This document shows positions 1 through 64,000 of a DNA stretch of 64,000 nucleotides, one piece after another. Position 1 is the stretch's first letter; every line of letters starts with the position of its first letter. The position numbers and the translations under genes are program-made. The notes beneath the pieces were generated by a model. The model had not been told where the DNA came from. It worked only from the letters and a program-made list of their open reading frames with translations, and did no database searches. Source of the stretch: Pimelobacter simplex (GTDB lineage Bacteria; Actinomycetota; Actinomycetes; Propionibacteriales; Nocardioidaceae); contig JADCLI010000020.1 of assembly GCA_016803235.1 (NCBI GenBank), forward strand, positions 33,281 through 97,280. Direction: 5' to 3'.

Positions 1-1298
1 AACCTGGGACCCCCGGGCGTCGCTACACCGTCTGGATCGTCGGGCTCCTCGTCTACGCCCTCGCGGTCTTCCACCGCAGCAGCCTCGCCGTCGCCGGCCT
101 CGCCGCGACCGAGCGCTTCGACATCTCGGCCAGCCAGCTGGCGTCCTTCACGGTGCTCCAGCTCCTGGTCTACGCCTCGATGCAGATCCCGGTCGGGCTG
201 ATGGTCGACCGGTTCGGGTCGCGGACCGTGCTCACGGTCGCGATCACCGTGGTCAGCGCGGGTCAGGCGGCGTTCGCGTTCGCCGACAGCTACCCGCTGG
301 CCCTCGGCGCCCGGGTGCTGGTCGGTGCGGGCGACGCGATGACCTTCATCTGTGTGCTGCGGCTGGTCTCCTCGTGGTTCCCGCGCCGCCAGGTGCCCCT
401 GATCAGCCAGCTCACCGGCAACCTCGGCCAGCTCGGCGCTCTCGCCGCGGCCGCGCCGATGACCTGGGCGCTGGGCCACCTCGGCTGGACCCGGGCCTAC
501 CTCGGCGGCGCGCTCGTCGGTCTCGTCGCGCTCGTCGTGCTGCGGGTGCTGCTCCACGACTCGCCGGCGCAGGCCCACCTGCGCGGCGTACCGATGACGG
601 CGCGGGCGCTTGCCGCCAGCCTGGCCGCGTCGTGGGCCCAGCCCGGGACCCGGCTCGGGCTGTGGGTGCACTTCTCGACGCCGTTCAGCACGACCCTGAT
701 GGGCCTGCTGTGGGGCTTCCCGTTCCTGGTGACGGCCGAGCACGTCTCGGCCGGTACGGCGAGCGCCCTGCTCTCCCTGCTCGTGGCGACCTCGGTGGGC
801 TACGGCCCCCTGCTCGGCTGGCTGGTCGGGCGGCACCCGTGGCACCGCTCGACGACGGCCCTGGTCATCGTCGGGGCACTCGCCACGGTGTGGGCGCTGG
901 TGCTGCTCTGGCCCGGCGACGCGCCACTGCCGCTGCTCGTCGTGCTCATCATCGTCGTCGGCGCGGGCGGCCCGGGCTCGATGATCGGCTTCGACGTCGC
1001 CCGCACCAGCAATCCCGACCATCGCACGGCGAGCGCCAGCGGGATCATCAACGTCGGCGGCTTCACCTCGGGACTGCTGGCCGTGCTCGCCGTCGGGGCG
1101 GTACTGGACGTCCTGACGCCGGGGTCGCAGGACTACACGCCCGCGGCGTTCCGGTGGGCGATGGCGACCCAGTACGTGCTGTGGGCCGTCGGGGTGGTGC
1201 AGGTGCTTCGCTACCGGCGACGGATCCGCTCGCTGACCACGCGCGAGCAGGTGGCCGGTGGGTCGTCGATGGTCGAGCTCACACCCGGCGCGCGCTGA
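1..1298 (+). CDS. MFS transporter, 5'-truncated by window edge
   Basis: The reading frame is open from position 3 to the TGA at 1296-1298, so the true start lies left of the window. The visible part (about 430 residues) opens in the first membrane helix (YTVWIVGLLVYALAVFHRSS). It then shows the MFS loop 2-3 signature as GLMVDRFGSR, followed by many hydrophobic helices. This is a secondary transporter of the inner membrane. The HRSS segment after helix 1 and the PVG-DRFG pattern resemble the nitrate/sugar-phosphate/MFS_1 group, but the substrate cannot be read. The last 20 bp overlap the end of the convergent channel gene. Confidence 0.85.
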   Translation, partial: PGTPGRRYTVWIVGLLVYALAVFHRSSLAVAGLAATERFDISASQLASFTVLQLLVYASMQIPVGLMVDRFGSRTVLTVAITVVSAGQAAFAFADSYPLALGARVLVGAGDAMTFICVLRLVSSWFPRRQVPLISQLTGNLGQLGALAAAAPMTWALGHLGWTRAYLGGALVGLVALVVLRVLLHDSPAQAHLRGVPMTARALAASLAASWAQPGTRLGLWVHFSTPFSTTLMGLLWGFPFLVTAEHVSAGTASALLSLLVATSVGYGPLLGWLVGRHPWHRSTTALVIVGALATVWALVLLWPGDAPLPLLVVLIIVVGAGGPGSMIGFDVARTSNPDHRTASASGIINVGGFTSGLLAVLAVGAVLDVLTPGSQDYTPAAFRWAMATQYVLWAVGVVQVLRYRRRIRSLTTREQVAGGSSMVELTPGAR

Positions 1299-1965
1299 GC
1301 CCGACGAGACGGGCGACCACGAGCGCGACGTAGAAGACGCCGGCGACCTGCTCCACCATCACCAGCGACCGTGCCTGGTTCACGACCGGGTAGACGTCGG
1401 ACAGGCCGACGCTGGTCAGGGTGGTGAAGGAGAGGAAGAGCATCTCGAACCAGCTCAGCGGGGTTCCGCCGTCGGGGCTGTTGAAGCCCACGAACGAGCC
1501 CGGCCAGAGCACCTGCGCCGCGGCGTACAGGTACGCGAACGCCCAGGCGACCACGGTGAAGGCGGCGCCCGTCGCGAAGATCTCGTCGACCGTCACCCGG
1601 TCGTCGTGGAACAGGTAGCGGATCATCGCGTAGGAGACGAAGAAGTAGAACGGGACGTGGAAGGCGGCGGAGGCCAGCACGATCCAGGCCACGTCCGGCT
1701 GGATGGCCTCGAGCACGGCGAGGACGACGGCCGGGGCGCCCAGCAGCACGACCACCCAGCGCAGGGTCGTGGTACGCCGCACGGCCCAGACCGCGGACAG
1801 CACGACCACCATCTGGAAGACGCCGACGACCGCGCGTCCGGCAGCGGAGCCCTCGAGCGCGGGATACGCCAGCACGACGACGAGCTGGGCCGCCAGCAGG
1901 AGCGCGGAGGGGTGGCGACCGATGACTTCCAGTGGCCGGGACGGCCGCGAGGCGGGGGACTGCAC
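1279..1965 (-). CDS. Ion-channel family membrane protein (S5-pore-S6 type)
   Basis: A 228-residue membrane protein with six likely helices (about residues 20-36, 44-62, 69-88, 93-118, 130-152, 198-222). A pore-loop-like segment lies at 172-192, just before the last helix, as in two-TM or six-TM potassium channels. The expected filter TVGYGD appears as TSVGLSD (184-190), so ion selectivity is uncertain. The start is a GTG at 1965. A TAnnnT box (TAGGAT, 1977-1972) ends 6 nt upstream, which suggests a leaderless mRNA. The gene ends by overlapping the convergent MFS gene by 20 bp. Family assignment rests on topology and the pore motif only. Confidence 0.65.
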   Translation of the reverse strand: MQSPASRPSRPLEVIGRHPSALLLAAQLVVVLAYPALEGSAAGRAVVGVFQMVVVLSAVWAVRRTTTLRWVVVLLGAPAVVLAVLEAIQPDVAWIVLASAAFHVPFYFFVSYAMIRYLFHDDRVTVDEIFATGAAFTVVAWAFAYLYAAAQVLWPGSFVGFNSPDGGTPLSWFEMLFLSFTTLTSVGLSDVYPVVNQARSLVMVEQVAGVFYVALVVARLVGLSARRV

Positions 1966-2073
1966 GGCCCGATCCTAGGTTCGCCCCGGCGTGACCCCGG
2001 CCACGCCGGAGGCGTTGTCGAGGAAAGAGGGAGAAATTCGACCGCGGTCCGACCATGTCGCCTTGGTCACAAC

Positions 2074-2091
2074 GAGAACGTGTTCTAATAT
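2074..2091 (+). promoter_or_regulatory. KstR box plus -10 of the mce4-like operon
   Basis: GAGAACGTGTTCTA (2074-2087) matches the KstR consensus TnnAACnnGTTnnA except at the first base. It merges into TAATAT (2086-2091), a very good -10. A start near 2098 leaves a leader of about 50 nt before yrbE4A, with GGAGAGGAG at 2130-2138 as ribosome-binding site. Bound repressor would cover the -10. Confidence 0.75.
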
Positions 2092-2146
2092 CGCCGGGTC
2101 CCGGGAGCGGGACCGGCGGGAACATCGTGGGGAGAGGAGTCGGGGC

Positions 2147-2920
2147 GTGGCCTTCAATGCCATGGCGGTCGTGCGTGGCCCTGGCGAGATCGCACTGATG
2201 GTCGTCGAGGTCACCAAGCGGATCTTCACCCGGCCCTTCCAGTTCCGGGAGTTCCTCGAGCAGGCCTGGTTCGTCACCAGCGTGACGCTGATGCCGACGA
2301 TCATGGTCTCGATCCCGTTCGGCGCGGTCATCTCGCTCCAAGTCGGCAACCTCACCGGCCAGCTCGGTGCCCAGTCCTTCGCCGGCGCGACCGCTGTGCT
2401 GGCCACCGTGCGCGAGGCGGCACCGATGGCGGCCGCCATGATCATCGCCGGTGCCGCCGGCTCGGCGATCTGCTCCGACCTCGGCGCCCGCAAGATCCGC
2501 GAGGAGATCGATGCCATGGAGGTCCTCGGCATCGACCCGCTCGAGCGCCTGGTGGCCCCCCGCGTCGTCGCGACCATGTTCGTCGCCTTCATGATCAACG
2601 GCATCGTGATCGGCACCGGCATCGGCGGAGGCTACTTCTTCACCGTGATCGTCCAGGGTGGGTCGGCGGGCGCGTTCCTGTCGTCGTTCACCGCCCTCGC
2701 CTCGCTGCCGGACCTCTACATCGCGATGATCAAGGCGATCATCTTCGGCTGGCTCGCCGCGATCATCGGCGCCTACAAGGGCCTCAACGCGGGCGGCGGG
2801 CCGAGCGGCGTGGGCCGGGCGGTCAACGAGTCGGTGATCATCGCCTTCATGGCGCTGTTCTTCCTCAACGCCGTGATCACCGCGATCTACTTCCAGGTCG
2901 CTCCGCCGGTGGGGTTGTGA
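2147..2920 (+). CDS. yrbE4A: YrbE4A-like MlaE-family permease of Mce importer
   Basis: A 257-residue polytopic membrane protein of the MlaE/YrbE family, one of the two permease subunits of an Mce lipid importer. It shows the family's EEIDAMEVLGIDPLERLVAPR coupling-helix region and the GxxGGGPSGVGRAVN region near the C-terminus. The GTG at 2147 was chosen because GGAGAGGAG sits 8 nt upstream and homology begins there; an in-frame extension to 1991 would run through the promoter. It overlaps yrbE4B at GTGA. A KstR-type box upstream and downstream sterol genes point to an Mce4 (sterol) role, which is inferred. The MlaF-type ATPase is not encoded here. Confidence 0.9.
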   Translation: MAFNAMAVVRGPGEIALMVVEVTKRIFTRPFQFREFLEQAWFVTSVTLMPTIMVSIPFGAVISLQVGNLTGQLGAQSFAGATAVLATVREAAPMAAAMIIAGAAGSAICSDLGARKIREEIDAMEVLGIDPLERLVAPRVVATMFVAFMINGIVIGTGIGGGYFFTVIVQGGSAGAFLSSFTALASLPDLYIAMIKAIIFGWLAAIIGAYKGLNAGGGPSGVGRAVNESVIIAFMALFFLNAVITAIYFQVAPPVGL

Positions 2921-3759
2921 TGGCTGCCGCCGGAGAGTTCCTCGCCAACAGCTACAAGAGCGGTCGCTCCTCCCTCGAGGGGTACGGCGACCAGCTGCTC
3001 TTCTACGTCAAGGCGCTCGCCTGGGCGCCGCGCGCGATCAGGCGCTACCCGCGCGAGATCCTGAACACCCTCGCCGAGGTCGCCTTCGGCGCGGGCGGGC
3101 TGAGCCTGATCCTGGGCTCGGTCGGCGTGATCGCGTTCATGGCGTTCTTCGCCGGCACCGAGGTCGGCATCCAGGGCTACGCCTCGCTGAGCCAGATCGG
3201 CGTCGCGAAGTTCAGCGCGTTCATCTCCGCCTACTTCAACACCCGCGAGGTCGCCCCCCTGGTGTCCGCGATCGCGCTGGCCGCGACGGTGGGCTGCGGC
3301 TACACCGCGCGCCTGGGTGCGATGCGGATCTCGGAGGAGATCGACGCCCTCGAGGTGATGGGCATCCCGTCGCTGCCGTTCCTCGTCACGACCCGGATGA
3401 TCGCCGCCTTCGTCGCGGTCATCCCGCTCTACATCGTCGCGCTGTGTGCGTCGTACCTCTCCCCGCGGCTGATCGTCACCATGATCTACGGGCAGTCCGG
3501 CGGCACCTACGACCACTACTTCCTGCAGTTCCTGCCGCCGATCGACATGATCTGGTCGTTCTTCAAGCTGCTCTTCCTCGCCGTCGCGGTGATCCTCATC
3601 CACTGCTACTACGGCTACACCGCCTCGGGCGGGCCCGCCGGCGTCGGCCGCGCGGTCGGCAAGGCGATCCGCACCAGCATCGTGACCATCGTGATGGCCG
3701 ACTTCTTCCTGACCTTCGCCATCTGGGGATCCACGACGACCGTCCGGATCACGGGGTGA
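2917..3759 (+). CDS. yrbE4B: YrbE4B-like MlaE-family permease of Mce importer
   Basis: The second MlaE-family permease, 280 residues from GTG 2917; an ATG directly follows at 2920 and could be the start instead. The EEIDALEVMGIPSLPFLVTTR motif and the GGPAGVGRAVGKAIRTS motif mirror those of the first permease. The two would form the membrane heterodimer beneath the Mce protein tube. The start codon overlaps the stop of yrbE4A, so translation is probably coupled. The next gene follows 7 bp downstream. Confidence 0.9.
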   Translation: MMAAAGEFLANSYKSGRSSLEGYGDQLLFYVKALAWAPRAIRRYPREILNTLAEVAFGAGGLSLILGSVGVIAFMAFFAGTEVGIQGYASLSQIGVAKFSAFISAYFNTREVAPLVSAIALAATVGCGYTARLGAMRISEEIDALEVMGIPSLPFLVTTRMIAAFVAVIPLYIVALCASYLSPRLIVTMIYGQSGGTYDHYFLQFLPPIDMIWSFFKLLFLAVAVILIHCYYGYTASGGPAGVGRAVGKAIRTSIVTIVMADFFLTFAIWGSTTTVRITG

Positions 3760-3766
3760 GCCGGCC

Positions 3767-5080
3767 ATGCTGATCAACATCCACCACGACAGTGCCAGGG
3801 AGCACAACCGTCTCCTCGTCGCCGGCGTCGTGTTCCTGTCCACGATCGCGCTGCTGGTGTGGCTCTCGATCGCGATCTACAACAAGACCTTCGACAGCTC
3901 GACGGTCGTGACGGTCAAGGCGGACCGGGCCGGCCTCCAGCTGGCCAAGTTCGGCGACGTGCGGATCAACGGCGTCCTGGTCGGCCGGGTCGACCAGATC
4001 GACCAGGACGGCGAGCAGGCCGAGATCACCCTCGCCCTCGACAACGACGCCGCGAAGAAGATCCCCGCCAACGTGAACGTGCGGATCCTGCCGACGACCC
4101 TGTTCGGCCAGAAGTTCGTCGCGCTGGTCCGGCCGGAGGCCGCGAGCGGCCACCTCCAGGACGGCGACGTGATCCCCTCGGACCGGGTGGAGACCAATGT
4201 CGAGCTGAGCCAGGTGCTCGCCGACCTCTTCCCCCTCCTGCGTGCGGTGCGCCCCGCCGACCTCAACGCCACGCTCCACGCCCTGGCCACCGCGCTCGAG
4301 GGGCGCGGCGACCAGCTCGGCGCGACGATGGACCAGCTCGGCGACTACATCGGCGCGATCGACGACCACCTGCCGACCCTGCGCCAGGACCTGGTCGCGC
4401 TGGCCGACGTCGCCGACGCCTACGACGTCGCCGCGCCCGACCTGCTCGACGTGCTCGACAACGTCACGGTCACCAGCAAGACCGTCACCGAGAAGGCCGA
4501 GGACCTCGACGTCTTCTTCTCCGACCTCACCGGCCTGTCCGACACCGCGACCAAGTTCCTCGCCGACAACGAGCAGAACCTGATCCGGATGGGCCAGGTC
4601 ACCGCACCGGTGCTCGACCTGCTGGCGGAGTACTCCCCGGAGTTCCCCTGCCTGATCCGTGGCGCCGCCAACTACGCACCGATCCTGTCCAAGACGTTCG
4701 AGGGCAACGTGGTGAAGCAGTACATCGAGTTCTTCCAGCCGCAGTTCCGGGCCTACGACGAGCGCGACCTGCCCTCCTACGGCGAGGTCGGCCACGGTCC
4801 CTGGTGCCTGGGTCTGCCGGACTTCACCGTCCCGGCGCCCGCCCACCCACTCGACCAGGGCTCCGACATCGACGAGAAGGGCGGCTTCTCGCCGCTGCCG
4901 CTGCAGGGCCTGCTGGGCCGACCCGCCGCCATCGACAGCGGGTACGCCGGCAGCGTGGCCGAGCAGCGCGTCGTCAACGCGATGCTCGCCGGCGAGAGCG
5001 GCAGTGACCCGGCCGCGTACGGCGCGCTCGGCACGCTGCTCTACGGCCCGGTCGTCCGCGAAGGGAGGGCAGCCGGATGA
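3767..5080 (+). CDS. mce4A: Mce4A-like MCE/MlaD substrate-binding protein
   Basis: A 437-residue MCE-family protein. A single N-terminal membrane anchor (about residues 16-37) is followed by an MlaD beta-barrel domain (about 40-125, with FGDVRINGVLVGRVDQI and PTTLFGQKFV), then a long helical region and a proline-rich C-terminal part. MCE proteins assemble into a hexameric channel that passes hydrophobic substrate from the outer envelope to the YrbE permeases. It is first of six mce genes in the usual A-F order and ends by a 4-bp overlap with the next (ATGA at 5077). Confidence 0.9.
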   Translation: MLINIHHDSAREHNRLLVAGVVFLSTIALLVWLSIAIYNKTFDSSTVVTVKADRAGLQLAKFGDVRINGVLVGRVDQIDQDGEQAEITLALDNDAAKKIPANVNVRILPTTLFGQKFVALVRPEAASGHLQDGDVIPSDRVETNVELSQVLADLFPLLRAVRPADLNATLHALATALEGRGDQLGATMDQLGDYIGAIDDHLPTLRQDLVALADVADAYDVAAPDLLDVLDNVTVTSKTVTEKAEDLDVFFSDLTGLSDTATKFLADNEQNLIRMGQVTAPVLDLLAEYSPEFPCLIRGAANYAPILSKTFEGNVVKQYIEFFQPQFRAYDERDLPSYGEVGHGPWCLGLPDFTVPAPAHPLDQGSDIDEKGGFSPLPLQGLLGRPAAIDSGYAGSVAEQRVVNAMLAGESGSDPAAYGALGTLLYGPVVREGRAAG

Positions 5081-6168
5081 ACCCCGGGGGCAACCAGCGC
5101 AACGCGGCGACCAGGTCCGCGGCGATCAAGCTCGCGGTCTTCACGATGGTGTCGGTGTTCGTGACCGGTCTGCTGGCCGTGATCATGGGCAACGTCGGCT
5201 TCGGCGACCGCAACGAGTACCACGCGATCTTCACCAACGCCACGATGCTGGGGAAGGGCGACGACGTCCGGGTCGCCGGCGTCAACGTCGGCGAGGTGAA
5301 GAAGGTCGAGCACTACCGCCGCACGATGGCCAAGGTGACCTTCAAGGTCGACGCCGGCGTGAAGATGACCTCCGCCTCCAGGGCCGAGATCCGGTTCCTC
5401 AACCTGGTCGGGGACCGCTACATGGCCCTCGAGCAGGGCACCGGCGCCGCCGAGGCGAAGGCACTGGCCGACGGCGCGACCATCCCGGAGGACAGGACCA
5501 AGCCGGCGCTCGACCTCACCGTGCTCTTCGACGGCTTCAAGCCGCTGTTCGCCGCGCTCACCCCGGACCAGGTCAACGAGCTGAGCATGAACCTGGTCCA
5601 GGTGCTCCAGGGCGAGGGCGGCACGGTGAAGAGCCTGCTCGACCACACCGCGTCGCTGACCTCGACCCTCGCCGACCGCGACCAGCTGATCGGTGACGTG
5701 ATCACCAACCTGACCCAGACGCTGAAGACGGTCGACGACCGGCACCAGCAGCTGAGCTCGCTCATCGTGTCGCTCAAGGACTGGATGACCGACCTCGCCG
5801 AGGACCGCGACACCATCGGCTCCTCCCTCGACAACATCTCCGAGCTGACCGTCGCGGTCGCCGACCTGCTGCGCCGCGGCCGGCCGCTGCTCAAGGAGGA
5901 CATCGCCGCCCTGCGCGAGCTCTCCGCGCTGCTCAACAAGAAGGAGAACCGGGACAACCTGGCCAGCCTCCTCAACCGGATGCCGGAGATGATGACCGAC
6001 CAGACCCGCACCGGCACCTACGGCTCCTGGTACCAGTACTACGTCTGCGGCGTCTCGGCCCGCATCCGGCTCCCCATCATCAAGGACCTGCCGATCCTCA
6101 AGGAGCTGCAGGACTACATCACCAACTTCTCCTTCAAGTCCAAGGCGCCGAGGTGTCAGGACCGATGA
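5077..6168 (+). CDS. mce4B: Mce4B-like MCE/MlaD protein
   Basis: A 363-residue MCE-family protein with an N-terminal anchor (about 17-38), an MlaD domain (VRVAGVNVGEVKKVEHYRR; EIRFLNLVGDRYMALEQG) and a helical part containing repeated short heptad-like stretches (LTSTLADRDQLIGDVITNL, LVVSLKDWM-type). It is the second subunit of the heterohexameric Mce tube. AAGGGAGG at 5061-5068 is a clear ribosome-binding site. ATGA overlaps link it to both neighbours. Confidence 0.9.
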   Translation: MNPGGNQRNAATRSAAIKLAVFTMVSVFVTGLLAVIMGNVGFGDRNEYHAIFTNATMLGKGDDVRVAGVNVGEVKKVEHYRRTMAKVTFKVDAGVKMTSASRAEIRFLNLVGDRYMALEQGTGAAEAKALADGATIPEDRTKPALDLTVLFDGFKPLFAALTPDQVNELSMNLVQVLQGEGGTVKSLLDHTASLTSTLADRDQLIGDVITNLTQTLKTVDDRHQQLSSLIVSLKDWMTDLAEDRDTIGSSLDNISELTVAVADLLRRGRPLLKEDIAALRELSALLNKKENRDNLASLLNRMPEMMTDQTRTGTYGSWYQYYVCGVSARIRLPIIKDLPILKELQDYITNFSFKSKAPRCQDR

Positions 6169-7154
6169 ACAAGCACCAGCGCGCACGCGACGCCCGCGTC
6201 CTGCGGCTCGGCGTCATCACGCTCGTCGTGATGGCCGTCGTCTCGGCGGCGACCTTCAACCTCGGCAAGTTCCCGGGCTTCCGCGGCACGACCTACTACG
6301 CCGAGTTCAGCGACGCCAGCGGCATCCACAAGGGCAACATCGTCCAGGTCGGTGGCATCCGCGTCGGCCGGGTCGCCGCGGTCGACCTCGCCGGCGACCG
6401 GGTCAAGGTGAAGTTCGAGATCGACGGCGACGTCGACTTCGGCAAGGAGAGCAGCGCCTCGATCGAGGTCCTCAACCTGCTCGGCGAGAAGTTCCTCGAC
6501 CTCCAGCCCGGTGGCAAGGGCCAGCTCGCCGAGGGCGGCACCATCCCGATGGAGCGCACCCAGGCGGCGTACGACATCGTCGGCGTCTTCGGCGACCTCA
6601 CCACGACGACGGAGGAGATCGACACCCAGCAGCTCGCCCAGGCGCTGGACACGGTGGCCGACACCCTCGACCAGTCGGCACCCGAGATCCAGGCCTCCTT
6701 CGACGGCATCTCCCGGCTCTCGAAGACCATCGCGTCGCGCGACGAGGAGATCCAGACGCTCTTCGACAGCTCGAAGGAGGTCACGAAGGTCCTCGCCGAC
6801 CGCAGCGACGACATCGTCGAGCTGATGAAGAACAGCGACCTGGTGTTCCAGGAGCTGACCAAGCGCAAGGAGGCCGTGCACGCGCTGCTCCTCAACGCTC
6901 GCTCCCTGGCCAAGGAGCTGCGCGGCGTGGTCAAGGACAACGAGCAGCAGATCGGCCCGGCTCTCGCGGAGGTCGACGGCCTGGTGTCCTTCCTGGTCTC
7001 CAAGAAGGACAAGCTCAAGGCGACCCTCGCCGCGCTCGGCCCCTACGTGTCCATCCTCAGCAACATCATCGGCACCGGGCCGTGGTTCGACGCGTACGCC
7101 GCGAACGTCCTCGCGATCCCGACCGGCGAGTTCGTCCCCGGAACGGGGCTCTGA
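6165..7154 (+). CDS. mce4C: Mce4C-like MCE/MlaD protein
   Basis: A 329-residue MCE-family protein with an N-terminal anchor, then an MlaD domain (GNIVQVGGIRVGRVAAVDL; SIEVLNLLGEKFLDLQPGG), then helices with spaced IASRDEEI and LADRSDDI repeats. The start is set at ATG 6165, overlapping the stop of mce4B in ATGA; a GTG at 6153 would add four residues only. It ends 5 bp before mce4D. Confidence 0.9.
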   Translation: MNKHQRARDARVLRLGVITLVVMAVVSAATFNLGKFPGFRGTTYYAEFSDASGIHKGNIVQVGGIRVGRVAAVDLAGDRVKVKFEIDGDVDFGKESSASIEVLNLLGEKFLDLQPGGKGQLAEGGTIPMERTQAAYDIVGVFGDLTTTTEEIDTQQLAQALDTVADTLDQSAPEIQASFDGISRLSKTIASRDEEIQTLFDSSKEVTKVLADRSDDIVELMKNSDLVFQELTKRKEAVHALLLNARSLAKELRGVVKDNEQQIGPALAEVDGLVSFLVSKKDKLKATLAALGPYVSILSNIIGTGPWFDAYAANVLAIPTGEFVPGTGL

Positions 7155-7159
7155 TCGCC

Positions 7160-8389
7160 GTGGTGTCCACCGTCCTCAAGCGCATCGACCGGCGCGTGAT
7201 CGCGCTCGTCGCGGTCGCGCTCGTGCTCGCCGTGACCGTCAACCTGGTCCGCTCGCCGGCCGAGATGAAGACCGTGACCGCCCACTTCCCGCGCGCCGTC
7301 AGCGTCTACGAGGGCACCGACGTGCGGATCCTCGGCGTCAACGTCGGCAAGGTGACCGCCGTGATCCCGGAGGGCAACTCGGTGCGGGTCGAGATGGAGT
7401 ACGACGCGTCGTACCAGGTCCCGGCGAAGGCGCAGGCCGTGATCGTCACCCCCACGCTGGTCGCCGACCGCTTCGTCCAGCTCACCCCCGTCTTCCGGGG
7501 TGGCGACGTGCTGGCCGACGGCGCCGACATCGCGCTGCCGGAGACCGCCGTGCCGGTCGAGCTGGACCGGATCTACGGCAGCCTGCAGGCGCTGACCCGG
7601 GCGCTCGGTCCCAACGGGGTCAACGCCGACGGCACCCTCGACCACCTGCTCGCGGCCGGCACCAAGGCCTTCAGCGGACAGGGCGCGACGGGCAACCAGA
7701 TGATCCAGGACCTCGCCGACGCGGCCCAGACCTTCGGCGACGGCGCCGGGCCGCTGTTCGAGTCGGTCACCCAGCTCGCGAAGTTCACCACCACGCTCGC
7801 GGAGAACGACACACTGGTGCGGGCCTTCATGCAGGACCTGACCGGCGTCTCGGCGATGCTCGCCGAGGAGAGCGACGAGCTGCAGCAGGCCGTCGCCGCC
7901 GTGGCGAAGGCGGTCGGCAGCGTCAAGGGCTTCGTCAAGAACAACCGCGACGCCTTCGTCGCCGACATCGAGAAGCTCACCGAGGTGATGAGCACCATCG
8001 CCTCGGAGAAGGAGAACATCCAGACCGCCGTCGAGGTGGCGCCGGTCGCGATGGGCAACCTGGCGATGGGCTTCGACCACGTCAGCGGAAGCCAGAACTC
8101 CCGCTTCGCCATCGGCGGCAACGTCTGGGACGCCGACGGCTTCATCTGCGGCCTGATCCAGCAGCACCCGGCGATGCCGCCGGCCCTCAAGGACACCGCG
8201 TGCGAGCTCATCGAGAAGCTGATCGAGCCGATCGTGACCAAGCTCCCGTGGCTGCCGCCCGGCTACAAGCAGTACCTGCCCAAGCAGGCCGCCTCGAAGA
8301 AGGGCATCCAGGTGCCGGAGTTCTCCGACGTGTCCTACTCGACCGGCGACGGCGCCTCCGTCCAGAGCCTGCTGGGAGGTGGCTCATGA
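7160..8389 (+). CDS. mce4D: Mce4D-like MCE/MlaD protein
   Basis: A 409-residue MCE-family protein with an N-terminal anchor (RRVIALVAVALVLAVTVNLV) and an MlaD domain (YEGTDVRILGVNVGKVTAVIPEG; TPTLVADRFVQLTP). Its C-terminal tail carries two separated cysteines (FICGLIQQ, TACELIEK) and a KLPWLPPGYKQYL segment typical of MceD. The start is one of two adjacent GTG codons (7160 or 7163); neither has a strong ribosome-binding site, so coupling from mce4C is likely. Confidence 0.88.
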   Translation: MVSTVLKRIDRRVIALVAVALVLAVTVNLVRSPAEMKTVTAHFPRAVSVYEGTDVRILGVNVGKVTAVIPEGNSVRVEMEYDASYQVPAKAQAVIVTPTLVADRFVQLTPVFRGGDVLADGADIALPETAVPVELDRIYGSLQALTRALGPNGVNADGTLDHLLAAGTKAFSGQGATGNQMIQDLADAAQTFGDGAGPLFESVTQLAKFTTTLAENDTLVRAFMQDLTGVSAMLAEESDELQQAVAAVAKAVGSVKGFVKNNRDAFVADIEKLTEVMSTIASEKENIQTAVEVAPVAMGNLAMGFDHVSGSQNSRFAIGGNVWDADGFICGLIQQHPAMPPALKDTACELIEKLIEPIVTKLPWLPPGYKQYLPKQAASKKGIQVPEFSDVSYSTGDGASVQSLLGGGS

Positions 8390-9759
8390 GCACGACCCGC
8401 ACCCCGGCCGGGTCCGTCCTCCGGCGCCGCTGGCGCGCCCTGGTCGCCTTGCTGCTCGGCACGGCGCTGCTCACCGGCTGCAGCAGCTTCGACGGCGCCT
8501 ACGACCTGCCGCTGCCCGGTCACCCGGTCGACGCCGACGAGGCGTTCGAGGTCACGGCGTACTTCCACGACGTGCTCAACGTGGTCCCGCGCTCGCCGGT
8601 GATGGTCGACGACGTCGTCGTCGGCGAGGTGACCGAGGTCGAGCGGTCCGGCTGGAACGCCAAGGTCACCCTCCGGCTGCGCGAGGACGTGAAGCTGCCC
8701 GACAACTCGATCGCCGACATCCGCCAGGTCTCGCTGCTGGGCGAGAAGTACGTCTCGCTGCAGGCGCCCCAGCAGGAGGCGCCGGCGGGACGGCTCGGCC
8801 AGGGCGACGAGATCGCGCTCGCCAAGACCGGCCGCAACCCGGAGGTCGAGGAGGTGCTGGGCGCGTTGTCCTTCCTGCTCAGCGGCGGTGGCGTCGCCCA
8901 GCTCGGCACCATCACCAAGGAGGCCAACCTGGTGATGTCCGGGCGCGAGGACCGGCTGCGCAGCCTGCTGTCGTCGCTGGACTCGGTGGTCGGGACCATC
9001 GACCAGCAGAAGCTCGACATCATCGCGGCGCTCGAGTCGCTCAACAACCTGACCTCGACGCTCAACGCCGAGAAGAAGACGATCGGCGACGCCCTCGACG
9101 CCGTCGGGCCTGCGGTGGAGGTCCTGTCCGCCCAGCACGACGAGCTGATCGCGATGCTCGGCTCCCTCGACCAGCTCGGCAAGGTCGGCACCCGCGTGAT
9201 CAACGCCAGCAAGGAGGACGTGCTCAAGATCCTCGAGGACCTCAGCCCGATCCTGCGGCGGCTCACCGAGGCCGACGAGCAGCTGGCACCCGGCCTCAAC
9301 CTGCTGGTGAGCTTCCCGTTCCCGCAGGCGGCCAACAACATCGTCCAGGGCGACTACGCGGACACGATCATCCGTGCCGACCTCAACCTCGAGAACCTCT
9401 ACAAGACGCTGGGCCTGCCCGAGATCGAGCTGCCCGACCTGGGCGAGGTCCTCGACTCGGTGACCAAGTGCCTCAAGAGCGGCAGCCTCACCAGCGTGTC
9501 CTGCCTCAAGGTCCTCAGCGACGTCAACCTGCTCCAGGACCTGCAGAACAAGTGCAAGGACCCCACGATCAGCGGCAGCCCGGTCTGCAAGCTGCTGACG
9601 TCGCTGCCCAACCTCGACCTGGGTGGGCTGCTCGGCGGAGCCAACGGGCTGCTCGGGCCCGACGGCCTGCTCGGCGGGCTGGTCAAGGGACTGACCGGCG
9701 CCCAGCGATCGTCGTACCAGACCTCGACGGAGAGCCTGCTGGGCGGGGGACTGGCATGA
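8386..9759 (+). CDS. mce4E: Mce4E-like MCE lipoprotein
   Basis: A 457-residue MCE protein that is a lipoprotein. An arginine-rich N-terminus and hydrophobic stretch lead to the lipobox LLTGC with the lipidated cysteine at residue 32. The E subunit is the lipoprotein (LprN-type) in mce operons, so position five of six fits. The MlaD domain follows (VMVDDVVVGEVTEVERSGW; QVSLLGEKYVSLQAP). The C-terminus has paired cysteines (SCLKVL, NKCKDP, PVCKLL) and a Gly/Leu-rich tail. ATGA overlaps join it to both neighbours. Confidence 0.9.
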   Translation: MSTTRTPAGSVLRRRWRALVALLLGTALLTGCSSFDGAYDLPLPGHPVDADEAFEVTAYFHDVLNVVPRSPVMVDDVVVGEVTEVERSGWNAKVTLRLREDVKLPDNSIADIRQVSLLGEKYVSLQAPQQEAPAGRLGQGDEIALAKTGRNPEVEEVLGALSFLLSGGGVAQLGTITKEANLVMSGREDRLRSLLSSLDSVVGTIDQQKLDIIAALESLNNLTSTLNAEKKTIGDALDAVGPAVEVLSAQHDELIAMLGSLDQLGKVGTRVINASKEDVLKILEDLSPILRRLTEADEQLAPGLNLLVSFPFPQAANNIVQGDYADTIIRADLNLENLYKTLGLPEIELPDLGEVLDSVTKCLKSGSLTSVSCLKVLSDVNLLQDLQNKCKDPTISGSPVCKLLTSLPNLDLGGLLGGANGLLGPDGLLGGLVKGLTGAQRSSYQTSTESLLGGGLA

Positions 9760-11027
9760 CCAGGGGTGTGCGGATCCGGCTGATGGCGTTCGTCGTCCTC
9801 AGCGCCGTCGGGATCACCTACGTCGCGGCGAGCTACCTCGGCATCGTCGACCGGGTCACCGGTCGAGGGATCACCGTCTCCGCGACCCTGCCGGGCTCCG
9901 GTGGCCTCTTCGAGGGCAGCGAGGTGACCTACCGCGGCGTGAAGATCGGTCGGGTCGCCCGGATGGACACGACCGAGGAGGGCGTCGACCTCACCCTCGA
10001 CCTGGAGGAGGACACCCGGCTGCCGCTGGACTCGCGTCTGTTCGTGCACAATCTCTCGGCCGTCGGCGAGCAGTACCTCGACTTCCAGCCGCCCGACGAG
10101 GAGGGCCCCTACGCCGAGGACGGCTCGACCTTCGCGGGCGACGACTCGTCGCTGCCGGTCGACGAGGGAGACCTGCTGGTCGACCTCAACCGGTTCGTCG
10201 GCTCGGTCGACAAGGACAGCCTCGCCAAGGTGGTCGAGGAGCTCGGCACGATGTTCACCGACACCGGCGACGACCTGCAGAAGCTCCTGGACGGCGGCTC
10301 GGCGTTCATCGCCGAGGCCAGCGCCCACACCGACGAGACGATCCAGCTGCTCGACAGCGGCCTGGCGGTCCTGAAGACCCAGCAGGGGCAGAAGGAGAAC
10401 ATCCGCCGGTTCGCCGCCGACCTGAACACGCTCACCACCGCGCTGCGCGGCAGCGACGGTGACCTGCGCACCGTGCTCAGCGCCACCCCCGGAGCCGCGA
10501 AGGCCCTCACCCGGCTGCTCAAGGAGCTCGAGCCCACGATCCCGGTCCTCCTCGGCGACCTGGTCACCGTCGACCAGGTGCTGGTCACCGAGCTCGACGG
10601 CATCGAGCAGCTGCTGGTCACCTACCCGGTGCTCATCTCGGGTGGCCCGACCGGAAGCACCGCCGACGGCTGGGGCCACGTCAACCTGCAGTTCGACTAC
10701 AGCGTGCCGCCGTGCACCCAGGGCTACCTGCCGCCCTCCGAGTGGCGCTCGACGCAGGACCTGACCGACAAGAAGCCGGCCGACGTCAGCTGCACCGCGG
10801 GTGCGCCGTACTCCATGCGCGGCAGCAAGTACGCGCCGGCGTACCGCAAGAACCGGGCCTCGCCCGGTCGCGTCTACAGTGGCACCTACGACCCGTCCAC
10901 CGGTCAGGTGCCCGGGCTGGTCGACAACCAGGGGACTCCGGTCGAGCTGCGGCAGCCGGAGGACCTGTCCGTCCTGGGAGGGGATGCGTGGAAGTGGCTG
11001 TTGGTCGGTCCGGTGGCGAGCAAGTGA
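9756..11027 (+). CDS. mce4F: Mce4F-like MCE/MlaD protein
   Basis: A 423-residue MCE protein, last of the six. It has an N-terminal anchor (IRLMAFVVLSAVGITYVAASYLG), an MlaD domain (FEGSEVTYRGVKIGRVARMD; HNLSAVGEQYLDFQPPDEEG), a helical region, and a C-terminal domain with cysteines at PPCTQGY and DVSCTAG. Start ATG 9756 overlaps the mce4E stop. Homology begins at this ATG, so upstream in-frame sequence lying inside mce4E is not part of the gene. Confidence 0.9.
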   Translation: MTRGVRIRLMAFVVLSAVGITYVAASYLGIVDRVTGRGITVSATLPGSGGLFEGSEVTYRGVKIGRVARMDTTEEGVDLTLDLEEDTRLPLDSRLFVHNLSAVGEQYLDFQPPDEEGPYAEDGSTFAGDDSSLPVDEGDLLVDLNRFVGSVDKDSLAKVVEELGTMFTDTGDDLQKLLDGGSAFIAEASAHTDETIQLLDSGLAVLKTQQGQKENIRRFAADLNTLTTALRGSDGDLRTVLSATPGAAKALTRLLKELEPTIPVLLGDLVTVDQVLVTELDGIEQLLVTYPVLISGGPTGSTADGWGHVNLQFDYSVPPCTQGYLPPSEWRSTQDLTDKKPADVSCTAGAPYSMRGSKYAPAYRKNRASPGRVYSGTYDPSTGQVPGLVDNQGTPVELRQPEDLSVLGGDAWKWLLVGPVASK

Positions 11028-11614
11028 CGGCGGACAGGAGCCGCGTCCGTCTCAACATCGCGCTGTACGCCGCCACGGTGGTCTGCGGGTGCGTGGCGCT
11101 GCTGCTCCTCTACCTCCACATCAGCACCTCCGACAACGAGGTCAACGGCACCGACGTCGTTCCCGGCGCCGGCCAGGACGTCGGCCGGGGCCTGGTCGAG
11201 GCCGTCCCGCTGGCCGACGAGGCGGAGCAGGAGCGCACCGCGGCCCAGCTCGAGGCCGCGAGCAAGATGGTCACCGCGTTCGTGAACTTCGACTACGAGG
11301 ACCCCGCGCGCACCATCGAGGCGGTCAAGTCGATGTCGACCGGTGCCTTCCTCGACCAGTACTCCAAGGGCGCCGAGGACCTCGAGAAGCTCGCCACCGA
11401 GGCGCAGTCGAACATGGTCGCCGAGGTCGTCTGGACCGGGCTGGTCGCCGGTGACGAGGACACCGCGACGGCCATCGTCGCCACCAGCGGCACGGTGAAG
11501 AACAAGACGACGAACTTCCAGCCGGAGGCCCGCAACTACCGCATCCAGCTCGAGCTCGTGCGGGAGGGTGGTCGCTGGCTGACCAAGGACCTCCAGTACG
11601 TCGCGCTGGGCTGA
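11024..11614 (+). CDS. Mce-associated membrane protein
   Basis: A 196-residue protein from GTG 11024, overlapping the mce4F stop by 4 bp. One membrane helix (about residues 10-32) is followed by an extracellular domain with the fold pattern of Mce-associated (Mas) proteins, a SnoaL/NTF2-like C-terminal region ending RWLTKDLQYVALG. Two such genes close the mce4 operon of mycobacteria. Their role is thought to be assembly or stability of the Mce complex; here that role is inferred from position and topology. Confidence 0.75.
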   Translation: MTADRSRVRLNIALYAATVVCGCVALLLLYLHISTSDNEVNGTDVVPGAGQDVGRGLVEAVPLADEAEQERTAAQLEAASKMVTAFVNFDYEDPARTIEAVKSMSTGAFLDQYSKGAEDLEKLATEAQSNMVAEVVWTGLVAGDEDTATAIVATSGTVKNKTTNFQPEARNYRIQLELVREGGRWLTKDLQYVALG

Positions 11615-11636
11615 CGCTGCGCAGGACGAGGAACAG

Positions 11637-12560
11637 ATGAGCCGCCCCACCCCCCGCAAGCCCGCCAGCTCCCGCGGACAGACCCCCCGGCCGCGCCGGA
11701 TCGCCGGTCAGGCCGGCGCCGTGCGCCCCGTCGCCGACGCCCCGGACGACGCCGTCGAGGAAGCCGCCGTCGAGGAAGCCGCCGTCGAGGAAGCCGCCGC
11801 CGACCCCGTCGACGCACCGGCCAGCGAGGCCGTCGCGCCGGCCGAGCAGCCGGCCGCGGACGCCCCCGAGGGCCCCGGCGACGCAGGCCCGGGCGTGCTG
11901 GCGCGGCCCCGCACCACCCGGATCCTCATCGCCGTCCTCGCGCTGGTCACCCTCGCGCTGGTGGCCGAGTTCGTGCTGCTCGCCGTCGACCGCTTCGGTG
12001 ACGACGAGGACCCCGTCCGGGTCAGCGACGGCGACGGCAACGGCAGCCTGGTCGTGCCGAAGGGCCGTCCGGTGGTCGCCTCGGTGCTGCAGTGGCGCGA
12101 CGGCGTCGAGGCCGCGGCCAAGGCCGCCCAGGAGCTCGTCTCCGTCGACTACGGCAAGTACGACGAGGAGGTGGAAGCGGCGGTCGCGCTGACGACCTCT
12201 CGCTACGAGGAGGACTACCTCAAGACGATCGGGGACGTGAAGGAGCAGGGCATCGCCCAGCAGCTCAAGGTCCAGGCGAGCGTCGTCGCCCAGGGCGTGG
12301 TGCGCGCCAACCGCACCCGCCTCGAGGCGCTGGTCTTCCTCAACCAGGTCGTGGAGCGGGTGCGTGACGGGAAGAAGGAGACCGTCGTGACGCCGTACCG
12401 CGTGCTGGTCACGATGGTCCACACCGACCACGGCTGGCTCGTCGACCGGCTCGACACCGACGACCCGTCCGCCGCCGCGAAGCAGGACGCCTCGCCCAGC
12501 GGTACGCCGAGCAGCGGCGCGCCGAGCGAAGACGCGCCGACCCAAGACAAGACGAACTAG
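11637..12560 (+). CDS. Mce-associated membrane protein with acidic repeat linker
   Basis: A 307-residue protein. A disordered cytoplasmic N-terminus rich in Pro, Ala, Glu and Asp (including three VEEAA units) precedes one membrane helix (about 99-121). An external domain like that of the preceding Mas protein (LQWRDGVEAAAKAAQELVSV; YRVLVTMVHTDHGWLVDRL) and a Ser/Pro/Asp-rich tail follow. The ribosome-binding site is AGGACGAGGAA. The TAG stop at 12558-12560 is the first three bases of the next KstR box, so the import operon runs straight into the catabolic promoter. Confidence 0.75.
   Translation: MSRPTPRKPASSRGQTPRPRRIAGQAGAVRPVADAPDDAVEEAAVEEAAVEEAAADPVDAPASEAVAPAEQPAADAPEGPGDAGPGVLARPRTTRILIAVLALVTLALVAEFVLLAVDRFGDDEDPVRVSDGDGNGSLVVPKGRPVVASVLQWRDGVEAAAKAAQELVSVDYGKYDEEVEAAVALTTSRYEEDYLKTIGDVKEQGIAQQLKVQASVVAQGVVRANRTRLEALVFLNQVVERVRDGKKETVVTPYRVLVTMVHTDHGWLVDRLDTDDPSAAAKQDASPSGTPSSGAPSEDAPTQDKTN
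11751..11795 (+). repeat. Three 15-bp in-frame tandem repeats
   Basis: GCCGTCGAGGAAGCC occurs three times head to tail and encodes three copies of (A)VEEA in the cytoplasmic linker of the Mce-associated protein. The unit length is a multiple of three, so copy changes would only alter linker length. Confidence 0.9.
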
Positions 12561-12573
12561 AACACGTTACAGT
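12558..12573 (+). promoter_or_regulatory. KstR box and -10 of the reductase-fdxD-hsd4A operon
   Basis: TAGAACACGTTACA (12558-12571) is a full match to TnnAACnnGTTnnA. It overlaps TACAGT (12568-12573), a TAnnnT -10 box. The GTG of the next gene begins 6 nt after that box, so the transcript is probably leaderless. The box starts in the stop codon of the preceding gene. Confidence 0.8.
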
Positions 12574-12579
12574 TCGGTC

Positions 12580-13581
12580 GTGGCCACACCCGGAGAGAGC
12601 ATCGTGGACTGCGACCTGGCGGTGGTCGGCGCCGGTCCGAGCGGTCTGTTCGCGACCTACTACGCGGGCTTCCGCGGGATGCGGGTCGCGCTGGTCGACT
12701 CGCTGCCCGAGCTCGGTGGCCAGATCACGGCGATGTACCCGGAGAAGGCCATCCTCGACGTGGCCGGGTTCCCCGACGTCAAGGGGCGCGACCTGGTCGA
12801 GGGACTGGTGGCCCAGGCGCTCACCGCGAAGCCCGAGCTGCTGCTCGGCCGGACGGCGAGCGACCTGGTCACCGACGACGAGGGGCTCACCCTCACCCTC
12901 GACGACGGCACCGCCGTCCGGGCCAGGGCGATGGTCATCACCGCCGGCATCGGCAAGTTCAGCCCGCGCCCGCTCCCGGCCGCCGAGGGCTGGGTCGGTC
13001 GCGGCGTCGAGTTCTTCGTGCCCGGGTTCGAGCCCTACCGCGACCAGGACGTCGTGATCGTCGGTGGCGGCGACAGCGCGTTCGACTGGGCGATCCACCT
13101 CGAGCCGATCGCCCGCTCGGTCACCCTGGTCCACCGCCGCGACGCCTTCCGCGCGCACCAGCGCACCGTCGACCAAGTGCTCGCGTCCTCGGTCCAGGTC
13201 GTCACCAAGGCCGAGGTGGCCGCGCTCCGCGACGCCGACGGAGGCACCACGGGCCCGCTCGCCGAGCTCGAGCTGGTGGTCGACGGCGAGCCGCGCGTCG
13301 TTCCCGCGACGGCCGTCGTGGCCGCACTCGGCTTCGTCGCCGACCTCGGCCCGCTCCAGCAGTGGGGTCTCGAGACGCACCGGCGCCATGTCGTCGTCGA
13401 CTCCTCGATGCGCACCTCGCTGCCGCGGGTCTTCGCGGCCGGCGACATCACCGAATACCCCGGCAAGGTCAGGCTGATCGCCGTCGGCTTCGGCGAGGCC
13501 GCGACCGCCGTCAACAACGCCGCGGTCGTGATCGACCCGACCGCCCACGTGTTCCCCGGCCACTCCTCGGAAGGAAGCTGA
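12580..13581 (+). CDS. Ferredoxin-NADP reductase, thioredoxin-reductase type
   Basis: A 333-residue flavoprotein. It has an N-terminal FAD-binding GAGPSGL (about 17-23), a second Rossmann motif VIVGGGDSAFDWA for NAD(P)H, and a C-terminal RVFAAGDITEYPGK. No CxxC redox pair is present, so it fits the YumC-type ferredoxin/flavodoxin-NADP reductases rather than true thioredoxin reductase. With the ferredoxin encoded 1.5 kb downstream it could feed electrons to a sterol P450 or KshA oxygenase located elsewhere; that use is inferred. The GTG start directly behind a -10 box implies leaderless, KstR-controlled expression. Confidence 0.8.
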   Translation: MATPGESIVDCDLAVVGAGPSGLFATYYAGFRGMRVALVDSLPELGGQITAMYPEKAILDVAGFPDVKGRDLVEGLVAQALTAKPELLLGRTASDLVTDDEGLTLTLDDGTAVRARAMVITAGIGKFSPRPLPAAEGWVGRGVEFFVPGFEPYRDQDVVIVGGGDSAFDWAIHLEPIARSVTLVHRRDAFRAHQRTVDQVLASSVQVVTKAEVAALRDADGGTTGPLAELELVVDGEPRVVPATAVVAALGFVADLGPLQQWGLETHRRHVVVDSSMRTSLPRVFAAGDITEYPGKVRLIAVGFGEAATAVNNAAVVIDPTAHVFPGHSSEGS

Positions 13582-13588
13582 GACCCGC

Positions 13589-14056
13589 ATGAGCTCTGGA
13601 CGTGACAAGGTCAAGCTGAGCGAGGAGGAGGTCCAGGGCCTCCTCGGCGAGAACCTCAAGGTGCAGGTGGCGGCCAACGGCCGCGACGGCTTCCCGCACC
13701 TGACCACACTGTTCTACGTCGTGCGCGACGAGAAGATCGCGTTCTGGACCTACGGCCGCAGCCAGAAGATCCTCAACCTCGACCGCGACCCCCGGGTGAC
13801 CGCGCTCGTCGAGGACGGCACGGACTACTTCGAGCTCCGCGGCGTCTCCATCGAGGGCCGCGCCGAGATCGTCCGCGACCCCGACACGATCTTCGAGATC
13901 GGCTCGGCCGTCGCGACCCGCATGGTCGGCGCCGAGTCGTTCGAGTCGCTCGGGGACATCGGCATGCAGGCCGTGCAGAAGCAGGCGACCAAGCGGGTGG
14001 GCGTGATCATCCACCCCGAGCGGGTCGCGTCCTGGGACCACCGGAAGATGACCTGA
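13589..14056 (+). CDS. PPOX-family (pyridoxamine oxidase-like, possibly F420-binding) protein
   Basis: A 155-residue split-barrel flavin/F420-binding protein of the PPOX group. It shows PHLTTLFYVVRDEKIAFWTYGRSQK near the N-terminus, then NLDRDPRVTALVEDG and a C-terminal RVGVIIHPERVASWDHRK. Relatives include F420H2-dependent reductases and haem/flavin carriers; the cofactor cannot be settled from sequence alone. GGAAGGAA precedes the ATG at 13589. Its place between the reductase and the ferredoxin in a KstR-driven operon suggests a redox role in steroid catabolism. Confidence 0.7.
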   Translation: MSSGRDKVKLSEEEVQGLLGENLKVQVAANGRDGFPHLTTLFYVVRDEKIAFWTYGRSQKILNLDRDPRVTALVEDGTDYFELRGVSIEGRAEIVRDPDTIFEIGSAVATRMVGAESFESLGDIGMQAVQKQATKRVGVIIHPERVASWDHRKMT

Positions 14057-14069
14057 GAGGGATGAACCG

Positions 14070-14270
14070 ATGAAGATCAAGGTCGACTTCGACCTGTGCG
14101 AGTCCAACGGCCTGTGCGAGGCGATGGCTCCCGAGGTGTTCGAGCTGGACGACGACGACTTCCTCCAGCTGCACACCGAGCACACCACCGACGAGAACAT
14201 CGAGAACGTCAAGCGCGCCGTCGCGGCCTGCCCGCGCGCCGCCATCACCCTCGTGGAGGACGACGCGTGA
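14070..14270 (+). CDS. fdxD: FdxD-type [3Fe-4S] ferredoxin
   Basis: A 66-residue acidic ferredoxin. Cysteines at 10, 16 and 54 (CESNGLC and AACP) fit a single [3Fe-4S] cluster; residue 13, where a fourth ligand would be, is Asn. Small 3Fe-4S ferredoxins of this kind serve cytochrome P450s. In M. tuberculosis fdxD sits next to the Hsd4A gene and mce4 in the KstR regulon, the same neighbourhood as here. The gene overlaps the following SDR by 4 bp (GTGA). Confidence 0.85.
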   Translation: MKIKVDFDLCESNGLCEAMAPEVFELDDDDFLQLHTEHTTDENIENVKRAVAACPRAAITLVEDDA

Positions 14271-15187
14271 GCAGCACCAGCACCCCCGGCAGCACCAGCC
14301 TCGACGGCAAGGTCGCCGTGGTCACCGGAGCCGGCGCCGGACTCGGCCGCGCCGAGGCGGTGGCCCTGGCCCGGGCCGGCGCCCGGGTCGTCGTCAACGA
14401 CCTGCCGGGGGCCGGCGAGGAGGCCGCGGAGGAGATCCGCGCGTTCGGCGGTGAGGCGGTCGTCGTCCCCGGTGACGTGAGCCTGCGCGAGACGGCCGAC
14501 GCCATGGTCGCGGCCGCGGTCGAGCAGCTCGGCGGACTCGACATCGTCGTCAACAACGCGGGCATGACCCGCGACAAGATGCTCTTCAACCTGGGTGACG
14601 ACGAGTGGGACGCGGTCATCGCGGTCCACCTGCGCGGCCACTTCCTGCTCTCCCGCAACGCTGCGGCGTACTGGCGCGGCAAGGCCAAGGAGAGCGAGTC
14701 CGGCACCGTCTACGGCAGCATCGTCAACACCGCGTCCGAGGCCTTCCTCGGCGGCTCGCCGGGCCAGGCCAACTACGCCGCCGCCAAGGCCGGCATCGCC
14801 GCGCTGACCCTGTCCAGCGCCCGCGGCCTGTCCCGCATCGGCGTGCGCGCCAACGCGATCTGCCCCCGCGCGCGGACGGCGATGACCGCCGAGGTCTTCG
14901 GCGAGGACCAGTCGGGCAAGGCCGTCGACCCGTACTCGCCCGAGCACGTCGCCCCGGTCGTGGCCTATCTCGCCTCGCCGGCCGCCGAGCGGATCACCGG
15001 CCAGGTCATGGTGGTGTACGGCGGCATGGTGGCCGTCGTCGCGGCGCCGGTCGTCGAGGAGCGCTTCGACGCCTCGGGCGACCTGTGGACCGCCGACGAC
15101 CTCGACAAGCAGCTGGGCGGCTTCTTCGCCGGCCGCGACCCGCACGTCGGCTTCGCCGCCGACTCGATCATGAAGCTGACGGTGTGA
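14267..15187 (+). CDS. hsd4A: Hsd4A-like short-chain dehydrogenase
   Basis: A 306-residue SDR from GTG 14267. It shows the cofactor motif TGAGAGLGRAE, NNAG, and catalytic Ser (NTASEA) with YAAAK. The stretch HLRGHFLLSRNAAAYWR and the unusual ICPRARTAMTAEVFG closely resemble M. tuberculosis Rv3502c (Hsd4A), a 17beta-hydroxysteroid / beta-hydroxyacyl-CoA dehydrogenase of sterol side-chain degradation. In mycobacteria that gene also lies between fdxD and yrbE4A. It is about 50 residues longer than a minimal SDR at its C-terminus, as in the Hsd4A family. Confidence 0.8.
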   Translation: MSSTSTPGSTSLDGKVAVVTGAGAGLGRAEAVALARAGARVVVNDLPGAGEEAAEEIRAFGGEAVVVPGDVSLRETADAMVAAAVEQLGGLDIVVNNAGMTRDKMLFNLGDDEWDAVIAVHLRGHFLLSRNAAAYWRGKAKESESGTVYGSIVNTASEAFLGGSPGQANYAAAKAGIAALTLSSARGLSRIGVRANAICPRARTAMTAEVFGEDQSGKAVDPYSPEHVAPVVAYLASPAAERITGQVMVVYGGMVAVVAAPVVEERFDASGDLWTADDLDKQLGGFFAGRDPHVGFAADSIMKLTV

Positions 15188-15189
15188 GC

Positions 15190-15957
15190 ATGCGTGACTC
15201 GAACGGACGCCTCGAGGGCAAGGTGGCGATCGTCACCGGCGGCGCGATGGGCCAGGGCGCCGAGATCGCCCGCGCCTACGTCGCCGAGGGTGCGAAGGTC
15301 GTCCTCGCCGACGTCGCGAAGGAGCAGGGCCAGGCGCTGGCCGACGAGCTGGGGGAGTCCGCCCACTTCGTGCACCACGACGTGAGCGACGCAGCCTCCT
15401 GGGCGAGCCTGGTCGACGACGCCAACGCCCGCTTCGGTGCGGTCAACGTGCTCGCCAACAACGCCGGCATCCTGCGCTTCGGCGACATCGAGCGGATGCC
15501 CGCCGAGGAGGTCGAGCTGCTCTGGCGCGTCAACCAGCTCGGCGTCTTCCTCGGCATGCAGGCGGTGGCCCGCACCATGCGCCGAGGAGGCGGCGGCTCG
15601 ATCATCAACGCCTCGTCGGTGGAGGGGCTGGCCGGCATGCCGTCGTGCACGGCGTACGCCGCGACCAAGTGGGCGATCCGCGGGATGACCAAGTGTGCGG
15701 CGATGGAGCTGGGCCCGAAGGGGATCCGCGTCAACTCGGTGCACCCCGGCATGATCGACACCCCGATGACGCGGGTCCACGGCGGCGACGCCGCGATGGA
15801 GTACGGCGCCAGCAAGGTGCCGCTGCGCCGGGTCGGCACGCCCGAGGACATCGCGCCGGTCTACGTCTTCCTGGCCAGCGACGAGTCGTCGTACATCAAC
15901 GGCGCCGAGATCGCGGTCGACGGCGGCGTCACCTCGACCCACGCGTTCGGGGCCTGA
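15190..15957 (+). CDS. 3alpha/20beta-hydroxysteroid dehydrogenase-like SDR
   Basis: A 255-residue classical SDR: TGGAMGQGAE cofactor loop, NNAG, catalytic INASSVEGLAG Ser and YAATK, and HPGMIDTPMT. The SSVEGLAG and ASDESSYINGAEIAVDGG segments resemble the 3alpha,20beta-hydroxysteroid dehydrogenase group (FabG3/Rv2002 type). It follows hsd4A by 2 bp and is the last gene of the operon. A steroid substrate is likely from context but not provable from sequence. Confidence 0.75.
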   Translation: MRDSNGRLEGKVAIVTGGAMGQGAEIARAYVAEGAKVVLADVAKEQGQALADELGESAHFVHHDVSDAASWASLVDDANARFGAVNVLANNAGILRFGDIERMPAEEVELLWRVNQLGVFLGMQAVARTMRRGGGGSIINASSVEGLAGMPSCTAYAATKWAIRGMTKCAAMELGPKGIRVNSVHPGMIDTPMTRVHGGDAAMEYGASKVPLRRVGTPEDIAPVYVFLASDESSYINGAEIAVDGGVTSTHAFGA

Positions 15958-15968
15958 CGGCCCCGAAC
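15945..15968. terminator. Stem-loop between convergent SDR and kstR
   Basis: GTTCGGGGCC, a TGAC loop, and GGCCCCGAAC form a perfect 10-bp GC-rich stem. The SDR stop codon lies in the loop. There is no T-tract, which is common in actinobacteria. It sits between two converging genes and could act in both directions. Confidence 0.65.
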
Positions 15969-15972
15969 GGGG

Positions 15973-16584
15973 TCAGTCGCGGAGGATGAGGTGAACGGCC
16001 TTCTCCATGTGCGTCGCGGTCTCCGCCGCCGTGGAGCGGCCGGTCACCCACGCCACCAGGGCGGAGAGCCACACGTCGCCGATGACGCGCGCGATGGCGA
16101 CGTCCTCCTCGGTGAGGGTCTCCGGGTCGGGAACGCCGCCGTGCATCGCGTGGGTGACGATGGAGGTCATCGCCATGCCCACGACGTGGATCTCGTTGGT
16201 CACGCTGCTGTCGGCGAACATGAAGGCGCGGGTGAGCGCCTCGGTGAGCTTGGGGTCGCCCTGCATGCCCCGGGCCATCCGCTTGAGAACGTAGAGCACG
16301 CGCTCGGCCTGGGTGTCGCCGGGGATGTCGCGCTCGTTGAGGCGCGCCGAGGCGTCCTCGAACTGGCGGCCCAGGGCGGAGACCAGCAGGTGGATCTTGG
16401 ACGGGAAGTAGCGGTAGAGGGTGCCGAGCGCCACGTCGGCCTGTTCGGCGACCGCACGCATCTGCACGGCGTCGAAGCCCCCCGACTTGGCGAGCTCGTA
16501 GGTCGCGTCGAGGATCCTCTTGCGGCGCTCCCGCTGTGCGGCCGAGCCGAGGTCCTCGGACGTGGACGGGTTCGCGATGCTCAC
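15973..16584 (-). CDS. kstR: KstR, TetR-family repressor of sterol catabolism
   Basis: A 203-residue TetR regulator. The N-terminal helix-turn-helix region (LGSAAQRERRKRILDATYEL, AVQMRAVAEQADVALGTLYR, then YFPSKIHLLVSALGRQFED) is nearly the same as in M. tuberculosis KstR (Rv3574). C-terminal features such as LTEALTRAFMFAD and IARVIGDVWLSALVAW also match. KstR represses uptake and degradation genes for cholesterol and is released by a steroid-CoA. The GTG start has GGGGGA upstream. A perfect KstR box lies 81 bp upstream, so autorepression is expected, and five related boxes occur in the 25 kb around it. Confidence 0.93.
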   Translation of the reverse strand: MSIANPSTSEDLGSAAQRERRKRILDATYELAKSGGFDAVQMRAVAEQADVALGTLYRYFPSKIHLLVSALGRQFEDASARLNERDIPGDTQAERVLYVLKRMARGMQGDPKLTEALTRAFMFADSSVTNEIHVVGMAMTSIVTHAMHGGVPDPETLTEEDVAIARVIGDVWLSALVAWVTGRSTAAETATHMEKAVHLILRD

Positions 16585-16664
16585 GGAAAGTCCCCCTGCG
16601 GTGGTGTGACAAGACGGGTCATTGTGGACCCAGTCGATAGGCTACCGGCAGGTAGCGCATAAAA

Positions 16665-16685
16665 TGGAACACGTTCCACTACGTT
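16665..16685. promoter_or_regulatory. KstR box between kstR and the glycosyltransferase operon
   Basis: TGGAACACGTTCCA (16665-16678) is a perfect 14-bp palindrome fitting TnnAACnnGTTnnA. On the plus strand TACGTT (16680-16685) follows as a possible -10, giving a leader of about 40 nt before 16735. The box also lies upstream of kstR on the minus strand, so it can serve both directions. Confidence 0.8.
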
Positions 16686-16734
16686 TTTGTTTCGGTCCAG
16701 CTCCCCGGGAGCTCGAAAAGGGGAGATGTACCTG

Positions 16735-18030
16735 ATGCGAATCGCGATGCTGTCCTACCGCAGCAAGCCCCATGTCGGCGGGCAGGGGATCTACATCCGA
16801 CGGCTCACCAGGGAGCTGGTGGCGCTGGGCCACACGGTGGAGGTCTTCTCCGGCCAGCCGTACCCCGAGCTCGACGAGGGCGTGAGCCTCACCAAGGTCC
16901 CGAGCCTGGACCTCTACCGGCCCGGCGACGAGTTCCGCAACCCGCGCCCGAGCGAGTTCCGCGACCTGGTCGACGTCGAGGAGTGGCTGACCATGCGCAG
17001 CGGCGCCTTCCCGGAGCCGCTCACGTTCAGCAAGCGCGTCGTGAAGCTGCTCCGGGCCCGTCGCGACGACTTCGACATCGTCTTCGACAACCAGACGCTG
17101 GCGACCCCGCTGCTGGGCATCGAGGACCCGTCGAAGGTGGGCCTGCCGCTCGCCACGACGATCCACCACCCGATCACCATGGACCGCCGCATCGAGCTCG
17201 CCTCCGCGGTCTGGGCCAAGCGCAAGCACGGCTCGCGGTGGCGCTTCGAGCTGCCGAAGATCGGCGTGTGGCGCTGGTACTCCTTCCTGAACCAGCAGAA
17301 GCGCACCGCGCCGCGACTGCGCCGGGTGATCGTGCCCTCCGAGTCCTCCAAGCGCGACGTCGTGCGCGAGTTCAAGGTCGACCCCGCGCGGATCGAGACG
17401 ATCCTGCTGGGCGTCGACGAGCGCTTCGCGCCGTCCGCCGCGCCCCGTGTCCCCGGGCGCATCCTGGCGATGGCCAGCGCCGACGCCCCGCTCAAGGGCA
17501 TCTCGGTCCTGCTCGAGGCCTTCGCCAAGCTCGTCGTCGAGCGCGACCTCGAGCTGGTGCTCGTCACCAGGCCCAAGGAGGGCGGGGTCACCGAGAAGCT
17601 CATCGACAAGCTCGGCATCGCCGACCGGGTCTCCTTCGCCAACGGCCTCACCGACGACGAGCTGGTGGCGCTGATGGGCTCGGCGGAGCTGGCCTGCGTG
17701 CCCTCGCTCTACGAGGGCTTCTCGCTGCCGACCGCCGAGCTGATGGCCTGCGAGACGCCACTCGTCGTCTCGCGCGCCGGAGCCATTCCCGAGGTCGTCG
17801 GTCCGGACGGCCTGTGCGCCGACGTCGTCGAGCCCGGCGACGTCGGGGCGCTGACCACCGCGCTCGCCGCCCTGCTCGACGACCCCGCCCGCCGTGCCGA
17901 GATGGGGGCCGCGGGCCGTCGGCGGGTCAAGGAGCTGTTCAGCTGGAGCGCCGTCGCGGCGGGCACCGCAGCCGTGCTGGAAGACGTGATCGCCGAGTAC
18001 GCGGCCGAGAAGACCGAGAAGAAGGACTGA
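16735..18030 (+). CDS. GT4-type glycosyltransferase
   Basis: A 431-residue GT-B fold glycosyltransferase of family 4 type. The N-terminal HVGGQGIYIRRLTRELVALGH matches the acceptor-domain glycine loop. The C-terminal EGFSLPTAELMACETPLVVS contains the E-x7-E nucleotide-sugar motif, followed by AGAIPEVVG. ATG 16735 is preferred because AGGGGAG lies 9 nt upstream; the ATG at 16726 is too close to it. It leads a run of glycosyltransferase, methyltransferase, prenyltransferase-like protein. Donor and acceptor are unknown. The perfect KstR box upstream suggests sterol control. Confidence 0.8.
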   Translation: MRIAMLSYRSKPHVGGQGIYIRRLTRELVALGHTVEVFSGQPYPELDEGVSLTKVPSLDLYRPGDEFRNPRPSEFRDLVDVEEWLTMRSGAFPEPLTFSKRVVKLLRARRDDFDIVFDNQTLATPLLGIEDPSKVGLPLATTIHHPITMDRRIELASAVWAKRKHGSRWRFELPKIGVWRWYSFLNQQKRTAPRLRRVIVPSESSKRDVVREFKVDPARIETILLGVDERFAPSAAPRVPGRILAMASADAPLKGISVLLEAFAKLVVERDLELVLVTRPKEGGVTEKLIDKLGIADRVSFANGLTDDELVALMGSAELACVPSLYEGFSLPTAELMACETPLVVSRAGAIPEVVGPDGLCADVVEPGDVGALTTALAALLDDPARRAEMGAAGRRRVKELFSWSAVAAGTAAVLEDVIAEYAAEKTEKKD

Positions 18031-18034
18031 CGAC

Positions 18035-18784
18035 ATGCTGACCGTTGACTTCGACCGCCTGGGCCTGCAGGCCGGCGACCGCGTCCTCGACATGGGCGCC
18101 GGTGCCGGCCGCCACAGCTTCGAGATGTACCGGCGCGGCGCCGACGTGATCGCGTTCGACCTCGACGCCGAGGAGCTCGAGAACGTCCGCAACCTCTTCG
18201 TCGCGATGAGGGAGGCCGGCGAGGTGCCCGAGGGTGCCGAGGCCGACGTCAAGCAGGGCGACGCGCTCGCGCTGCCCTTCGCCGACGGGGAGTTCGACCG
18301 GATCGTGTGCTCCGAGGTGCTCGAGCACATCCACGACGACGTCGCGGCGATCCGGGAGCTGATCCGGGTGCTGCGTCCCGGCGGCACCCTCGCGGTCACC
18401 GTGCCCCGGTGGCTGCCCGAGGTCATCAACTGGCGCCTCTCGGCCGACTACCACAACGCCGAGGGCGGTCACATCCGCATCTACACCGACCACGAGCTCG
18501 TCGACAAGGTCACCAAGGGCGGCCGCTCCAACGACGGCACCCCGGGCGACGCGATGCTCTTCGAGGGCAAGAGCTACACGCACGGCCTGCACGCGCCGTA
18601 CTGGTGGATCAAGTGCGCCGTCGGTGTCGAGAACGACGACCACCCCCTCGCCAGGGCGTACCACAAGCTGCTGGTCTGGGAGATCATGAAGCAGCCCAAG
18701 GCGCTCCAGCTCGCCGGCAAGGTGCTCGACCCGATGATCGGCAAGAGCATGGTGCTGTACTTCCGGAAGCCCGACGCAGCGTGA
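18035..18784 (+). CDS. Class I SAM-dependent methyltransferase
   Basis: A 249-residue Rossmann methyltransferase. Motif I is VLDMGAGAGRHSFE, followed by an acidic VIAFDLD and the DRIVCSEVLEHI and LRPGGTLAVTVPRW motifs of the UbiE/Methyltransf_11 group. It starts 4 bp after the glycosyltransferase and overlaps the next gene by 4 bp (GTGA), so the three are surely co-translated. Substrate unknown; it may methylate the product of its neighbours. Confidence 0.82.
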   Translation: MLTVDFDRLGLQAGDRVLDMGAGAGRHSFEMYRRGADVIAFDLDAEELENVRNLFVAMREAGEVPEGAEADVKQGDALALPFADGEFDRIVCSEVLEHIHDDVAAIRELIRVLRPGGTLAVTVPRWLPEVINWRLSADYHNAEGGHIRIYTDHELVDKVTKGGRSNDGTPGDAMLFEGKSYTHGLHAPYWWIKCAVGVENDDHPLARAYHKLLVWEIMKQPKALQLAGKVLDPMIGKSMVLYFRKPDAA

Positions 18785-19923
18785 CCCGGGACACCACGCC
18801 GGAGGTGCCGCTGAGCCGCCTGCCGTACGTCGACGGCGTGCTCTCGGCCCAGCAGATCGCCGACACCGCGGCGGCGATCGCGGCGATGCAGGAGCCCTGG
18901 GGTGCCGTGCCGTGGACCACCGGCGAGCACGTCGACATCTGGAACCACGTCGAGGCCGCCATGGCGATGCTCGTCGGCGGCCAGATCGAGGCCGCGGAGC
19001 GCGCCTACGCCTGGATCCCCACGATGCAGCGCGACGACGGCTCGTGGCCGATGAAGATCGTGGGCGGCGTCGCCGACGACGAGCGCGGCGAGGTCAACAT
19101 GTCGGCGTACTTCGCCGTGGGCCTGTGGCACCACTGGCTGGTGCGCCGCGACATCCGCTTCGTCGAGCGCTACTGGCCCTCGGTCCGCGCCGGGCTCGAC
19201 TTCGTGGTCTCCCTCCAGGACACGTTCGGCGGCATCCGCTGGACGCCCGAGGACGACTTCTGCCTGCTCACCGGCAGCTCCTCGATCTACCACTCGCTGC
19301 GCGCCGGGGTGGCGCTGGCCGACCTCATGGACGACCCGCAGCCCGAGTGGGAGCTCGCGGGTGGTCGCCTCGGCCACGCCGTGCGCACCCACCCCGACCG
19401 GTTCGCCGACAAGTCGACCTACTCGATGGACTGGTACTACCCGGTCCTCGGTGGCGCCGTGCGCGGCGACGCGGCCCGCGAGCTGCTCGCCCGCCGCTGG
19501 GACGACTTCGTGGTTCCCGGTCTCGGCATCCACTGCGTCGACACCAACCCCTGGGTGACCGGCGCCGAGACCTGTGAGCTGGCGATGGCCCTCGACGTCC
19601 TCGGCGACTCCGACTCCAGCAAGCGTGCCCTCGCCCTGCTCGCCGACATGCAGCACCTGCGCGAGGACGACGGCCGCTACTGGACCGGCTGGGTGTACGC
19701 CGACCCGACCCGCCCGGCGCCGGCCGACGAGCCGCGCGACGTGCACTGGCCGCACGAGCACACGACCTACACCGCCGCCGCGGTGGTGCTCGCAGTCGAC
19801 GCGCTGGGGGAGACCTACGGCCACGCGACCCCGGGCTCGGGGATCATGCGCGGCACGTCGCTGGCTCCGCACTTCGACGAGATCGCCCTCGAGTGCGACT
19901 GCTCGGCGGCCTCGGTTCGCTGA
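18781..19923 (+). CDS. Prenyltransferase/squalene-cyclase-like alpha/alpha-toroid protein
   Basis: A 380-residue soluble protein with repeated Trp/Gly motifs typical of the terpenoid-cyclase alpha/alpha toroid: QRDDGSWPMKIVGG, QDTFGGIRWTPEDDF, YWTGWVYADP. Automatic annotation often calls such proteins prenyltransferases. The DxDD of class II cyclases is not evident, so catalysis is doubtful; a glycan- or lipid-trimming hydrolase with the same fold is another option. It is coupled to the upstream methyltransferase (GTGA) and ends the three-gene unit. Confidence 0.65.
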   Translation: MTRDTTPEVPLSRLPYVDGVLSAQQIADTAAAIAAMQEPWGAVPWTTGEHVDIWNHVEAAMAMLVGGQIEAAERAYAWIPTMQRDDGSWPMKIVGGVADDERGEVNMSAYFAVGLWHHWLVRRDIRFVERYWPSVRAGLDFVVSLQDTFGGIRWTPEDDFCLLTGSSSIYHSLRAGVALADLMDDPQPEWELAGGRLGHAVRTHPDRFADKSTYSMDWYYPVLGGAVRGDAARELLARRWDDFVVPGLGIHCVDTNPWVTGAETCELAMALDVLGDSDSSKRALALLADMQHLREDDGRYWTGWVYADPTRPAPADEPRDVHWPHEHTTYTAAAVVLAVDALGETYGHATPGSGIMRGTSLAPHFDEIALECDCSAASVR

Positions 19924-19950
19924 CGACCTGATCCGGCCCGCTGCTCAGTC

Positions 19951-20026
19951 GCGTCACGAGCGAGCGGGTGAGGAGGAAGCCGCGTTGGCAGGCGTCGCGA
20001 CATGTGCGAGCGGAGCGAGCGCCAGG
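19951..20026. repeat. Short GAGCGAGC-rich intergenic sequence
   Basis: The space between the two converging genes holds AC-GAGCGAGCG and GCGAGCGGAGCGAGCGC, the kind of GAGC-rich word seen in the dispersed repeats at 20750 and 42835. No gene is seen. A role in termination is possible but no strong hairpin stands out. Confidence 0.35.
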
Positions 20027-20701
20027 TCACAGAGCGTCGCCCGCTGACCCCTTCGTGCGCTGCAGGACCCGCAGGGAGCCGGTGACGGCGACCTCCGTGT
20101 ACTGTCCGCTCGCCAGCGCGGGCAGGTAGATCTGCTCGTACGGCGGCCGCCCGCCGTCCGCAGGGTCGGGGAAGACGTCGTGGATGGCGAGGTAGCCGCT
20201 CGCCTCCACCCAGTGCGCCCAGCCCGCGTAGTCCGCGCGGGCCGGCTCCACGCCGTGCCCGCCGTCGATGAACAGCAGCGAGAGCGGCGTGCGCCAGTGG
20301 GTGGCCACGGTCGTCGACTGGCCGACGACCGCGATGACGTGGTCCTCGAGGCCGGCGCGGGCGATGTTCTTGCGGAACTGGCCCAGGGTGTCCATCAGCC
20401 CGAGCTCGGGATCGACGACGCTGGCGTCGTGGTGCTCCCAGCCGGCCTGGTTCTCCTCGGAGCCGCGGTGGTGGTCGACGGTGAACACGACGGCCGTCGT
20501 ACCGGTCTCCCGGGTGACCTGCTGCGCGGCCGCGCCGAGGTAGATCCCGGACTTGCCGCAGTACGTGCCGACCTCGAGTGCGGGCCCGTGGGGGAGCCGC
20601 TCGAGCGCGATCCGGTGCAGCAGCGCGCCCTCGTCCTCGGGCATGAAGCCCTTCGCGGCACGGGCGAGGTCCAGCAGGTCGGACGGCATGGTGTCGGTCA
20701 C
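20027..20701 (-). CDS. Class I SAM methyltransferase (Methyltransf_24 type)
   Basis: A 224-residue Rossmann methyltransferase: ALEVGTYCGKSGIYLGAAA is motif I, and LLFIDGGHGVEPARADYAGW is the Methyltransf_24 acidic motif, as in cephalosporin-hydroxylase/O-methyltransferase-like enzymes. GTG 20701 has a TAnnnT box (TAGAGT, 20713-20708) ending 6 nt upstream, so the message is probably leaderless. It diverges from the ChsE3-like gene across a perfect KstR box and points toward the glycosyltransferase-methyltransferase unit. Substrate unknown. Confidence 0.75.
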   Translation of the reverse strand: MTDTMPSDLLDLARAAKGFMPEDEGALLHRIALERLPHGPALEVGTYCGKSGIYLGAAAQQVTRETGTTAVVFTVDHHRGSEENQAGWEHHDASVVDPELGLMDTLGQFRKNIARAGLEDHVIAVVGQSTTVATHWRTPLSLLFIDGGHGVEPARADYAGWAHWVEASGYLAIHDVFPDPADGGRPPYEQIYLPALASGQYTEVAVTGSLRVLQRTKGSAGDAL

Positions 20702-20720
20702 GCAGGCACTCTAGTAGAGT

Positions 20721-20738
20721 TAGAACGCGTTCTAGTTT
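20721..20738. promoter_or_regulatory. KstR box between methyltransferase and chsE3-like gene
   Basis: TAGAACGCGTTCTA (20721-20734) is a perfect 14-bp palindrome. TAGTTT (20733-20738) can act as -10 for the plus-strand gene. On the minus strand the -10 of the methyltransferase (20713-20708) is 7 bp from the box, so both promoters could be blocked by one bound repressor. Confidence 0.8.
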
Positions 20739-20749
20739 GGCGCTCCGCG

Positions 20750-20782
20750 GGTTGAGGTGCGAGCGCAGCGAGTCTCGAGACC
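20750..20782 (+). repeat. Dispersed GGTTGAGGTGCGAGC repeat
   Basis: The segment begins GGTTGAGGTGCGAGC and ends TCTCGAGACC. The same 15-bp head and the tail CGAGACC flank the element inside the rRNA methyltransferase gene at 42835-42904. Here it forms most of the 5' leader of the acyl-CoA dehydrogenase, just before AAGGAG and ATG 20793. Confidence 0.7.
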
Positions 20783-20792
20783 AAGGAGCACC

Positions 20793-22784
20793 ATGTCGAT
20801 CGGCATCACCGACGAGCAGGTCGAGCTCGCCGACAGCCTGCGCAAGTGGGCCGCGAGCCTGGCCCCGCTCGAGGCGGTCCGTGCCGCGGAGGGAGACGCG
20901 GCCGCCGACTTCGCCGCGATCTGGGCCGCGATCGAGGAGATGGGCGTCCACGCCATCGCCGTGCCCGAGGCCGACGGCGGTGGCGGGGGGACCGTGCTCG
21001 ACCAGGCGGTCGCGCTGGAGGCCTGCGCCCACGAGCTGCTGCCGGGCGGACTGCTCGGCGCCGCGATCGGCAGCGCCCTGACCGGGGCGCCGGGCCGGTA
21101 CGGTGTCCAGCTCGAGGACGACGGCGTCGTCTGGGACGGCGGTACGGCGGGCCGCGGCACGCCCGAGCCCGGCATCGACCTCTCGGCGCGGCACGCCCGC
21201 GGCACCGGTCCCGGGCTCGCCGACCCCGCCGCGCGGCGTACGGCGATCACGTTCGCGGCCGCCGAGGCCGCCGGCGTGACCCGCTGGTGCCTGGAGACCG
21301 CGGTCGACTACGCCAAGGTCCGCGAGCAGTTCGGCCAGAGGATCGGCGCCTTCCAGGCGATCAAGCACCTGTGTGCCCAGATGCTCGAGACCGCCGAGGC
21401 CGTCACCGCGGCGGCATGGGACGCGGCCGCGGCCGCGAACGGGGCCGACGAGGAGCAGTGGACCTTCGCGGTCGACATCGCGCACGTCACGTGCTTCGAC
21501 GGCGCCGTCGAGGTCGCCAAGGCCTGCATCCAGGTCCTCGGCGGCATCGGCTTCACCTTCGAGCACGACGCCCACCTCTACCTGCGCCGCGCGCTCACCC
21601 TGCGCGCCCTCGTCGGCTCCGCCGACGCCGCGGCGGAGCGGGTGACCGCTGCTGCCGTGACCGGCGTACGACGCCGGGTCGACGTCGACCTCGGGGGCCG
21701 TGACGAGGCGATCCGTCCCGAGGCCCGGGCCACCGCGGAGCGGATCGCGGCGCTGCCGGCGGCGGACCAGCGCGCCGCCCTGGTCGACGCGGGCTACCTG
21801 ACGCCGCACTGGCCCGCGCCCTACGGGCTCGGCGCCGACCCGACCACGCAGATCGTCATCGACCAGGAGCTCGGCCGCGCGGGCGTCGTACGACCGGACC
21901 TGGTGATCGCCGGCTGGGCGGTCCCGACGATCCTCGCCCACGGCACCGACGCGCAGCGCGAGCGGTTCGTGCGCCCCTCGCTGCTCGGTGAGCTCACCTG
22001 GTGCCAGCTGTTCTCCGAGCCCGGCTCCGGCTCCGACCTCGCCTCGCTGCGCACCCGCGCCGTGAAGGTCGATGGCGGCTGGTCGCTGAGCGGGCAGAAG
22101 GTGTGGACCTCGGTCGCCGAGCGCGCCGACTGGGGCATCTGCCTGGCCCGCACCGACGCCGACGTCCCGCAGCACAAGGGCATCACGTACTTCCTCGTCG
22201 ACATGCGCACGGCCGGCATCGAGGTCCGCCCGCTGCGCGAGATCACCGGTGAGGCGCTGTTCAACGAGGTCTTCCTCGACGACGTGTTCGTCCCCGACGA
22301 GTGCGTCGTCGCCGAGCCCGGCGACGGGTGGAGGCTGGCCCGCACGACGCTCGCCAACGAACGGGTCGCCATGGCCAGCGCCCGGCTCACCAAGAGCGTC
22401 GAGCGTGCCGTCGAGCTCGCCGCCTCCCGCGACCTCGGTCCCGTCGAGCGCGTCGAGGTCGGCCGCCAGGTCGCGCTCGCGACCGTGTGCGCCCTCCTCG
22501 GCGTGCGCACCACGCTGCGCGCCCTCGGTGGCCACGGACCCGGCGCCGAGTCGAGCGTCGCCAAGCTGCTCGGCGTCCGCAGCCGCCAGGACTCCTCGGA
22601 GCTCGTGGTCAGGCTCCAGGGCGACGAACTGGCGCTGCTCGGTGCGATCGGCAAGGAGTCCGGCGACCCGCTCGCCGCCGACGTCTGGGAGCAGCTCAAC
22701 ACCCGCTGTCTGTCCATCGCCGGTGGTACGACGCAGATCCTGCGCAACGTCGCCGGAGAGCGGATCCTCGGCCTGCCGCGCTAG
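20793..22784 (+). CDS. chsE3: Two-domain acyl-CoA dehydrogenase, ChsE3/FadE34-like
   Basis: A 663-residue protein made of two acyl-CoA dehydrogenase units. The first (about 1-300) has a shortened middle part and DYAKVREQFGQRIGAFQAIKH and LGGIGFTFEHDAHLYLRR. The second (about 310-663) has CQLFSEPGSGSDLASLRTRA, GQKVWTSVAERADW and a terminal IAGGTTQILRNVAGERILGLPR. Steroid-type FadE enzymes pair two unlike halves; FadE34 (ChsE3) of M. tuberculosis carries both in one chain, lies beside kstR and oxidises the five-carbon side-chain intermediate. Size, KstR box and nearness to kstR fit. ATG 20793 follows AAGGAG. The exact substrate is inferred. Confidence 0.6.
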   Translation: MSIGITDEQVELADSLRKWAASLAPLEAVRAAEGDAAADFAAIWAAIEEMGVHAIAVPEADGGGGGTVLDQAVALEACAHELLPGGLLGAAIGSALTGAPGRYGVQLEDDGVVWDGGTAGRGTPEPGIDLSARHARGTGPGLADPAARRTAITFAAAEAAGVTRWCLETAVDYAKVREQFGQRIGAFQAIKHLCAQMLETAEAVTAAAWDAAAAANGADEEQWTFAVDIAHVTCFDGAVEVAKACIQVLGGIGFTFEHDAHLYLRRALTLRALVGSADAAAERVTAAAVTGVRRRVDVDLGGRDEAIRPEARATAERIAALPAADQRAALVDAGYLTPHWPAPYGLGADPTTQIVIDQELGRAGVVRPDLVIAGWAVPTILAHGTDAQRERFVRPSLLGELTWCQLFSEPGSGSDLASLRTRAVKVDGGWSLSGQKVWTSVAERADWGICLARTDADVPQHKGITYFLVDMRTAGIEVRPLREITGEALFNEVFLDDVFVPDECVVAEPGDGWRLARTTLANERVAMASARLTKSVERAVELAASRDLGPVERVEVGRQVALATVCALLGVRTTLRALGGHGPGAESSVAKLLGVRSRQDSSELVVRLQGDELALLGAIGKESGDPLAADVWEQLNTRCLSIAGGTTQILRNVAGERILGLPR

Positions 22785-23221
22785 CGCACGGCCTTCTTCA
22801 CGAGGGCGGTCAGCTTCTTCTCCACGCCGGGGCTCATGGACGCCACGGCGAAGACCGTCGGCCACATGTCACCGTCGTCGAGGTTCGCCCACTCCTGGAA
22901 GCCGACCTCCGCGTAGCGCATCTTGAACTTGCCCGCGCTCTTGAAGAAGACCACGACCTTGCCGTCGGCGTTGGCGTAGGCCGGCATCCCGTACCACGTC
23001 TTCGGGGCCAGGTCGGGCGCGTGCGTGGTGACGATGCCGTGGAGCGCCTCGCCGATGGAGCGGTCCGCGTCGTCCATCGCGGCGATCTTGTCGAGGCAGT
23101 CCTGCAGCTCCGCCTGGGCCTTCTTGGTGCCCGAGCCGCGGCTCGCGGCCGCCCGGCGTTCGGTTGCGGCCTCCTTCATGGCCGCCTTCTCCTCGTCGCT
23201 GAACGTGCTGTTCTTCGCCAT
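22781..23221 (-). CDS. DUF1801 / YdhG-like small protein
   Basis: A 146-residue protein of the DUF1801 group (WYGMPAYANADGKVVVFFKS, MRYAEVGFQEWANLDDGDMW), with a charged Lys/Glu N-terminus. Relatives include the iron-chaperone fold Fra/YdhG, but function here is unknown. GGAAGGAAGAG precedes ATG 23221. Its TAG stop interlocks with the TAG of the convergent acyl-CoA dehydrogenase in the 4-bp palindrome CTAG. Confidence 0.75.
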   Translation of the reverse strand: MAKNSTFSDEEKAAMKEAATERRAAASRGSGTKKAQAELQDCLDKIAAMDDADRSIGEALHGIVTTHAPDLAPKTWYGMPAYANADGKVVVFFKSAGKFKMRYAEVGFQEWANLDDGDMWPTVFAVASMSPGVEKKLTALVKKAVR

Positions 23222-23312
23222 CGCTCTTCCTTCCTCGATCGGGTTCGTCCCGAGCGTAGGAGGACGCATCGTCCGGACGCTTCTTCGTTCCTGACCGGTT
23301 GTCCGCCGGAGC

Positions 23313-24572
23313 TCAGCCGCCCACGGTGGAGGTGCCGAGCTGCTCGCGCCGCCACCCGTTCCAGTGCCAGTGCAGGAAGCGGTCCGTGGCGCGCACGAGG
23401 TGCTGCGAGCGGATCGACGGGAAGATGTCGAAGGCATGCTGGGCGCCCGGCAGCTCGGCGTACGTCACGGTGCGCTTCGACGTCGACCGCAGCGCGGCCA
23501 CGAACGCCCGCGCCTGCCCGGGGTCGACCAGGGTGTCGCGGGATCCGTGGATGACGAAGAAGTCCGGCGCGTCGGCGGTGACCCGGAGCAGCGGGCTGGC
23601 CTCCTCGAACACCTCGGGCTCGGAGCGGGGGGAGCGCTTGAAGACGATCGGTGCGAGGAACTTGTCGCGCATCAGCTCGGCGGTGCGCAGCCCGCTCGCG
23701 CCGGCGAGGTCGTAGACGCCGTAGTAGGGCACCGCGGCCTGGACGGCTGTGTCGGCCGCCTCGAAGCCGGGCTGGAACTCGGGTGCGTTCGGGGTCACGG
23801 CCGCGAGGGCGGTGAGGTGGCCGCCGGCGGAGCCGCCGGTGATCGCGATGTACGACGGGTCGCCGCCGAAGTCCGCGATGTGCTCGCGGATCCAGGCGAT
23901 CGCTGCCTTCACGTCCACGATCTGCGCCGGCCACGGGTCGCGCGGCGCGAGCCGGTAGTTGATCGCGACGCAGACCCAGCCCTTGGCGGCCATGTGCTGC
24001 ATGAGCGGCAGGCCCTGCTGGTCCTTGGTGCCGATCGTCCAACCGCCGCCGTGCACCTGCAGCAGCACGGGTGCGCCCGCGGCCGGGGTGACCTCGGAGG
24101 TGTAGACGTCGAGCACCCCCCGCCGCCCGTACGGCGCGAACGGGATGTCGCGGTGCACCTCGATCCCGGCTCGGCGGGCCGCCCGGCCGAACGCGAACGG
24201 GTTGGCCAGCCGCCGCCACGGAGTCGCGAGGTCCGCGGGCGTCGGGCGCGCGTCGAGCTGCTCGACGTAGTCGACGCCCAGGCCCTCGACCAGCGCGTCC
24301 TCGGCGTCGGAGACCGCCTGCCGGCTCTGCTTGACCAGGTACGCCAGTCCGGCGCCGGAGAGCGCGGCCAGGGCCAGCCCGCGCCAGTCGCGGCGCGACC
24401 CCCTCGCGTGCGCGGCGGCGTCGACGGCGGTCAGGCCCAGGACGTGGGGAGCGAGCTCACCGGTGAGCCAGCCGGCGAAGAAGGCCGGGATGCCGGCGCG
24501 GAAGCCGGGAACGGGACGGATGGCGTTGGCGGTCAGCGCCGCGGTCACGACCTGGCGCCGTACGAAACCCAT
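23313..24572 (-). CDS. HSL-type alpha/beta hydrolase (lipase/esterase)
   Basis: A 419-residue esterase of the hormone-sensitive-lipase family. The oxyanion motif is HGGGW, the nucleophile elbow GGSAGG, and the acid/base region HGSRDTLVDP with GAQHAFD. A hydrophobic N-terminal region of about 140 residues, with helices near 20-40 and 65-80, may hold it at the membrane. ATG 24572 has TACCCT (24584-24579) ending 6 nt upstream, so a leaderless mRNA is likely. It diverges from the WS/DGAT gene over an imperfect KstR box. Hydrolysis of sterol esters or acylglycerols is a reasonable guess. Confidence 0.8.
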   Translation of the reverse strand: MGFVRRQVVTAALTANAIRPVPGFRAGIPAFFAGWLTGELAPHVLGLTAVDAAAHARGSRRDWRGLALAALSGAGLAYLVKQSRQAVSDAEDALVEGLGVDYVEQLDARPTPADLATPWRRLANPFAFGRAARRAGIEVHRDIPFAPYGRRGVLDVYTSEVTPAAGAPVLLQVHGGGWTIGTKDQQGLPLMQHMAAKGWVCVAINYRLAPRDPWPAQIVDVKAAIAWIREHIADFGGDPSYIAITGGSAGGHLTALAAVTPNAPEFQPGFEAADTAVQAAVPYYGVYDLAGASGLRTAELMRDKFLAPIVFKRSPRSEPEVFEEASPLLRVTADAPDFFVIHGSRDTLVDPGQARAFVAALRSTSKRTVTYAELPGAQHAFDIFPSIRSQHLVRATDRFLHWHWNGWRREQLGTSTVGG

Positions 24573-24604
24573 GACGCGAGGGTATCCGGCTCGTTGTGAG
24601 AAAC

Positions 24605-24622
24605 TGGTACCCGTTCTAGTTT
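24605..24622. promoter_or_regulatory. Imperfect KstR box between lipase and WS/DGAT genes
   Basis: TGGTACCCGTTCTA (24605-24618) fits TnnAACnnGTTnnA except for T in place of the first A of AAC. TAGTTT (24617-24622) is a candidate -10 for the plus-strand gene, placing a start near 24629, just before ATG 24640. Confidence 0.55.
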
Positions 24623-24639
24623 TCGTGGGGGTCAGTGAG

Positions 24640-26070
24640 ATGGATCGGCTGTCGGGACTGGATGCGAGCTTCCTCTACCTGGAGACGCCCGCCCAGCTGA
24701 TGCACGTGTGCGCGGTGATGGTGCTCGACCCGGCAACGATGACGACGCCCTACGCGTTCGCCGCGATGCAGCGCGAGATCGAGGTGCGGGTGCGCGACGT
24801 GCCCGGGTTCACCCGCAAGGTGCGCGGCGTCCCGCTCGGCCTCGACCATCCCGTGTGGGTGCGCGACAAGAACTTCGACATCGAGCGCCACGTGCACCGC
24901 CTCGCGCTGCCGACGCCCGGTGGGTACGCCGAGCTGATGGACCTGTGCGCCCACCTCGCGTCGCTGCCGCTCGACCGCTCGCGGCCGCTGTGGGAGATGT
25001 GGGTCATCGAGGGCTATCGGCCCACGGGCCCAGACGGCGAGCTCGCGGACGAGAAGGTCGTCGTGTTCGCCAAGATGCACCACGCGACGGTCGACGGCGT
25101 CTCCGGATCCAACCTGATCTCGCACCTGTGCTCGCTGGAGCCCGACGCGCCGCCCGTGATCGGTGAGAACGCACCGCACCCGCGCGACCCGGGCCGGGGC
25201 GAGCTGCTCGGCCGCGCCGTCATCGGTACGGCGACCCGCCCGGTCACCCTGGTCAAGGTGCTCAAGCCCTCGGCGCAGCTGGTCACCAAGAGCATCGGAC
25301 GCGCCCGGCAGGGCACCGCCATGGCCGCGCCGTTCTCCGCGCCGCGCACCTCCTTCAACGGCACCATCACCTCGCACCGCTCGATCGCGATGGCCGACCT
25401 CGACCTCGAGGAGATCCGCCGGATCAAGAAGGTCACCGGGACGACGGTCAACGACGTCGTGCTCGCCGTGTCCGGCGGGGCGCTGCGGGCCTACCTCGCC
25501 GAGCGCGACGAGCTGCCCGAGACCTCACTGCTGGCCACGGTGCCGGTCAGCGTGCGTGACAGCTCGCGCCGTTCGACAGGCGCCAACAAGGTCTCCGCGC
25601 TGTTCACCAAGCTCGGCACCGACATCGACGACCCCCTGGCGCGGCTGGCGATGCTCGCCGAGCGCAACCAGTACGCCAAGGAGCACCACAACGCGATCAG
25701 TGCCGATGCGCTGCAGGACTGGGCCGAGTTCGCCGCCCCCCGGACCTTCGGTCTCGCCGTGCGTGCCTACGCCAACCTCCGCCTCGCCGAGAAGCACCCG
25801 GTCGTGCACAACCTGGTCATCTCCAACGTGCCGGGCCCGCCGATCCCGCTCTACTTCATGGGGGCGCGGATCGAGGCGCTCTGCCCGCTCGGACCGGTGT
25901 TCCACGGTGCCGGTCTCAATGTCACGGTCATGTCGAACGCGGGACAGATGCACGTCGGCGCGATCGCCTGCCGCGAGTCGATGCCCGACACCGACGCGCT
26001 CGTGCGCCACTTCCCGGCCGAGCTGGCCCGGCTCGGTGCGGCGGTCGACGGGACCCCGTCGCCGGCGTGA
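24640..26070 (+). CDS. WS/DGAT wax ester synthase / diacylglycerol acyltransferase
   Basis: A 476-residue acyltransferase of the bacterial WS/DGAT family. The active-site HHxxxDG is HHATVDG at about 147-153. The N-terminal LSGLDASFLYLETP and C-terminal NLVISNVPGPPIPLYFMGA are typical. It joins acyl-CoA to a fatty alcohol or diacylglycerol to make storage lipid. ATG 24640 gives the normal N-terminus; a GTG at 24625 would add five residues but overlaps the expected transcription start. Its link to the KstR-like box suggests that acyl-CoA from sterols can be stored, which is inference. Confidence 0.88.
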   Translation: MDRLSGLDASFLYLETPAQLMHVCAVMVLDPATMTTPYAFAAMQREIEVRVRDVPGFTRKVRGVPLGLDHPVWVRDKNFDIERHVHRLALPTPGGYAELMDLCAHLASLPLDRSRPLWEMWVIEGYRPTGPDGELADEKVVVFAKMHHATVDGVSGSNLISHLCSLEPDAPPVIGENAPHPRDPGRGELLGRAVIGTATRPVTLVKVLKPSAQLVTKSIGRARQGTAMAAPFSAPRTSFNGTITSHRSIAMADLDLEEIRRIKKVTGTTVNDVVLAVSGGALRAYLAERDELPETSLLATVPVSVRDSSRRSTGANKVSALFTKLGTDIDDPLARLAMLAERNQYAKEHHNAISADALQDWAEFAAPRTFGLAVRAYANLRLAEKHPVVHNLVISNVPGPPIPLYFMGARIEALCPLGPVFHGAGLNVTVMSNAGQMHVGAIACRESMPDTDALVRHFPAELARLGAAVDGTPSPA

Positions 26071-26077
26071 GGTGGTG

Positions 26078-26095
26078 CGGTTTGGTCCCAAACCG
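26078..26095. terminator. Stem-loop between convergent WS/DGAT and hydrolase genes
   Basis: CGGTTTG, a GTCC loop, and CAAACCG form a perfect 7-bp stem just after the WS/DGAT stop. A second weaker stem GCAGAG...CTCTGC lies at 26110-26129. Between converging genes these can terminate both transcripts. Confidence 0.55.
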
Positions 26096-26152
26096 TGTGC
26101 GACACGCCGGCAGAGCATGTGGTCTCTGCCCGATCCCGGTGTCGGCGGGCTC

Positions 26153-27061
26153 TCAGCGCCGGAAGTCCCGACGCCGCGCGTTGACGGTCGCGGCCGCCTC
26201 GACGAAGCGCGGGACGAATCTCTCGGCGCCCAGCACGCAGCCCGCGTGCCCGTCGTCGACCTCGTGCACCGTCGCGCCGGGGATCGCCCGCGCCAGCGCC
26301 AGCTGACGCTGGGTCGGGATCACCCGGTCGCGCATCATCGCGACCACCGCCGTCGGGACGTCGATCCGCGAGAGCCAGGGCCGCGAGTGGTGCTGCCCGA
26401 GGGCGGCCAGCGCCTGCCCGACCGCCCACGGGCTGGTGGAGCGGAACTCGCGCAGCGCCCACTCGTGCAGGTCGGAGACCTCGAGGTCGACCCCGCGCGC
26501 GGCGGCCCGGGCCGCCCGTACCGCCGTACGGGACCGTGACACACCGCGCAACGCGACCATCGTGGAGCCCATGCCGAGGAAGAAGCCGCGCTCGGCGGGC
26601 GTGAGCTGGAAGCGGTCGGTGGTGGCGCCGAGCACCAGGCCCTGCACCAGCGAGGGGTGCTGGCGCCACACCCGCTGCGCGACGATCGAGCCCATCGAGT
26701 AGCCGGCCACGATGACGTCCTCGAGCTCCAGCGCGTCGATCAGCGCGGCGACGTCGTCGGCGCAGTCGACGAGGCTGAACTCCTCGCTCTGGATGCCGCG
26801 CCCGTGCCAGCGCTGGTCGAGCGTCACCACCCGGAAGCGCTGCGACAGCGGCTCGATCGCAGGGAACCAGGTCAGCAGCCCGGTCGTGCCGAGCGCGTGC
26901 AGCAGCACGATCGTCGGCGACGCCGGGTGCGGCCCCGGGGTGTCGGTGACGTACGTCGACCCGCCGCGTCCCGGGAGCTCGACCATCCGTCCCCTCGGGA
27001 TCCGCGTCGGCGGCAGCTCCACCCGGCGGCGCGCGACGTCGATCAGTGAGACGGCTCCCAT
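26153..27061 (-). CDS. Alpha/beta hydrolase
   Basis: A 302-residue alpha/beta-fold hydrolase: oxyanion HALGTTG, nucleophile GYSMGS, a DRVIP loop with the likely acid, and catalytic His in DDGHAG. It resembles the 3-oxoadipate enol-lactonase/esterase group. ATG 27061 lies 7 nt after TAGTCT (27074-27069), indicating leaderless transcription, and homology begins there. It shares one KstR box with the divergent chsE1-chsE2 gene, so a role in steroid catabolism such as thioester or ester hydrolysis is likely but unproven. Confidence 0.75.
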   Translation of the reverse strand: MGAVSLIDVARRRVELPPTRIPRGRMVELPGRGGSTYVTDTPGPHPASPTIVLLHALGTTGLLTWFPAIEPLSQRFRVVTLDQRWHGRGIQSEEFSLVDCADDVAALIDALELEDVIVAGYSMGSIVAQRVWRQHPSLVQGLVLGATTDRFQLTPAERGFFLGMGSTMVALRGVSRSRTAVRAARAAARGVDLEVSDLHEWALREFRSTSPWAVGQALAALGQHHSRPWLSRIDVPTAVVAMMRDRVIPTQRQLALARAIPGATVHEVDDGHAGCVLGAERFVPRFVEAAATVNARRRDFRR

Positions 27062-27068
27062 GCGCGCA

Positions 27069-27088
27069 AGACTAGAACACGTTACAGT
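27069..27088. promoter_or_regulatory. Bidirectional leaderless promoter around one KstR box
   Basis: TAGAACACGTTACA (27073-27086) is a full KstR-consensus match, identical to the box at 12558. On the plus strand TACAGT (27083-27088) ends 6 nt before GTG 27095. On the minus strand TAGTCT (27074-27069) ends 7 nt before ATG 27061. One operator therefore sits between and overlaps both -10 boxes in a 33-bp divergent spacer. Confidence 0.8.
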
Positions 27089-27094
27089 TTCCCT

Positions 27095-29290
27095 GTGGAT
27101 GCAGAGGCGATCAACGCAGTTCGTGCCGTCGTCGGCGAGGTGCTCGAGCGAGACTCCGACGCCCGGGACTGGGCGGCCTGGGCCGGAGCCGGACTGACCT
27201 CGCTGCCGGTGCCCGAGGAGCATGGTGGCGAAGGACTCGGCCTCACCGAGGTCGCCGTCCTGCTCCGCGAGACCGGACGGGCCGGCGTCCAGGTGCCGGT
27301 GTGGGAGACGCTGTGCTGCGGCGCGCTCACCCTCGCCGACCACGGCACCGACGCCCAGCGCAAGGAGCTGCTACCCGGCATCGCCTCCGGCGAGCTGGTC
27401 CTCACGCCGGCGCTGCGTGGCGAGGCGACGTACGCCGACGGCGCGGTCACCGGCCGCAAGCTCGCCGTCACCTTCGCCGAGCGGGCCGCCCGCCTCCTCG
27501 TGACGGCCACCGACGGCGACCGCGAGGTCGTCGTCCTCATCGACCCCGCCGGCCCCGGTGTCACCCTGCTGCCCGCGAGCGCGTCCAGCGCGACCCCGCA
27601 GCACACCGTCGTGCTGGACGGCGCCCCCGCCGAGCCGCTCGCCGACGGTGCCGCCGACGGTGCCGCCGACGGAGCCACCGAGGGCGCTGCCGCCAGGCTG
27701 CGCGACCTCGCCCGTGCGGGCCTCGCCGTCACCGCGGCCGGCGTCCTCGCCGGCGCCCGCGACCTGACCGCCGACTACGTCAAGGGACGTCGGCAGTTCG
27801 GCCGCGCGCTCGCTGAGTTCCAGGCCGTCTCGCTGCAGATGGCCGACGTCTACGTCGCCTCGCGCACCCTCGACCTGGCCGCCGACAACGCCGTGTGGCG
27901 GGTCGCCGAGGGCCTGCCGGCCGACGACGACCTCGCGGTCGCCGGCTACTGGGCGAGCCAGGTCGCGCCGTACGCCTTCCGCACCTGCCACCACCTCCAT
28001 GGCGGCATGGGCGTCGACATCACCTACCCGCTCGTCGCGCTGAGCACCTGGGGTACCGACCTCGCGCACGCCCTCGACACGACGGCCGCCGACGTCCCGG
28101 TCGAGGACCCCGACGCGAAGAACCTCGAGCTCACCGACGACCAGCGTGCACTCAAGGCGCGGCTGCGCGAGTACTTCGGCGGCGTCGCGGCCGAGTTCGA
28201 CGGCATCCACGACCCCGACCCGGTCGAGGGTGCCTGGAACCGGCACGGGCCGACGTACGAGCGGATGATCCGCCGCCTCGGCAGCGACGGCTGGATGGGC
28301 GTCGGCTGGCCCAAGGAGTACGGCGGCCACGGGCTCGGCGAGGTCGAGCAGACGATCTTCGCCAACGAGGCCCAGTACGCCGACGTGCACCTGCCGTCCG
28401 TCACGCTGCAGACCGTCGGCCCGACCCTGATCACGTACGGCACCGAGAAGCAGAAGGACCTCTTCCTGGAGCGGATCCTCAAGGGCGACGTGCACTTCGC
28501 GATCGGCTACAGCGAGCCCGACGCCGGCACCGACCTCGCCTCCCTGCGCACCACCGCCAGGCGCGACGGCGACCACTACGTCGTCAACGGACAGAAGCTG
28601 TGGACCACCGGCGGCCACCAGGCCGACTACCTGTGGCTCGCGGTCCGCACCGACCCGGACGCCCCCAAGCACAAGGGCATCTCGATCCTGATCGTGGACA
28701 CGAAGGACCCCGGCTACAGCTGGACCCCGATCATCACCGCGGACGGCTCGCACCACGTGAACGCGACGTACTTCAACGACGTCCGGGTCCCGGTCGACAT
28801 GCTCGTCGGCGAGGAGAACCAGGGCTGGAAGCTGATCACCACCCAGCTCAACCACGAGCGGGTCATGCTCGGCCCGGCCGGCCGGATCGAGGGCCTGCGT
28901 GACCGTGTCGTGCGCTGGGCCGACGCCGCCGGTGTCCGGGACCGGACCGACGTGCGCGACGTGCTCGGTCGCACGACCGCGGTGTTCCGCATCAACGAGC
29001 TGCTCAACTGGGAGGTCGCGCGCGCCGCGGCCGCCGGGGAGATCAAGGTGGCGGACGCGTCCTCGTCGAAGGTCTTCGCCGCCGACCAGGTCCAGCACCT
29101 GCTCGCCGACCTCATCGCGCTCGTGCACCGCCACGGCGACGCCGGAGGAACGCAGACGAAGGACCTGCTCGACTACCTCGACGCGCAGGCGAAGCGGAAT
29201 CTGGTGCTCACCTTCGGCGGCGGCGTCCAGGAGGTCCAGCGCGAGCTGATCTCGATGTTCGGCCTCGGTCTCCCGCGGGTGCCCCGATGA
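27095..29290 (+). CDS. chsE1-chsE2: Fused ChsE1-ChsE2 acyl-CoA dehydrogenase
   Basis: A 731-residue fusion. Residues 1 to about 340 match FadE28 (ChsE1), the short degenerate subunit (DYVKGRRQFGRALAEFQAVS, HHLHGGMGVDITYP). From about 343 the chain matches FadE29 (ChsE2) almost motif for motif: VHFAIGYSEPDAGTDLASLR, KHKGISILIVDTKDPGYSW, DAQAKRNLVLTFGGGVQEVQ and the final PRVPR. In M. tuberculosis these are two proteins forming an alpha2beta2 dehydrogenase for 3-oxo-4-pregnene-20-carboxyl-CoA. The reaction should be the same here. GTG 27095 is leaderless behind a KstR box. It overlaps the next gene by 4 bp. Confidence 0.85.
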   Translation: MDAEAINAVRAVVGEVLERDSDARDWAAWAGAGLTSLPVPEEHGGEGLGLTEVAVLLRETGRAGVQVPVWETLCCGALTLADHGTDAQRKELLPGIASGELVLTPALRGEATYADGAVTGRKLAVTFAERAARLLVTATDGDREVVVLIDPAGPGVTLLPASASSATPQHTVVLDGAPAEPLADGAADGAADGATEGAAARLRDLARAGLAVTAAGVLAGARDLTADYVKGRRQFGRALAEFQAVSLQMADVYVASRTLDLAADNAVWRVAEGLPADDDLAVAGYWASQVAPYAFRTCHHLHGGMGVDITYPLVALSTWGTDLAHALDTTAADVPVEDPDAKNLELTDDQRALKARLREYFGGVAAEFDGIHDPDPVEGAWNRHGPTYERMIRRLGSDGWMGVGWPKEYGGHGLGEVEQTIFANEAQYADVHLPSVTLQTVGPTLITYGTEKQKDLFLERILKGDVHFAIGYSEPDAGTDLASLRTTARRDGDHYVVNGQKLWTTGGHQADYLWLAVRTDPDAPKHKGISILIVDTKDPGYSWTPIITADGSHHVNATYFNDVRVPVDMLVGEENQGWKLITTQLNHERVMLGPAGRIEGLRDRVVRWADAAGVRDRTDVRDVLGRTTAVFRINELLNWEVARAAAAGEIKVADASSSKVFAADQVQHLLADLIALVHRHGDAGGTQTKDLLDYLDAQAKRNLVLTFGGGVQEVQRELISMFGLGLPRVPR

Positions 29291-29814
29291 GCGCCCACGA
29301 GCAGCAGGCGCTGGTGGACGCCGCCGTCCACGAGAAGGTGATGGCCGAGGCGGAGCGGATCAAGGGCTGGGGCGAGGCCGCCGAAAGGGTCGCCCGCGAC
29401 GAGGTCAACCAGCCGACGATCAACAACTGGCTGGAGGCGATGGGCCTCGACAACCCGCGCTTCACGGCCGGCGAGGCGCCGCCGTCGATGGCCCAGGTGT
29501 GGACCATGTACGGCCTCGGCGGCAAGCCGTCCGAGGACGACCCGCTGCACTCGATGATGCGGGTGCTCACCGATGCCGGCTTCACCGCCGTGCTCGGCAC
29601 CAACTGCGAGCAGTCCTACGACCGCTACCTGCAGGTGGGGGAGCGGGTCCGGGTCACCACCGCGCTGGACTCCGTCGTCGGTCCGAAGGCCACCGGCATG
29701 GGGATCGGCTACTTCGTCACCTCCCGCAACACCTGGTACGTCGGCGAGGAGCGGGTCGCGACCATGCTCTTCCGGGTCCTCAAGTTCATCCCGCACGCCA
29801 AGGCCGACGCGTGA
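29287..29814 (+). CDS. ChsH2 MaoC-like hydratase domain as a separate protein
   Basis: A 175-residue MaoC/hot-dog protein matching the N-terminal half of ChsH2 (Rv3542c): NQPTINNWLEAMGLDNPRF, PPSMAQVWTMYGLGG, and TNCEQSYDRYLQVGERVRV. ChsH2 and ChsH1 together hydrate the C3-side-chain enoyl-CoA to the 17-hydroxy form. In the mycobacterial protein (about 310 residues) this half is fused to a DUF35 half; here the ORF stops and the DUF35 part is its own gene, overlapping by GTGA. Translational coupling should keep the two in equal amounts. Confidence 0.8.
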   Translation: MSAHEQQALVDAAVHEKVMAEAERIKGWGEAAERVARDEVNQPTINNWLEAMGLDNPRFTAGEAPPSMAQVWTMYGLGGKPSEDDPLHSMMRVLTDAGFTAVLGTNCEQSYDRYLQVGERVRVTTALDSVVGPKATGMGIGYFVTSRNTWYVGEERVATMLFRVLKFIPHAKADA

Positions 29815-30200
29815 GCGGCCCGGTGCGCCCGGTCGTCAACCGGGACAACGCCTACTTCTTCGAGGGTACGGCGAGACGCGAGCTGCGCATCCAGAAGTGC
29901 AACGCCTGCGGCGTGCTGCGCCACCCGCCCGGCCCCGCCTGCCCGGACTGCGGCGCCTTCGACCGCGGCTACGTCGTCGCCGCGGGCACCGGCACCGTGT
30001 TCTCCTACGTCGTCCACCACGCGCCGCAGGTGCCCGGCAAGGAGCTGCCGCTGGTGATCGCCCTGCTCGACCTCGACGAGGGCGTGCGGATGGTGGCCGA
30101 GATGACCGGTCCCGTCGAGATCGGCGACCGCGCGAGCGTCGGCTGGAACGTGGTCGACGACGACCTGACCCTCCCGATCTGGACGAAGGTGGACCGATGA
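29811..30200 (+). CDS. DUF35 OB-fold/zinc-ribbon protein (ChsH2 C-terminal half)
   Basis: A 129-residue DUF35 protein from GTG 29811. A zinc ribbon with cysteines 30, 33, 44 and 47 (CNAC, CPDC) is followed by an OB-fold (GTGTVFSYVVHHAPQVPG, LPLVIALLDLDEGVRMV). In ChsH2 this domain binds the aldolase Ltp2 and is needed for its activity. Here it is freed from the MaoC half and lies between it and ChsH1. It overlaps both neighbours by 4 bp. Confidence 0.85.
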   Translation: MSGPVRPVVNRDNAYFFEGTARRELRIQKCNACGVLRHPPGPACPDCGAFDRGYVVAAGTGTVFSYVVHHAPQVPGKELPLVIALLDLDEGVRMVAEMTGPVEIGDRASVGWNVVDDDLTLPIWTKVDR

Positions 30201-30586
30201 GCGCCGCGCTGAACGTGGGGGACCGGCTCCCGGAGTGGAGCCTGCCGATCACCCCGACCCTGGTCGTCTCGACCGCGATCGCGACCCGCGACTTCCAAGA
30301 CGTCCACCACGACCGCGACATCGCCCAGGCGGCCGGATCCAAGGACATCTTCGTCAACATCCTCACCTCGACGGCGTTGTGCGAGCGCTACGTCACCGAC
30401 TGGGCCGGGCCCGACGTGCAGATCCGGGGCATCGCGATCCGGCTCGGCGCACCGGCGTACCCCTACGACACGTTCACCTTCACCGGAGAGGTGACCGAGG
30501 TCGAGGACGGCGTCGCCACGATCAAGGTGGTCGGCGCGGTGTCGCTCGGCGACCACGTCATCGGGACCGTGAAGGTGGCGGCATGA
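30197..30586 (+). CDS. chsH1: ChsH1 MaoC-like enoyl-CoA hydratase subunit
   Basis: A 129-residue hot-dog/MaoC protein with the hydratase motif RDFQDVHHDRDIAQAAGSKD (catalytic Asp and His) and NILTSTALCERYVTDWAGP. Length and order match ChsH1 (Rv3541c). It would pair with the ChsH2 MaoC protein to hydrate 3-oxo-4,17-pregnadiene-20-carboxyl-CoA. Both ends overlap neighbours (ATGA), so the whole unit is tightly coupled. Confidence 0.87.
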   Translation: MSAALNVGDRLPEWSLPITPTLVVSTAIATRDFQDVHHDRDIAQAAGSKDIFVNILTSTALCERYVTDWAGPDVQIRGIAIRLGAPAYPYDTFTFTGEVTEVEDGVATIKVVGAVSLGDHVIGTVKVAA

Positions 30587-31755
30587 CCGAGCGCACCCTG
30601 TCCGGCAGGGCCGCCATCGCGGGCATCGGCGCGACCGAGTTCTCCAAGGCGTCCGGTCGCTCCGAGCTCCAGCTCTCCGTCGAGGCCGTGCGCCACGCCC
30701 TCGCCGACTGCGGCCTCACGCCCGCCGACGTCGACGGCCTGGTCACCTTCACGATGGACACCTCGTCCGAGATCGCCGTGGCCCGCGAGCTCGGCATCCC
30801 CGAGCTGCGCTTCTTCAGCCGGATCAACTACGGCGGCGGCGCGGCCTGCGCCACCGTCCAGCAGGCCGCGATGGCCGTCGCCACCGGGGTCGCCGATGTC
30901 GTCGTCGCCTACCGCGGCTTCAACGAGCGCTCGGGCGACCGCTTCGGGCAGGTGTCGCCGTGGGCAGCCCAGCAGGTCAACACCAATGGCCTCGACAACG
31001 CCTGGACCTACCCGCTGGGCCTGTCCACCCCGGCCGCCACGGTCGCGATGCAGGCCCGCCGCTACATGCACGAGTACGGCGCCACGTCGGCCGACTTCGG
31101 CGCGGTCGCCGTCGCCGACCGGCGCCACGCCGCCACCAACCCGGCCGCGTTCTTCTACGGCAAGCCGATCACCCTCGAGGACCACCAGGCCTCCCGGATG
31201 ATCGCCGACCCGCTGCACCTGCTCGACTGCTGCCAGGAGTCCGACGGCGCCGTGGCGCTCGTCATCGTGTCGGCGGAGCGGGCCAGGGACCTCGCCCAGA
31301 AGCCGGCGTACATCGCCGCCGCCGCCCAGGGCTCGGGCCGCGACCAGTTCGTGATGACCTCCTACTACCGCGAGGACATCGGCATCCCCGAGATCGGCGT
31401 CGTCGGCCGGGAGCTGTGGAAGCAGTCCGGGCTCACCCCCGCCGACATGCCGATGGCCGTGCTCTACGACCACTTCACGCCGTACGTCCTCATGCAGCTC
31501 GAGGAGCTCGGCTTCTGCGGGCGCGGCGAGGCCAAGGACTTCGTCAGGGACGGCGCCATCGAGGTCGGCGGCCGGCTGCCCGTCAACACCCACGGCGGCC
31601 AGCTCGGCGAGGCCTACATCCACGGCATGAACGGCATCGCCGAGGGCGTGCGCCAGGTCCGCGGCACGTCGGTCAACCCGGTCGCCGACGCCCACCACGT
31701 GCTGGTCACCGCCGGCACCGGTGTGCCGACGAGCGGGCTGATCCTGTCGGCCTGA
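30583..31755 (+). CDS. ltp2: Ltp2 thiolase-fold retro-aldolase
   Basis: A 390-residue thiolase-superfamily (SCP-x/lipid-transfer type) protein: AIAGIGATEFSKASGRSE start, INYGGGAACATVQQAAMAV, QESDGAVALVIVSAERARD and the C-terminal NTHGGQLGEAYIHGMNGIAE. Length and position match Ltp2 (Rv3540c), which with the DUF35 partner splits 17-hydroxy-3-oxo-4-pregnene-20-carboxyl-CoA into androstenedione and propionyl-CoA. It is the last gene of the unit. No thiolase (FadA5) follows. Confidence 0.87.
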   Translation: MTERTLSGRAAIAGIGATEFSKASGRSELQLSVEAVRHALADCGLTPADVDGLVTFTMDTSSEIAVARELGIPELRFFSRINYGGGAACATVQQAAMAVATGVADVVVAYRGFNERSGDRFGQVSPWAAQQVNTNGLDNAWTYPLGLSTPAATVAMQARRYMHEYGATSADFGAVAVADRRHAATNPAAFFYGKPITLEDHQASRMIADPLHLLDCCQESDGAVALVIVSAERARDLAQKPAYIAAAAQGSGRDQFVMTSYYREDIGIPEIGVVGRELWKQSGLTPADMPMAVLYDHFTPYVLMQLEELGFCGRGEAKDFVRDGAIEVGGRLPVNTHGGQLGEAYIHGMNGIAEGVRQVRGTSVNPVADAHHVLVTAGTGVPTSGLILSA

Positions 31756-31782
31756 ACCCACCGGTCCGGCGTCACGAGACGC

Positions 31783-32277
31783 CTACTCCTCGACCCACAC
31801 GTTGTCGTGCTCGCGCATGAACGCGTCGTACTCCTCCGGCGTCCACTCCTCGCCCCGCGCGAGCCGGTCGAGCCCCTCGAAGTAGGGCTCGCGCGGCGCG
31901 CCCGGCGCGAAGTGCAGCAGCATCGAGGCCGGGGCGCCCGACTCGTTGCGGAACCCGTGGATCCCGCCGGGCGGGACGTGCAGGAAGTCGCCGGGCCTGG
32001 CCGTGGTCCACGAGGTCCCCGTGTGGATCCGGACCTCGCCCTCGAGGACGTAGAACGACTCGGAGATGCTGCGGTGGAAGTGTGGGCTCGGACCGCTGAC
32101 CGCCTCGGAGAACTCCCAGCGGTAGAGCCCGAACAGCCCGCCGGTGGCCTCGCCGCGCGCCAGGTAGTGCACGCGGTTGCCGTTGGGGTAGACGAGGTCG
32201 GGGCCGTCGCCGGCGGGCCGGACCCAGGCCGAGACCTCGCCGCCGTCGCCGTCGTACAGGGGTGGGGGATACGACAT
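31783..32277 (-). CDS. Cupin-domain protein
   Basis: A 164-residue single-domain cupin. The metal-binding motifs are visible as HFHRSISESFYVLEGE and PGDFLHVPPGGIHGF, giving three His and one Glu. The C-terminal tail is acidic (EEWTPEEYDAFMREHDNVW). Start ATG 32277 has TAGCGT (32290-32285) ending 7 nt upstream, so the mRNA is probably leaderless. It converges on ltp2 with 27 bp between. A metal-bound binding protein or small dioxygenase; the substrate is unknown. Confidence 0.8.
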   Translation of the reverse strand: MSYPPPLYDGDGGEVSAWVRPAGDGPDLVYPNGNRVHYLARGEATGGLFGLYRWEFSEAVSGPSPHFHRSISESFYVLEGEVRIHTGTSWTTARPGDFLHVPPGGIHGFRNESGAPASMLLHFAPGAPREPYFEGLDRLARGEEWTPEEYDAFMREHDNVWVEE

Positions 32278-32355
32278 GCCCGCGACGCTACCGAGGTCCA
32301 GTGACCGGACCCACCACCCGCGGCGTGTCGCGTTGTGCCACCATGGTCCCAAGAG

Positions 32356-32490
32356 CTCGCGTGCTCTGGGGTCGGTGAAAATCCGAACCGGCGGTGAAAG
32401 TCCGCGACCCGATCGCAGCCAGTGATCGGTTGACCAGGTGGAACTCCTGGACCGACGGTCAAAGTCCGGATGGGAAGTGCACGCACGAGT
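32356..32490 (+). promoter_or_regulatory. FMN riboswitch (RFN element)
   Basis: The conserved RFN blocks are present in order: GGGGTCGGTGAAAATCCGAA, CCGGCGGTGAAAGTCCGCGA, a variable hairpin at about 32410-32428, TTGACCAGGTGGAACTCCTG and GACGGTCAAAGTCCGGATGG with GAAGTGCACG. It would bind FMN and reduce expression of the rib genes that start 85 nt downstream. The rest of the 297-bp spacer (32278-32574) shows no gene. Confidence 0.95.
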
Positions 32491-32574
32491 GTCCGACGGA
32501 CGCCCCGCAGGGCGCCCGCCGTACGCCAGGCAAGCCCCGGAGTCCGCGTCCAGGACGACGAGAGGCGGTGGCCG

Positions 32575-33636
32575 GTGGCGGAGACCTTCACCCGTGAGTA
32601 CGACGCGATGCGTCGTGCGCTCGCGCTGGCAGCGACCCCCGGGGTGCCCCTGCACCCCAACCCGAGGGTGGGCTGCGTGCTGCTCGGTCCCGACGGCAGC
32701 ACCGTCGGGGAGGGCTACCACCACGGTGCCGGCACGCCGCACGCCGAGGTCGAGGCACTGCAGGTGGCCGGCGAGCGGGCCCGTGGCGCGACCGCGGTCG
32801 TCACCCTCGAGCCGTGCAACCACACCGGGCGCACGGGGCCGTGCGCCCAGGCACTGATCGACGCCGGCGTGGCCCGCGTGGTGATCGCGCAGCGCGACCC
32901 CAACCCGCAGGCCGCGGGCGGCATGGAGACGCTGCGTGAGGCGGGCCTCGAGGTCGACGCCGGCCTGCTCGCCGACGAGGCCGCCGAGGTCAACCGGGCG
33001 TGGACCTTCGCGCACCGCAACGGACGGCCGTTCGTCACCTGGAAGTTCGCGACGACCCTCGACGGCCGCAGCGCCGCCGCCGACGGGACCTCCCGCTGGG
33101 TGTCCTCGCCGGCCGCGCGCCGCGACACGCACGTGCTGCGCGGCCTGTGCGACACGATGCTGGTCGGCACCAACACGGTCGAGGTCGACGATCCCCAGCT
33201 CACCGTCCGCGACGAGGACGACCAGCCTGTCGGTGACCAGCCGCTGCGCGTGGTGATGGGGGAGCGCGACCTCTCCGAGGACCGACGCGTCCTCGACGAC
33301 GCCGCGCCGACCGTGCACCTGCGCACCCAGGACCCGGCCGAGGCGCTGCGCACGCTGTACGCCGACCACGACCGCCACCACGTCTTCCTCGAGGGCGGGC
33401 CGACACTGGCCGCCGCCTTCCTGCAGGCGGGTCTGGTCGACGAGGTCGTCACCTACGTCGCCCCGATGCTGCTGGGCGCCGGCCGCTCCGCCGTCGGCGA
33501 CCTCGGAATCGGCACCATCGCCGACGCGTTGCACCTGCGGCTCGTCGACACCACCGTCGTGGGCGAGGACGCCGAGGCCAACGTGCGACTGATCATGAGG
33601 CCCGCCCGGGGCCGCACCAAGGAAGGAACCGCCTGA
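32575..33636 (+). CDS. ribD: RibD bifunctional deaminase/reductase
   Basis: A 353-residue riboflavin enzyme. The N-terminal deaminase carries zinc ligands HAEVEAL and PCNHTGRTGPC. The C-terminal reductase begins about residue 150 (VTWKFATTLDGRSAAADGTS). It performs the second and third steps from GTP toward riboflavin. The GTG at 32575 has GAGGCGG upstream and gives the usual N-terminus; earlier in-frame codons lie in the riboswitch. First gene of ribD-ribE-ribBA-ribH. Confidence 0.93.
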   Translation: MAETFTREYDAMRRALALAATPGVPLHPNPRVGCVLLGPDGSTVGEGYHHGAGTPHAEVEALQVAGERARGATAVVTLEPCNHTGRTGPCAQALIDAGVARVVIAQRDPNPQAAGGMETLREAGLEVDAGLLADEAAEVNRAWTFAHRNGRPFVTWKFATTLDGRSAAADGTSRWVSSPAARRDTHVLRGLCDTMLVGTNTVEVDDPQLTVRDEDDQPVGDQPLRVVMGERDLSEDRRVLDDAAPTVHLRTQDPAEALRTLYADHDRHHVFLEGGPTLAAAFLQAGLVDEVVTYVAPMLLGAGRSAVGDLGIGTIADALHLRLVDTTVVGEDAEANVRLIMRPARGRTKEGTA

Positions 33637-34259
33637 TGTTCACCGGCATCGTCGAGGAGCTCGGCACCGTCACCGCCGTCGAGGACCAGGGGGACGCGGT
33701 CCGGCTCACCATCGCCTCCGACGTGACGCTGTCCGACGCCGGCCTCGGTGACTCGATCGCCGTCAACGGCTGCTGCCTGACCGTCGCCGAGCGCACCGAC
33801 ACGACCTGGACCGCCGACGTGATGGCCGAGACGCTCGCCAAGACCAGCATCGGCAGCCTGGCCGTCGGTGACCGGGTGAACCTCGAGCGCGCCGTCACCG
33901 CCGAGAAGCGCCTGGGCGGCCACGTCGTCCAGGGCCACGTCGACGCCGTCGGCGAGGTGGTCGCCCGCACCCCCAGCGAGCACTGGGAGGTCGTCGAGAT
34001 CAAGATGCCCGAGGAGCTCGGCCGCTATCTCGTCGACAAGGGCTCGATCACGGTCGACGGCACCTCGCTGACCGTCGTGGAGGCCGGGGAGCACACCTTC
34101 ACCGTCAGCCTGATCCCCGAGACCCTGGCCCGCACGACGCTCGGCTTCCGGGCCGTCGGCGACCGGGTCAACCTCGAGGTCGACGTCATCGCCAAGCACG
34201 TCGAGAAGCTCGTCCGTGCCTACACCAGCACCCCCAGCGCCAGCAGCGAGGAGAACTGA
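33636..34259 (+). CDS. ribE: Riboflavin synthase alpha chain
   Basis: A 207-residue riboflavin synthase made of two lumazine-binding barrels ([12 protein letters not shown]... and [15 protein letters not shown]...). The repeated VNGCCLTV / [11 protein letters not shown] motifs mark each half. It dismutates two lumazines into riboflavin. The start ATG overlaps the ribD stop by one base (TGATG). Confidence 0.95.
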
Positions 34260-34260
34260 C

Positions 34261-35505
34261 ATGTCGGTGCGTCTGGACCCGGTCGAGCGCGCGATCGCCG
34301 ACATCGCGGCGGGCAGGGCCGTCGTCGTCGTCGACGACGAGGACCGCGAGAACGAGGGCGACATCATCTTCGCCGCCAGCAAGGCGACGCCGGAGCTGAT
34401 GGCCTTCACTATCCGCTACTCCAGCGGCGTCATCTGTGCCCCGATGCCCGGCGCGATGCTCGACCGGCTCGAGATCCCGCTGATGACCCCGCACAACAAG
34501 GACGCCTACCGCACGGCGTACACGATCTCGGTCGACGCTCGCGACGGCGTCAGCACCGGCATCTCCGCCGCCGACCGCGCCCACACGGTGCGGGTGCTCG
34601 CCGACTCGGCCACCGAGCCGTGGGAGCTGACCCGGCCCGGGCACGTCTTCCCGCTGCGCTACCGCGAGGGCGGCGTGCTGGTCCGCCGCGGCCACACCGA
34701 GGCCGCCGTCGACCTGTGCCGCCTCGCCGGCCTGACCCCGACGGGTGTGCTGGTCGAGGTCGTCAACGACGACGGCACCATGAAGCGCGCGCCCGAGCTG
34801 CGGGCGTTCGCCGACGAGCACGGCCTGGCGATGATCTCCATCGAGGACCTGGTCCGCTACCGCCGCCGCGTCGAGACCCACGTCGTGCGCGAGGCCGAGA
34901 CCCGGCTGCCCACCAGTCACGGCGACTTCACCGCCATCGGCTACACGATCACCGTCGACGGCAGTGAGCACGTCGCGCTCGTGTACGGCGACCCGGCCGC
35001 CCTCGCCGACGGCGGGCCGGTGCTGACCCGGGTGCACTCGGAGTGCCTGACCGGCGACGTCTTCGGCTCCAGCCGCTGCGACTGCGGCCCCCAGCTCAAC
35101 GAGGCGATGGACCGCATCGTCGGGGAGGGCCGCGGCGTCGTGATCTACCTGCGCGGCCACGAGGGCCGGGGGATCGGCCTGGTCGCCAAGCTGCAGGCCT
35201 ACCAGCTGCAGGACGGCGGCCGCGACACCGTCGACGCCAACCTCGACCTCGGCCTGCCCGCCGACGCCCGTCACTACGGCGCGGCCACCCAGATCCTCAA
35301 GGACCTCGGCGTCTCCGACGTGCGGCTGCTGACCAACAACCCCGACAAGGTCACCTCGCTCGAGGACTACGGGATCACGGTCACCGAGCGGGTCCCGCTC
35401 ACGCCCCACCCCAACGGCCACAACCTCGCCTACCTCCTGACCAAGCGCGACCGGATGGGCCACGACCTCCCCGACCTGGATCTCGACCTCGAAGGAGCCA
35501 ACTGA
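34261..35505 (+). CDS. ribBA: Bifunctional DHBP synthase / GTP cyclohydrolase II
   Basis: A 414-residue fusion. The RibB part (1 to about 205) has [15 protein letters not shown] and TGISAADRA. The RibA part has the zinc site [19 protein letters not shown] and GHEGRGIGL. It supplies both precursors for riboflavin. The start is ATG 34261, one base after ribE; an in-frame ATG at 34216 lies inside ribE and is not needed. Confidence 0.95.
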
Positions 35506-35506
35506 C

Positions 35507-35995
35507 ATGGCCGGACACGGCGCCCCCGACATCGCCCCCACCGACTGCCACGACCTGCGGGTCGCGGTCGTCGCCGCGAGCTGGCACACCGAGGTGATGG
35601 ACGGCCTGATCGCCGGCGCCCAGCGGGCGTTCGTCGACCACAAGGTCGAGGCGCCGGTCGTCGTCCGGGTCCCGGGCACCTTCGAGCTGCCCGTCACCGC
35701 GGCCGCCCTCGCGCCGTCGTACGACGCCGTGATCGCGCTCGGCGTCGTGATCCGGGGCGGAACCCCGCACTTCGAGTACGTCTGCAGTGCCGCCACCGAC
35801 GGCCTCACCCGGGTCTCTCTCGACCACCACATCCCGGTGGGGTTCGGCGTGCTCACCTGCGACGACGAGCAGCAGGCGCTCGATCGAGCCGGGCTCGACG
35901 GATCCCGCGAGGACAAGGGCTACGAGGCCGCGTCGGCCGCGCTGCAGACCGCAGCCACGCTGAAGAAGGTCCGCGCGCGCGGCTACACGGGCTGA
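35507..35995 (+). CDS. ribH: Lumazine synthase
   Basis: A 162-residue 6,7-dimethyl-8-ribityllumazine synthase: [26 protein letters not shown] (with the catalytic His region) and a [11 protein letters not shown] end. It makes the substrate for RibE. AAGGAG precedes it inside the ribBA end. Last gene of the rib unit, followed by a GC-rich stem-loop. Confidence 0.95.
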
Positions 35996-36020
35996 CCGCC
36001 CCGCCCCGGGGTGAGACCGG

Positions 36021-36039
36021 GGCCGGGAGGCTCCCGGCC
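36021..36039 (+). terminator. Stem-loop after ribH
   Basis: GGCCGGG, loop AGGCT, CCCGGCC form a strong 7-bp GC stem 25 bp after the ribH stop and before the hisE promoter. No T-tract. Confidence 0.5.
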
Positions 36040-36059
36040 ACGCCGTAGGCTGACCTCCC

Positions 36060-36323
36060 GTGAAGACGTTCGACGAGCTGTTCGCAGAGCTCAGCGAGAA
36101 GGCACAGACGCGGCCCGAGGGATCCGGCACGGTCCGGCAGCTCGACGCCGGCGTCCATGCGATCGGCAAGAAGCTGATCGAGGAGGCCGCTGAGTCCTGG
36201 ATGGCCGCCGAGCACGAGGGCAAGGACGCCACCGCGCTGGAGATCAGCCAGCTGCTCTACCACGCCCAGGTCCTCATGATCGCGAGCGGCCTCTCGCTCG
36301 ACGACGTCTACGCACACCTCTGA
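36060..36323 (+). CDS. hisE: Phosphoribosyl-ATP pyrophosphatase
   Basis: An 87-residue all-alpha pyrophosphatase of the MazG/HisE fold: [18 protein letters not shown] and [13 protein letters not shown]. Second step of histidine synthesis. GTG 36060 has TAGGCT (36046-36051) ending 8 nt upstream, so the hisE-hisG message is probably leaderless. hisG follows after 10 bp. Confidence 0.93.
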
Positions 36324-36333
36324 GGTAAGACCC

Positions 36334-37176
36334 ATGCTCAAGATCGCCGTCCCCAACAAGGGGGCCCTGTCCGAGGCTGCCTCCGGCATGCTCCGCGAGG
36401 CGGGCTACGCCCAGCGCTCGGACTCCAAGCAGCTCACCAAGATCGACCCCGACAACGAGGTCGAGTTCTTCTACCTGCGCCCGCGCGACATCGCGCTGTA
36501 CGTCGGCGAGGGCACGCTCGACGCTGGCATCACCGGCCGCGACCTGCTCCTCGACTCCCACGCCACCGCCACCGAGACGCTCCAGCTGGGCTTCGGCCGC
36601 TCGAAGTTCCGCTTCGCAGCGCGCCCGGGTACCGCCGAGAAGGTCGAGGACCTCGCCGGCAAGCGGATCGCGACGTCGTACGACGGCGTGGTCAAGCGCT
36701 ACCTCGCCGAGCGTGGCATCGAGGCCTCCGTGGTCCGCCTCGACGGCGCGGTCGAGACCAGCATCCAGCTCGGCGTGGCCGACGTGATCGCCGACGTCGT
36801 CGAGACCGGCTCCACCCTGCGCAACGCGGGTCTGGAGGTCTTCGGTGACGTCATCCTCGAGTCCGAGGGCGTGATGATCACCCGCGAGGGTGCCGACGGC
36901 AGCGCGCTGGAGATCTTCACCCGCCGCCTCCAGGGCGTTCTCGTGGCGCGCGCGTACGTGATGATGGACTACGACATCCGCGCCGAGAAGGTCGAGCAGG
37001 CGATCGCGCTGACCCCCGGCATCGAGAGTCCGACCGTCAGCCCGCTCCACCGCGAGGGCTGGGTCGCGGTGCGCTCGATGGTGCAGCGGGCCAGTGCCCA
37101 GCGGGTGATGGACGAGCTGTTCGCCCTCGGCGCGCGCGCCATCCTCACCACCGACATCCACGCCTGCCGGCTCTGA
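36334..37176 (+). CDS. hisG: ATP phosphoribosyltransferase (long form)
   Basis: A 280-residue HisG of the long type, with a C-terminal ACT-like regulatory domain (about 210-280) for histidine feedback. Motifs include PNKGALSEAA at the N-terminus, TAGITGRDLL-like DAGITGRDLL, GVADVIADVVETGSTLRNAG (PRPP loop) and DIRAEKVEQAIALTPG. First step of histidine synthesis. GAGGTAAG is the ribosome-binding site. Confidence 0.95.
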   Translation: MLKIAVPNKGALSEAASGMLREAGYAQRSDSKQLTKIDPDNEVEFFYLRPRDIALYVGEGTLDAGITGRDLLLDSHATATETLQLGFGRSKFRFAARPGTAEKVEDLAGKRIATSYDGVVKRYLAERGIEASVVRLDGAVETSIQLGVADVIADVVETGSTLRNAGLEVFGDVILESEGVMITREGADGSALEIFTRRLQGVLVARAYVMMDYDIRAEKVEQAIALTPGIESPTVSPLHREGWVAVRSMVQRASAQRVMDELFALGARAILTTDIHACRL

Positions 37177-37634
37177 TGACCGACTCCGACCGGCCTGCCG
37201 TGCCCACCCTGCCGCGGACCTGGCGCCCGCTCGGTCCGCGGCTCGCCGCGGCCGTGTTCGCGGTCGTCCTGGTCGGCGCCTTCGCCTGGCTCTGGATGAG
37301 CTTCGACGACCAGACCAAGGCCGCGGTCAACGACCTGGAGAAGGCGACGGTCATCTTCTTCGTCCTGCTCGGCCTGGCACTGCTCAACGCGCTGGCCCGG
37401 TCCCGGGTGGTCGCCCGCGAGGACGGCCTCACCGTCGTCAACGGCTACCGCACCCGCCGCTTCGCCTGGGCCGAGGTCGGCACGGTCCGCTTCCCGCAGG
37501 GCGCCCCGTGGCCGCACCTCGACCTCGGCGACGACGAGCGGCTCTCGCTGCTCGGCATCCACGCCTCCGACGGTGCCCGCGCCGCCACGGCCATCCGGGA
37601 GCTGCGCGCGGTCGTCGCCGCGCACCAGGGCTGA
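37176..37634 (+). CDS. PH-domain membrane protein (bPH type)
   Basis: A 152-residue protein with two N-terminal helices (about 24-43, 59-76). A small bacterial PH-like domain follows (VVAREDGLTVVNGYRTRRFAWAEV), with a conserved-looking ARSRVVARE / W-EV pattern of PF10756-type proteins. It overlaps hisG by one base (TGATG), a neighbourhood often seen in actinobacteria. Function unknown. Confidence 0.75.
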   Translation: MTDSDRPAVPTLPRTWRPLGPRLAAAVFAVVLVGAFAWLWMSFDDQTKAAVNDLEKATVIFFVLLGLALLNALARSRVVAREDGLTVVNGYRTRRFAWAEVGTVRFPQGAPWPHLDLGDDERLSLLGIHASDGARAATAIRELRAVVAAHQG

Positions 37635-37652
37635 GCCTCGATGGTTCGAGGC
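37635..37652. terminator. Stem-loop between convergent genes
   Basis: GCCTCGA, loop TGGT, TCGAGGC form a perfect 7-bp stem directly after the PH-domain gene stop and 20 bp before the end of the convergent epimerase gene. Confidence 0.55.
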
Positions 37653-37671
37653 TGAGCCGGGCCGAGGCCGC

Positions 37672-38559
37672 TCAGACCGCGCGGATGCCCCAGGTGGCGG
37701 CGTACGACGCCCCGGGCTCCAGGACCACCAGGTCGTCCCCGGAGTTGAACGCGTCCGGGGGAGCGGTCATCGGCTCGACCGCGACGCTCGCCCGCGGGGT
37801 CGGGGTGTCGTCGCCGGTGTAGACCTGCAGCCACCGGTGCCGCTCGTCCACCCACAGCGCGACCCCGGTGTCACCGGAGCGCAGGGTCACGGTCGCCCGG
37901 CCCTCCTCGTCGCGTGCCAGGTCGGTCACGGCATGGTTGAGCACCGTCGCGCCCAGAGGCGAGGTGACCAGCCCGTCGGCCGGGACGCGCCCGGTCGGCA
38001 GCAGCCGCTCGGGGTCCACCGCCAGCACCGTCGCCGCGGCCAGCTCGATGCTCCACCCGTCGCACGGTCCCGGCCCGGCGAGGAGGTACGGGTGCGCCCC
38101 CGACGCGTACGGCGCCGCCGTGGCGGCCAGGTTGGTCGCCGCCTGCGTCACGCTCAGCCCGTCCGCGCCCAGCGCATAGGTCGTCGTCAGCGCCAGCGCC
38201 CACGGGTAGCCCGTCTGCGCGGGCAGGAGGTACGACAGCTCCACCCGGTCCTCGGCCGCCGAGGCCAGCGTCCACGACACCCACCGCACCAGCCCGTGGG
38301 AGGCGTTGCCGCGCTTGGGCTCGGTCAGCGCGAGCTGCTGCGTGCTCCCACCGAACTCGTAGCGCCCGTCCCGGATCCGGTTCGGCCACGGCACCAGCAG
38401 CTGCCCCCGCCCGCCCGACGGCATCGCGTCCTCCGCGAACCCGTCGACGAGAGCGCGGTCGCCGTACGTCAGCGACCGGAGGGCGCCACAGCCCTGGGTG
38501 ACGACGGCGCGGTAGCCGTGGGAGGTCAGGACGTGCTGCTCTCCGGTCGGTGCGGTCAC
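37672..38559 (-). CDS. Aldose 1-epimerase family protein
   Basis: A 295-residue galactose-mutarotase-fold protein: LVPWPNRIRDGRYEF, NASHGLVRW (catalytic His) and SGAHPYLL, with a C-terminal Glu in VAVEPMTAPPDAFN. It interconverts anomers of a hexose or a hexose phosphate. GTG 38559 lies 7 nt after TAGGCT (38572-38567), suggesting leaderless transcription. An inverted repeat overlaps that promoter. Confidence 0.87.
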   Translation of the reverse strand: MTAPTGEQHVLTSHGYRAVVTQGCGALRSLTYGDRALVDGFAEDAMPSGGRGQLLVPWPNRIRDGRYEFGGSTQQLALTEPKRGNASHGLVRWVSWTLASAAEDRVELSYLLPAQTGYPWALALTTTYALGADGLSVTQAATNLAATAAPYASGAHPYLLAGPGPCDGWSIELAAATVLAVDPERLLPTGRVPADGLVTSPLGATVLNHAVTDLARDEEGRATVTLRSGDTGVALWVDERHRWLQVYTGDDTPTPRASVAVEPMTAPPDAFNSGDDLVVLEPGASYAATWGIRAV

Positions 38560-38566
38560 GCGGGCC

Positions 38567-38590
38567 AGCCTAGTGTCGACACGACACTAG
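38567..38590 (-). promoter_or_regulatory. 9-bp inverted repeat over the epimerase promoter
   Basis: CTAGTGTCG, spacer ACA, CGACACTAG (38570-38590) is a perfect inverted repeat. It overlaps the start of the -10 (TAGGCT, 38572-38567) of the epimerase gene and also contains the stop codon of the upstream kinase gene. It has the size of an operator for a dimeric repressor; a hairpin role is possible too. Confidence 0.5.
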
Positions 38591-39129
38591 GTGCGCACCA
38601 CGAGGTCGGCCCGCTCCCGCGTCCCCTCCCGCGCGTGCAGCGCCTCCTCGTCCGCCAGCCACGCGTCCCAGTGTGGCCGCATCTCCTCGCCGTCGCGCTG
38701 CAGCCAGCGGGCCAGCCGGACGTCGAGGTCGGCCTCGACCCAGACCGTCAAGGTCACGAGCGGCGCGTAGGAGGCAGCCGCGCTGCCGACCCCCTCGAGC
38801 ACCAGCAGGGGAGTGGGCTCGACGACGCAGGTGCCGTCCCACGCGTCGGCATACCAGTCCCACCGCCTCCAACGCCCGGGACGCCCGGCGGCAAGAGGGA
38901 GCAGCAGAGCCTCGACGGAGGCCCCGAGCCCGGGCAGGCCGCGCCAGCCCTCGAGCATCTCGTCCGTGCCGAGCACGACCGCCTCCGGCGCCAGCGTGGC
39001 GAGCCCTCGGGCGAGCGTGGTCTTGCCGGAGCCGGCGAGACCGTCGATGCAGATCAGTCGGCCGGCGCCGAGCGTCGGCGGTCGGGACAGCGCGAGGTCG
39101 AGGATGTCAGAAGGCGAGCCCGTGACCAC
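38587..39129 (-). CDS. Small P-loop kinase, uridine-kinase-like
   Basis: A 180-residue P-loop protein: Walker A GLAGSGKTT at about residues 25-33, a DEMLEGWRGLPG segment and LLVLEGVGSAAASYAPL, as in uridine-kinase-like ATPases. GTG 39129 was chosen because it lies just before the homology and overlaps the end of the upstream racemase-fold gene by 23 bp. Upstream in-frame sequence is shadow coding. Substrate unknown. Confidence 0.72.
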   Translation of the reverse strand: MVTGSPSDILDLALSRPPTLGAGRLICIDGLAGSGKTTLARGLATLAPEAVVLGTDEMLEGWRGLPGLGASVEALLLPLAAGRPGRWRRWDWYADAWDGTCVVEPTPLLVLEGVGSAAASYAPLVTLTVWVEADLDVRLARWLQRDGEEMRPHWDAWLADEEALHAREGTRERADLVVRT

Positions 39130-40357
39130 GGTAGGTCGGGACCTCCTCGACGAAGCGGTCGCCCTGCAGCAGCAGCACGCTGCGGCCGTGCTCGAACGGC
39201 TCGCCGGACTTCGCATGCCGGAACCACACCAGGTCACCGACGGCCAGCCTCCCGGCGTTCGCGCCGACCAGCGGTGTCTGCACCTCGCCGGCGCCCTCGA
39301 GCCCGGTCAGGCTCAGCCCGGCCGGCGCCCACGGCGTCGGCGCCCGGTCGGCGCCCGCCGGACCGGACGCGATCAGCCCGCCGCCGTGCACCGTGGCGAC
39401 CTCGGCCGAAGGACGTCGGGTCACCGGCAGCCCGAAGAACGCCGCCGGGGTGGGGGAGAAGACCTCGTAGTGGTCGAACAGGGTCGGCGCGAGCAGGCCG
39501 GAGCCCGCGGTCACCTCGGTCACCGCCGGGTCGGCGGCCGACGCCTCGATCGAGCCGGAGCCGCCGGCGTTCCAGAGCTCGATGCCCGCGAAGTCGCCGT
39601 ACCCCTTGAGGGCGTCGAGCGCCTCGACCAGCGCGGTACGACGCACCCGCAGCTGGGCGACGGACATCTGCTTGATCCTGCGCACGATCGCCGACCTCGC
39701 GCGCTGGTGCGGCACCGCGTCCGGTACGCCGGCCACCTGGCCCTCGTAGGTCATCACCCCGACCAGCTGGAACCCGGGCCGGTCGATCACCGTCCGCGCC
39801 AGCGAGGCGACCGCGCCGATGTCGTAGAGCGGGGAGCGCTTCGGCCCGACCGCCTGCCCGCCCCAGCGCAGGCCGGCGTCGATGTCGAGCGCGACCCGTA
39901 CCGGCACGGCCGTCGACGCGCGCAGGCTGTCGACGAGGTCGAGGTGGGCGACGTCGTCGACCATGATCGTGATCCGCGCCGCCGCACGCGGTGAGGCGAC
40001 CAGCGCACCCAACGCGGCCCGGTCGACGCTCGGGTAGGCGACCACGATGTCGTCGCACACGTCCTCCTCGGCGAGCCACAGCGCCTCGGCGAGGGTGTAG
40101 GCCAGCACTCCGGCGAAGCCGTCCGCCGCGAGCGCCCGGCGCACCAGCGCCGGCACCCGGATGGACTTCGACGCGACCCGCACCGGCGTCCCACCCGCCC
40201 GGCGGGCGAGGTCGGCGGCATTGGCGTCGAACGCGTCGAGGTCGACGACGAACGCCGGGGTCGAGAGCGGCTCGGGCCAGGCGGCCACGGCGTCGCGCAG
40301 GCGCGCGGCCAGCCGGTTGCGCGCGATCGACGACGACGCGGAGGGGTGGTGCGGCAT
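39107..40357 (-). CDS. PLP-dependent alanine-racemase-fold protein (amino-acid deaminase/aldolase type)
   Basis: A 416-residue fold-type III PLP enzyme. The lysine that binds PLP sits in RVASKSIR. Other signs are FVVDLDAFDAN, VALDIDAGLRWGG, GVMTYEGQVAG and a C-terminal beta-domain with HGGG and WFRHAKSGEP. It resembles the D-threonine aldolase / D-serine dehydratase-like group (often annotated amino acid deaminase/aldolase) rather than alanine racemase itself. ATG 40357 fits the N-terminus. Confidence 0.78.
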   Translation of the reverse strand: MPHHPSASSSIARNRLAARLRDAVAAWPEPLSTPAFVVDLDAFDANAADLARRAGGTPVRVASKSIRVPALVRRALAADGFAGVLAYTLAEALWLAEEDVCDDIVVAYPSVDRAALGALVASPRAAARITIMVDDVAHLDLVDSLRASTAVPVRVALDIDAGLRWGGQAVGPKRSPLYDIGAVASLARTVIDRPGFQLVGVMTYEGQVAGVPDAVPHQRARSAIVRRIKQMSVAQLRVRRTALVEALDALKGYGDFAGIELWNAGGSGSIEASAADPAVTEVTAGSGLLAPTLFDHYEVFSPTPAAFFGLPVTRRPSAEVATVHGGGLIASGPAGADRAPTPWAPAGLSLTGLEGAGEVQTPLVGANAGRLAVGDLVWFRHAKSGEPFEHGRSVLLLQGDRFVEEVPTYRGHGLAF

Positions 40358-40391
40358 CTCGTCATCGTTCCACGGGTGGGATGATTCCCCG

Positions 40392-40943
40392 GTGACCGCA
40401 TCGCCGAACGAGCGTCCCGACGCCCGCCGCCTCCAGGGCTCGGCGTACGTCGACGACGACGGCACCGCCGACGGCGCACTCGCCGAGGCGCTGACCGCCT
40501 ACGACGCCGACGAGGCGTCGTACCCCGAGGTGCTGGCGGCCCTCGCCCCCGCCCGGCTGCTGGTCCCGGTGGTCGCGGTCCTCGGGGAGGTCGAGGTCGG
40601 GGAGGACGGCCTGGCCCGCGACAAGTCCAGCGACATGGCGGCCGTGCTGCTCACCGGCGCCGACGGCCGGCTCGCACTGCTCGCGTTCACCGACCTGGGT
40701 GCGCTGGCCGCCTGGGACCCGCAGGCGCGCCCCGTCCCGGTCGCCGCGCACCTCGCCGCCGCGACGGCCGTCCAGGAGGGCGCCCACGCCCTGGTCGTCG
40801 ACGTCGCCGGGCCGCACACCTTCGTCCTCGCCGACGACGACCTGCGCCGCGTCGCCTCCGGCTGGACGCCCGTCCGGCTCGACGACGGCGACTGGGCCTG
40901 GCTCGGCACCGCGGATTGGACCGGCCGGGAACAATCCCGGTAG
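40392..40943 (+). CDS. SseB-like protein
   Basis: A 183-residue acidic protein with an SseB-type domain: ARLLVPVVAVLGE, SSDMAAVLLTGADGRLALLAFTD and an ALVVDVAGPHTFVLADDD end. The GTG at 40392 is 34 bp from the divergent racemase-fold gene. SseB proteins have no firm enzymatic role. Its stop codon (40941) lies in a possible -10 (TAGCAT) for the infC leader. Confidence 0.65.
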   Translation: MTASPNERPDARRLQGSAYVDDDGTADGALAEALTAYDADEASYPEVLAALAPARLLVPVVAVLGEVEVGEDGLARDKSSDMAAVLLTGADGRLALLAFTDLGALAAWDPQARPVPVAAHLAAATAVQEGAHALVVDVAGPHTFVLADDDLRRVASGWTPVRLDDGDWAWLGTADWTGREQSR

Positions 40944-41197
40944 CATCTGGCGTTGACCGATCCGTCATGCCCGCGCAAGCGGTGGATGGCAGATCCACAA
41001 GCGGGGACCAGCACCATCGTCTCCCACCCGCACCGGCCGCCAGGTCGTCGGGTCCGGTCCGTGGAAAGCCCTGCCGGGGCCGTCGTACGACGACACCGGA
41101 GTCCCAGGGCCCGTGACTGGCTTCCGCTTGTACCAGCGGGAGCCTCTTCTCATTTGCAGGGCTGAAGACCTCCCGACACACCTAGTTTGGAGGACAC
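40944..41197 (+). promoter_or_regulatory. Leader of the infC-rpmI-rplT operon
   Basis: This 254-bp stretch holds no gene. TAGCAT (40941-40946) with TTGGAC 19 bp upstream (40916-40921) is a possible promoter. The long leader contains hairpins, one at 41123-41141 (TCCGCT, loop TGTACC, AGCGGGA) before a pyrimidine-rich stretch. Leader control by IF3 or L20 is known in other bacteria; here it is only suggested by length and structure. Confidence 0.4.
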
Positions 41198-41872
41198 ATC
41201 AGCACCGAGCTGCGCATCAACGAGCGGATCCGGGTTCCCGAGGTCCGTCTCGTGGGACCCAACGGCGAGACCGTCGGCATCGTCCCCACCGACCAGGCCC
41301 TCAAGCTCGCGCAGGAGGCCGACCTGGACCTGGTGGAGATCGCCCCGATGGGCAAGCCCCCCGTCTGCAAGCTCATGGACTACGGGAAGTTCAAGTACGA
41401 GAACGCCCAGAAGGCCCGTGAGGCGCGACGGAACCAGACCAACGTCATCATCAAGGAGATGAAGCTCCGGCCCAAGATCGACGCGCACGACTACGAGACC
41501 AAGAAGGGTCACGTCGTTCGCTTCCTCAAGGCCGGCGACAAGGTCAAGATCACGATCATGTTCCGCGGCCGCGAGCAGCACCGCCCCGAGCTGGGCTACC
41601 GGCTGCTGCAGAAGCTGGCCGAGGACGTCCAGGAGCTGGGCTTCGTCGAGTCCAACCCCAAGCAGGACGGCCGCAACATGACGATGGTCATCGGCCCGCA
41701 CAAGAAGAAGGCCGAGGCCAAGCTCGAGGTGAAGGCCGCGAAGCAGGAGGCTGCTGCCGAGCGCGCCGCCGAGCAGGCCGCCGAGCACGCCGAGCGGACC
41801 GCCGTACAGCCCTCGACGACCAAGAAGGCCAAGCGGGCGAACGAGGCCCTCGACCCCGACATCGACCTGTAA
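41198..41872 (+). CDS. infC: Translation initiation factor IF-3
   Basis: A 224-residue IF-3. The N-terminal domain starts [20 protein letters not shown], the linker follows [15 protein letters not shown], and the C-terminal domain has [20 protein letters not shown] and [12 protein letters not shown]. The only start that gives the full family N-terminus is the ATC at 41198, 4 nt after GGAGG (41189-41193). Rare starts (ATT, ATC) are known for infC and let IF-3 limit its own synthesis. The tail is Lys/Ala/Glu-rich. First gene of infC-rpmI-rplT. Confidence 0.93.
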
Positions 41873-41903
41873 GACGAACGAAGAGACAGAGCGGACAGAT
41901 CAG

Positions 41904-42098
41904 ATGCCCAAGAACAAGACGCACTCCGGCGCCAGCAAGCGGTTCAAGGTGACCGGCAGCGGCAAGATCCTTCGCGAGAAGGCCGGCAAGCGCCACAACC
42001 TCGAGAAGAAGGCCTCCAAGGTCACCCGTCGCCTCACCGGCACGGTCGAGGTCGCCAAGAACGACGTCCCGCGCGCGAAGAAGATGCTCGGTCTCTGA
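41904..42098 (+). CDS. rpmI: Ribosomal protein bL35
   Basis: A 64-residue basic protein with the bL35 signature: [20 protein letters not shown] and [16 protein letters not shown]. Part of the 50S subunit. Lies between infC and rplT as usual. Confidence 0.97.
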
Positions 42099-42140
42099 CC
42101 GGCCGTCCGCCCCTGAACCGAAGCAACAAGGAGTAAGAAG

Positions 42141-42527
42141 ATGGCACGCGTCAAGCGCGCAGTGAACGCGGCGAAGAAGCGTCGTACCACCCTCGACCGG
42201 GCCAGCGGCTACCGCGGCCAGCGCTCGCGGCTGTACCGCAAGGCCAAGGAGCAGGTCACCCACTCGCTGGTCTACAGCTACAACGACCGCAAGAAGAACA
42301 AGGGCAACTTCCGTCGCCTGTGGATCCAGCGCATCAACGCCGCTGCCCGCGCCGAGGGCCTGACCTACAACCGCTTCATCCAGGGCCTCAACCTGGCCGG
42401 CATCGAGGTCGACCGCAAGATCCTCGCCGACCTCGCCGTCAACGACGCGCCCGCCTTCGCGGCGCTCGTGGCGCAGGCCAAGGCCGCGCTGCCCGAGGAC
42501 GTCAACGCGCCCAAGGTCTCCGCCTGA
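42141..42527 (+). CDS. rplT: Ribosomal protein bL20
   Basis: A 128-residue bL20: [20 protein letters not shown] start, [20 protein letters not shown] and [20 protein letters not shown]. An early assembly protein of the 50S subunit. AAGGAG precedes the ATG. Confidence 0.97.
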
Positions 42528-42529
42528 GC

Positions 42530-43369
42530 ATGACTCCTCTGACCGCGGGCAACACCCGCGTCAAGGAAGCACGCAAGCTGCACCGCCGTCCGGAGCGATC
42601 CGGGCGGCGGTGTTTCCTTGCCGACGGCCCGAAGGCCGTCGAGGGCGCTCTCGGCGCCGGGGTGGTCGTCGAGGTCTTCGCGACCACCGACGCCGCCCGG
42701 CAGTACGCCGACCTGCTGGCCGAGGCACCGGTGACGCTGGTCGACGACCGGGCCATGGGCGGCCTCAGCGACAGCGTCAGCCCGGCCGGCCTCGTCGCCG
42801 TGTGCCGGTTCCTGGAGGCAACCTGGGACTCGGTGGTTGAGGTGCGAGCACTTCGAGGCTCGCAAGCTCGCACCTCAGGACAAGCGGAGCAAGGCGTCGA
42901 GACCCCGCGGCTGCTGACGATCTGCGCCGACGTGCGCGACCCCGGCAACGCCGGCACGGTCATCCGCACCAGCGACGCCGCCGGCGCCGGTGCCGTCGTC
43001 CTGGCCGGCGACTCGGTCGACCCCTACAACCCGAAGACGGTCCGGGCCACCGTGGGCAGCCTGTTCCGCCTCCCGGTGCTCCTCGAGCGCGACCCGGCCG
43101 CCGCCGTACGTCGGGCCCAGGCCGCGGGTCTCACCGTGCTCGCCGCCGACGGCGGGGGAGAGGTCGACCTGTTCGAGGCCGACGAGCTGCTCGAGCGCCC
43201 GACCGCCTGGCTTTTCGGCAACGAGGCCTGGGGCCTGCCCGACGAGCTTGCTGCCCTGGCCGACCACCGGGTCAGCATCCCGATCCTCGGCGGCGCCGAG
43301 TCCCTCAACCTCGCCACCGCCGCGGCGGTCTGCCTCTACGCGTCGGCCCGGGCGCATCGCACGCGCTGA
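42530..43369 (+). CDS. SpoU/TrmH-family RNA 2'-O-methyltransferase with in-frame repeat
   Basis: A 279-residue SPOUT methyltransferase. The N-terminal RNA-binding domain (FLADGPKAVEGAL) is followed by the knot domain with motif 1 RDPGNAGTVIRTSDAAGAG, motif 2 LFGNEAWGLP and motif 3 SIPILGGAESLNLATAAAVC. Such genes often follow rplT and pheST in actinobacteria. Residues of about 103-125 (VVEVRALRGSQARTSGQAEQ) are not family sequence; they are encoded by a dispersed repeat that keeps the frame. The core motifs are intact, so the enzyme is probably active. Confidence 0.88.
   Translation: MTPLTAGNTRVKEARKLHRRPERSGRRCFLADGPKAVEGALGAGVVVEVFATTDAARQYADLLAEAPVTLVDDRAMGGLSDSVSPAGLVAVCRFLEATWDSVVEVRALRGSQARTSGQAEQGVETPRLLTICADVRDPGNAGTVIRTSDAAGAGAVVLAGDSVDPYNPKTVRATVGSLFRLPVLLERDPAAAVRRAQAAGLTVLAADGGGEVDLFEADELLERPTAWLFGNEAWGLPDELAALADHRVSIPILGGAESLNLATAAAVCLYASARAHRTR
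42835..42904 (+). repeat. Dispersed repeat with 12-bp inverted repeat, inside a coding gene
   Basis: GGTTGAGGTGCGAGC begins the element and CGAGACC ends it, as at 20750-20782. Within it TGAGGTGCGAGC (42838-42849) and GCTCGCACCTCA (42866-42877) form a perfect 12-bp inverted repeat around a 16-nt loop. The insertion leaves the methyltransferase frame open between the two domains. Confidence 0.75.
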
Positions 43370-43422
43370 ACGTCCCCGACCGAGGTCTCCCCGCCGTCGG
43401 TGGCCGGTGCCATGCTTCGGGG

Positions 43423-43751
43423 ATGACCACTCCCGACAGCGACCCACGTCGCTGGAAGGCGCTTGGGCACCCTCGGGCCGACCCGGTTCATGCCGTCCTC
43501 GGCGTGGTCGGCATGGCGCCGGCGTCCATGGTCGGCAGCGGGACCGGCTACGCGACCCCTATCCTGCCTGGCATGATGCTGCTCGCATTCGGGTCCGGGC
43601 TCGGCTTCCCTGCCGTCGGCAATGCCGCCCTCCACGGCGTGACGGGGGAGGACTCCTCGTGCTGGCGCTGACGGAGCACGTCGACGCCGTCCCCCGCGAC
43701 CCGATGGCCGAGGCCGCGGGTGTCACCGGCGTGACCTCCGAGCAGGCCTGA
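43423..43751 (+). pseudogene. Remnant of an MFS (DHA2-type) transporter
   Basis: The first codons (MTTPDSDPRRWKALG) look like the start of a DHA2-family drug exporter, but the helices are missing. The frame then jumps to a late-helix segment (YATPILPGMMLLAFGSGLGF, HGVTGEDS), ends at a TGA at 43669-43671, and the C-terminal tail (LALTEHVDAVPRDP...GVTSEQA) continues in another frame to 43751. A full gene of about 1.4 kb has been reduced to about 330 bp by deletion and frameshift. Confidence 0.6.
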
Positions 43752-43760
43752 GTCCGCGCC

Positions 43761-43905
43761 GTGGCCCTCGACCCCCGCGACCCCCTCGACCTGCTGCCGG
43801 ACGGCGTGGTCCTCGCCGACGCCGACGGGCGGGTGAGCGCGATCAACGCGCTCGCGGCCACCATGCTCGGCACCGATGCCGGCGACGCCGTCCGGCGACG
43901 CCGTC
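43761..43905 (+). other. Out-of-frame N-terminus of histidine kinase with 13-bp tandem duplication
   Basis: GTG 43761 begins DPLDLLPDGVVLADADGRVS and INALAATMLGTDAGDAV, a PAS-like start. CGGCGACGCCGTC is then present twice in tandem (43880-43892 and 43893-43905). Thirteen extra bases shift the frame and cut this segment off from the kinase. Removing one copy restores one open frame of 348 residues with DAGDAVGRPLGEVL across the joint. Confidence 0.85.
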
Positions 43906-44820
43906 GGGCGTCCGCTCGGCGAGGTGCTCGCGCTCACCGACCACGACGCCGAGACCTGGACCGACGCCAACGCGCCGTACCGCGGGCTGTCCACCCGCAG
44001 CGGGATCCCGGAGCAGTCCTGGCTGCTGCCCGACGGCACCGAGGTGCTGGTCACCGCCCGGCTGCACCGCGCGGAGCGCAGCGGACCCGTGACCGCCGTC
44101 GCCGTCGACCTGCGCTCCGGGCGCGGCCGGGCCCGCCTCGACCGCGACCGCTCCGACCTCGTCGCCACCCTCGCCCACGAGCTGCGTTCGCCGCTGACGG
44201 GCGTCAAGGGCTTCGTGCAGGCGCTGCTGAACCGGTGGGACAAGCTCACCGACGAGCAGAAGCGATTGATGCTGACCACCGCGAGCGCCGACGCCGAGCG
44301 GCTCAGCCGGCTGATCACCGAGCTGCTCGACGTCGCGCGGATCGACACCGGCCGCCTGCAGCTGCACCGCAGGCCGACCGACCTCGGGCGCAAGGGCGAG
44401 CTGGTCCACCAGTCGATGACCGTGGTCACCTCGACCCCGATCGAGCTCGAGGTCGAACCCGACCTGCCGCTGGTCGACGCCGACCCCGACAAGGTGATGC
44501 AGGTGCTGACCAACCTCGTCGAGAACGCCGTGCGCCACGGCAGCGGCACCGTCCGGGTCCATGTCGGGCGCTGGGGTGAGGACGACGACCACCTCGCCGC
44601 CACGGTCACCGACGAGGGGTCCGGCATCGCTCCCGAGCTGCGGCGGCGGATCTTCACGAAGTTCTGGACCGAGGGCACCGGCGGCGGCTCCGGGCTCGGC
44701 CTCTACATCGTGCGCGGCCTGGTCCGGGCCCACGGCGGCACGATCGTCGTCGACGACCGCCCGGGTGGCGGTGCCCGGATCGTCACGACCTGGCCGGTCG
44801 CGCGGAGCGTGACAGCATGA
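43876..44820 (+). CDS. Sensor histidine kinase, N-terminus lost by frameshift
   Basis: The intact part is 314 residues from an internal ATG at 43876. It holds the end of a PAS domain, the H-box LVATLAHELRSPLTGVKGF, the N-box NLVENAVRHG, and the ATP-binding G boxes DEGSGIAPE and GGGSGLGLYIVRGLV. It should be a soluble cytoplasmic kinase, as no membrane helix is visible. No response regulator is adjacent. The kinase core is complete, but the true start (43761) is out of frame because of a 13-bp duplication. Confidence 0.8.
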   Translation: MPATPSGDAVGRPLGEVLALTDHDAETWTDANAPYRGLSTRSGIPEQSWLLPDGTEVLVTARLHRAERSGPVTAVAVDLRSGRGRARLDRDRSDLVATLAHELRSPLTGVKGFVQALLNRWDKLTDEQKRLMLTTASADAERLSRLITELLDVARIDTGRLQLHRRPTDLGRKGELVHQSMTVVTSTPIELEVEPDLPLVDADPDKVMQVLTNLVENAVRHGSGTVRVHVGRWGEDDDHLAATVTDEGSGIAPELRRRIFTKFWTEGTGGGSGLGLYIVRGLVRAHGGTIVVDDRPGGGARIVTTWPVARSVTA

Positions 44821-44824
44821 CGCC

Positions 44825-45436
44825 ATGACCGAGGCCGTCCGGCCCGTCGACGTGCTCCGCCACTACCTCAGGGCCGCGCGCGAGGCGCTGCTGTGGAAGC
44901 TCGAGGGCCTGGGGGAGCGGCAGCTCCGACTGCCGCGCACCCCCACGGGCACGTCCTTCCTCGGCACGGTGCTGCACTGCGCCAATGTCGAGATCGGCTA
45001 CTTCGGCCCGACCTTCGGCCGGGTCTGGCCCGAGCCGGACCACCCGGCGGTCATCTCGTTGGACGCCTACGACACCGACCCGCAGGCCGACTGGGCGGTG
45101 CCCGCGGAGATCCCGGCCGCCGAGCTGGTCGCGTTCTACGGCCGGGTCGGCGCCTTCGCCGACGCCGCACTCGCCGAGCTCCCGCTCAGCACCCCCGGTC
45201 GGGTGCCGTGGTGGCCCGAGGAGGGCGCCGAGACCACGTTGCACTACATCGCCGTCCACGTCATGTGCGACCTCCACCGGCACGCCGGCCAGCTCGACAT
45301 CCTCCGCGAGCAGCTCGACGGCGTCGCCGGGCTGCGCCCCGCGATCAGCAACGTCCCGGACGGCGTCGACTGGCCGTCGTACGTCGCGCGGCTGACCACG
45401 ATCGCCGAGCAGTTCCCCGACGACGCCGCCCGCTGA
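44825..45436 (+). CDS. DinB/DUF664-family protein
   Basis: A 203-residue four-helix protein of the DinB/mycothiol-transferase-like group. DVLRHYLRAAREALLWKLEG is helix 1, VLHCANVEIGYF carries the first His and HVMCDLHRHAGQLDILRE the two further His, giving a three-His metal site. Members include thiol transferases that use mycothiol or bacillithiol. It starts 4 bp after the kinase gene. Confidence 0.8.
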   Translation: MTEAVRPVDVLRHYLRAAREALLWKLEGLGERQLRLPRTPTGTSFLGTVLHCANVEIGYFGPTFGRVWPEPDHPAVISLDAYDTDPQADWAVPAEIPAAELVAFYGRVGAFADAALAELPLSTPGRVPWWPEEGAETTLHYIAVHVMCDLHRHAGQLDILREQLDGVAGLRPAISNVPDGVDWPSYVARLTTIAEQFPDDAAR

Positions 45437-45482
45437 TACCGGTTCGCGGGCAGGGGGTCCGGCTTCCTAGACTGACGCCGAT

Positions 45483-46580
45483 ATGTCTGGCCCGAACACT
45501 GACTACGACCCCGTGGAGGTCGCCGCCGTGAGCCCTGCCGAGCTCGAAGCGGCGCGCGACGCCGCCCTCGCCGCGATCGCCGCCGCCACCGACCTGGAGC
45601 AGCTCAAGGCGGTGCGCACCGACCACGCCGGCGACCGCTCCCCGCTCGCCCTGGCCAACCGCGAGATCGGCGCGCTGCCCCCACAGGCCCGCAAGGAGGC
45701 CGGCCAGCGCGTCGGCCAGGCCCGCGGTGCCGTGAGCAAGGCGCTCGCCGCCCGGCAGGAGGTGCTGGAGGCGGAGCACGAGGCGCGGATCCTCGTCGAG
45801 GAGGCCGTCGACGTGACGCTGCCGACCGACGAGCTCCCGCTCGGCGGCCGCCACCCGCTGACCACCGGCGCCGAGCTGATCGCCGACATCTTCGTCGCGA
45901 TGGGCTGGGAGGTCGCCGAGGGGCCGGTCATCGAGGCCGAGTGGCTCAACTTCGACGCCCTCAACCTGGGCCCGGACCATCCGGCCCGGACCATGCAGGA
46001 CACCTTCTGGACCGAGCCGGCCGACAACCACGTCGTGCTGCGCACCCACACCAGCCCGGTCCAGGCGCGCACCATGCTGACCCGCACGCCCCCGATCTAC
46101 GTCGTGTGCCCGGGGCGGGTCTTCCGCACCGACGAGTACGACGCCACGCACTCGCCGATGTTCCACCAGGTCGAGGGCCTCGCCATCGACGAGGGCATCT
46201 CGATGGCGCACCTCAAGGGCACCCTCGACCACTTCGCCTCGCAGATGTTCGGCGAGGGCATCACGACGCGCTTCCGGCCGTCGTACTTCCCCTTCACCGA
46301 GCCGAGCGCCGAGGTCGACCTGGTCTGCTTCGTCTGCCGCGGCATCGACTCCGACGCCTGCCGCACCTGTCGGGGCGAGGGCTGGATCGAGTGGGGCGGC
46401 TGCGGCATCGTCAACCCTCGCGTGCTCCAGGCCTGCGGCGTCGACTCCGAGCGCTACTCGGGCTTCGCCTTCGGCATGGGCATCGACCGGACCCTGATGT
46501 TCCGGCACGGCCTCGAGGACCTGCGCACCCTGTTCGAGGGCGACGTGCGCTTCACCACCGCTTTCGGAAGCGAGCTCTGA
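45483..46580 (+). CDS. pheS: Phenylalanine-tRNA ligase alpha subunit
   Basis: A 365-residue class II synthetase subunit. An N-terminal coiled coil is followed by motif 2 ([20 protein letters not shown]) and motif 3 ([20 protein letters not shown]). TAGACT (45468-45473) ends 9 nt before ATG 45483, so the leader is very short. pheT follows after one base. No T-box or leader peptide is visible. Confidence 0.96.
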
Positions 46581-46581
46581 C

Positions 46582-49059
46582 ATGAAGGCCCCTGTCTCCT
46601 GGATCCGGGAGCTCGTCGACCTGCCCGAGTCGGTCACCACCGAGATGCTGACCGACCGGCTCACCGCGCTCGGCCTCAAGCTCGAGGCCGTCGACTCCGC
46701 CGACATCACCGGCCCGCTCGTCGTCGGCCGCGTCCTCACCCAGGACAAGGAGCCGCAGAAGAACGGCAAGGTGATCAACTGGTGCACCGTCGACGTCGGC
46801 GACGCCAACGGCACCGGCGAGCCCCAGGGCATCATCTGCGGCGCCCACAACTTCGGGCCGGGCGACCTGGTCGTCGTCGTGCTCCCGGGCGCCGTGCTGC
46901 CCGGCGGCTTCGAGATCTCCGCGCGCAAGACCTACGGCCACGTCTCGGCCGGCATGATCTGCTCGGCCCGCGAGCTCGGCATCGGCGAGGACCACGACGG
47001 CATCATCGTGCTGCCGCCCGACGCCGGCCAGCCCGGTGACGACGTCTTCGCGCTGCTCGGCCTCGACGACGAGGTCATCGAGTTCGAGATCAACCCCGAC
47101 CGCGCCTACGCCCTGTCGCTGCGCGGCGTCGCCCGCGAGGCGGCGCTCGGCTTCGACGTCCCGTTCGCGGACCCGGCCGAGCGCGAGCTGCCCGCGGTCG
47201 ACGGCAAGGCCTGGGAGGTCGTCGTCGACGACCCGGTCGGCTGCCCCGTCTTCGCCGCGCGCCTGGTCAGCGGCTTCGACCCGACCGCCCCGACGCCGGA
47301 GCACATCAGGCGCCGCGTCGAGCAGGCCGGGATGCGCTCGATCTCGCTGGCCGTCGACATCACCAACTACGTCATGCTCGAGCTCGGCCAGCCGATCCAC
47401 GGGTACGACGCGGACAAGGTCGCCGGCGCCCTCGGCGTGCGTCGCGCGAGGGACGGCGAGAAGCTCACCACGCTCGACGACGCCGTGCGGGAGCTCTCGG
47501 TCGAGGACCTCGTCATCACCGACGACTCCGGCCCGATCGGCCTCGCCGGCGTCATGGGTGGCGCGACCACCGAGATGTCGGAGACCACCACGCGGATCCT
47601 CGTCGAGGCCGCGCACTGGGACGCCGTGTCGATGTTCCGCACCGGCAAGCGCCACAAGCTGACCTCCGAGGCCGGCAAGCGCAACGAGCGAGGCGTCGAC
47701 CCGCTGCTGCCCGGCATCGCCGCCGACCGCGTGGTCGAGCTGCTCGTCGAGCACGGCGGCGCCACCGCCGAGCCCGGCTACACCCTGGTCGGCACCGCCC
47801 CCGAGCGGCCCGCGATCACCATCGCCACCGACCTGCCCGCCCGGCTCAGCGGCATCGACATCACGGCGATGACCACCGTCGAGAGCCTCCGGGCCATCGG
47901 CGCGACGGTCACCGAGCAGGACGCCGGCACCATCGAGGTCGTCCCGCCGACCTGGCGCCCCGACATCAACGACCCCTACGACCTGGTCGAGGAGGTCGTC
48001 CGGATCGTCGGCTACGACCAGGTGCCGAGCGTCCTCCCACGCCGGGCGACCGGACGCGGCCTGACCCGCACCCAGCGGCTGCGGCGCCGGATCGGCCGCA
48101 CCCTCGCCGGCGCAGGCTTGGTCGAGGTGGTCAGCTTCCCCTTCGTCGGAGAGGCGACCTTCGACAAGCTCGGCCTGCCCGCCGACGACCCGCTGCGCAG
48201 CACGGTCGGCCTGGCCAACCCGCTCTCCAGCGAGGAGCCCGCCTACACGACGACCCTGCTGCCGGGCCTGCTCGACGCGGCTTCGCGCAACGTGGGTCGC
48301 GGTGCGCCCGGCGTCGCCCTGTTCGAGACCGGCACCGTCGCGTTCCCCGCCGACAACGGCCCGGCGCCCATCTACGGCGTCCACGCCCGGCCGACCGAGG
48401 CCGAGCTCGAGAAGCTCGTCGAGGCCCTGCCCGTCCAGCCCCAGCACCTCGCCGTCGTCCTCGCGGGCGAGCGGCGCCGTGCCGGCTGGTGGGGCGCCGG
48501 CGCGGACGCCGGCTGGACCGACGCGCTGGCCGTCGTACGACGCCTCGCCGCCGACCTCGGCGTCACCGTCGAGGTCACCTCGGCCGGCAGGATGCCGTGG
48601 CACCCGGGTCGGTGCGCGCTGGTCAGCATCGACGGCGTCGAGATCGGGCACGCGGGCGAGCTGCACCCCAACGTGTGCCGCGCCTACGGCCTGCCGGCCC
48701 GCAGCGCCGCGGTCGAGCTCGACCTCGACGCCCTGATGGCCGCCGCGACCGAGGTCGTCCCCGGGCCCGCCTTCTCCACGATGCCCCTGGCCAAGGAGGA
48801 CGTCGCGCTCGTCGTCGACGCCGGCGTGACGGTCGCGGCCGTGGAGGCCGCGCTGCGCGAGGGCGCCGGCGAGCTGCTGGAGTCGATCCGGCTCTTCGAC
48901 GTCTACACCGGCGAGCAGATCGACGAGGGCCAGAAGTCGCTCGCGTTCGCGCTGCGCTTCCGGGCACCGGACCGCACCCTCACCGAGGCCGAGACCGGTG
49001 CCGCCCGCGACGCCGCCGTGGCGCGTGCCGCGGAGCTGACGGGGGCAGTGCAACGCTGA
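46582..49059 (+). CDS. pheT: Phenylalanine-tRNA ligase beta subunit
   Basis: An 825-residue beta subunit of normal length. In order: tRNA-binding OB domain (about 40-150, IICGAHNFGPGDLVVVVLPG), B3/4 editing domain, B5 domain (ATVTEQDAGTIEVVPPTWRP), catalytic-like core, and the C-terminal anticodon-binding FDX-ACB domain (FSTMPLAKEDVALVVDAGVT). Pairs with PheS in the alpha2beta2 enzyme. The next gene starts inside its stop region. Confidence 0.96.
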   Translation: MKAPVSWIRELVDLPESVTTEMLTDRLTALGLKLEAVDSADITGPLVVGRVLTQDKEPQKNGKVINWCTVDVGDANGTGEPQGIICGAHNFGPGDLVVVVLPGAVLPGGFEISARKTYGHVSAGMICSARELGIGEDHDGIIVLPPDAGQPGDDVFALLGLDDEVIEFEINPDRAYALSLRGVAREAALGFDVPFADPAERELPAVDGKAWEVVVDDPVGCPVFAARLVSGFDPTAPTPEHIRRRVEQAGMRSISLAVDITNYVMLELGQPIHGYDADKVAGALGVRRARDGEKLTTLDDAVRELSVEDLVITDDSGPIGLAGVMGGATTEMSETTTRILVEAAHWDAVSMFRTGKRHKLTSEAGKRNERGVDPLLPGIAADRVVELLVEHGGATAEPGYTLVGTAPERPAITIATDLPARLSGIDITAMTTVESLRAIGATVTEQDAGTIEVVPPTWRPDINDPYDLVEEVVRIVGYDQVPSVLPRRATGRGLTRTQRLRRRIGRTLAGAGLVEVVSFPFVGEATFDKLGLPADDPLRSTVGLANPLSSEEPAYTTTLLPGLLDAASRNVGRGAPGVALFETGTVAFPADNGPAPIYGVHARPTEAELEKLVEALPVQPQHLAVVLAGERRRAGWWGAGADAGWTDALAVVRRLAADLGVTVEVTSAGRMPWHPGRCALVSIDGVEIGHAGELHPNVCRAYGLPARSAAVELDLDALMAAATEVVPGPAFSTMPLAKEDVALVVDAGVTVAAVEAALREGAGELLESIRLFDVYTGEQIDEGQKSLAFALRFRAPDRTLTEAETGAARDAAVARAAELTGAVQR

Positions 49060-52000
49060 CGTCCGGGAGGTCCGGGCCGCGGCTGCGGCTGGCCGACGAG
49101 GTCACCTGGGACGGCGCCGCCGTTCCAGGCGATCGGACGCGCACGCTGCTCGTGGCCCTGGCCGACGCCCGCGGCAAGGTCGTCGGGGAGGAGTCCCTGA
49201 TCGACGCGATCTGGGGGGACGGGCGCCCGGCCAGCCCGACCAAGGCGCTGCAGGTCGTCGTGTCCCGCGCCCGGGCCGCGACCGCGCCCGGTGTCGTCGA
49301 GCGGGCCGGCCACGGCTACCGGCTGGCCCTGGACACCGGCGACGTCGACGTGTGGGCCAGCGACCAGGCGGTCGACGCGGCCCGCCGCGCCGTCGCTGCC
49401 GGAGCCTGGAGCGACGCTGCGGCGTACCTCCCGCACCTGGACCGGCACCCCGTCCTCGCCGGGCGGATCCTGTCCGCCCTCGGCCGGCACGACGAGGCGC
49501 TGCCCCTGCTCGAGACCGACGGCACCAGCGGCGACGACCTCGCCCTGACCGCCCTGCTCCGCAGCGAGGCCGCCGTCCGGGGCGTGCCCGCGGCCCTGAC
49601 CCGCTACGAGGAGCACCGTGCCCGGTTGGCCGAGCGGCTCGGCGTGGACCCGGCGCCGGAGCTGCAGGCACTCCACCACGAGCTCCTTCTCCTCGACCGT
49701 CCCGTCCGCTCCGGCCTGGCCCACTACGCGAGCAGCCTGGTCGGTCGCACCGACGACCTCGCCCGGCTACGAGGGCTGGTCGGCTCCCACCGCGTCGTGT
49801 CGATCCTCGGCCCCGGCGGCCTCGGCAAGACCCGCCTGGCCCAGCTCGTCGCGGCCGAGGCGGACCAGCCCGTGGTCCACGTCGTCGAGCTGGTCGGTGT
49901 CGTCGACCCGGCCGACGTCGTCGCCGAGGTCGGCTCGGCGCTCGGCGTCCGCGACTCCCTGACCAGCCGGCGCGACCTCACCCCCGAGCAGCAGCGCGAC
50001 GTGCGGTCCCGGATCGCCCAGCAGCTCGACCAGGCGCCGACCCTCCTCGTGCTCGACAACTGCGAGCACCTCGTCGAGGCCGTCGCGGACCTGGTCGCCT
50101 TCCTCGTCGCCGTCACCCCGTCGCTGCGGGTCCTCACCACGACCCGGGCCCCGCTGGCCATCGCCGCCGAGCACGTCTTCGAGCTCGGCCGGCTCGACCG
50201 CGCCGACGCCGCCGACCTGTTCTGCCAGCGAGCGCTGGCCGCCCGGCCGGGCGTGGCGCTTCCGGCCGCGGCGGTCGACGAGGTGGTCGAACGCCTCGAC
50301 GGCCTGCCGCTCGCGATCGAGCTGGCCGCGGTGAAGGTGCGCGCGATGTCCGTCGACGACATCGCCGTCCGCCTCGAGAACCGGTTCGCCCTGCTTCGCG
50401 GCGGCGACCGCAGCGCCCCTGACCGGCACCAGACGCTGCTCGCCGTCATCGACTGGTCCTGGAACCTGCTCGCCGAGCCCGACCGCCGTGCCCTGCGCCG
50501 GCTCTCGGTCTTCCAGGACGGCTTCACGCTCGCGGCAGCCGAGCGGGTGCTCGGCGGCGACGCCCTCGGGTCGGTCGAGGAGCTGGTCGCCCAGTCCCTG
50601 CTGTCCGTCATCGACCCCGGTACCGGCACCCCGCTGCGCTACCGGATGCTCGAGACGGTCCGCGAGTTCGGCCGCATGCAGCTGGTCGACGCAGGGGAGC
50701 AGGCCGACGCCCAAGCGGCGCACCAGGCCTGGGCCGTGGCGCTCGCCGACCGGCTGGGGACGGCGCTCTTCTCCCGCGAGCAGGTTGCGACCATCGACGC
50801 CGTCGCCGTCGAGGAGAACAACCTGGCCGACGCGCTGCGCAAGGCACTCGCGGCGTCCGACCCCGATGCGGTCGTCTCGTTGATGGCACTGCTCGGTGGG
50901 TTCTGGAGCATCCGCGGTGAGCACGCCCGCGTCGTCATGATGTGCGAGCCGGTCGCCGGCCTCCTCGCCCGGTGCCAGGCACGTCCCGAGCGCCACGACC
51001 AGGCCCGGGCGGCCCTGTGCCTGTCGCTGGTCAACTCGTGGATCGCGCAGCTCGACGTGCTCGAGGACCTGCTCGGCGCGCTGGTCGCCCTCGGTCCTGG
51101 GACGACGAGCCCGCGGGTCGCCGCCATGACCACCGTCCTGATCGGCGCGAGCGCGCCCGGGTTCAGCCCGCTGCTCTCGCCCACCGACGAGCTGGTCCAC
51201 GACGCCGACCCGCGCGTGCGCGGGGTCGCCCTGCAGTGGCGCAGCCACGAGCTCGAGAACATCGGCGACGTCGCCGGCTCGATCGTCGCGGCCGAGGCGG
51301 CGCTCGCGCTCGCCACCGACGACGACGGCCCGTGGACGCGCGCGGTGCTGCACGCCCAGCTCGCCGGGCTCAACAGCCAGCTCGGTCGACTCCTCGACGC
51401 CGAGCCGCACGCGCGGGCCGCGGTACCCGTCCTGGTCCGGCTCGGCGCCCGCGAGGACGCCCTCCAGGCGATGACCGTCTCGGCCGCCGCCTGGCTCGAG
51501 CGCGGCGACCCGGCACAGGCCGAGCAGGTCGTCGAGGAGGTGCTGGCCCAGACCGACCTGCCCTCGGGCGGCGCCCACAGCGCCCGCGGCACGCTGCTGG
51601 TCATCCAGGCCGAGATCGCCTTCGCCCGCGGCGAGATCGAGGAGGGCTGCCGGATCGCGGAGCAGGCGGCGGAGGCCATGTCGTCCGTGCGGTTCCCGCT
51701 GATGGGCGACGACGCCGACATCGCGCCCTGGACCATCTACGGCAACACCGTCGCCGTCCTCGCCTTCGCCCTGCACGACCGCGCGGAGCGGGGGCGCCGC
51801 TACCACCGCTGGCTCGAGGGCGCGTTGCCGCGGACGATCGCCCGCGACCGCAGGTTCGTCGACGTCCCGGTGGTCGGCCTGATGCTGTTCGCGCTCGGCA
51901 CCTGGTCGCTGTGCGTCGGCGGCCTGCGCCCGGCCGACGCCGTGCGGCTGCTGGTGCTCGCCGAACGCCTGGCCTATCCCCGCTTCGTCCCGTCGCTGTC

Positions 52001-52138
52001 GTGGGAGCGCGCCGTGGCCCGGTGTGAGGAGGTGGCGCCCGGCGAGCTCGACCGCATCGCTGCGGAGTACGACGGACGCCGCGGGCTCGACCTGCTGGAC
52101 GAGACCCGCGACGTCGTCGGTCGCCTCCTCGGCGCCTC

Positions 52139-52142
<4 letters not shown>
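49056..52142 (+). CDS. Large SARP/AfsR-type transcriptional regulator with NB-ARC-like ATPase
   Basis: A 1028-residue regulator. The N-terminal winged-helix (about 8-95: VALADARGKVVGEESLIDAI, ALQVVVSRARAATAPGVVER) is followed by a BTAD domain to about 225, a P-loop ATPase (GPGGLGKTRLA near 252) with LLVLDNCEHLVEAV, and a TPR-rich C-terminus. This is the AfsR-like plan that often controls secondary metabolism or export. No ATG, GTG or TTG fits the N-terminus. A CTG at 49056, overlapping the pheT stop (CTGA) with GGGGG 9 nt upstream, is the likely start. It converges on a DrrAB-like exporter. Confidence 0.8.
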
Positions 52143-55574
<3,432 letters not shown>

Positions 55575-55600
55575 ACCGTCCCGAGGAGTCCCAGAAACCC

Positions 55601-56752
55601 ATGAGCGTCACCCATCCCGCCGGCTTCGTCGCCGCCGGCGCCGCGATCGGCCTGAAGTCGACCGGCAAGAAGGACTTCGCCCTCGTCGTCAACCAGGGCC
55701 CCACCTACGACTCCGCGTCGGTGTTCACCAGCAACCGCTGCAAGGCCAACCCCGTGCTGTGGAGCGAGCAGGTCGTCAAGGACGGCGTCGTGCGCGCCGT
55801 CGTGCTCAACTCCGGCGGCGCCAACTGCTACACCGGCCCCGAGGGCTTCCAGACCACCCACCAGGTCGCCGAGAAGGTCGGCGAGCTCGTCGGCATCGCC
55901 GCCGGCGACGTCGTGGTCTGCTCCACCGGCCTGATCGGCCTGGTCAACGACCGGCAGCGGCTGCTCGACGGCGTCGGCGTCTTGCACGCGCAGCTGTCCG
56001 CCGACGGCGGCAACGACGCGGCCGAGGCGATCATGACCACCGACACCGTCAGCAAGCAGGTCGTCGTGCAGGGTGACGGCTGGTCCATCGGCGGCATGGC
56101 CAAGGGGGCGGGCATGCTCGCCCCGGCGCTGGCCACGATGCTCGTCGTCATCACCACCGACGCCGTCGTACCGGCCGGAGAGCTCGACGTCGCCCTCCGT
56201 GCCGCCACCCGGGTCAGCTTCGACCGGCTCGACTCCGACGGCTGCCAGTCGACCAACGACACGGTCACCGTGATGGCCAGCGGCGCCTCCGGCGTGACGC
56301 CGAGCCTGTCCGCGTTCACCGCCGCGCTCACCGAGGTCTGCCGGTCGCTGGCGATCCAGCTCCTCGCCGACGCCGAGGGCGCCGACCACGAGATCGCGAT
56401 CACGACCGTCAACGCCGCCACGGAGGACGACGCGGTCGAGGTCGGCCGCAGCGTCGCCCGCAGCAACCTGTTCAAGGCCGCCGTCTTCGGCAAGGACCCC
56501 AACTGGGGCCGCGTCCTCGCCTCCGTCGGTACGACGCAGGCCGTGTTCGACCCCGCGGACCTCGACGTCGCGATGAACGGGGTGTGGGTGTGCCGCAACA
56601 GCACCCCCGCCGAGGACCCGTCTCTCGTCGACCTGTCCGACCGCAAGGTCACCGTCACCATCGACCTCAAGTCCGGCGACGCCGAGGCGACCGTCTGGAC
56701 CAACGACCTGACCCACGCCTACGTCCACGAGAACAGCGCCTACTCCTCATGA
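55601..56752 (+). CDS. argJ: Bifunctional ornithine acetyltransferase / N-acetylglutamate synthase
   Basis: A 383-residue Arg[12 protein letters not shown] with the following ATML contains the self-cleavage site before Thr that splits it into alpha and beta chains. Other motifs are [13 protein letters not shown] and [14 protein letters not shown]. It recycles the acetyl group between acetylornithine and glutamate. ATG 55601 follows the ACT gene by 26 bp. Confidence 0.95.
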
Positions 56753-57687
56753 GCGAGACCACCGAGACCCACGAGCCGGGCAAGCCGGACCAGTTCAAGG
56801 CCCACACCCTCGCCGGCGCATTGCCGTGGCTGAAGGCGTACCACGGCAAGATCGTCGTCATCAAGTACGGCGGCAACGCCATGACCGACGACACGCTCAA
56901 GCGTGCCTTCGCCGAGGACATCGCGTTCCTGCGCTTCGCTGGCTTCCGCCCCGTCGTCGTCCACGGCGGCGGCCCGCAGATCTCCACCATGCTCGACCGG
57001 CTCGGCATCGAGTCGGAGTTCCGCGGCGGCCTGCGGGTCACGACGCCCGAGGCGATGGACGTGGTCCGCATGGTGCTCGTCGGCCAGGTGCAGCGGGAGC
57101 TGGTCGGCCTCATCAACGAGCACGGCCCGCTCGCGGTCGGCCTGTCCGGCGAGGACGCCGGCCTGTTCACCGCCGAGCAGACCGGCACCGTCGTCGACGG
57201 CGAGGAGGTCGACCTCGGCCTCGTCGGCGAGGTCGCCCAGGTGCGCCCCGAGGCGGTCCTCGACCTGATCGAGGCCGGCCGGATCCCGGTGGTGTCCAGC
57301 GTCGCTCCCGACGTCGACGGCGTCGTCCACAACGTCAACGCCGACTCCGCGGCGGCCTCGCTGGCCGCCGCGCTCGGCGCCGAGAAGCTGCTCGTCCTCA
57401 CCGACGTCGAGGGCCTCTACCTCGACTGGCCCGACCCCGAGGAGGTCATCGGCGAGATCAGCCCCGAGGCGCTGGAGGAGATCCTCCCGTCGCTGGCCAG
57501 CGGCATGATCCCGAAGATGAGCGCCTGCCTTCAGGCCGTGCGCGACGGCGTGAAGCGCGCGACCGTCGTCGACGGTCGCCAGGCACACGCCGTCCTGCTC
57601 GAGCTCTTCACCGACGAGGGCGTCGGCACCCAGGTGCTGCCCGGCGTCACCACCAAGACCCGCAAGGCGAGGGAGGCGTCGAAGTGA
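56749..57687 (+). CDS. argB: Acetylglutamate kinase
   Basis: A 312-residue amino acid kinase: [10 protein letters not shown] and [19 protein letters not shown] bind the phosphates, and [20 protein letters not shown] completes the site. Longer N-terminus typical of arginine-inhibited forms. ATGA overlap with argJ, GTGA with argD. Confidence 0.96.
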
Positions 57688-58907
57688 CGACCAATGCTGC
57701 CTGGACCGAGCGCTACACCGGCGCGCTGATGAACACCTTCGGCCCGCCCAAGACGGTCCTCGTCCGTGGCGAGGGCGCGCACGTGTGGGACGCCGACGGC
57801 CGCGAGTACGTCGACCTTCTCGGCGGCATCGCCGTCAACGCGCTCGGTCACGGCCACCCGCGACTGGTCGCCGCCGTCACCGAGCAGCTGCAGACCCTCG
57901 GCCACATCTCGAACTTCTTCGCCAGCGGCCCGCAGATCACGCTCGCCGAGCGGCTCGGCGGCCTGCTCCAGGCCGAGCGGATCGAGCCTGTCGAGACCCG
58001 GGTGTTCTTCACCAACTCCGGCGCCGAGGCCAACGAGGCCGCGTTCAAGCTGACCCGGCGCACCGGACGCACGAAGATCGTCGCCACCGAGGGGTCCTTC
58101 CACGGTCGCACCATGGGCGCGCTCGCGCTGACCTCCAAGCTGGCCTACCGCGAGCCGTTCGAGCCGCTGCCCGGGGACGTCGTCTTCGTGCCCTACGGCG
58201 ATGCCGCCGCCCTCGAGGCGGCCGTCGACCGCGACACCGCGGCCATCCTGGTCGAGCCGGTGCAGGGCGAGGCGGGCGTCATCGTGCCGCCGCGCGACTA
58301 CCTGCCGACCGCGCAGCGCATCGCCCACGAGAACGGCGCCCTGCTCTGGCTCGACGAGATCCAGACCGGCGTCGGCCGCACCGGCACCTGGTTCGCCCAC
58401 CAGAACCCGGCCCTCGTCGACGCCCCCGTCACGCCGGACATCGTGACCCTGGCCAAGGGCCTCGCCGGCGGCATCCCGATCGGTGCCTGCCTGGCCACCC
58501 ACGGCGCCGGCAAGCTCTTCGACCCGGGCAACCACGGCACGACCTTCGGGGGCAACCCGGTCGCCGCGGCCGCCGCGCTCGCCGTCCTCGACGCGATCGC
58601 CGAGGAGGACCTGCTGGCCCACGCGAGCGCCCAGGGCGCCAGGCTCCGCGCGGCCGCCGCTGCCGACTCCCGCGTCGTCGAGACCCGTGGCGAGGGTCTC
58701 CTCGTCGGGCTGACCCTCGCCGAGCCGAGGGCCGCCGAGGTGGTCACCGCCGCCCAGGACGCGGGCTTCCTGCTCAACGCCGCGACGCCCGAGCGGGTCC
58801 GGATGGCGCCGCCGCTCAACCTCGCCGACGCCGACCTCGACGCGTTCGCGGCGGCCTGGCCCGCCATCCTCGACCACGCCATCGACTCGGCAGGAGTGAC
58901 CTCATGA
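57684..58907 (+). CDS. argD: Acetylornithine aminotransferase
   Basis: A 407-residue fold-type I PLP enzyme: [42 protein letters not shown] and the PLP lysine in TLAKGLAGG. Start GTG 57684 overlaps the argB stop; ends in ATGA with argF. Confidence 0.95.
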
Positions 58908-59830
58908 CCCGCTCGTTCCTCCGCGACGACGACCTGACCCCGGCGGAGCAGGCCGACGTGCTCGACCTCGCGGCCAAGCTCAAGGCCGAGCCCTACGGCC
59001 ATCAGCCGCTCGCGGGCCCGCGCACCGTCGCGATGATCTTCGACAAGCCGACGCTGCGCACCCAGGCCTCCTTCGCGGCCGGCGTCGCCGAGCTCGGCGG
59101 GCACCCGATGCTCGTCGACGGCACGCTCGCCGGCATCGGCAAGCGCGAGTCCGTCGCCGACGTCGCCCGGGTGCTCGGCCGCCAGGCCGCGCAGATCGTG
59201 TGGCGCACCTACGCCCAGGCCAACCTCGACGAGATGGCCGCGTACGCCGGCGTCCCGGTCGTCAACGCGCTCACCGACGAGTTCCATCCCTGCCAGCTGC
59301 TCGCCGACCTGCTCACCATCCGCGAGCACAAGGGGGACCTGGCCGGTCTGACGGCCGCCTTCCTGGGCGACGGCGCCTGCAACATGGGCAACTCCTGGCT
59401 GCTGGCCGGCGCCACCGCCGGCATGCACGTGCGGATCAGCGGCCCCGACGGGTACGTGCCCGACGACGCGATGTTCGCCCGCGCCGAGGAGATCGGCGCC
59501 GCCACCGGTGGCTCCGGCACCGCTGTCGCCGACCCCCGCGCGGCCGTCGCCGGAGCCGACGTCGTCATCACCGACACCTGGGTGTCGATGGGCAAGGAGG
59601 ACGAGCGCGACGCCCGCCGCGCGGTCTTCGGCCCGTGGTCGGTCACCCCCGACCTCGTCGCCGAGGCCGCACCCGACGCCATCGTGATGCACTGCCTGCC
59701 GGCGTACCGGGGCATGGAGATCGCCGCCGAGGTCCTCGACGGCCCGCAGAGCGTGGTGTGGGACGAGGCCGAGAACCGCCGCCACGCCCAGAAGGCGATC
59801 CTGACCTGGCTCGAGGACCGGCGGTCCTGA
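58904..59830 (+). CDS. argF: Ornithine carbamoyltransferase with altered carbamoyl-phosphate loop
   Basis: A 308-residue transcarbamoylase. [20 protein letters not shown] and [19 protein letters not shown] are normal, as is HCLPAYRG (usually HCLPAHRG). The carbamoyl-phosphate loop, canonically STRTR, reads TLRTQ at residues 50-54 ([11 protein letters not shown]). The central Arg and following Thr are kept; Ser, Thr and the last Arg are replaced. Position in the operon and length fit ArgF; an N-acylated ornithine substrate cannot be excluded. Confidence 0.87.
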
Positions 59831-63713
<3,883 letters not shown>

Positions 63714-63871
63714 GCACGACCCCGATTTGCTACCGGCCCGACGCGTCCTGTTAATGTTCCACTCGTTGCGGGGAACGCAGCGAGAACCTCCGGGGCCAGG
63801 CCCCAGACAAGAGGATCTCGTCGCGTCCGCGACACGGTTCGGACCCGGTCCGAGACCCCGGTCGCCCGGAG

Positions 63872-63900
63872 TTGACGAGCACAGGACGAACCACTAACGT
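63872..63900 (+). promoter_or_regulatory. Strong promoter of an rRNA operon
   Basis: TTGACG (63872-63877), 17 bp, TAACGT (63895-63900) is a near-consensus vegetative promoter, with a start expected near 63907. A weaker TAATGT at 63752-63757 may be a second upstream promoter. The 158 bp between argH and this promoter hold no gene; a GTTCC...GGAAC inverted repeat lies at about 63755-63775. Confidence 0.7.
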
Positions 63901-64000
63901 TTCACAGGTTGCCCCGCGACCGAAGCCCGAAGGGCCGAGGCGCGAGTGCGTGTGATGTTTGAGAACTCAACAGTGTGTCATGCATAGATTGTTGTGACGT
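63901..64000 (+). other. Leader of the 16S rRNA transcript
   Basis: The text GTTTGAGAACTCAACAGTGT (63957-63976) is the conserved block that lies shortly upstream of 16S rRNA in many actinobacteria. It contains the small palindrome TTGAGAACTCAA (63959-63970), tied to antitermination or processing. The 16S gene itself should start beyond the window. Confidence 0.75.

Follow-up and report, generated by a model that had tools for sequence, protein, structure and literature searches.

In Mycobacterium, the KstR regulon described by Kendall et al. (2007, PMC1995591) resembles the locus presented here in its motif, TnnAACnnGTTnnA overlapping the -10 region, in its repressor family, in the neighbourhood of kstR and fadE34, and in having lipid and sterol genes as targets. 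Cluster B of Nocardioides simplex VKM Ac-2033D (KR76_12190-12345) has the same order of mce, hsd4A, SDR, kstR, fadE34 and igr operon; phytosterol induces 12 of its genes, and KstR sites have been predicted in 71 operons genome-wide (PMC7807495, PMC7593942). The genes KR76_12275-12290, which occupy the place where genes for methylmannose polysaccharide (MMP) would be expected, are absent from the main texts of both papers, supplements aside. An MMP cluster with the same four genes as predicted here (manT, putative pmeT3, mmpH, meT1) has been described in nontuberculous mycobacteria (Maranha et al. 2023, PMC9883506), in a paper whose available text does not mention Nocardioides, cholesterol or KstR.

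The window analysed here is a stretch of 64,000 nucleotides from the soil bacterium Pimelobacter simplex. Because the locus it carries matches the published cluster B of N. simplex, its core is an already published type of regulon, N. simplex included. What is new here is the predicted identity of its sugar/methyl unit as an MMP cluster, manT-meT3-mmpH/meT1. In Mycobacterium a single intergenic box serves kstR and fadE34 (PMC1995591), whereas here the MMP cluster lies between the two genes, with a box at each end. The features are as follows.

2074..2087, predicted KstR box 1, GAGAACGTGTTCTA, before the mce4-type import operon
2147..12560, + strand, mce4-type operon of ten genes (two MlaE/YrbE permeases, six mce, two accessory)
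12558..12571, predicted KstR box 2, TAGAACACGTTACA, before the FAD reductase gene
12604..15957, + strand, redox and dehydrogenase genes (FAD reductase, PNPOx-like, ferredoxin, two SDRs, one hsd4A-like and a second)
15973..16584, - strand, KstR, TetR-family repressor of 203 aa (matches to NF033703 and M. tuberculosis KstR)
16665..16678, predicted KstR box 3, TGGAACACGTTCCA, common to the divergent kstR and manT
16726..18030 (start possibly 16735), + strand, manT, predicted GT4 alpha-(1->4)-mannosyltransferase of MMP (PDB 7qsg)
18035..18784, + strand, pmeT3, putative 3-O-methyltransferase of MMP (gene order)
18781..19923, + strand, mmpH, predicted MMP endomannosidase (PDB 7qsj)
20027..20701, - strand, meT1, predicted 1-O-methyltransferase of MMP (PDB 6g7d, Methyltransf_24)
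20721..20734, predicted KstR box 4, TAGAACGCGTTCTA, common to the divergent meT1 and fadE34
20793..22784, + strand, fadE34 (chsE3)-like two-domain acyl-CoA dehydrogenase (acyl-CoA dehydrogenase families)
23313..24572, - strand, BD-FAE-type alpha/beta hydrolase, esterase (domain scan)
24605..24618, predicted KstR box 5, TGGTACCCGTTCTA, common to the esterase and WS/DGAT genes
24640..26070, + strand, wax ester/triacylglycerol synthase, WS/DGAT (TIGR02946, 484 bits, cut-off 310)
26153..26986, - strand, alpha/beta hydrolase adjoining chsE (domain scan)
27073..27086, predicted KstR box 6, TAGAACACGTTACA, before the igr-type operon
27095..31755, + strand, igr-type side-chain operon (fused acyl-CoA dehydrogenase, 175-aa gene, ChsH2-like, MaoC-like, Ltp2-like thiolase)

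Some of these names depend on gene context. Scans covered five of the ten genes of the mce4-type operon, giving MlaE for two, Mce4_CUP1 plus MlaD for one, MlaD for another and no match for the fifth; the others were assigned from order and length. The name hsd4A rests on position in the N. simplex locus, and fadE34 on proximity to kstR, an arrangement known from mycobacteria and N. simplex (PMC1995591, PMC7807495). The 175-aa gene of the igr-type operon had no match in Pfam.

The initial annotation placed a gene for KstR in the middle of this locus, and sequence comparisons support that identity. Its product matched NF033703 with 265.6 bits (E 1.8e-79), 14 bits below the curated cut-off of 280, and the next best family reached only 42 bits; the protein from N. 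ungokensis, 67% identical to it, lies above the same cut-off (283.1). A phmmer comparison with M. tuberculosis KstR (5cw8) gave an E-value of 2.3e-56, and the DNA-binding stretch VALGTLYRYFPSK is kept in 45 of 45 aligned KstR sequences. The operator TnnAACnnGTTnnA in the promoter of kstR itself is the box at 16665, and its score was reached in none of 200 spacer shuffles.

All six boxes first reported for the locus were recovered at their positions, four as exact matches (12558, 16665, 20721 and 27073) and two with one mismatch (2074 and 24605). As had been claimed, each lies in a promoter position, preceding a gene in the gene models: for example, 59 bp upstream of yrbE4A (2074), 32 bp upstream of the FAD reductase gene while overlapping the final three bases of the preceding open reading frame (12558), and 8 bp upstream of chsE (27073). 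Overlap with a TAnnnT -10 element, initially ascribed to five boxes, extends on the + strand to all six (16665 by one base only), compared with 12% of intergenic 14-mers, although the end of the palindrome itself favours such matches. Allowing up to one mismatch, the window contains 10 matches against 1.74 expected, a number reached in 0 of 100 shuffles; the four further matches are at 4688, 30144, 52335 and 56462. Relatives keep boxes at the same promoters as the window. Based on an ad hoc box score, values of at least 13 were found before yrbE4A in 10 of 11 relatives (the miss being at the edge of the fetched stretch), at least 12 before the FAD reductase gene in 16 of 20, at least 12.5 before fadE34 in all 23, and at least 12.5 at box 6 in all 17. 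Box 5 scored at least 11 in 16 of 18 relatives and at least 12.5 in 11 of 18.

A scan of the whole genome, proposed with the original description, showed that the motif is enriched and that boxes precede kshA, kstD, hsaA, cyp125 and fadA5, and also echA19 and acyl-CoA ligases. The exact palindrome occurs at 49 places, compared with 7 for the reversed pattern used as a control; 41 of the 49 are outside gene models (models under which 95% of the window is coding), and 39 of these 41 lie no more than 150 bp from a start. An NCBIfam scan of ten boxed genes placed fadA5 (680.8 bits, cut-off 515), echA19 (432.6 bits, cut-off 400) and a 3-oxosteroid 1-dehydrogenase (888 bits, cut-off 788) above threshold. 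In the same scan no family reached threshold for CYP125 and an acyl-CoA dehydrogenase, and a cholesterol-oxidase-like gene matched choline dehydrogenase models only, below cut-off. The kshA product matched KshA_C with 277 bits (cut-off 23), and an in-frame ATG begins 1 bp past its box (C6:59966); a second set of ten genes gave general Pfam domains only. Across genomes, TNGAACNNGTTCNA was counted 7-31 times in 24 genomes with KstR and HsaA, and 0-5 times in 10 without KstR.

These results support reading the boxes as predicted KstR operators of a regulon. That the organism has ceased to use sterol, leaving boxes and repressor gene behind as relics, is extremely improbable: box 5 is degenerate here, but hsaA, cyp125, kstD, fadA5 and kshA have open frames and boxes. 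The boxes might also be divided among several TetR repressors that recognise common arms and different central dinucleotides, given that the centres form two sub-sets (AC/GT/GC and AG/CT/CA) and that a TetR gene adjoins one box elsewhere in the genome (C5:27761). The centre, however, differs between species at one and the same promoter (e.g., GC, CT, AG and AC before fadE34); we therefore rejected the dinucleotide classes as separate regulators, and consider such a division highly improbable. The proposal that all six boxes form one control unit is thus supported for the predicted regulon by conserved boxes and the genome scan, and its sugar/methyl unit, previously left without further identity, corresponds to the MMP cluster.

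The product of manT matched PDB 7qsg with 460 bits (E 8.3e-137); this entry is labelled as a D-inositol 3-phosphate glycosyltransferase, and we take it to be ManT. Similarly, meT1 matched PDB 6g7d (247.5 bits, E 1.1e-72), labelled only "Methyltransferase domain protein" and presumably MeT1. Although neither label mentions MMP, orthologues of ManT, MmpH and MeT1 are present together at the locus. The mmpH product matched PDB 7qsj, labelled Methylmannose polysaccharide hydrolase (MmpH), with 384 bits as a single sequence and 495 bits as a 19-sequence profile. Asp47 and Glu262 of MmpH from nontuberculous mycobacteria (PMC9883506) are kept as D52 and E263, which do not vary among 19 sequences, and the position of the catalytic Asp50 is Asn55 in all 19. 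For pmeT3, position and size fit, with generic methyltransferase matches only; mycobacterial clusters have matches of 53-60% at the same position where the gene was called. Both the gene content of the MMP cluster and the structure of ManT have been described (PMC9883506). With mmpH found in 37 of 37 genomes, the MMP cluster is a core trait of the genus, with a KstR box in those genomes that have KstR.

By sequence, a box before manT accompanies KstR and tends to be absent without it. All 27 KstR genomes had a score of at least 11 before manT, against 1 of 9 genomes without KstR (Fisher P = 3e-7, ignoring kinship). Taking kinship into account leaves only four independent pairs in the tree, of which three agree and one is tied (P = 0.25). 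Among unassigned promoters, the same threshold was also reached by 46 of 349 where KstR is present, some of which may be real targets, and by 7 of 134 where it is not; in 7 of 41 kstR-manT spacers at least 6 of 200 shuffles scored equally well. Since 23 of the 27 genus genomes with KstR, our own included, have kstR directly beside manT, and mycobacterial kstR autoregulates (PMC1995591), the box at 16665 could serve kstR alone, with manT a chance divergent bystander. This is unlikely when set against loci where the two genes are apart. In three genomes (G001, G011 and G015) where kstR is not beside the MMP unit, a perfect box, TAGAACACGTTCTA, lies 33-34 bp upstream of manT, and in N. luteus the same perfect box lies 37 bp upstream of manT, with no kstR within its 17 kb locus. 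A fourth genome with the MMP unit away from kstR (G027) has a manT match scoring 12 of 14, and in Haloechinothrix a box lies upstream of a CYP125-like-ferredoxin-manT run. Neither HsaA nor CYP125 was detected in six Nocardioides that still have kstR beside manT, five of them with a box of at least 11. The genome of Iso805N (L191) was left out of these six; manT there is preceded by a match of 12.0, KstR is encoded elsewhere, and no HsaA exceeds 39% identity.

Unlike manT, meT1 was not supported as an independently conserved target, because its box is missing in six genomes without a recognised sterol gene beside meT1 (G001, G011, G015, G021, G026 and G028; best score 7.5-9). In G027, meT1 and yrbE4A have a perfect box in common.

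The preferred reading, which we consider quite probable, is that KstR represses MMP synthesis along with sterol catabolism and that the boxes are KstR operators. Without sterol, a KstR dimer would sit on each palindrome over the -10 region and block transcription. The effector of KstR reported in other actinobacteria is 3-oxo-cholestenoic acid or its CoA thioester. Sterol entering the cell would be oxidised to such a compound, releasing KstR, after which the Mce4 importer, redox partners, dehydrogenases, FadE34, igr operon, WS/DGAT and esterase would be made, together with manT-meT3-mmpH (box 16665) and perhaps meT1 (box 20721). MMP is an unusual polymer of methylated sugar to which fatty molecules bind within the cell. 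We infer that it would then be made during growth on sterol, as a means of holding or buffering acyl-CoA intermediates that are bulky and hydrophobic. In this way, a regulon familiar from lipid catabolism would gain a carbohydrate arm.

In mycobacteria, MMP regulates fatty acid synthase I (FAS-I) in in vitro assays (PMC2581804, PMC2674218), its physiological role has been called "poorly defined" (PMC2674218), and it has lately been tied to growth in the cold (PMC9883506, whose available text does not name FAS-I). A search with PF08354 detected FAS-I in the Corynebacterium glutamicum control and both mycobacterial genomes but in none of 10 Nocardioides; a search with PF18314 was uninformative because no control genome gave a match. 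The MMP cluster of KstR-bearing Nocardioides differs from that of nontuberculous mycobacteria (PMC9883506) in its KstR box and in the failure to detect FAS-I in its host genomes. MMP genes under predicted control of a sterol repressor, in bacteria where FAS-I was not found, may point to acyl-CoA handling during sterol use. A broader proposal, which we put forward tentatively and regard as rather doubtful, is that the KstR-MMP tie is firmer than sterol degradation itself. KstR would then survive as an MMP-devoted repressor in the six or more Nocardioides where neither HsaA nor CYP125 is detectable, and MMP in actinobacteria lacking FAS-I would carry or buffer steroid and other bulky acyl-CoAs instead of modulating FAS-I.

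A KstR link to manT in Mycobacterium was not supported, with no box above 10.5 in any of the 14 loci scored (some manT starts may be wrong, and scoring omitted loci without a called manT of >50% identity, 16 of 80). The M. smegmatis MMP locus tags are likewise absent from the main text of Kendall et al. (PMC1995591).

Boxes were also seen near manT in other genomes. One MAG (L229) has a box scoring 13.5 before manT, yet a search of its 2.6 Mb genome gave no KstR. In five Streptosporangiaceae (L235, L242, L246, L253 and L255), manT and a divergent gene resembling GDP-mannose 4,6-dehydratase (401-412 bits, cut-off 415) flank a box of 12.5-14; this box was excluded from the manT evidence because it lies nearer the divergent gene. 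The KstR-like proteins of these genomes showed only 34-39% identity, and 142-153 bits in the two scanned. In a further genome (L254), a perfect box precedes a P450 gene running into manT.

The six predicted KstR operator palindromes (boxes) reported for the window in the initial annotation were all recovered by a pattern search, and overlap with a TAnnnT motif, previously claimed for five of them, was found for all six, versus 12% of intergenic 14-mers. The sites and two of the genes are as follows:

2074, box
12558, box
15973 to 16584, minus strand, kstR
16665, box between the divergent kstR and manT
18781 to 19923, mmpH
20721, box between meT1 and fadE34
24605, box
27073, box

The repressor encoded among the boxes is KstR by sequence, as initially annotated. 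Its gene scored 265.6 bits against NF033703 (KstR), just below the curated cut-off of 280 (next family 42 bits), and matched the crystallised M. tuberculosis KstR (E 2.3e-56), the DNA-binding parts of the two being nearly identical. It is by far the best KstR match in its own genome (5.36 Mb, 82 contigs, with the window at C12:33281-97280; genus taken as Nocardioides), where the next two places, C41:14322 and C1:133898, reached 109 and 102 bits. A few kb from the latter is a further gene of KshA type (L043:3461-4618), which has no good box: its best score is 8 on our ad hoc weight (maximum 14).

Across this genome, the exact pattern TnnAACnnGTTnnA occurred at 49 places, versus 7 for a backwards-read control pattern; 41 of the 49 were outside genes and, according to our gene models, 39 of these were within 150 bp of a start. 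The anticipated boxes before ksh, kstD, hsa, cyp125 and fadA5 were all present. Boxes precede fadA5, echA19, a 3-oxosteroid 1-dehydrogenase gene and two acyl-CoA ligase genes (each above its curated family cut-off), as well as hsaA and cyp125 elsewhere in the genome, and an in-frame ATG of kshA (KshA_C domain) lies 1 bp downstream of its box. The locus has already been described in N. simplex under the name cluster B, where phytosterol induces 12 genes (PMC7807495), and the motif is the KstR motif of PMC1995591; most of what is seen here is therefore a regulon of a known kind.

KstR was present in 27 of the 37 genomes of the genus set, own included, and in 0/21 genomes from other families of the order (both E 1e-35). 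For 26 relatives, the kstR side towards fadE34 was fetched (the mce-ward side for 19 of these), and the best box was scored at each promoter whose gene was recognised. Boxes scored at least 12.5 at fadE34 (23/23) and chsE (17/17), at least 13 at yrbE4A (10/11, the sole miss being a cut edge), at least 12 at the FAD reductase gene (16/20) and at least 11 at the WS/DGAT gene (16/18). Misses at the FAD reductase gene were one cut edge and genomes G021, G026 and G028 (9.5, 8 and 8). The central two bases differ across species at one and the same promoter, and therefore do not mark separate regulators.

The initial annotation also placed a sugar/methyl modification unit under these boxes without identifying it; its four genes are those of the methylmannose polysaccharide (MMP) cluster, manT-pmeT3-mmpH plus meT1. 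ManT matched PDB 7qsg (460 bits) and MeT1 matched 6g7d (247.5 bits), entries that we take to be ManT and MeT1, respectively. MmpH matched 7qsj, itself labelled MmpH (384 bits with a single sequence, 495 with a profile), while pMeT3 is putative, assigned by place and class. Built of 11-14 3-O-methylmannoses, MMP is found inside the cell, where sequestration of fatty-acyl-CoA is its proposed function (PMC9883506). Because MmpH occurs in 37/37 genus genomes, whether KstR is present or not, MMP seems to belong to the core traits of the genus rather than to the sterol gene set. For mycobacterial MmpH, PMC9883506 leaves open which of Asp47 and Asp50 serves as a catalytic acid; Asp50 is replaced by Asn (N55) in 19/19 Nocardioides rows and Asp47 and Glu262 are kept (D52 and E263), which favours Asp47.

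As box 16665 is common to kstR and manT, neighbourhood alone proves nothing about manT. Three results favour KstR control of manT itself: its box where the unit lies apart from kstR, the co-occurrence of box and KstR, and the Haloechinothrix locus. In G001, G011 and G015, the MMP unit lies elsewhere in the genome, and a perfect TAGAACACGTTCTA is found 33-34 bp upstream of manT; the same holds at 37 bp in N. luteus, where kstR is absent from the 17 kb locus searched. The manT box of G027 scores 12. Boxes of at least 11 precede manT in 27/27 KstR genomes versus 1/9 KstR-less genomes (Fisher p 3e-7, kinship uncorrected; the tenth, G031, is omitted as its contig begins at manT), against a background of 46/349 and 7/134 unassigned promoters, respectively. 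After kinship correction, four independent pairs remain, of which three agree and one is tied (p 0.25); hence the co-occurrence is suggestive and not proof. Haloechinothrix encodes a KstR (331 bits) and carries the box TAGAACGTGTTATA 42 bp upstream of a CYP125-like P450 gene; next on that strand come a ferredoxin gene and, 81 bp on, manT. Locus L254 resembles this layout, with a perfect TAGAACGTGTTCTA upstream of a P450 gene and then manT on the same strand. In four Streptosporangiaceae loci (L242, L246, L253, L255), the MMP cluster has a KstR-like box (12.5-13.5) in front and a PNPOx gene after it, joined in three of the four by a called ferredoxin gene; the L242 P450 is CYP125-like. In a Nocardioidaceae MAG (L229), a box scoring 13.5 lies 59 bp upstream of manT, and a search of its possibly incomplete 2.6 Mb genome gave no KstR.

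HsaA orthologues (at least 78% identity) occurred in 24/37 genus genomes, i.e., all KstR genomes except G021, G026 and G028 (the last with only a 33% match), and in no KstR-less one. N. ungokensis, N. solisilvae and N. terrigena likewise have KstR, with HsaA not found at E 1e-60 (genome completeness not stated). At that threshold, CYP125 was found in 4/4 HsaA-bearing Nocardioides, 0/6 of these HsaA-less genomes and 0/4 KstR-less Nocardioides. In all six of these KstR-bearing genomes, kstR is directly divergent from manT, with best scores between the two genes (and shuffles of 200 scoring as high) of 11 (4) in G021, 12.5 (0) in G026, 11.5 (2) in G028, 11 (4) in N. ungokensis, 10 (23) in N. solisilvae and 12 (0) in N. 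terrigena; the N. solisilvae box is thus no better than chance. Stricter-form palindromes number 2, 3 and 7 genome-wide in G026, G028 and G021, respectively. N. ungokensis KstR passes the curated cut-off (283.1), and the character "KstR without HsaA" requires five changes on the tree. KstR in these genomes could be a relic in slow decay, and its ligand part is down to 42-47% identity with own KstR in G026, G028 and N. solisilvae, although the HsaA-bearing G001 is also low (50%).

With the WS/DGAT gene also under a box, we infer that cells growing on sterol would make MMP as a means of managing hydrophobic acyl-CoA and storing carbon. According to PMC2674218 and PMC2581804, MMP regulates FAS-I and, in vitro, binds acyl-CoAs as well as acyl chains of medium and long length. 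FAS-I was recovered from the two mycobacterial genomes and from one Nocardia, and by the same search in 0/10 Nocardioides, 0/2 Streptosporangiaceae and not in Haloechinothrix among the genomes tested, so that the FAS-I-modulator account does not simply carry over.

Among the papers covered by our literature search, none joins methylmannose with KstR or ties polymethylated polysaccharides and acyl-CoA to sterol; methylmannose polysaccharide with cholesterol catabolism surfaced one paper, on methylglucose lipopolysaccharide. KR76_12275-12290 are not mentioned in the main text of PMC7807495 or PMC7593942. The N. simplex authors assign shared divergent boxes to both sides, so the manT operon may appear in their supplementary tables with no mention of MMP.

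Elsewhere in the genome, a perfect TAGAACTTGTTCTA (C2:32453; L026:4454) lies 32 bp upstream of cofGH, which encodes a bifunctional enzyme of FO (F420) biosynthesis (1438.7 bits against a cut-off of 1018). The sterol regulon includes a boxed F420-type LLM oxidoreductase, and F420 supply may belong to it. Two TTGAACnnGTTCAA palindromes 43 bp apart (C8:66166 and C8:66209; L031), flanked by an adenosine deaminase gene and a 136-aa gene with a TetR-family match nearby (C8:66703), are probably the operator of another TetR. At C5:27761 (L062), TAGAACCAGTTCTA is flanked by genes for an F420-dependent LLM oxidoreductase and a TetR.
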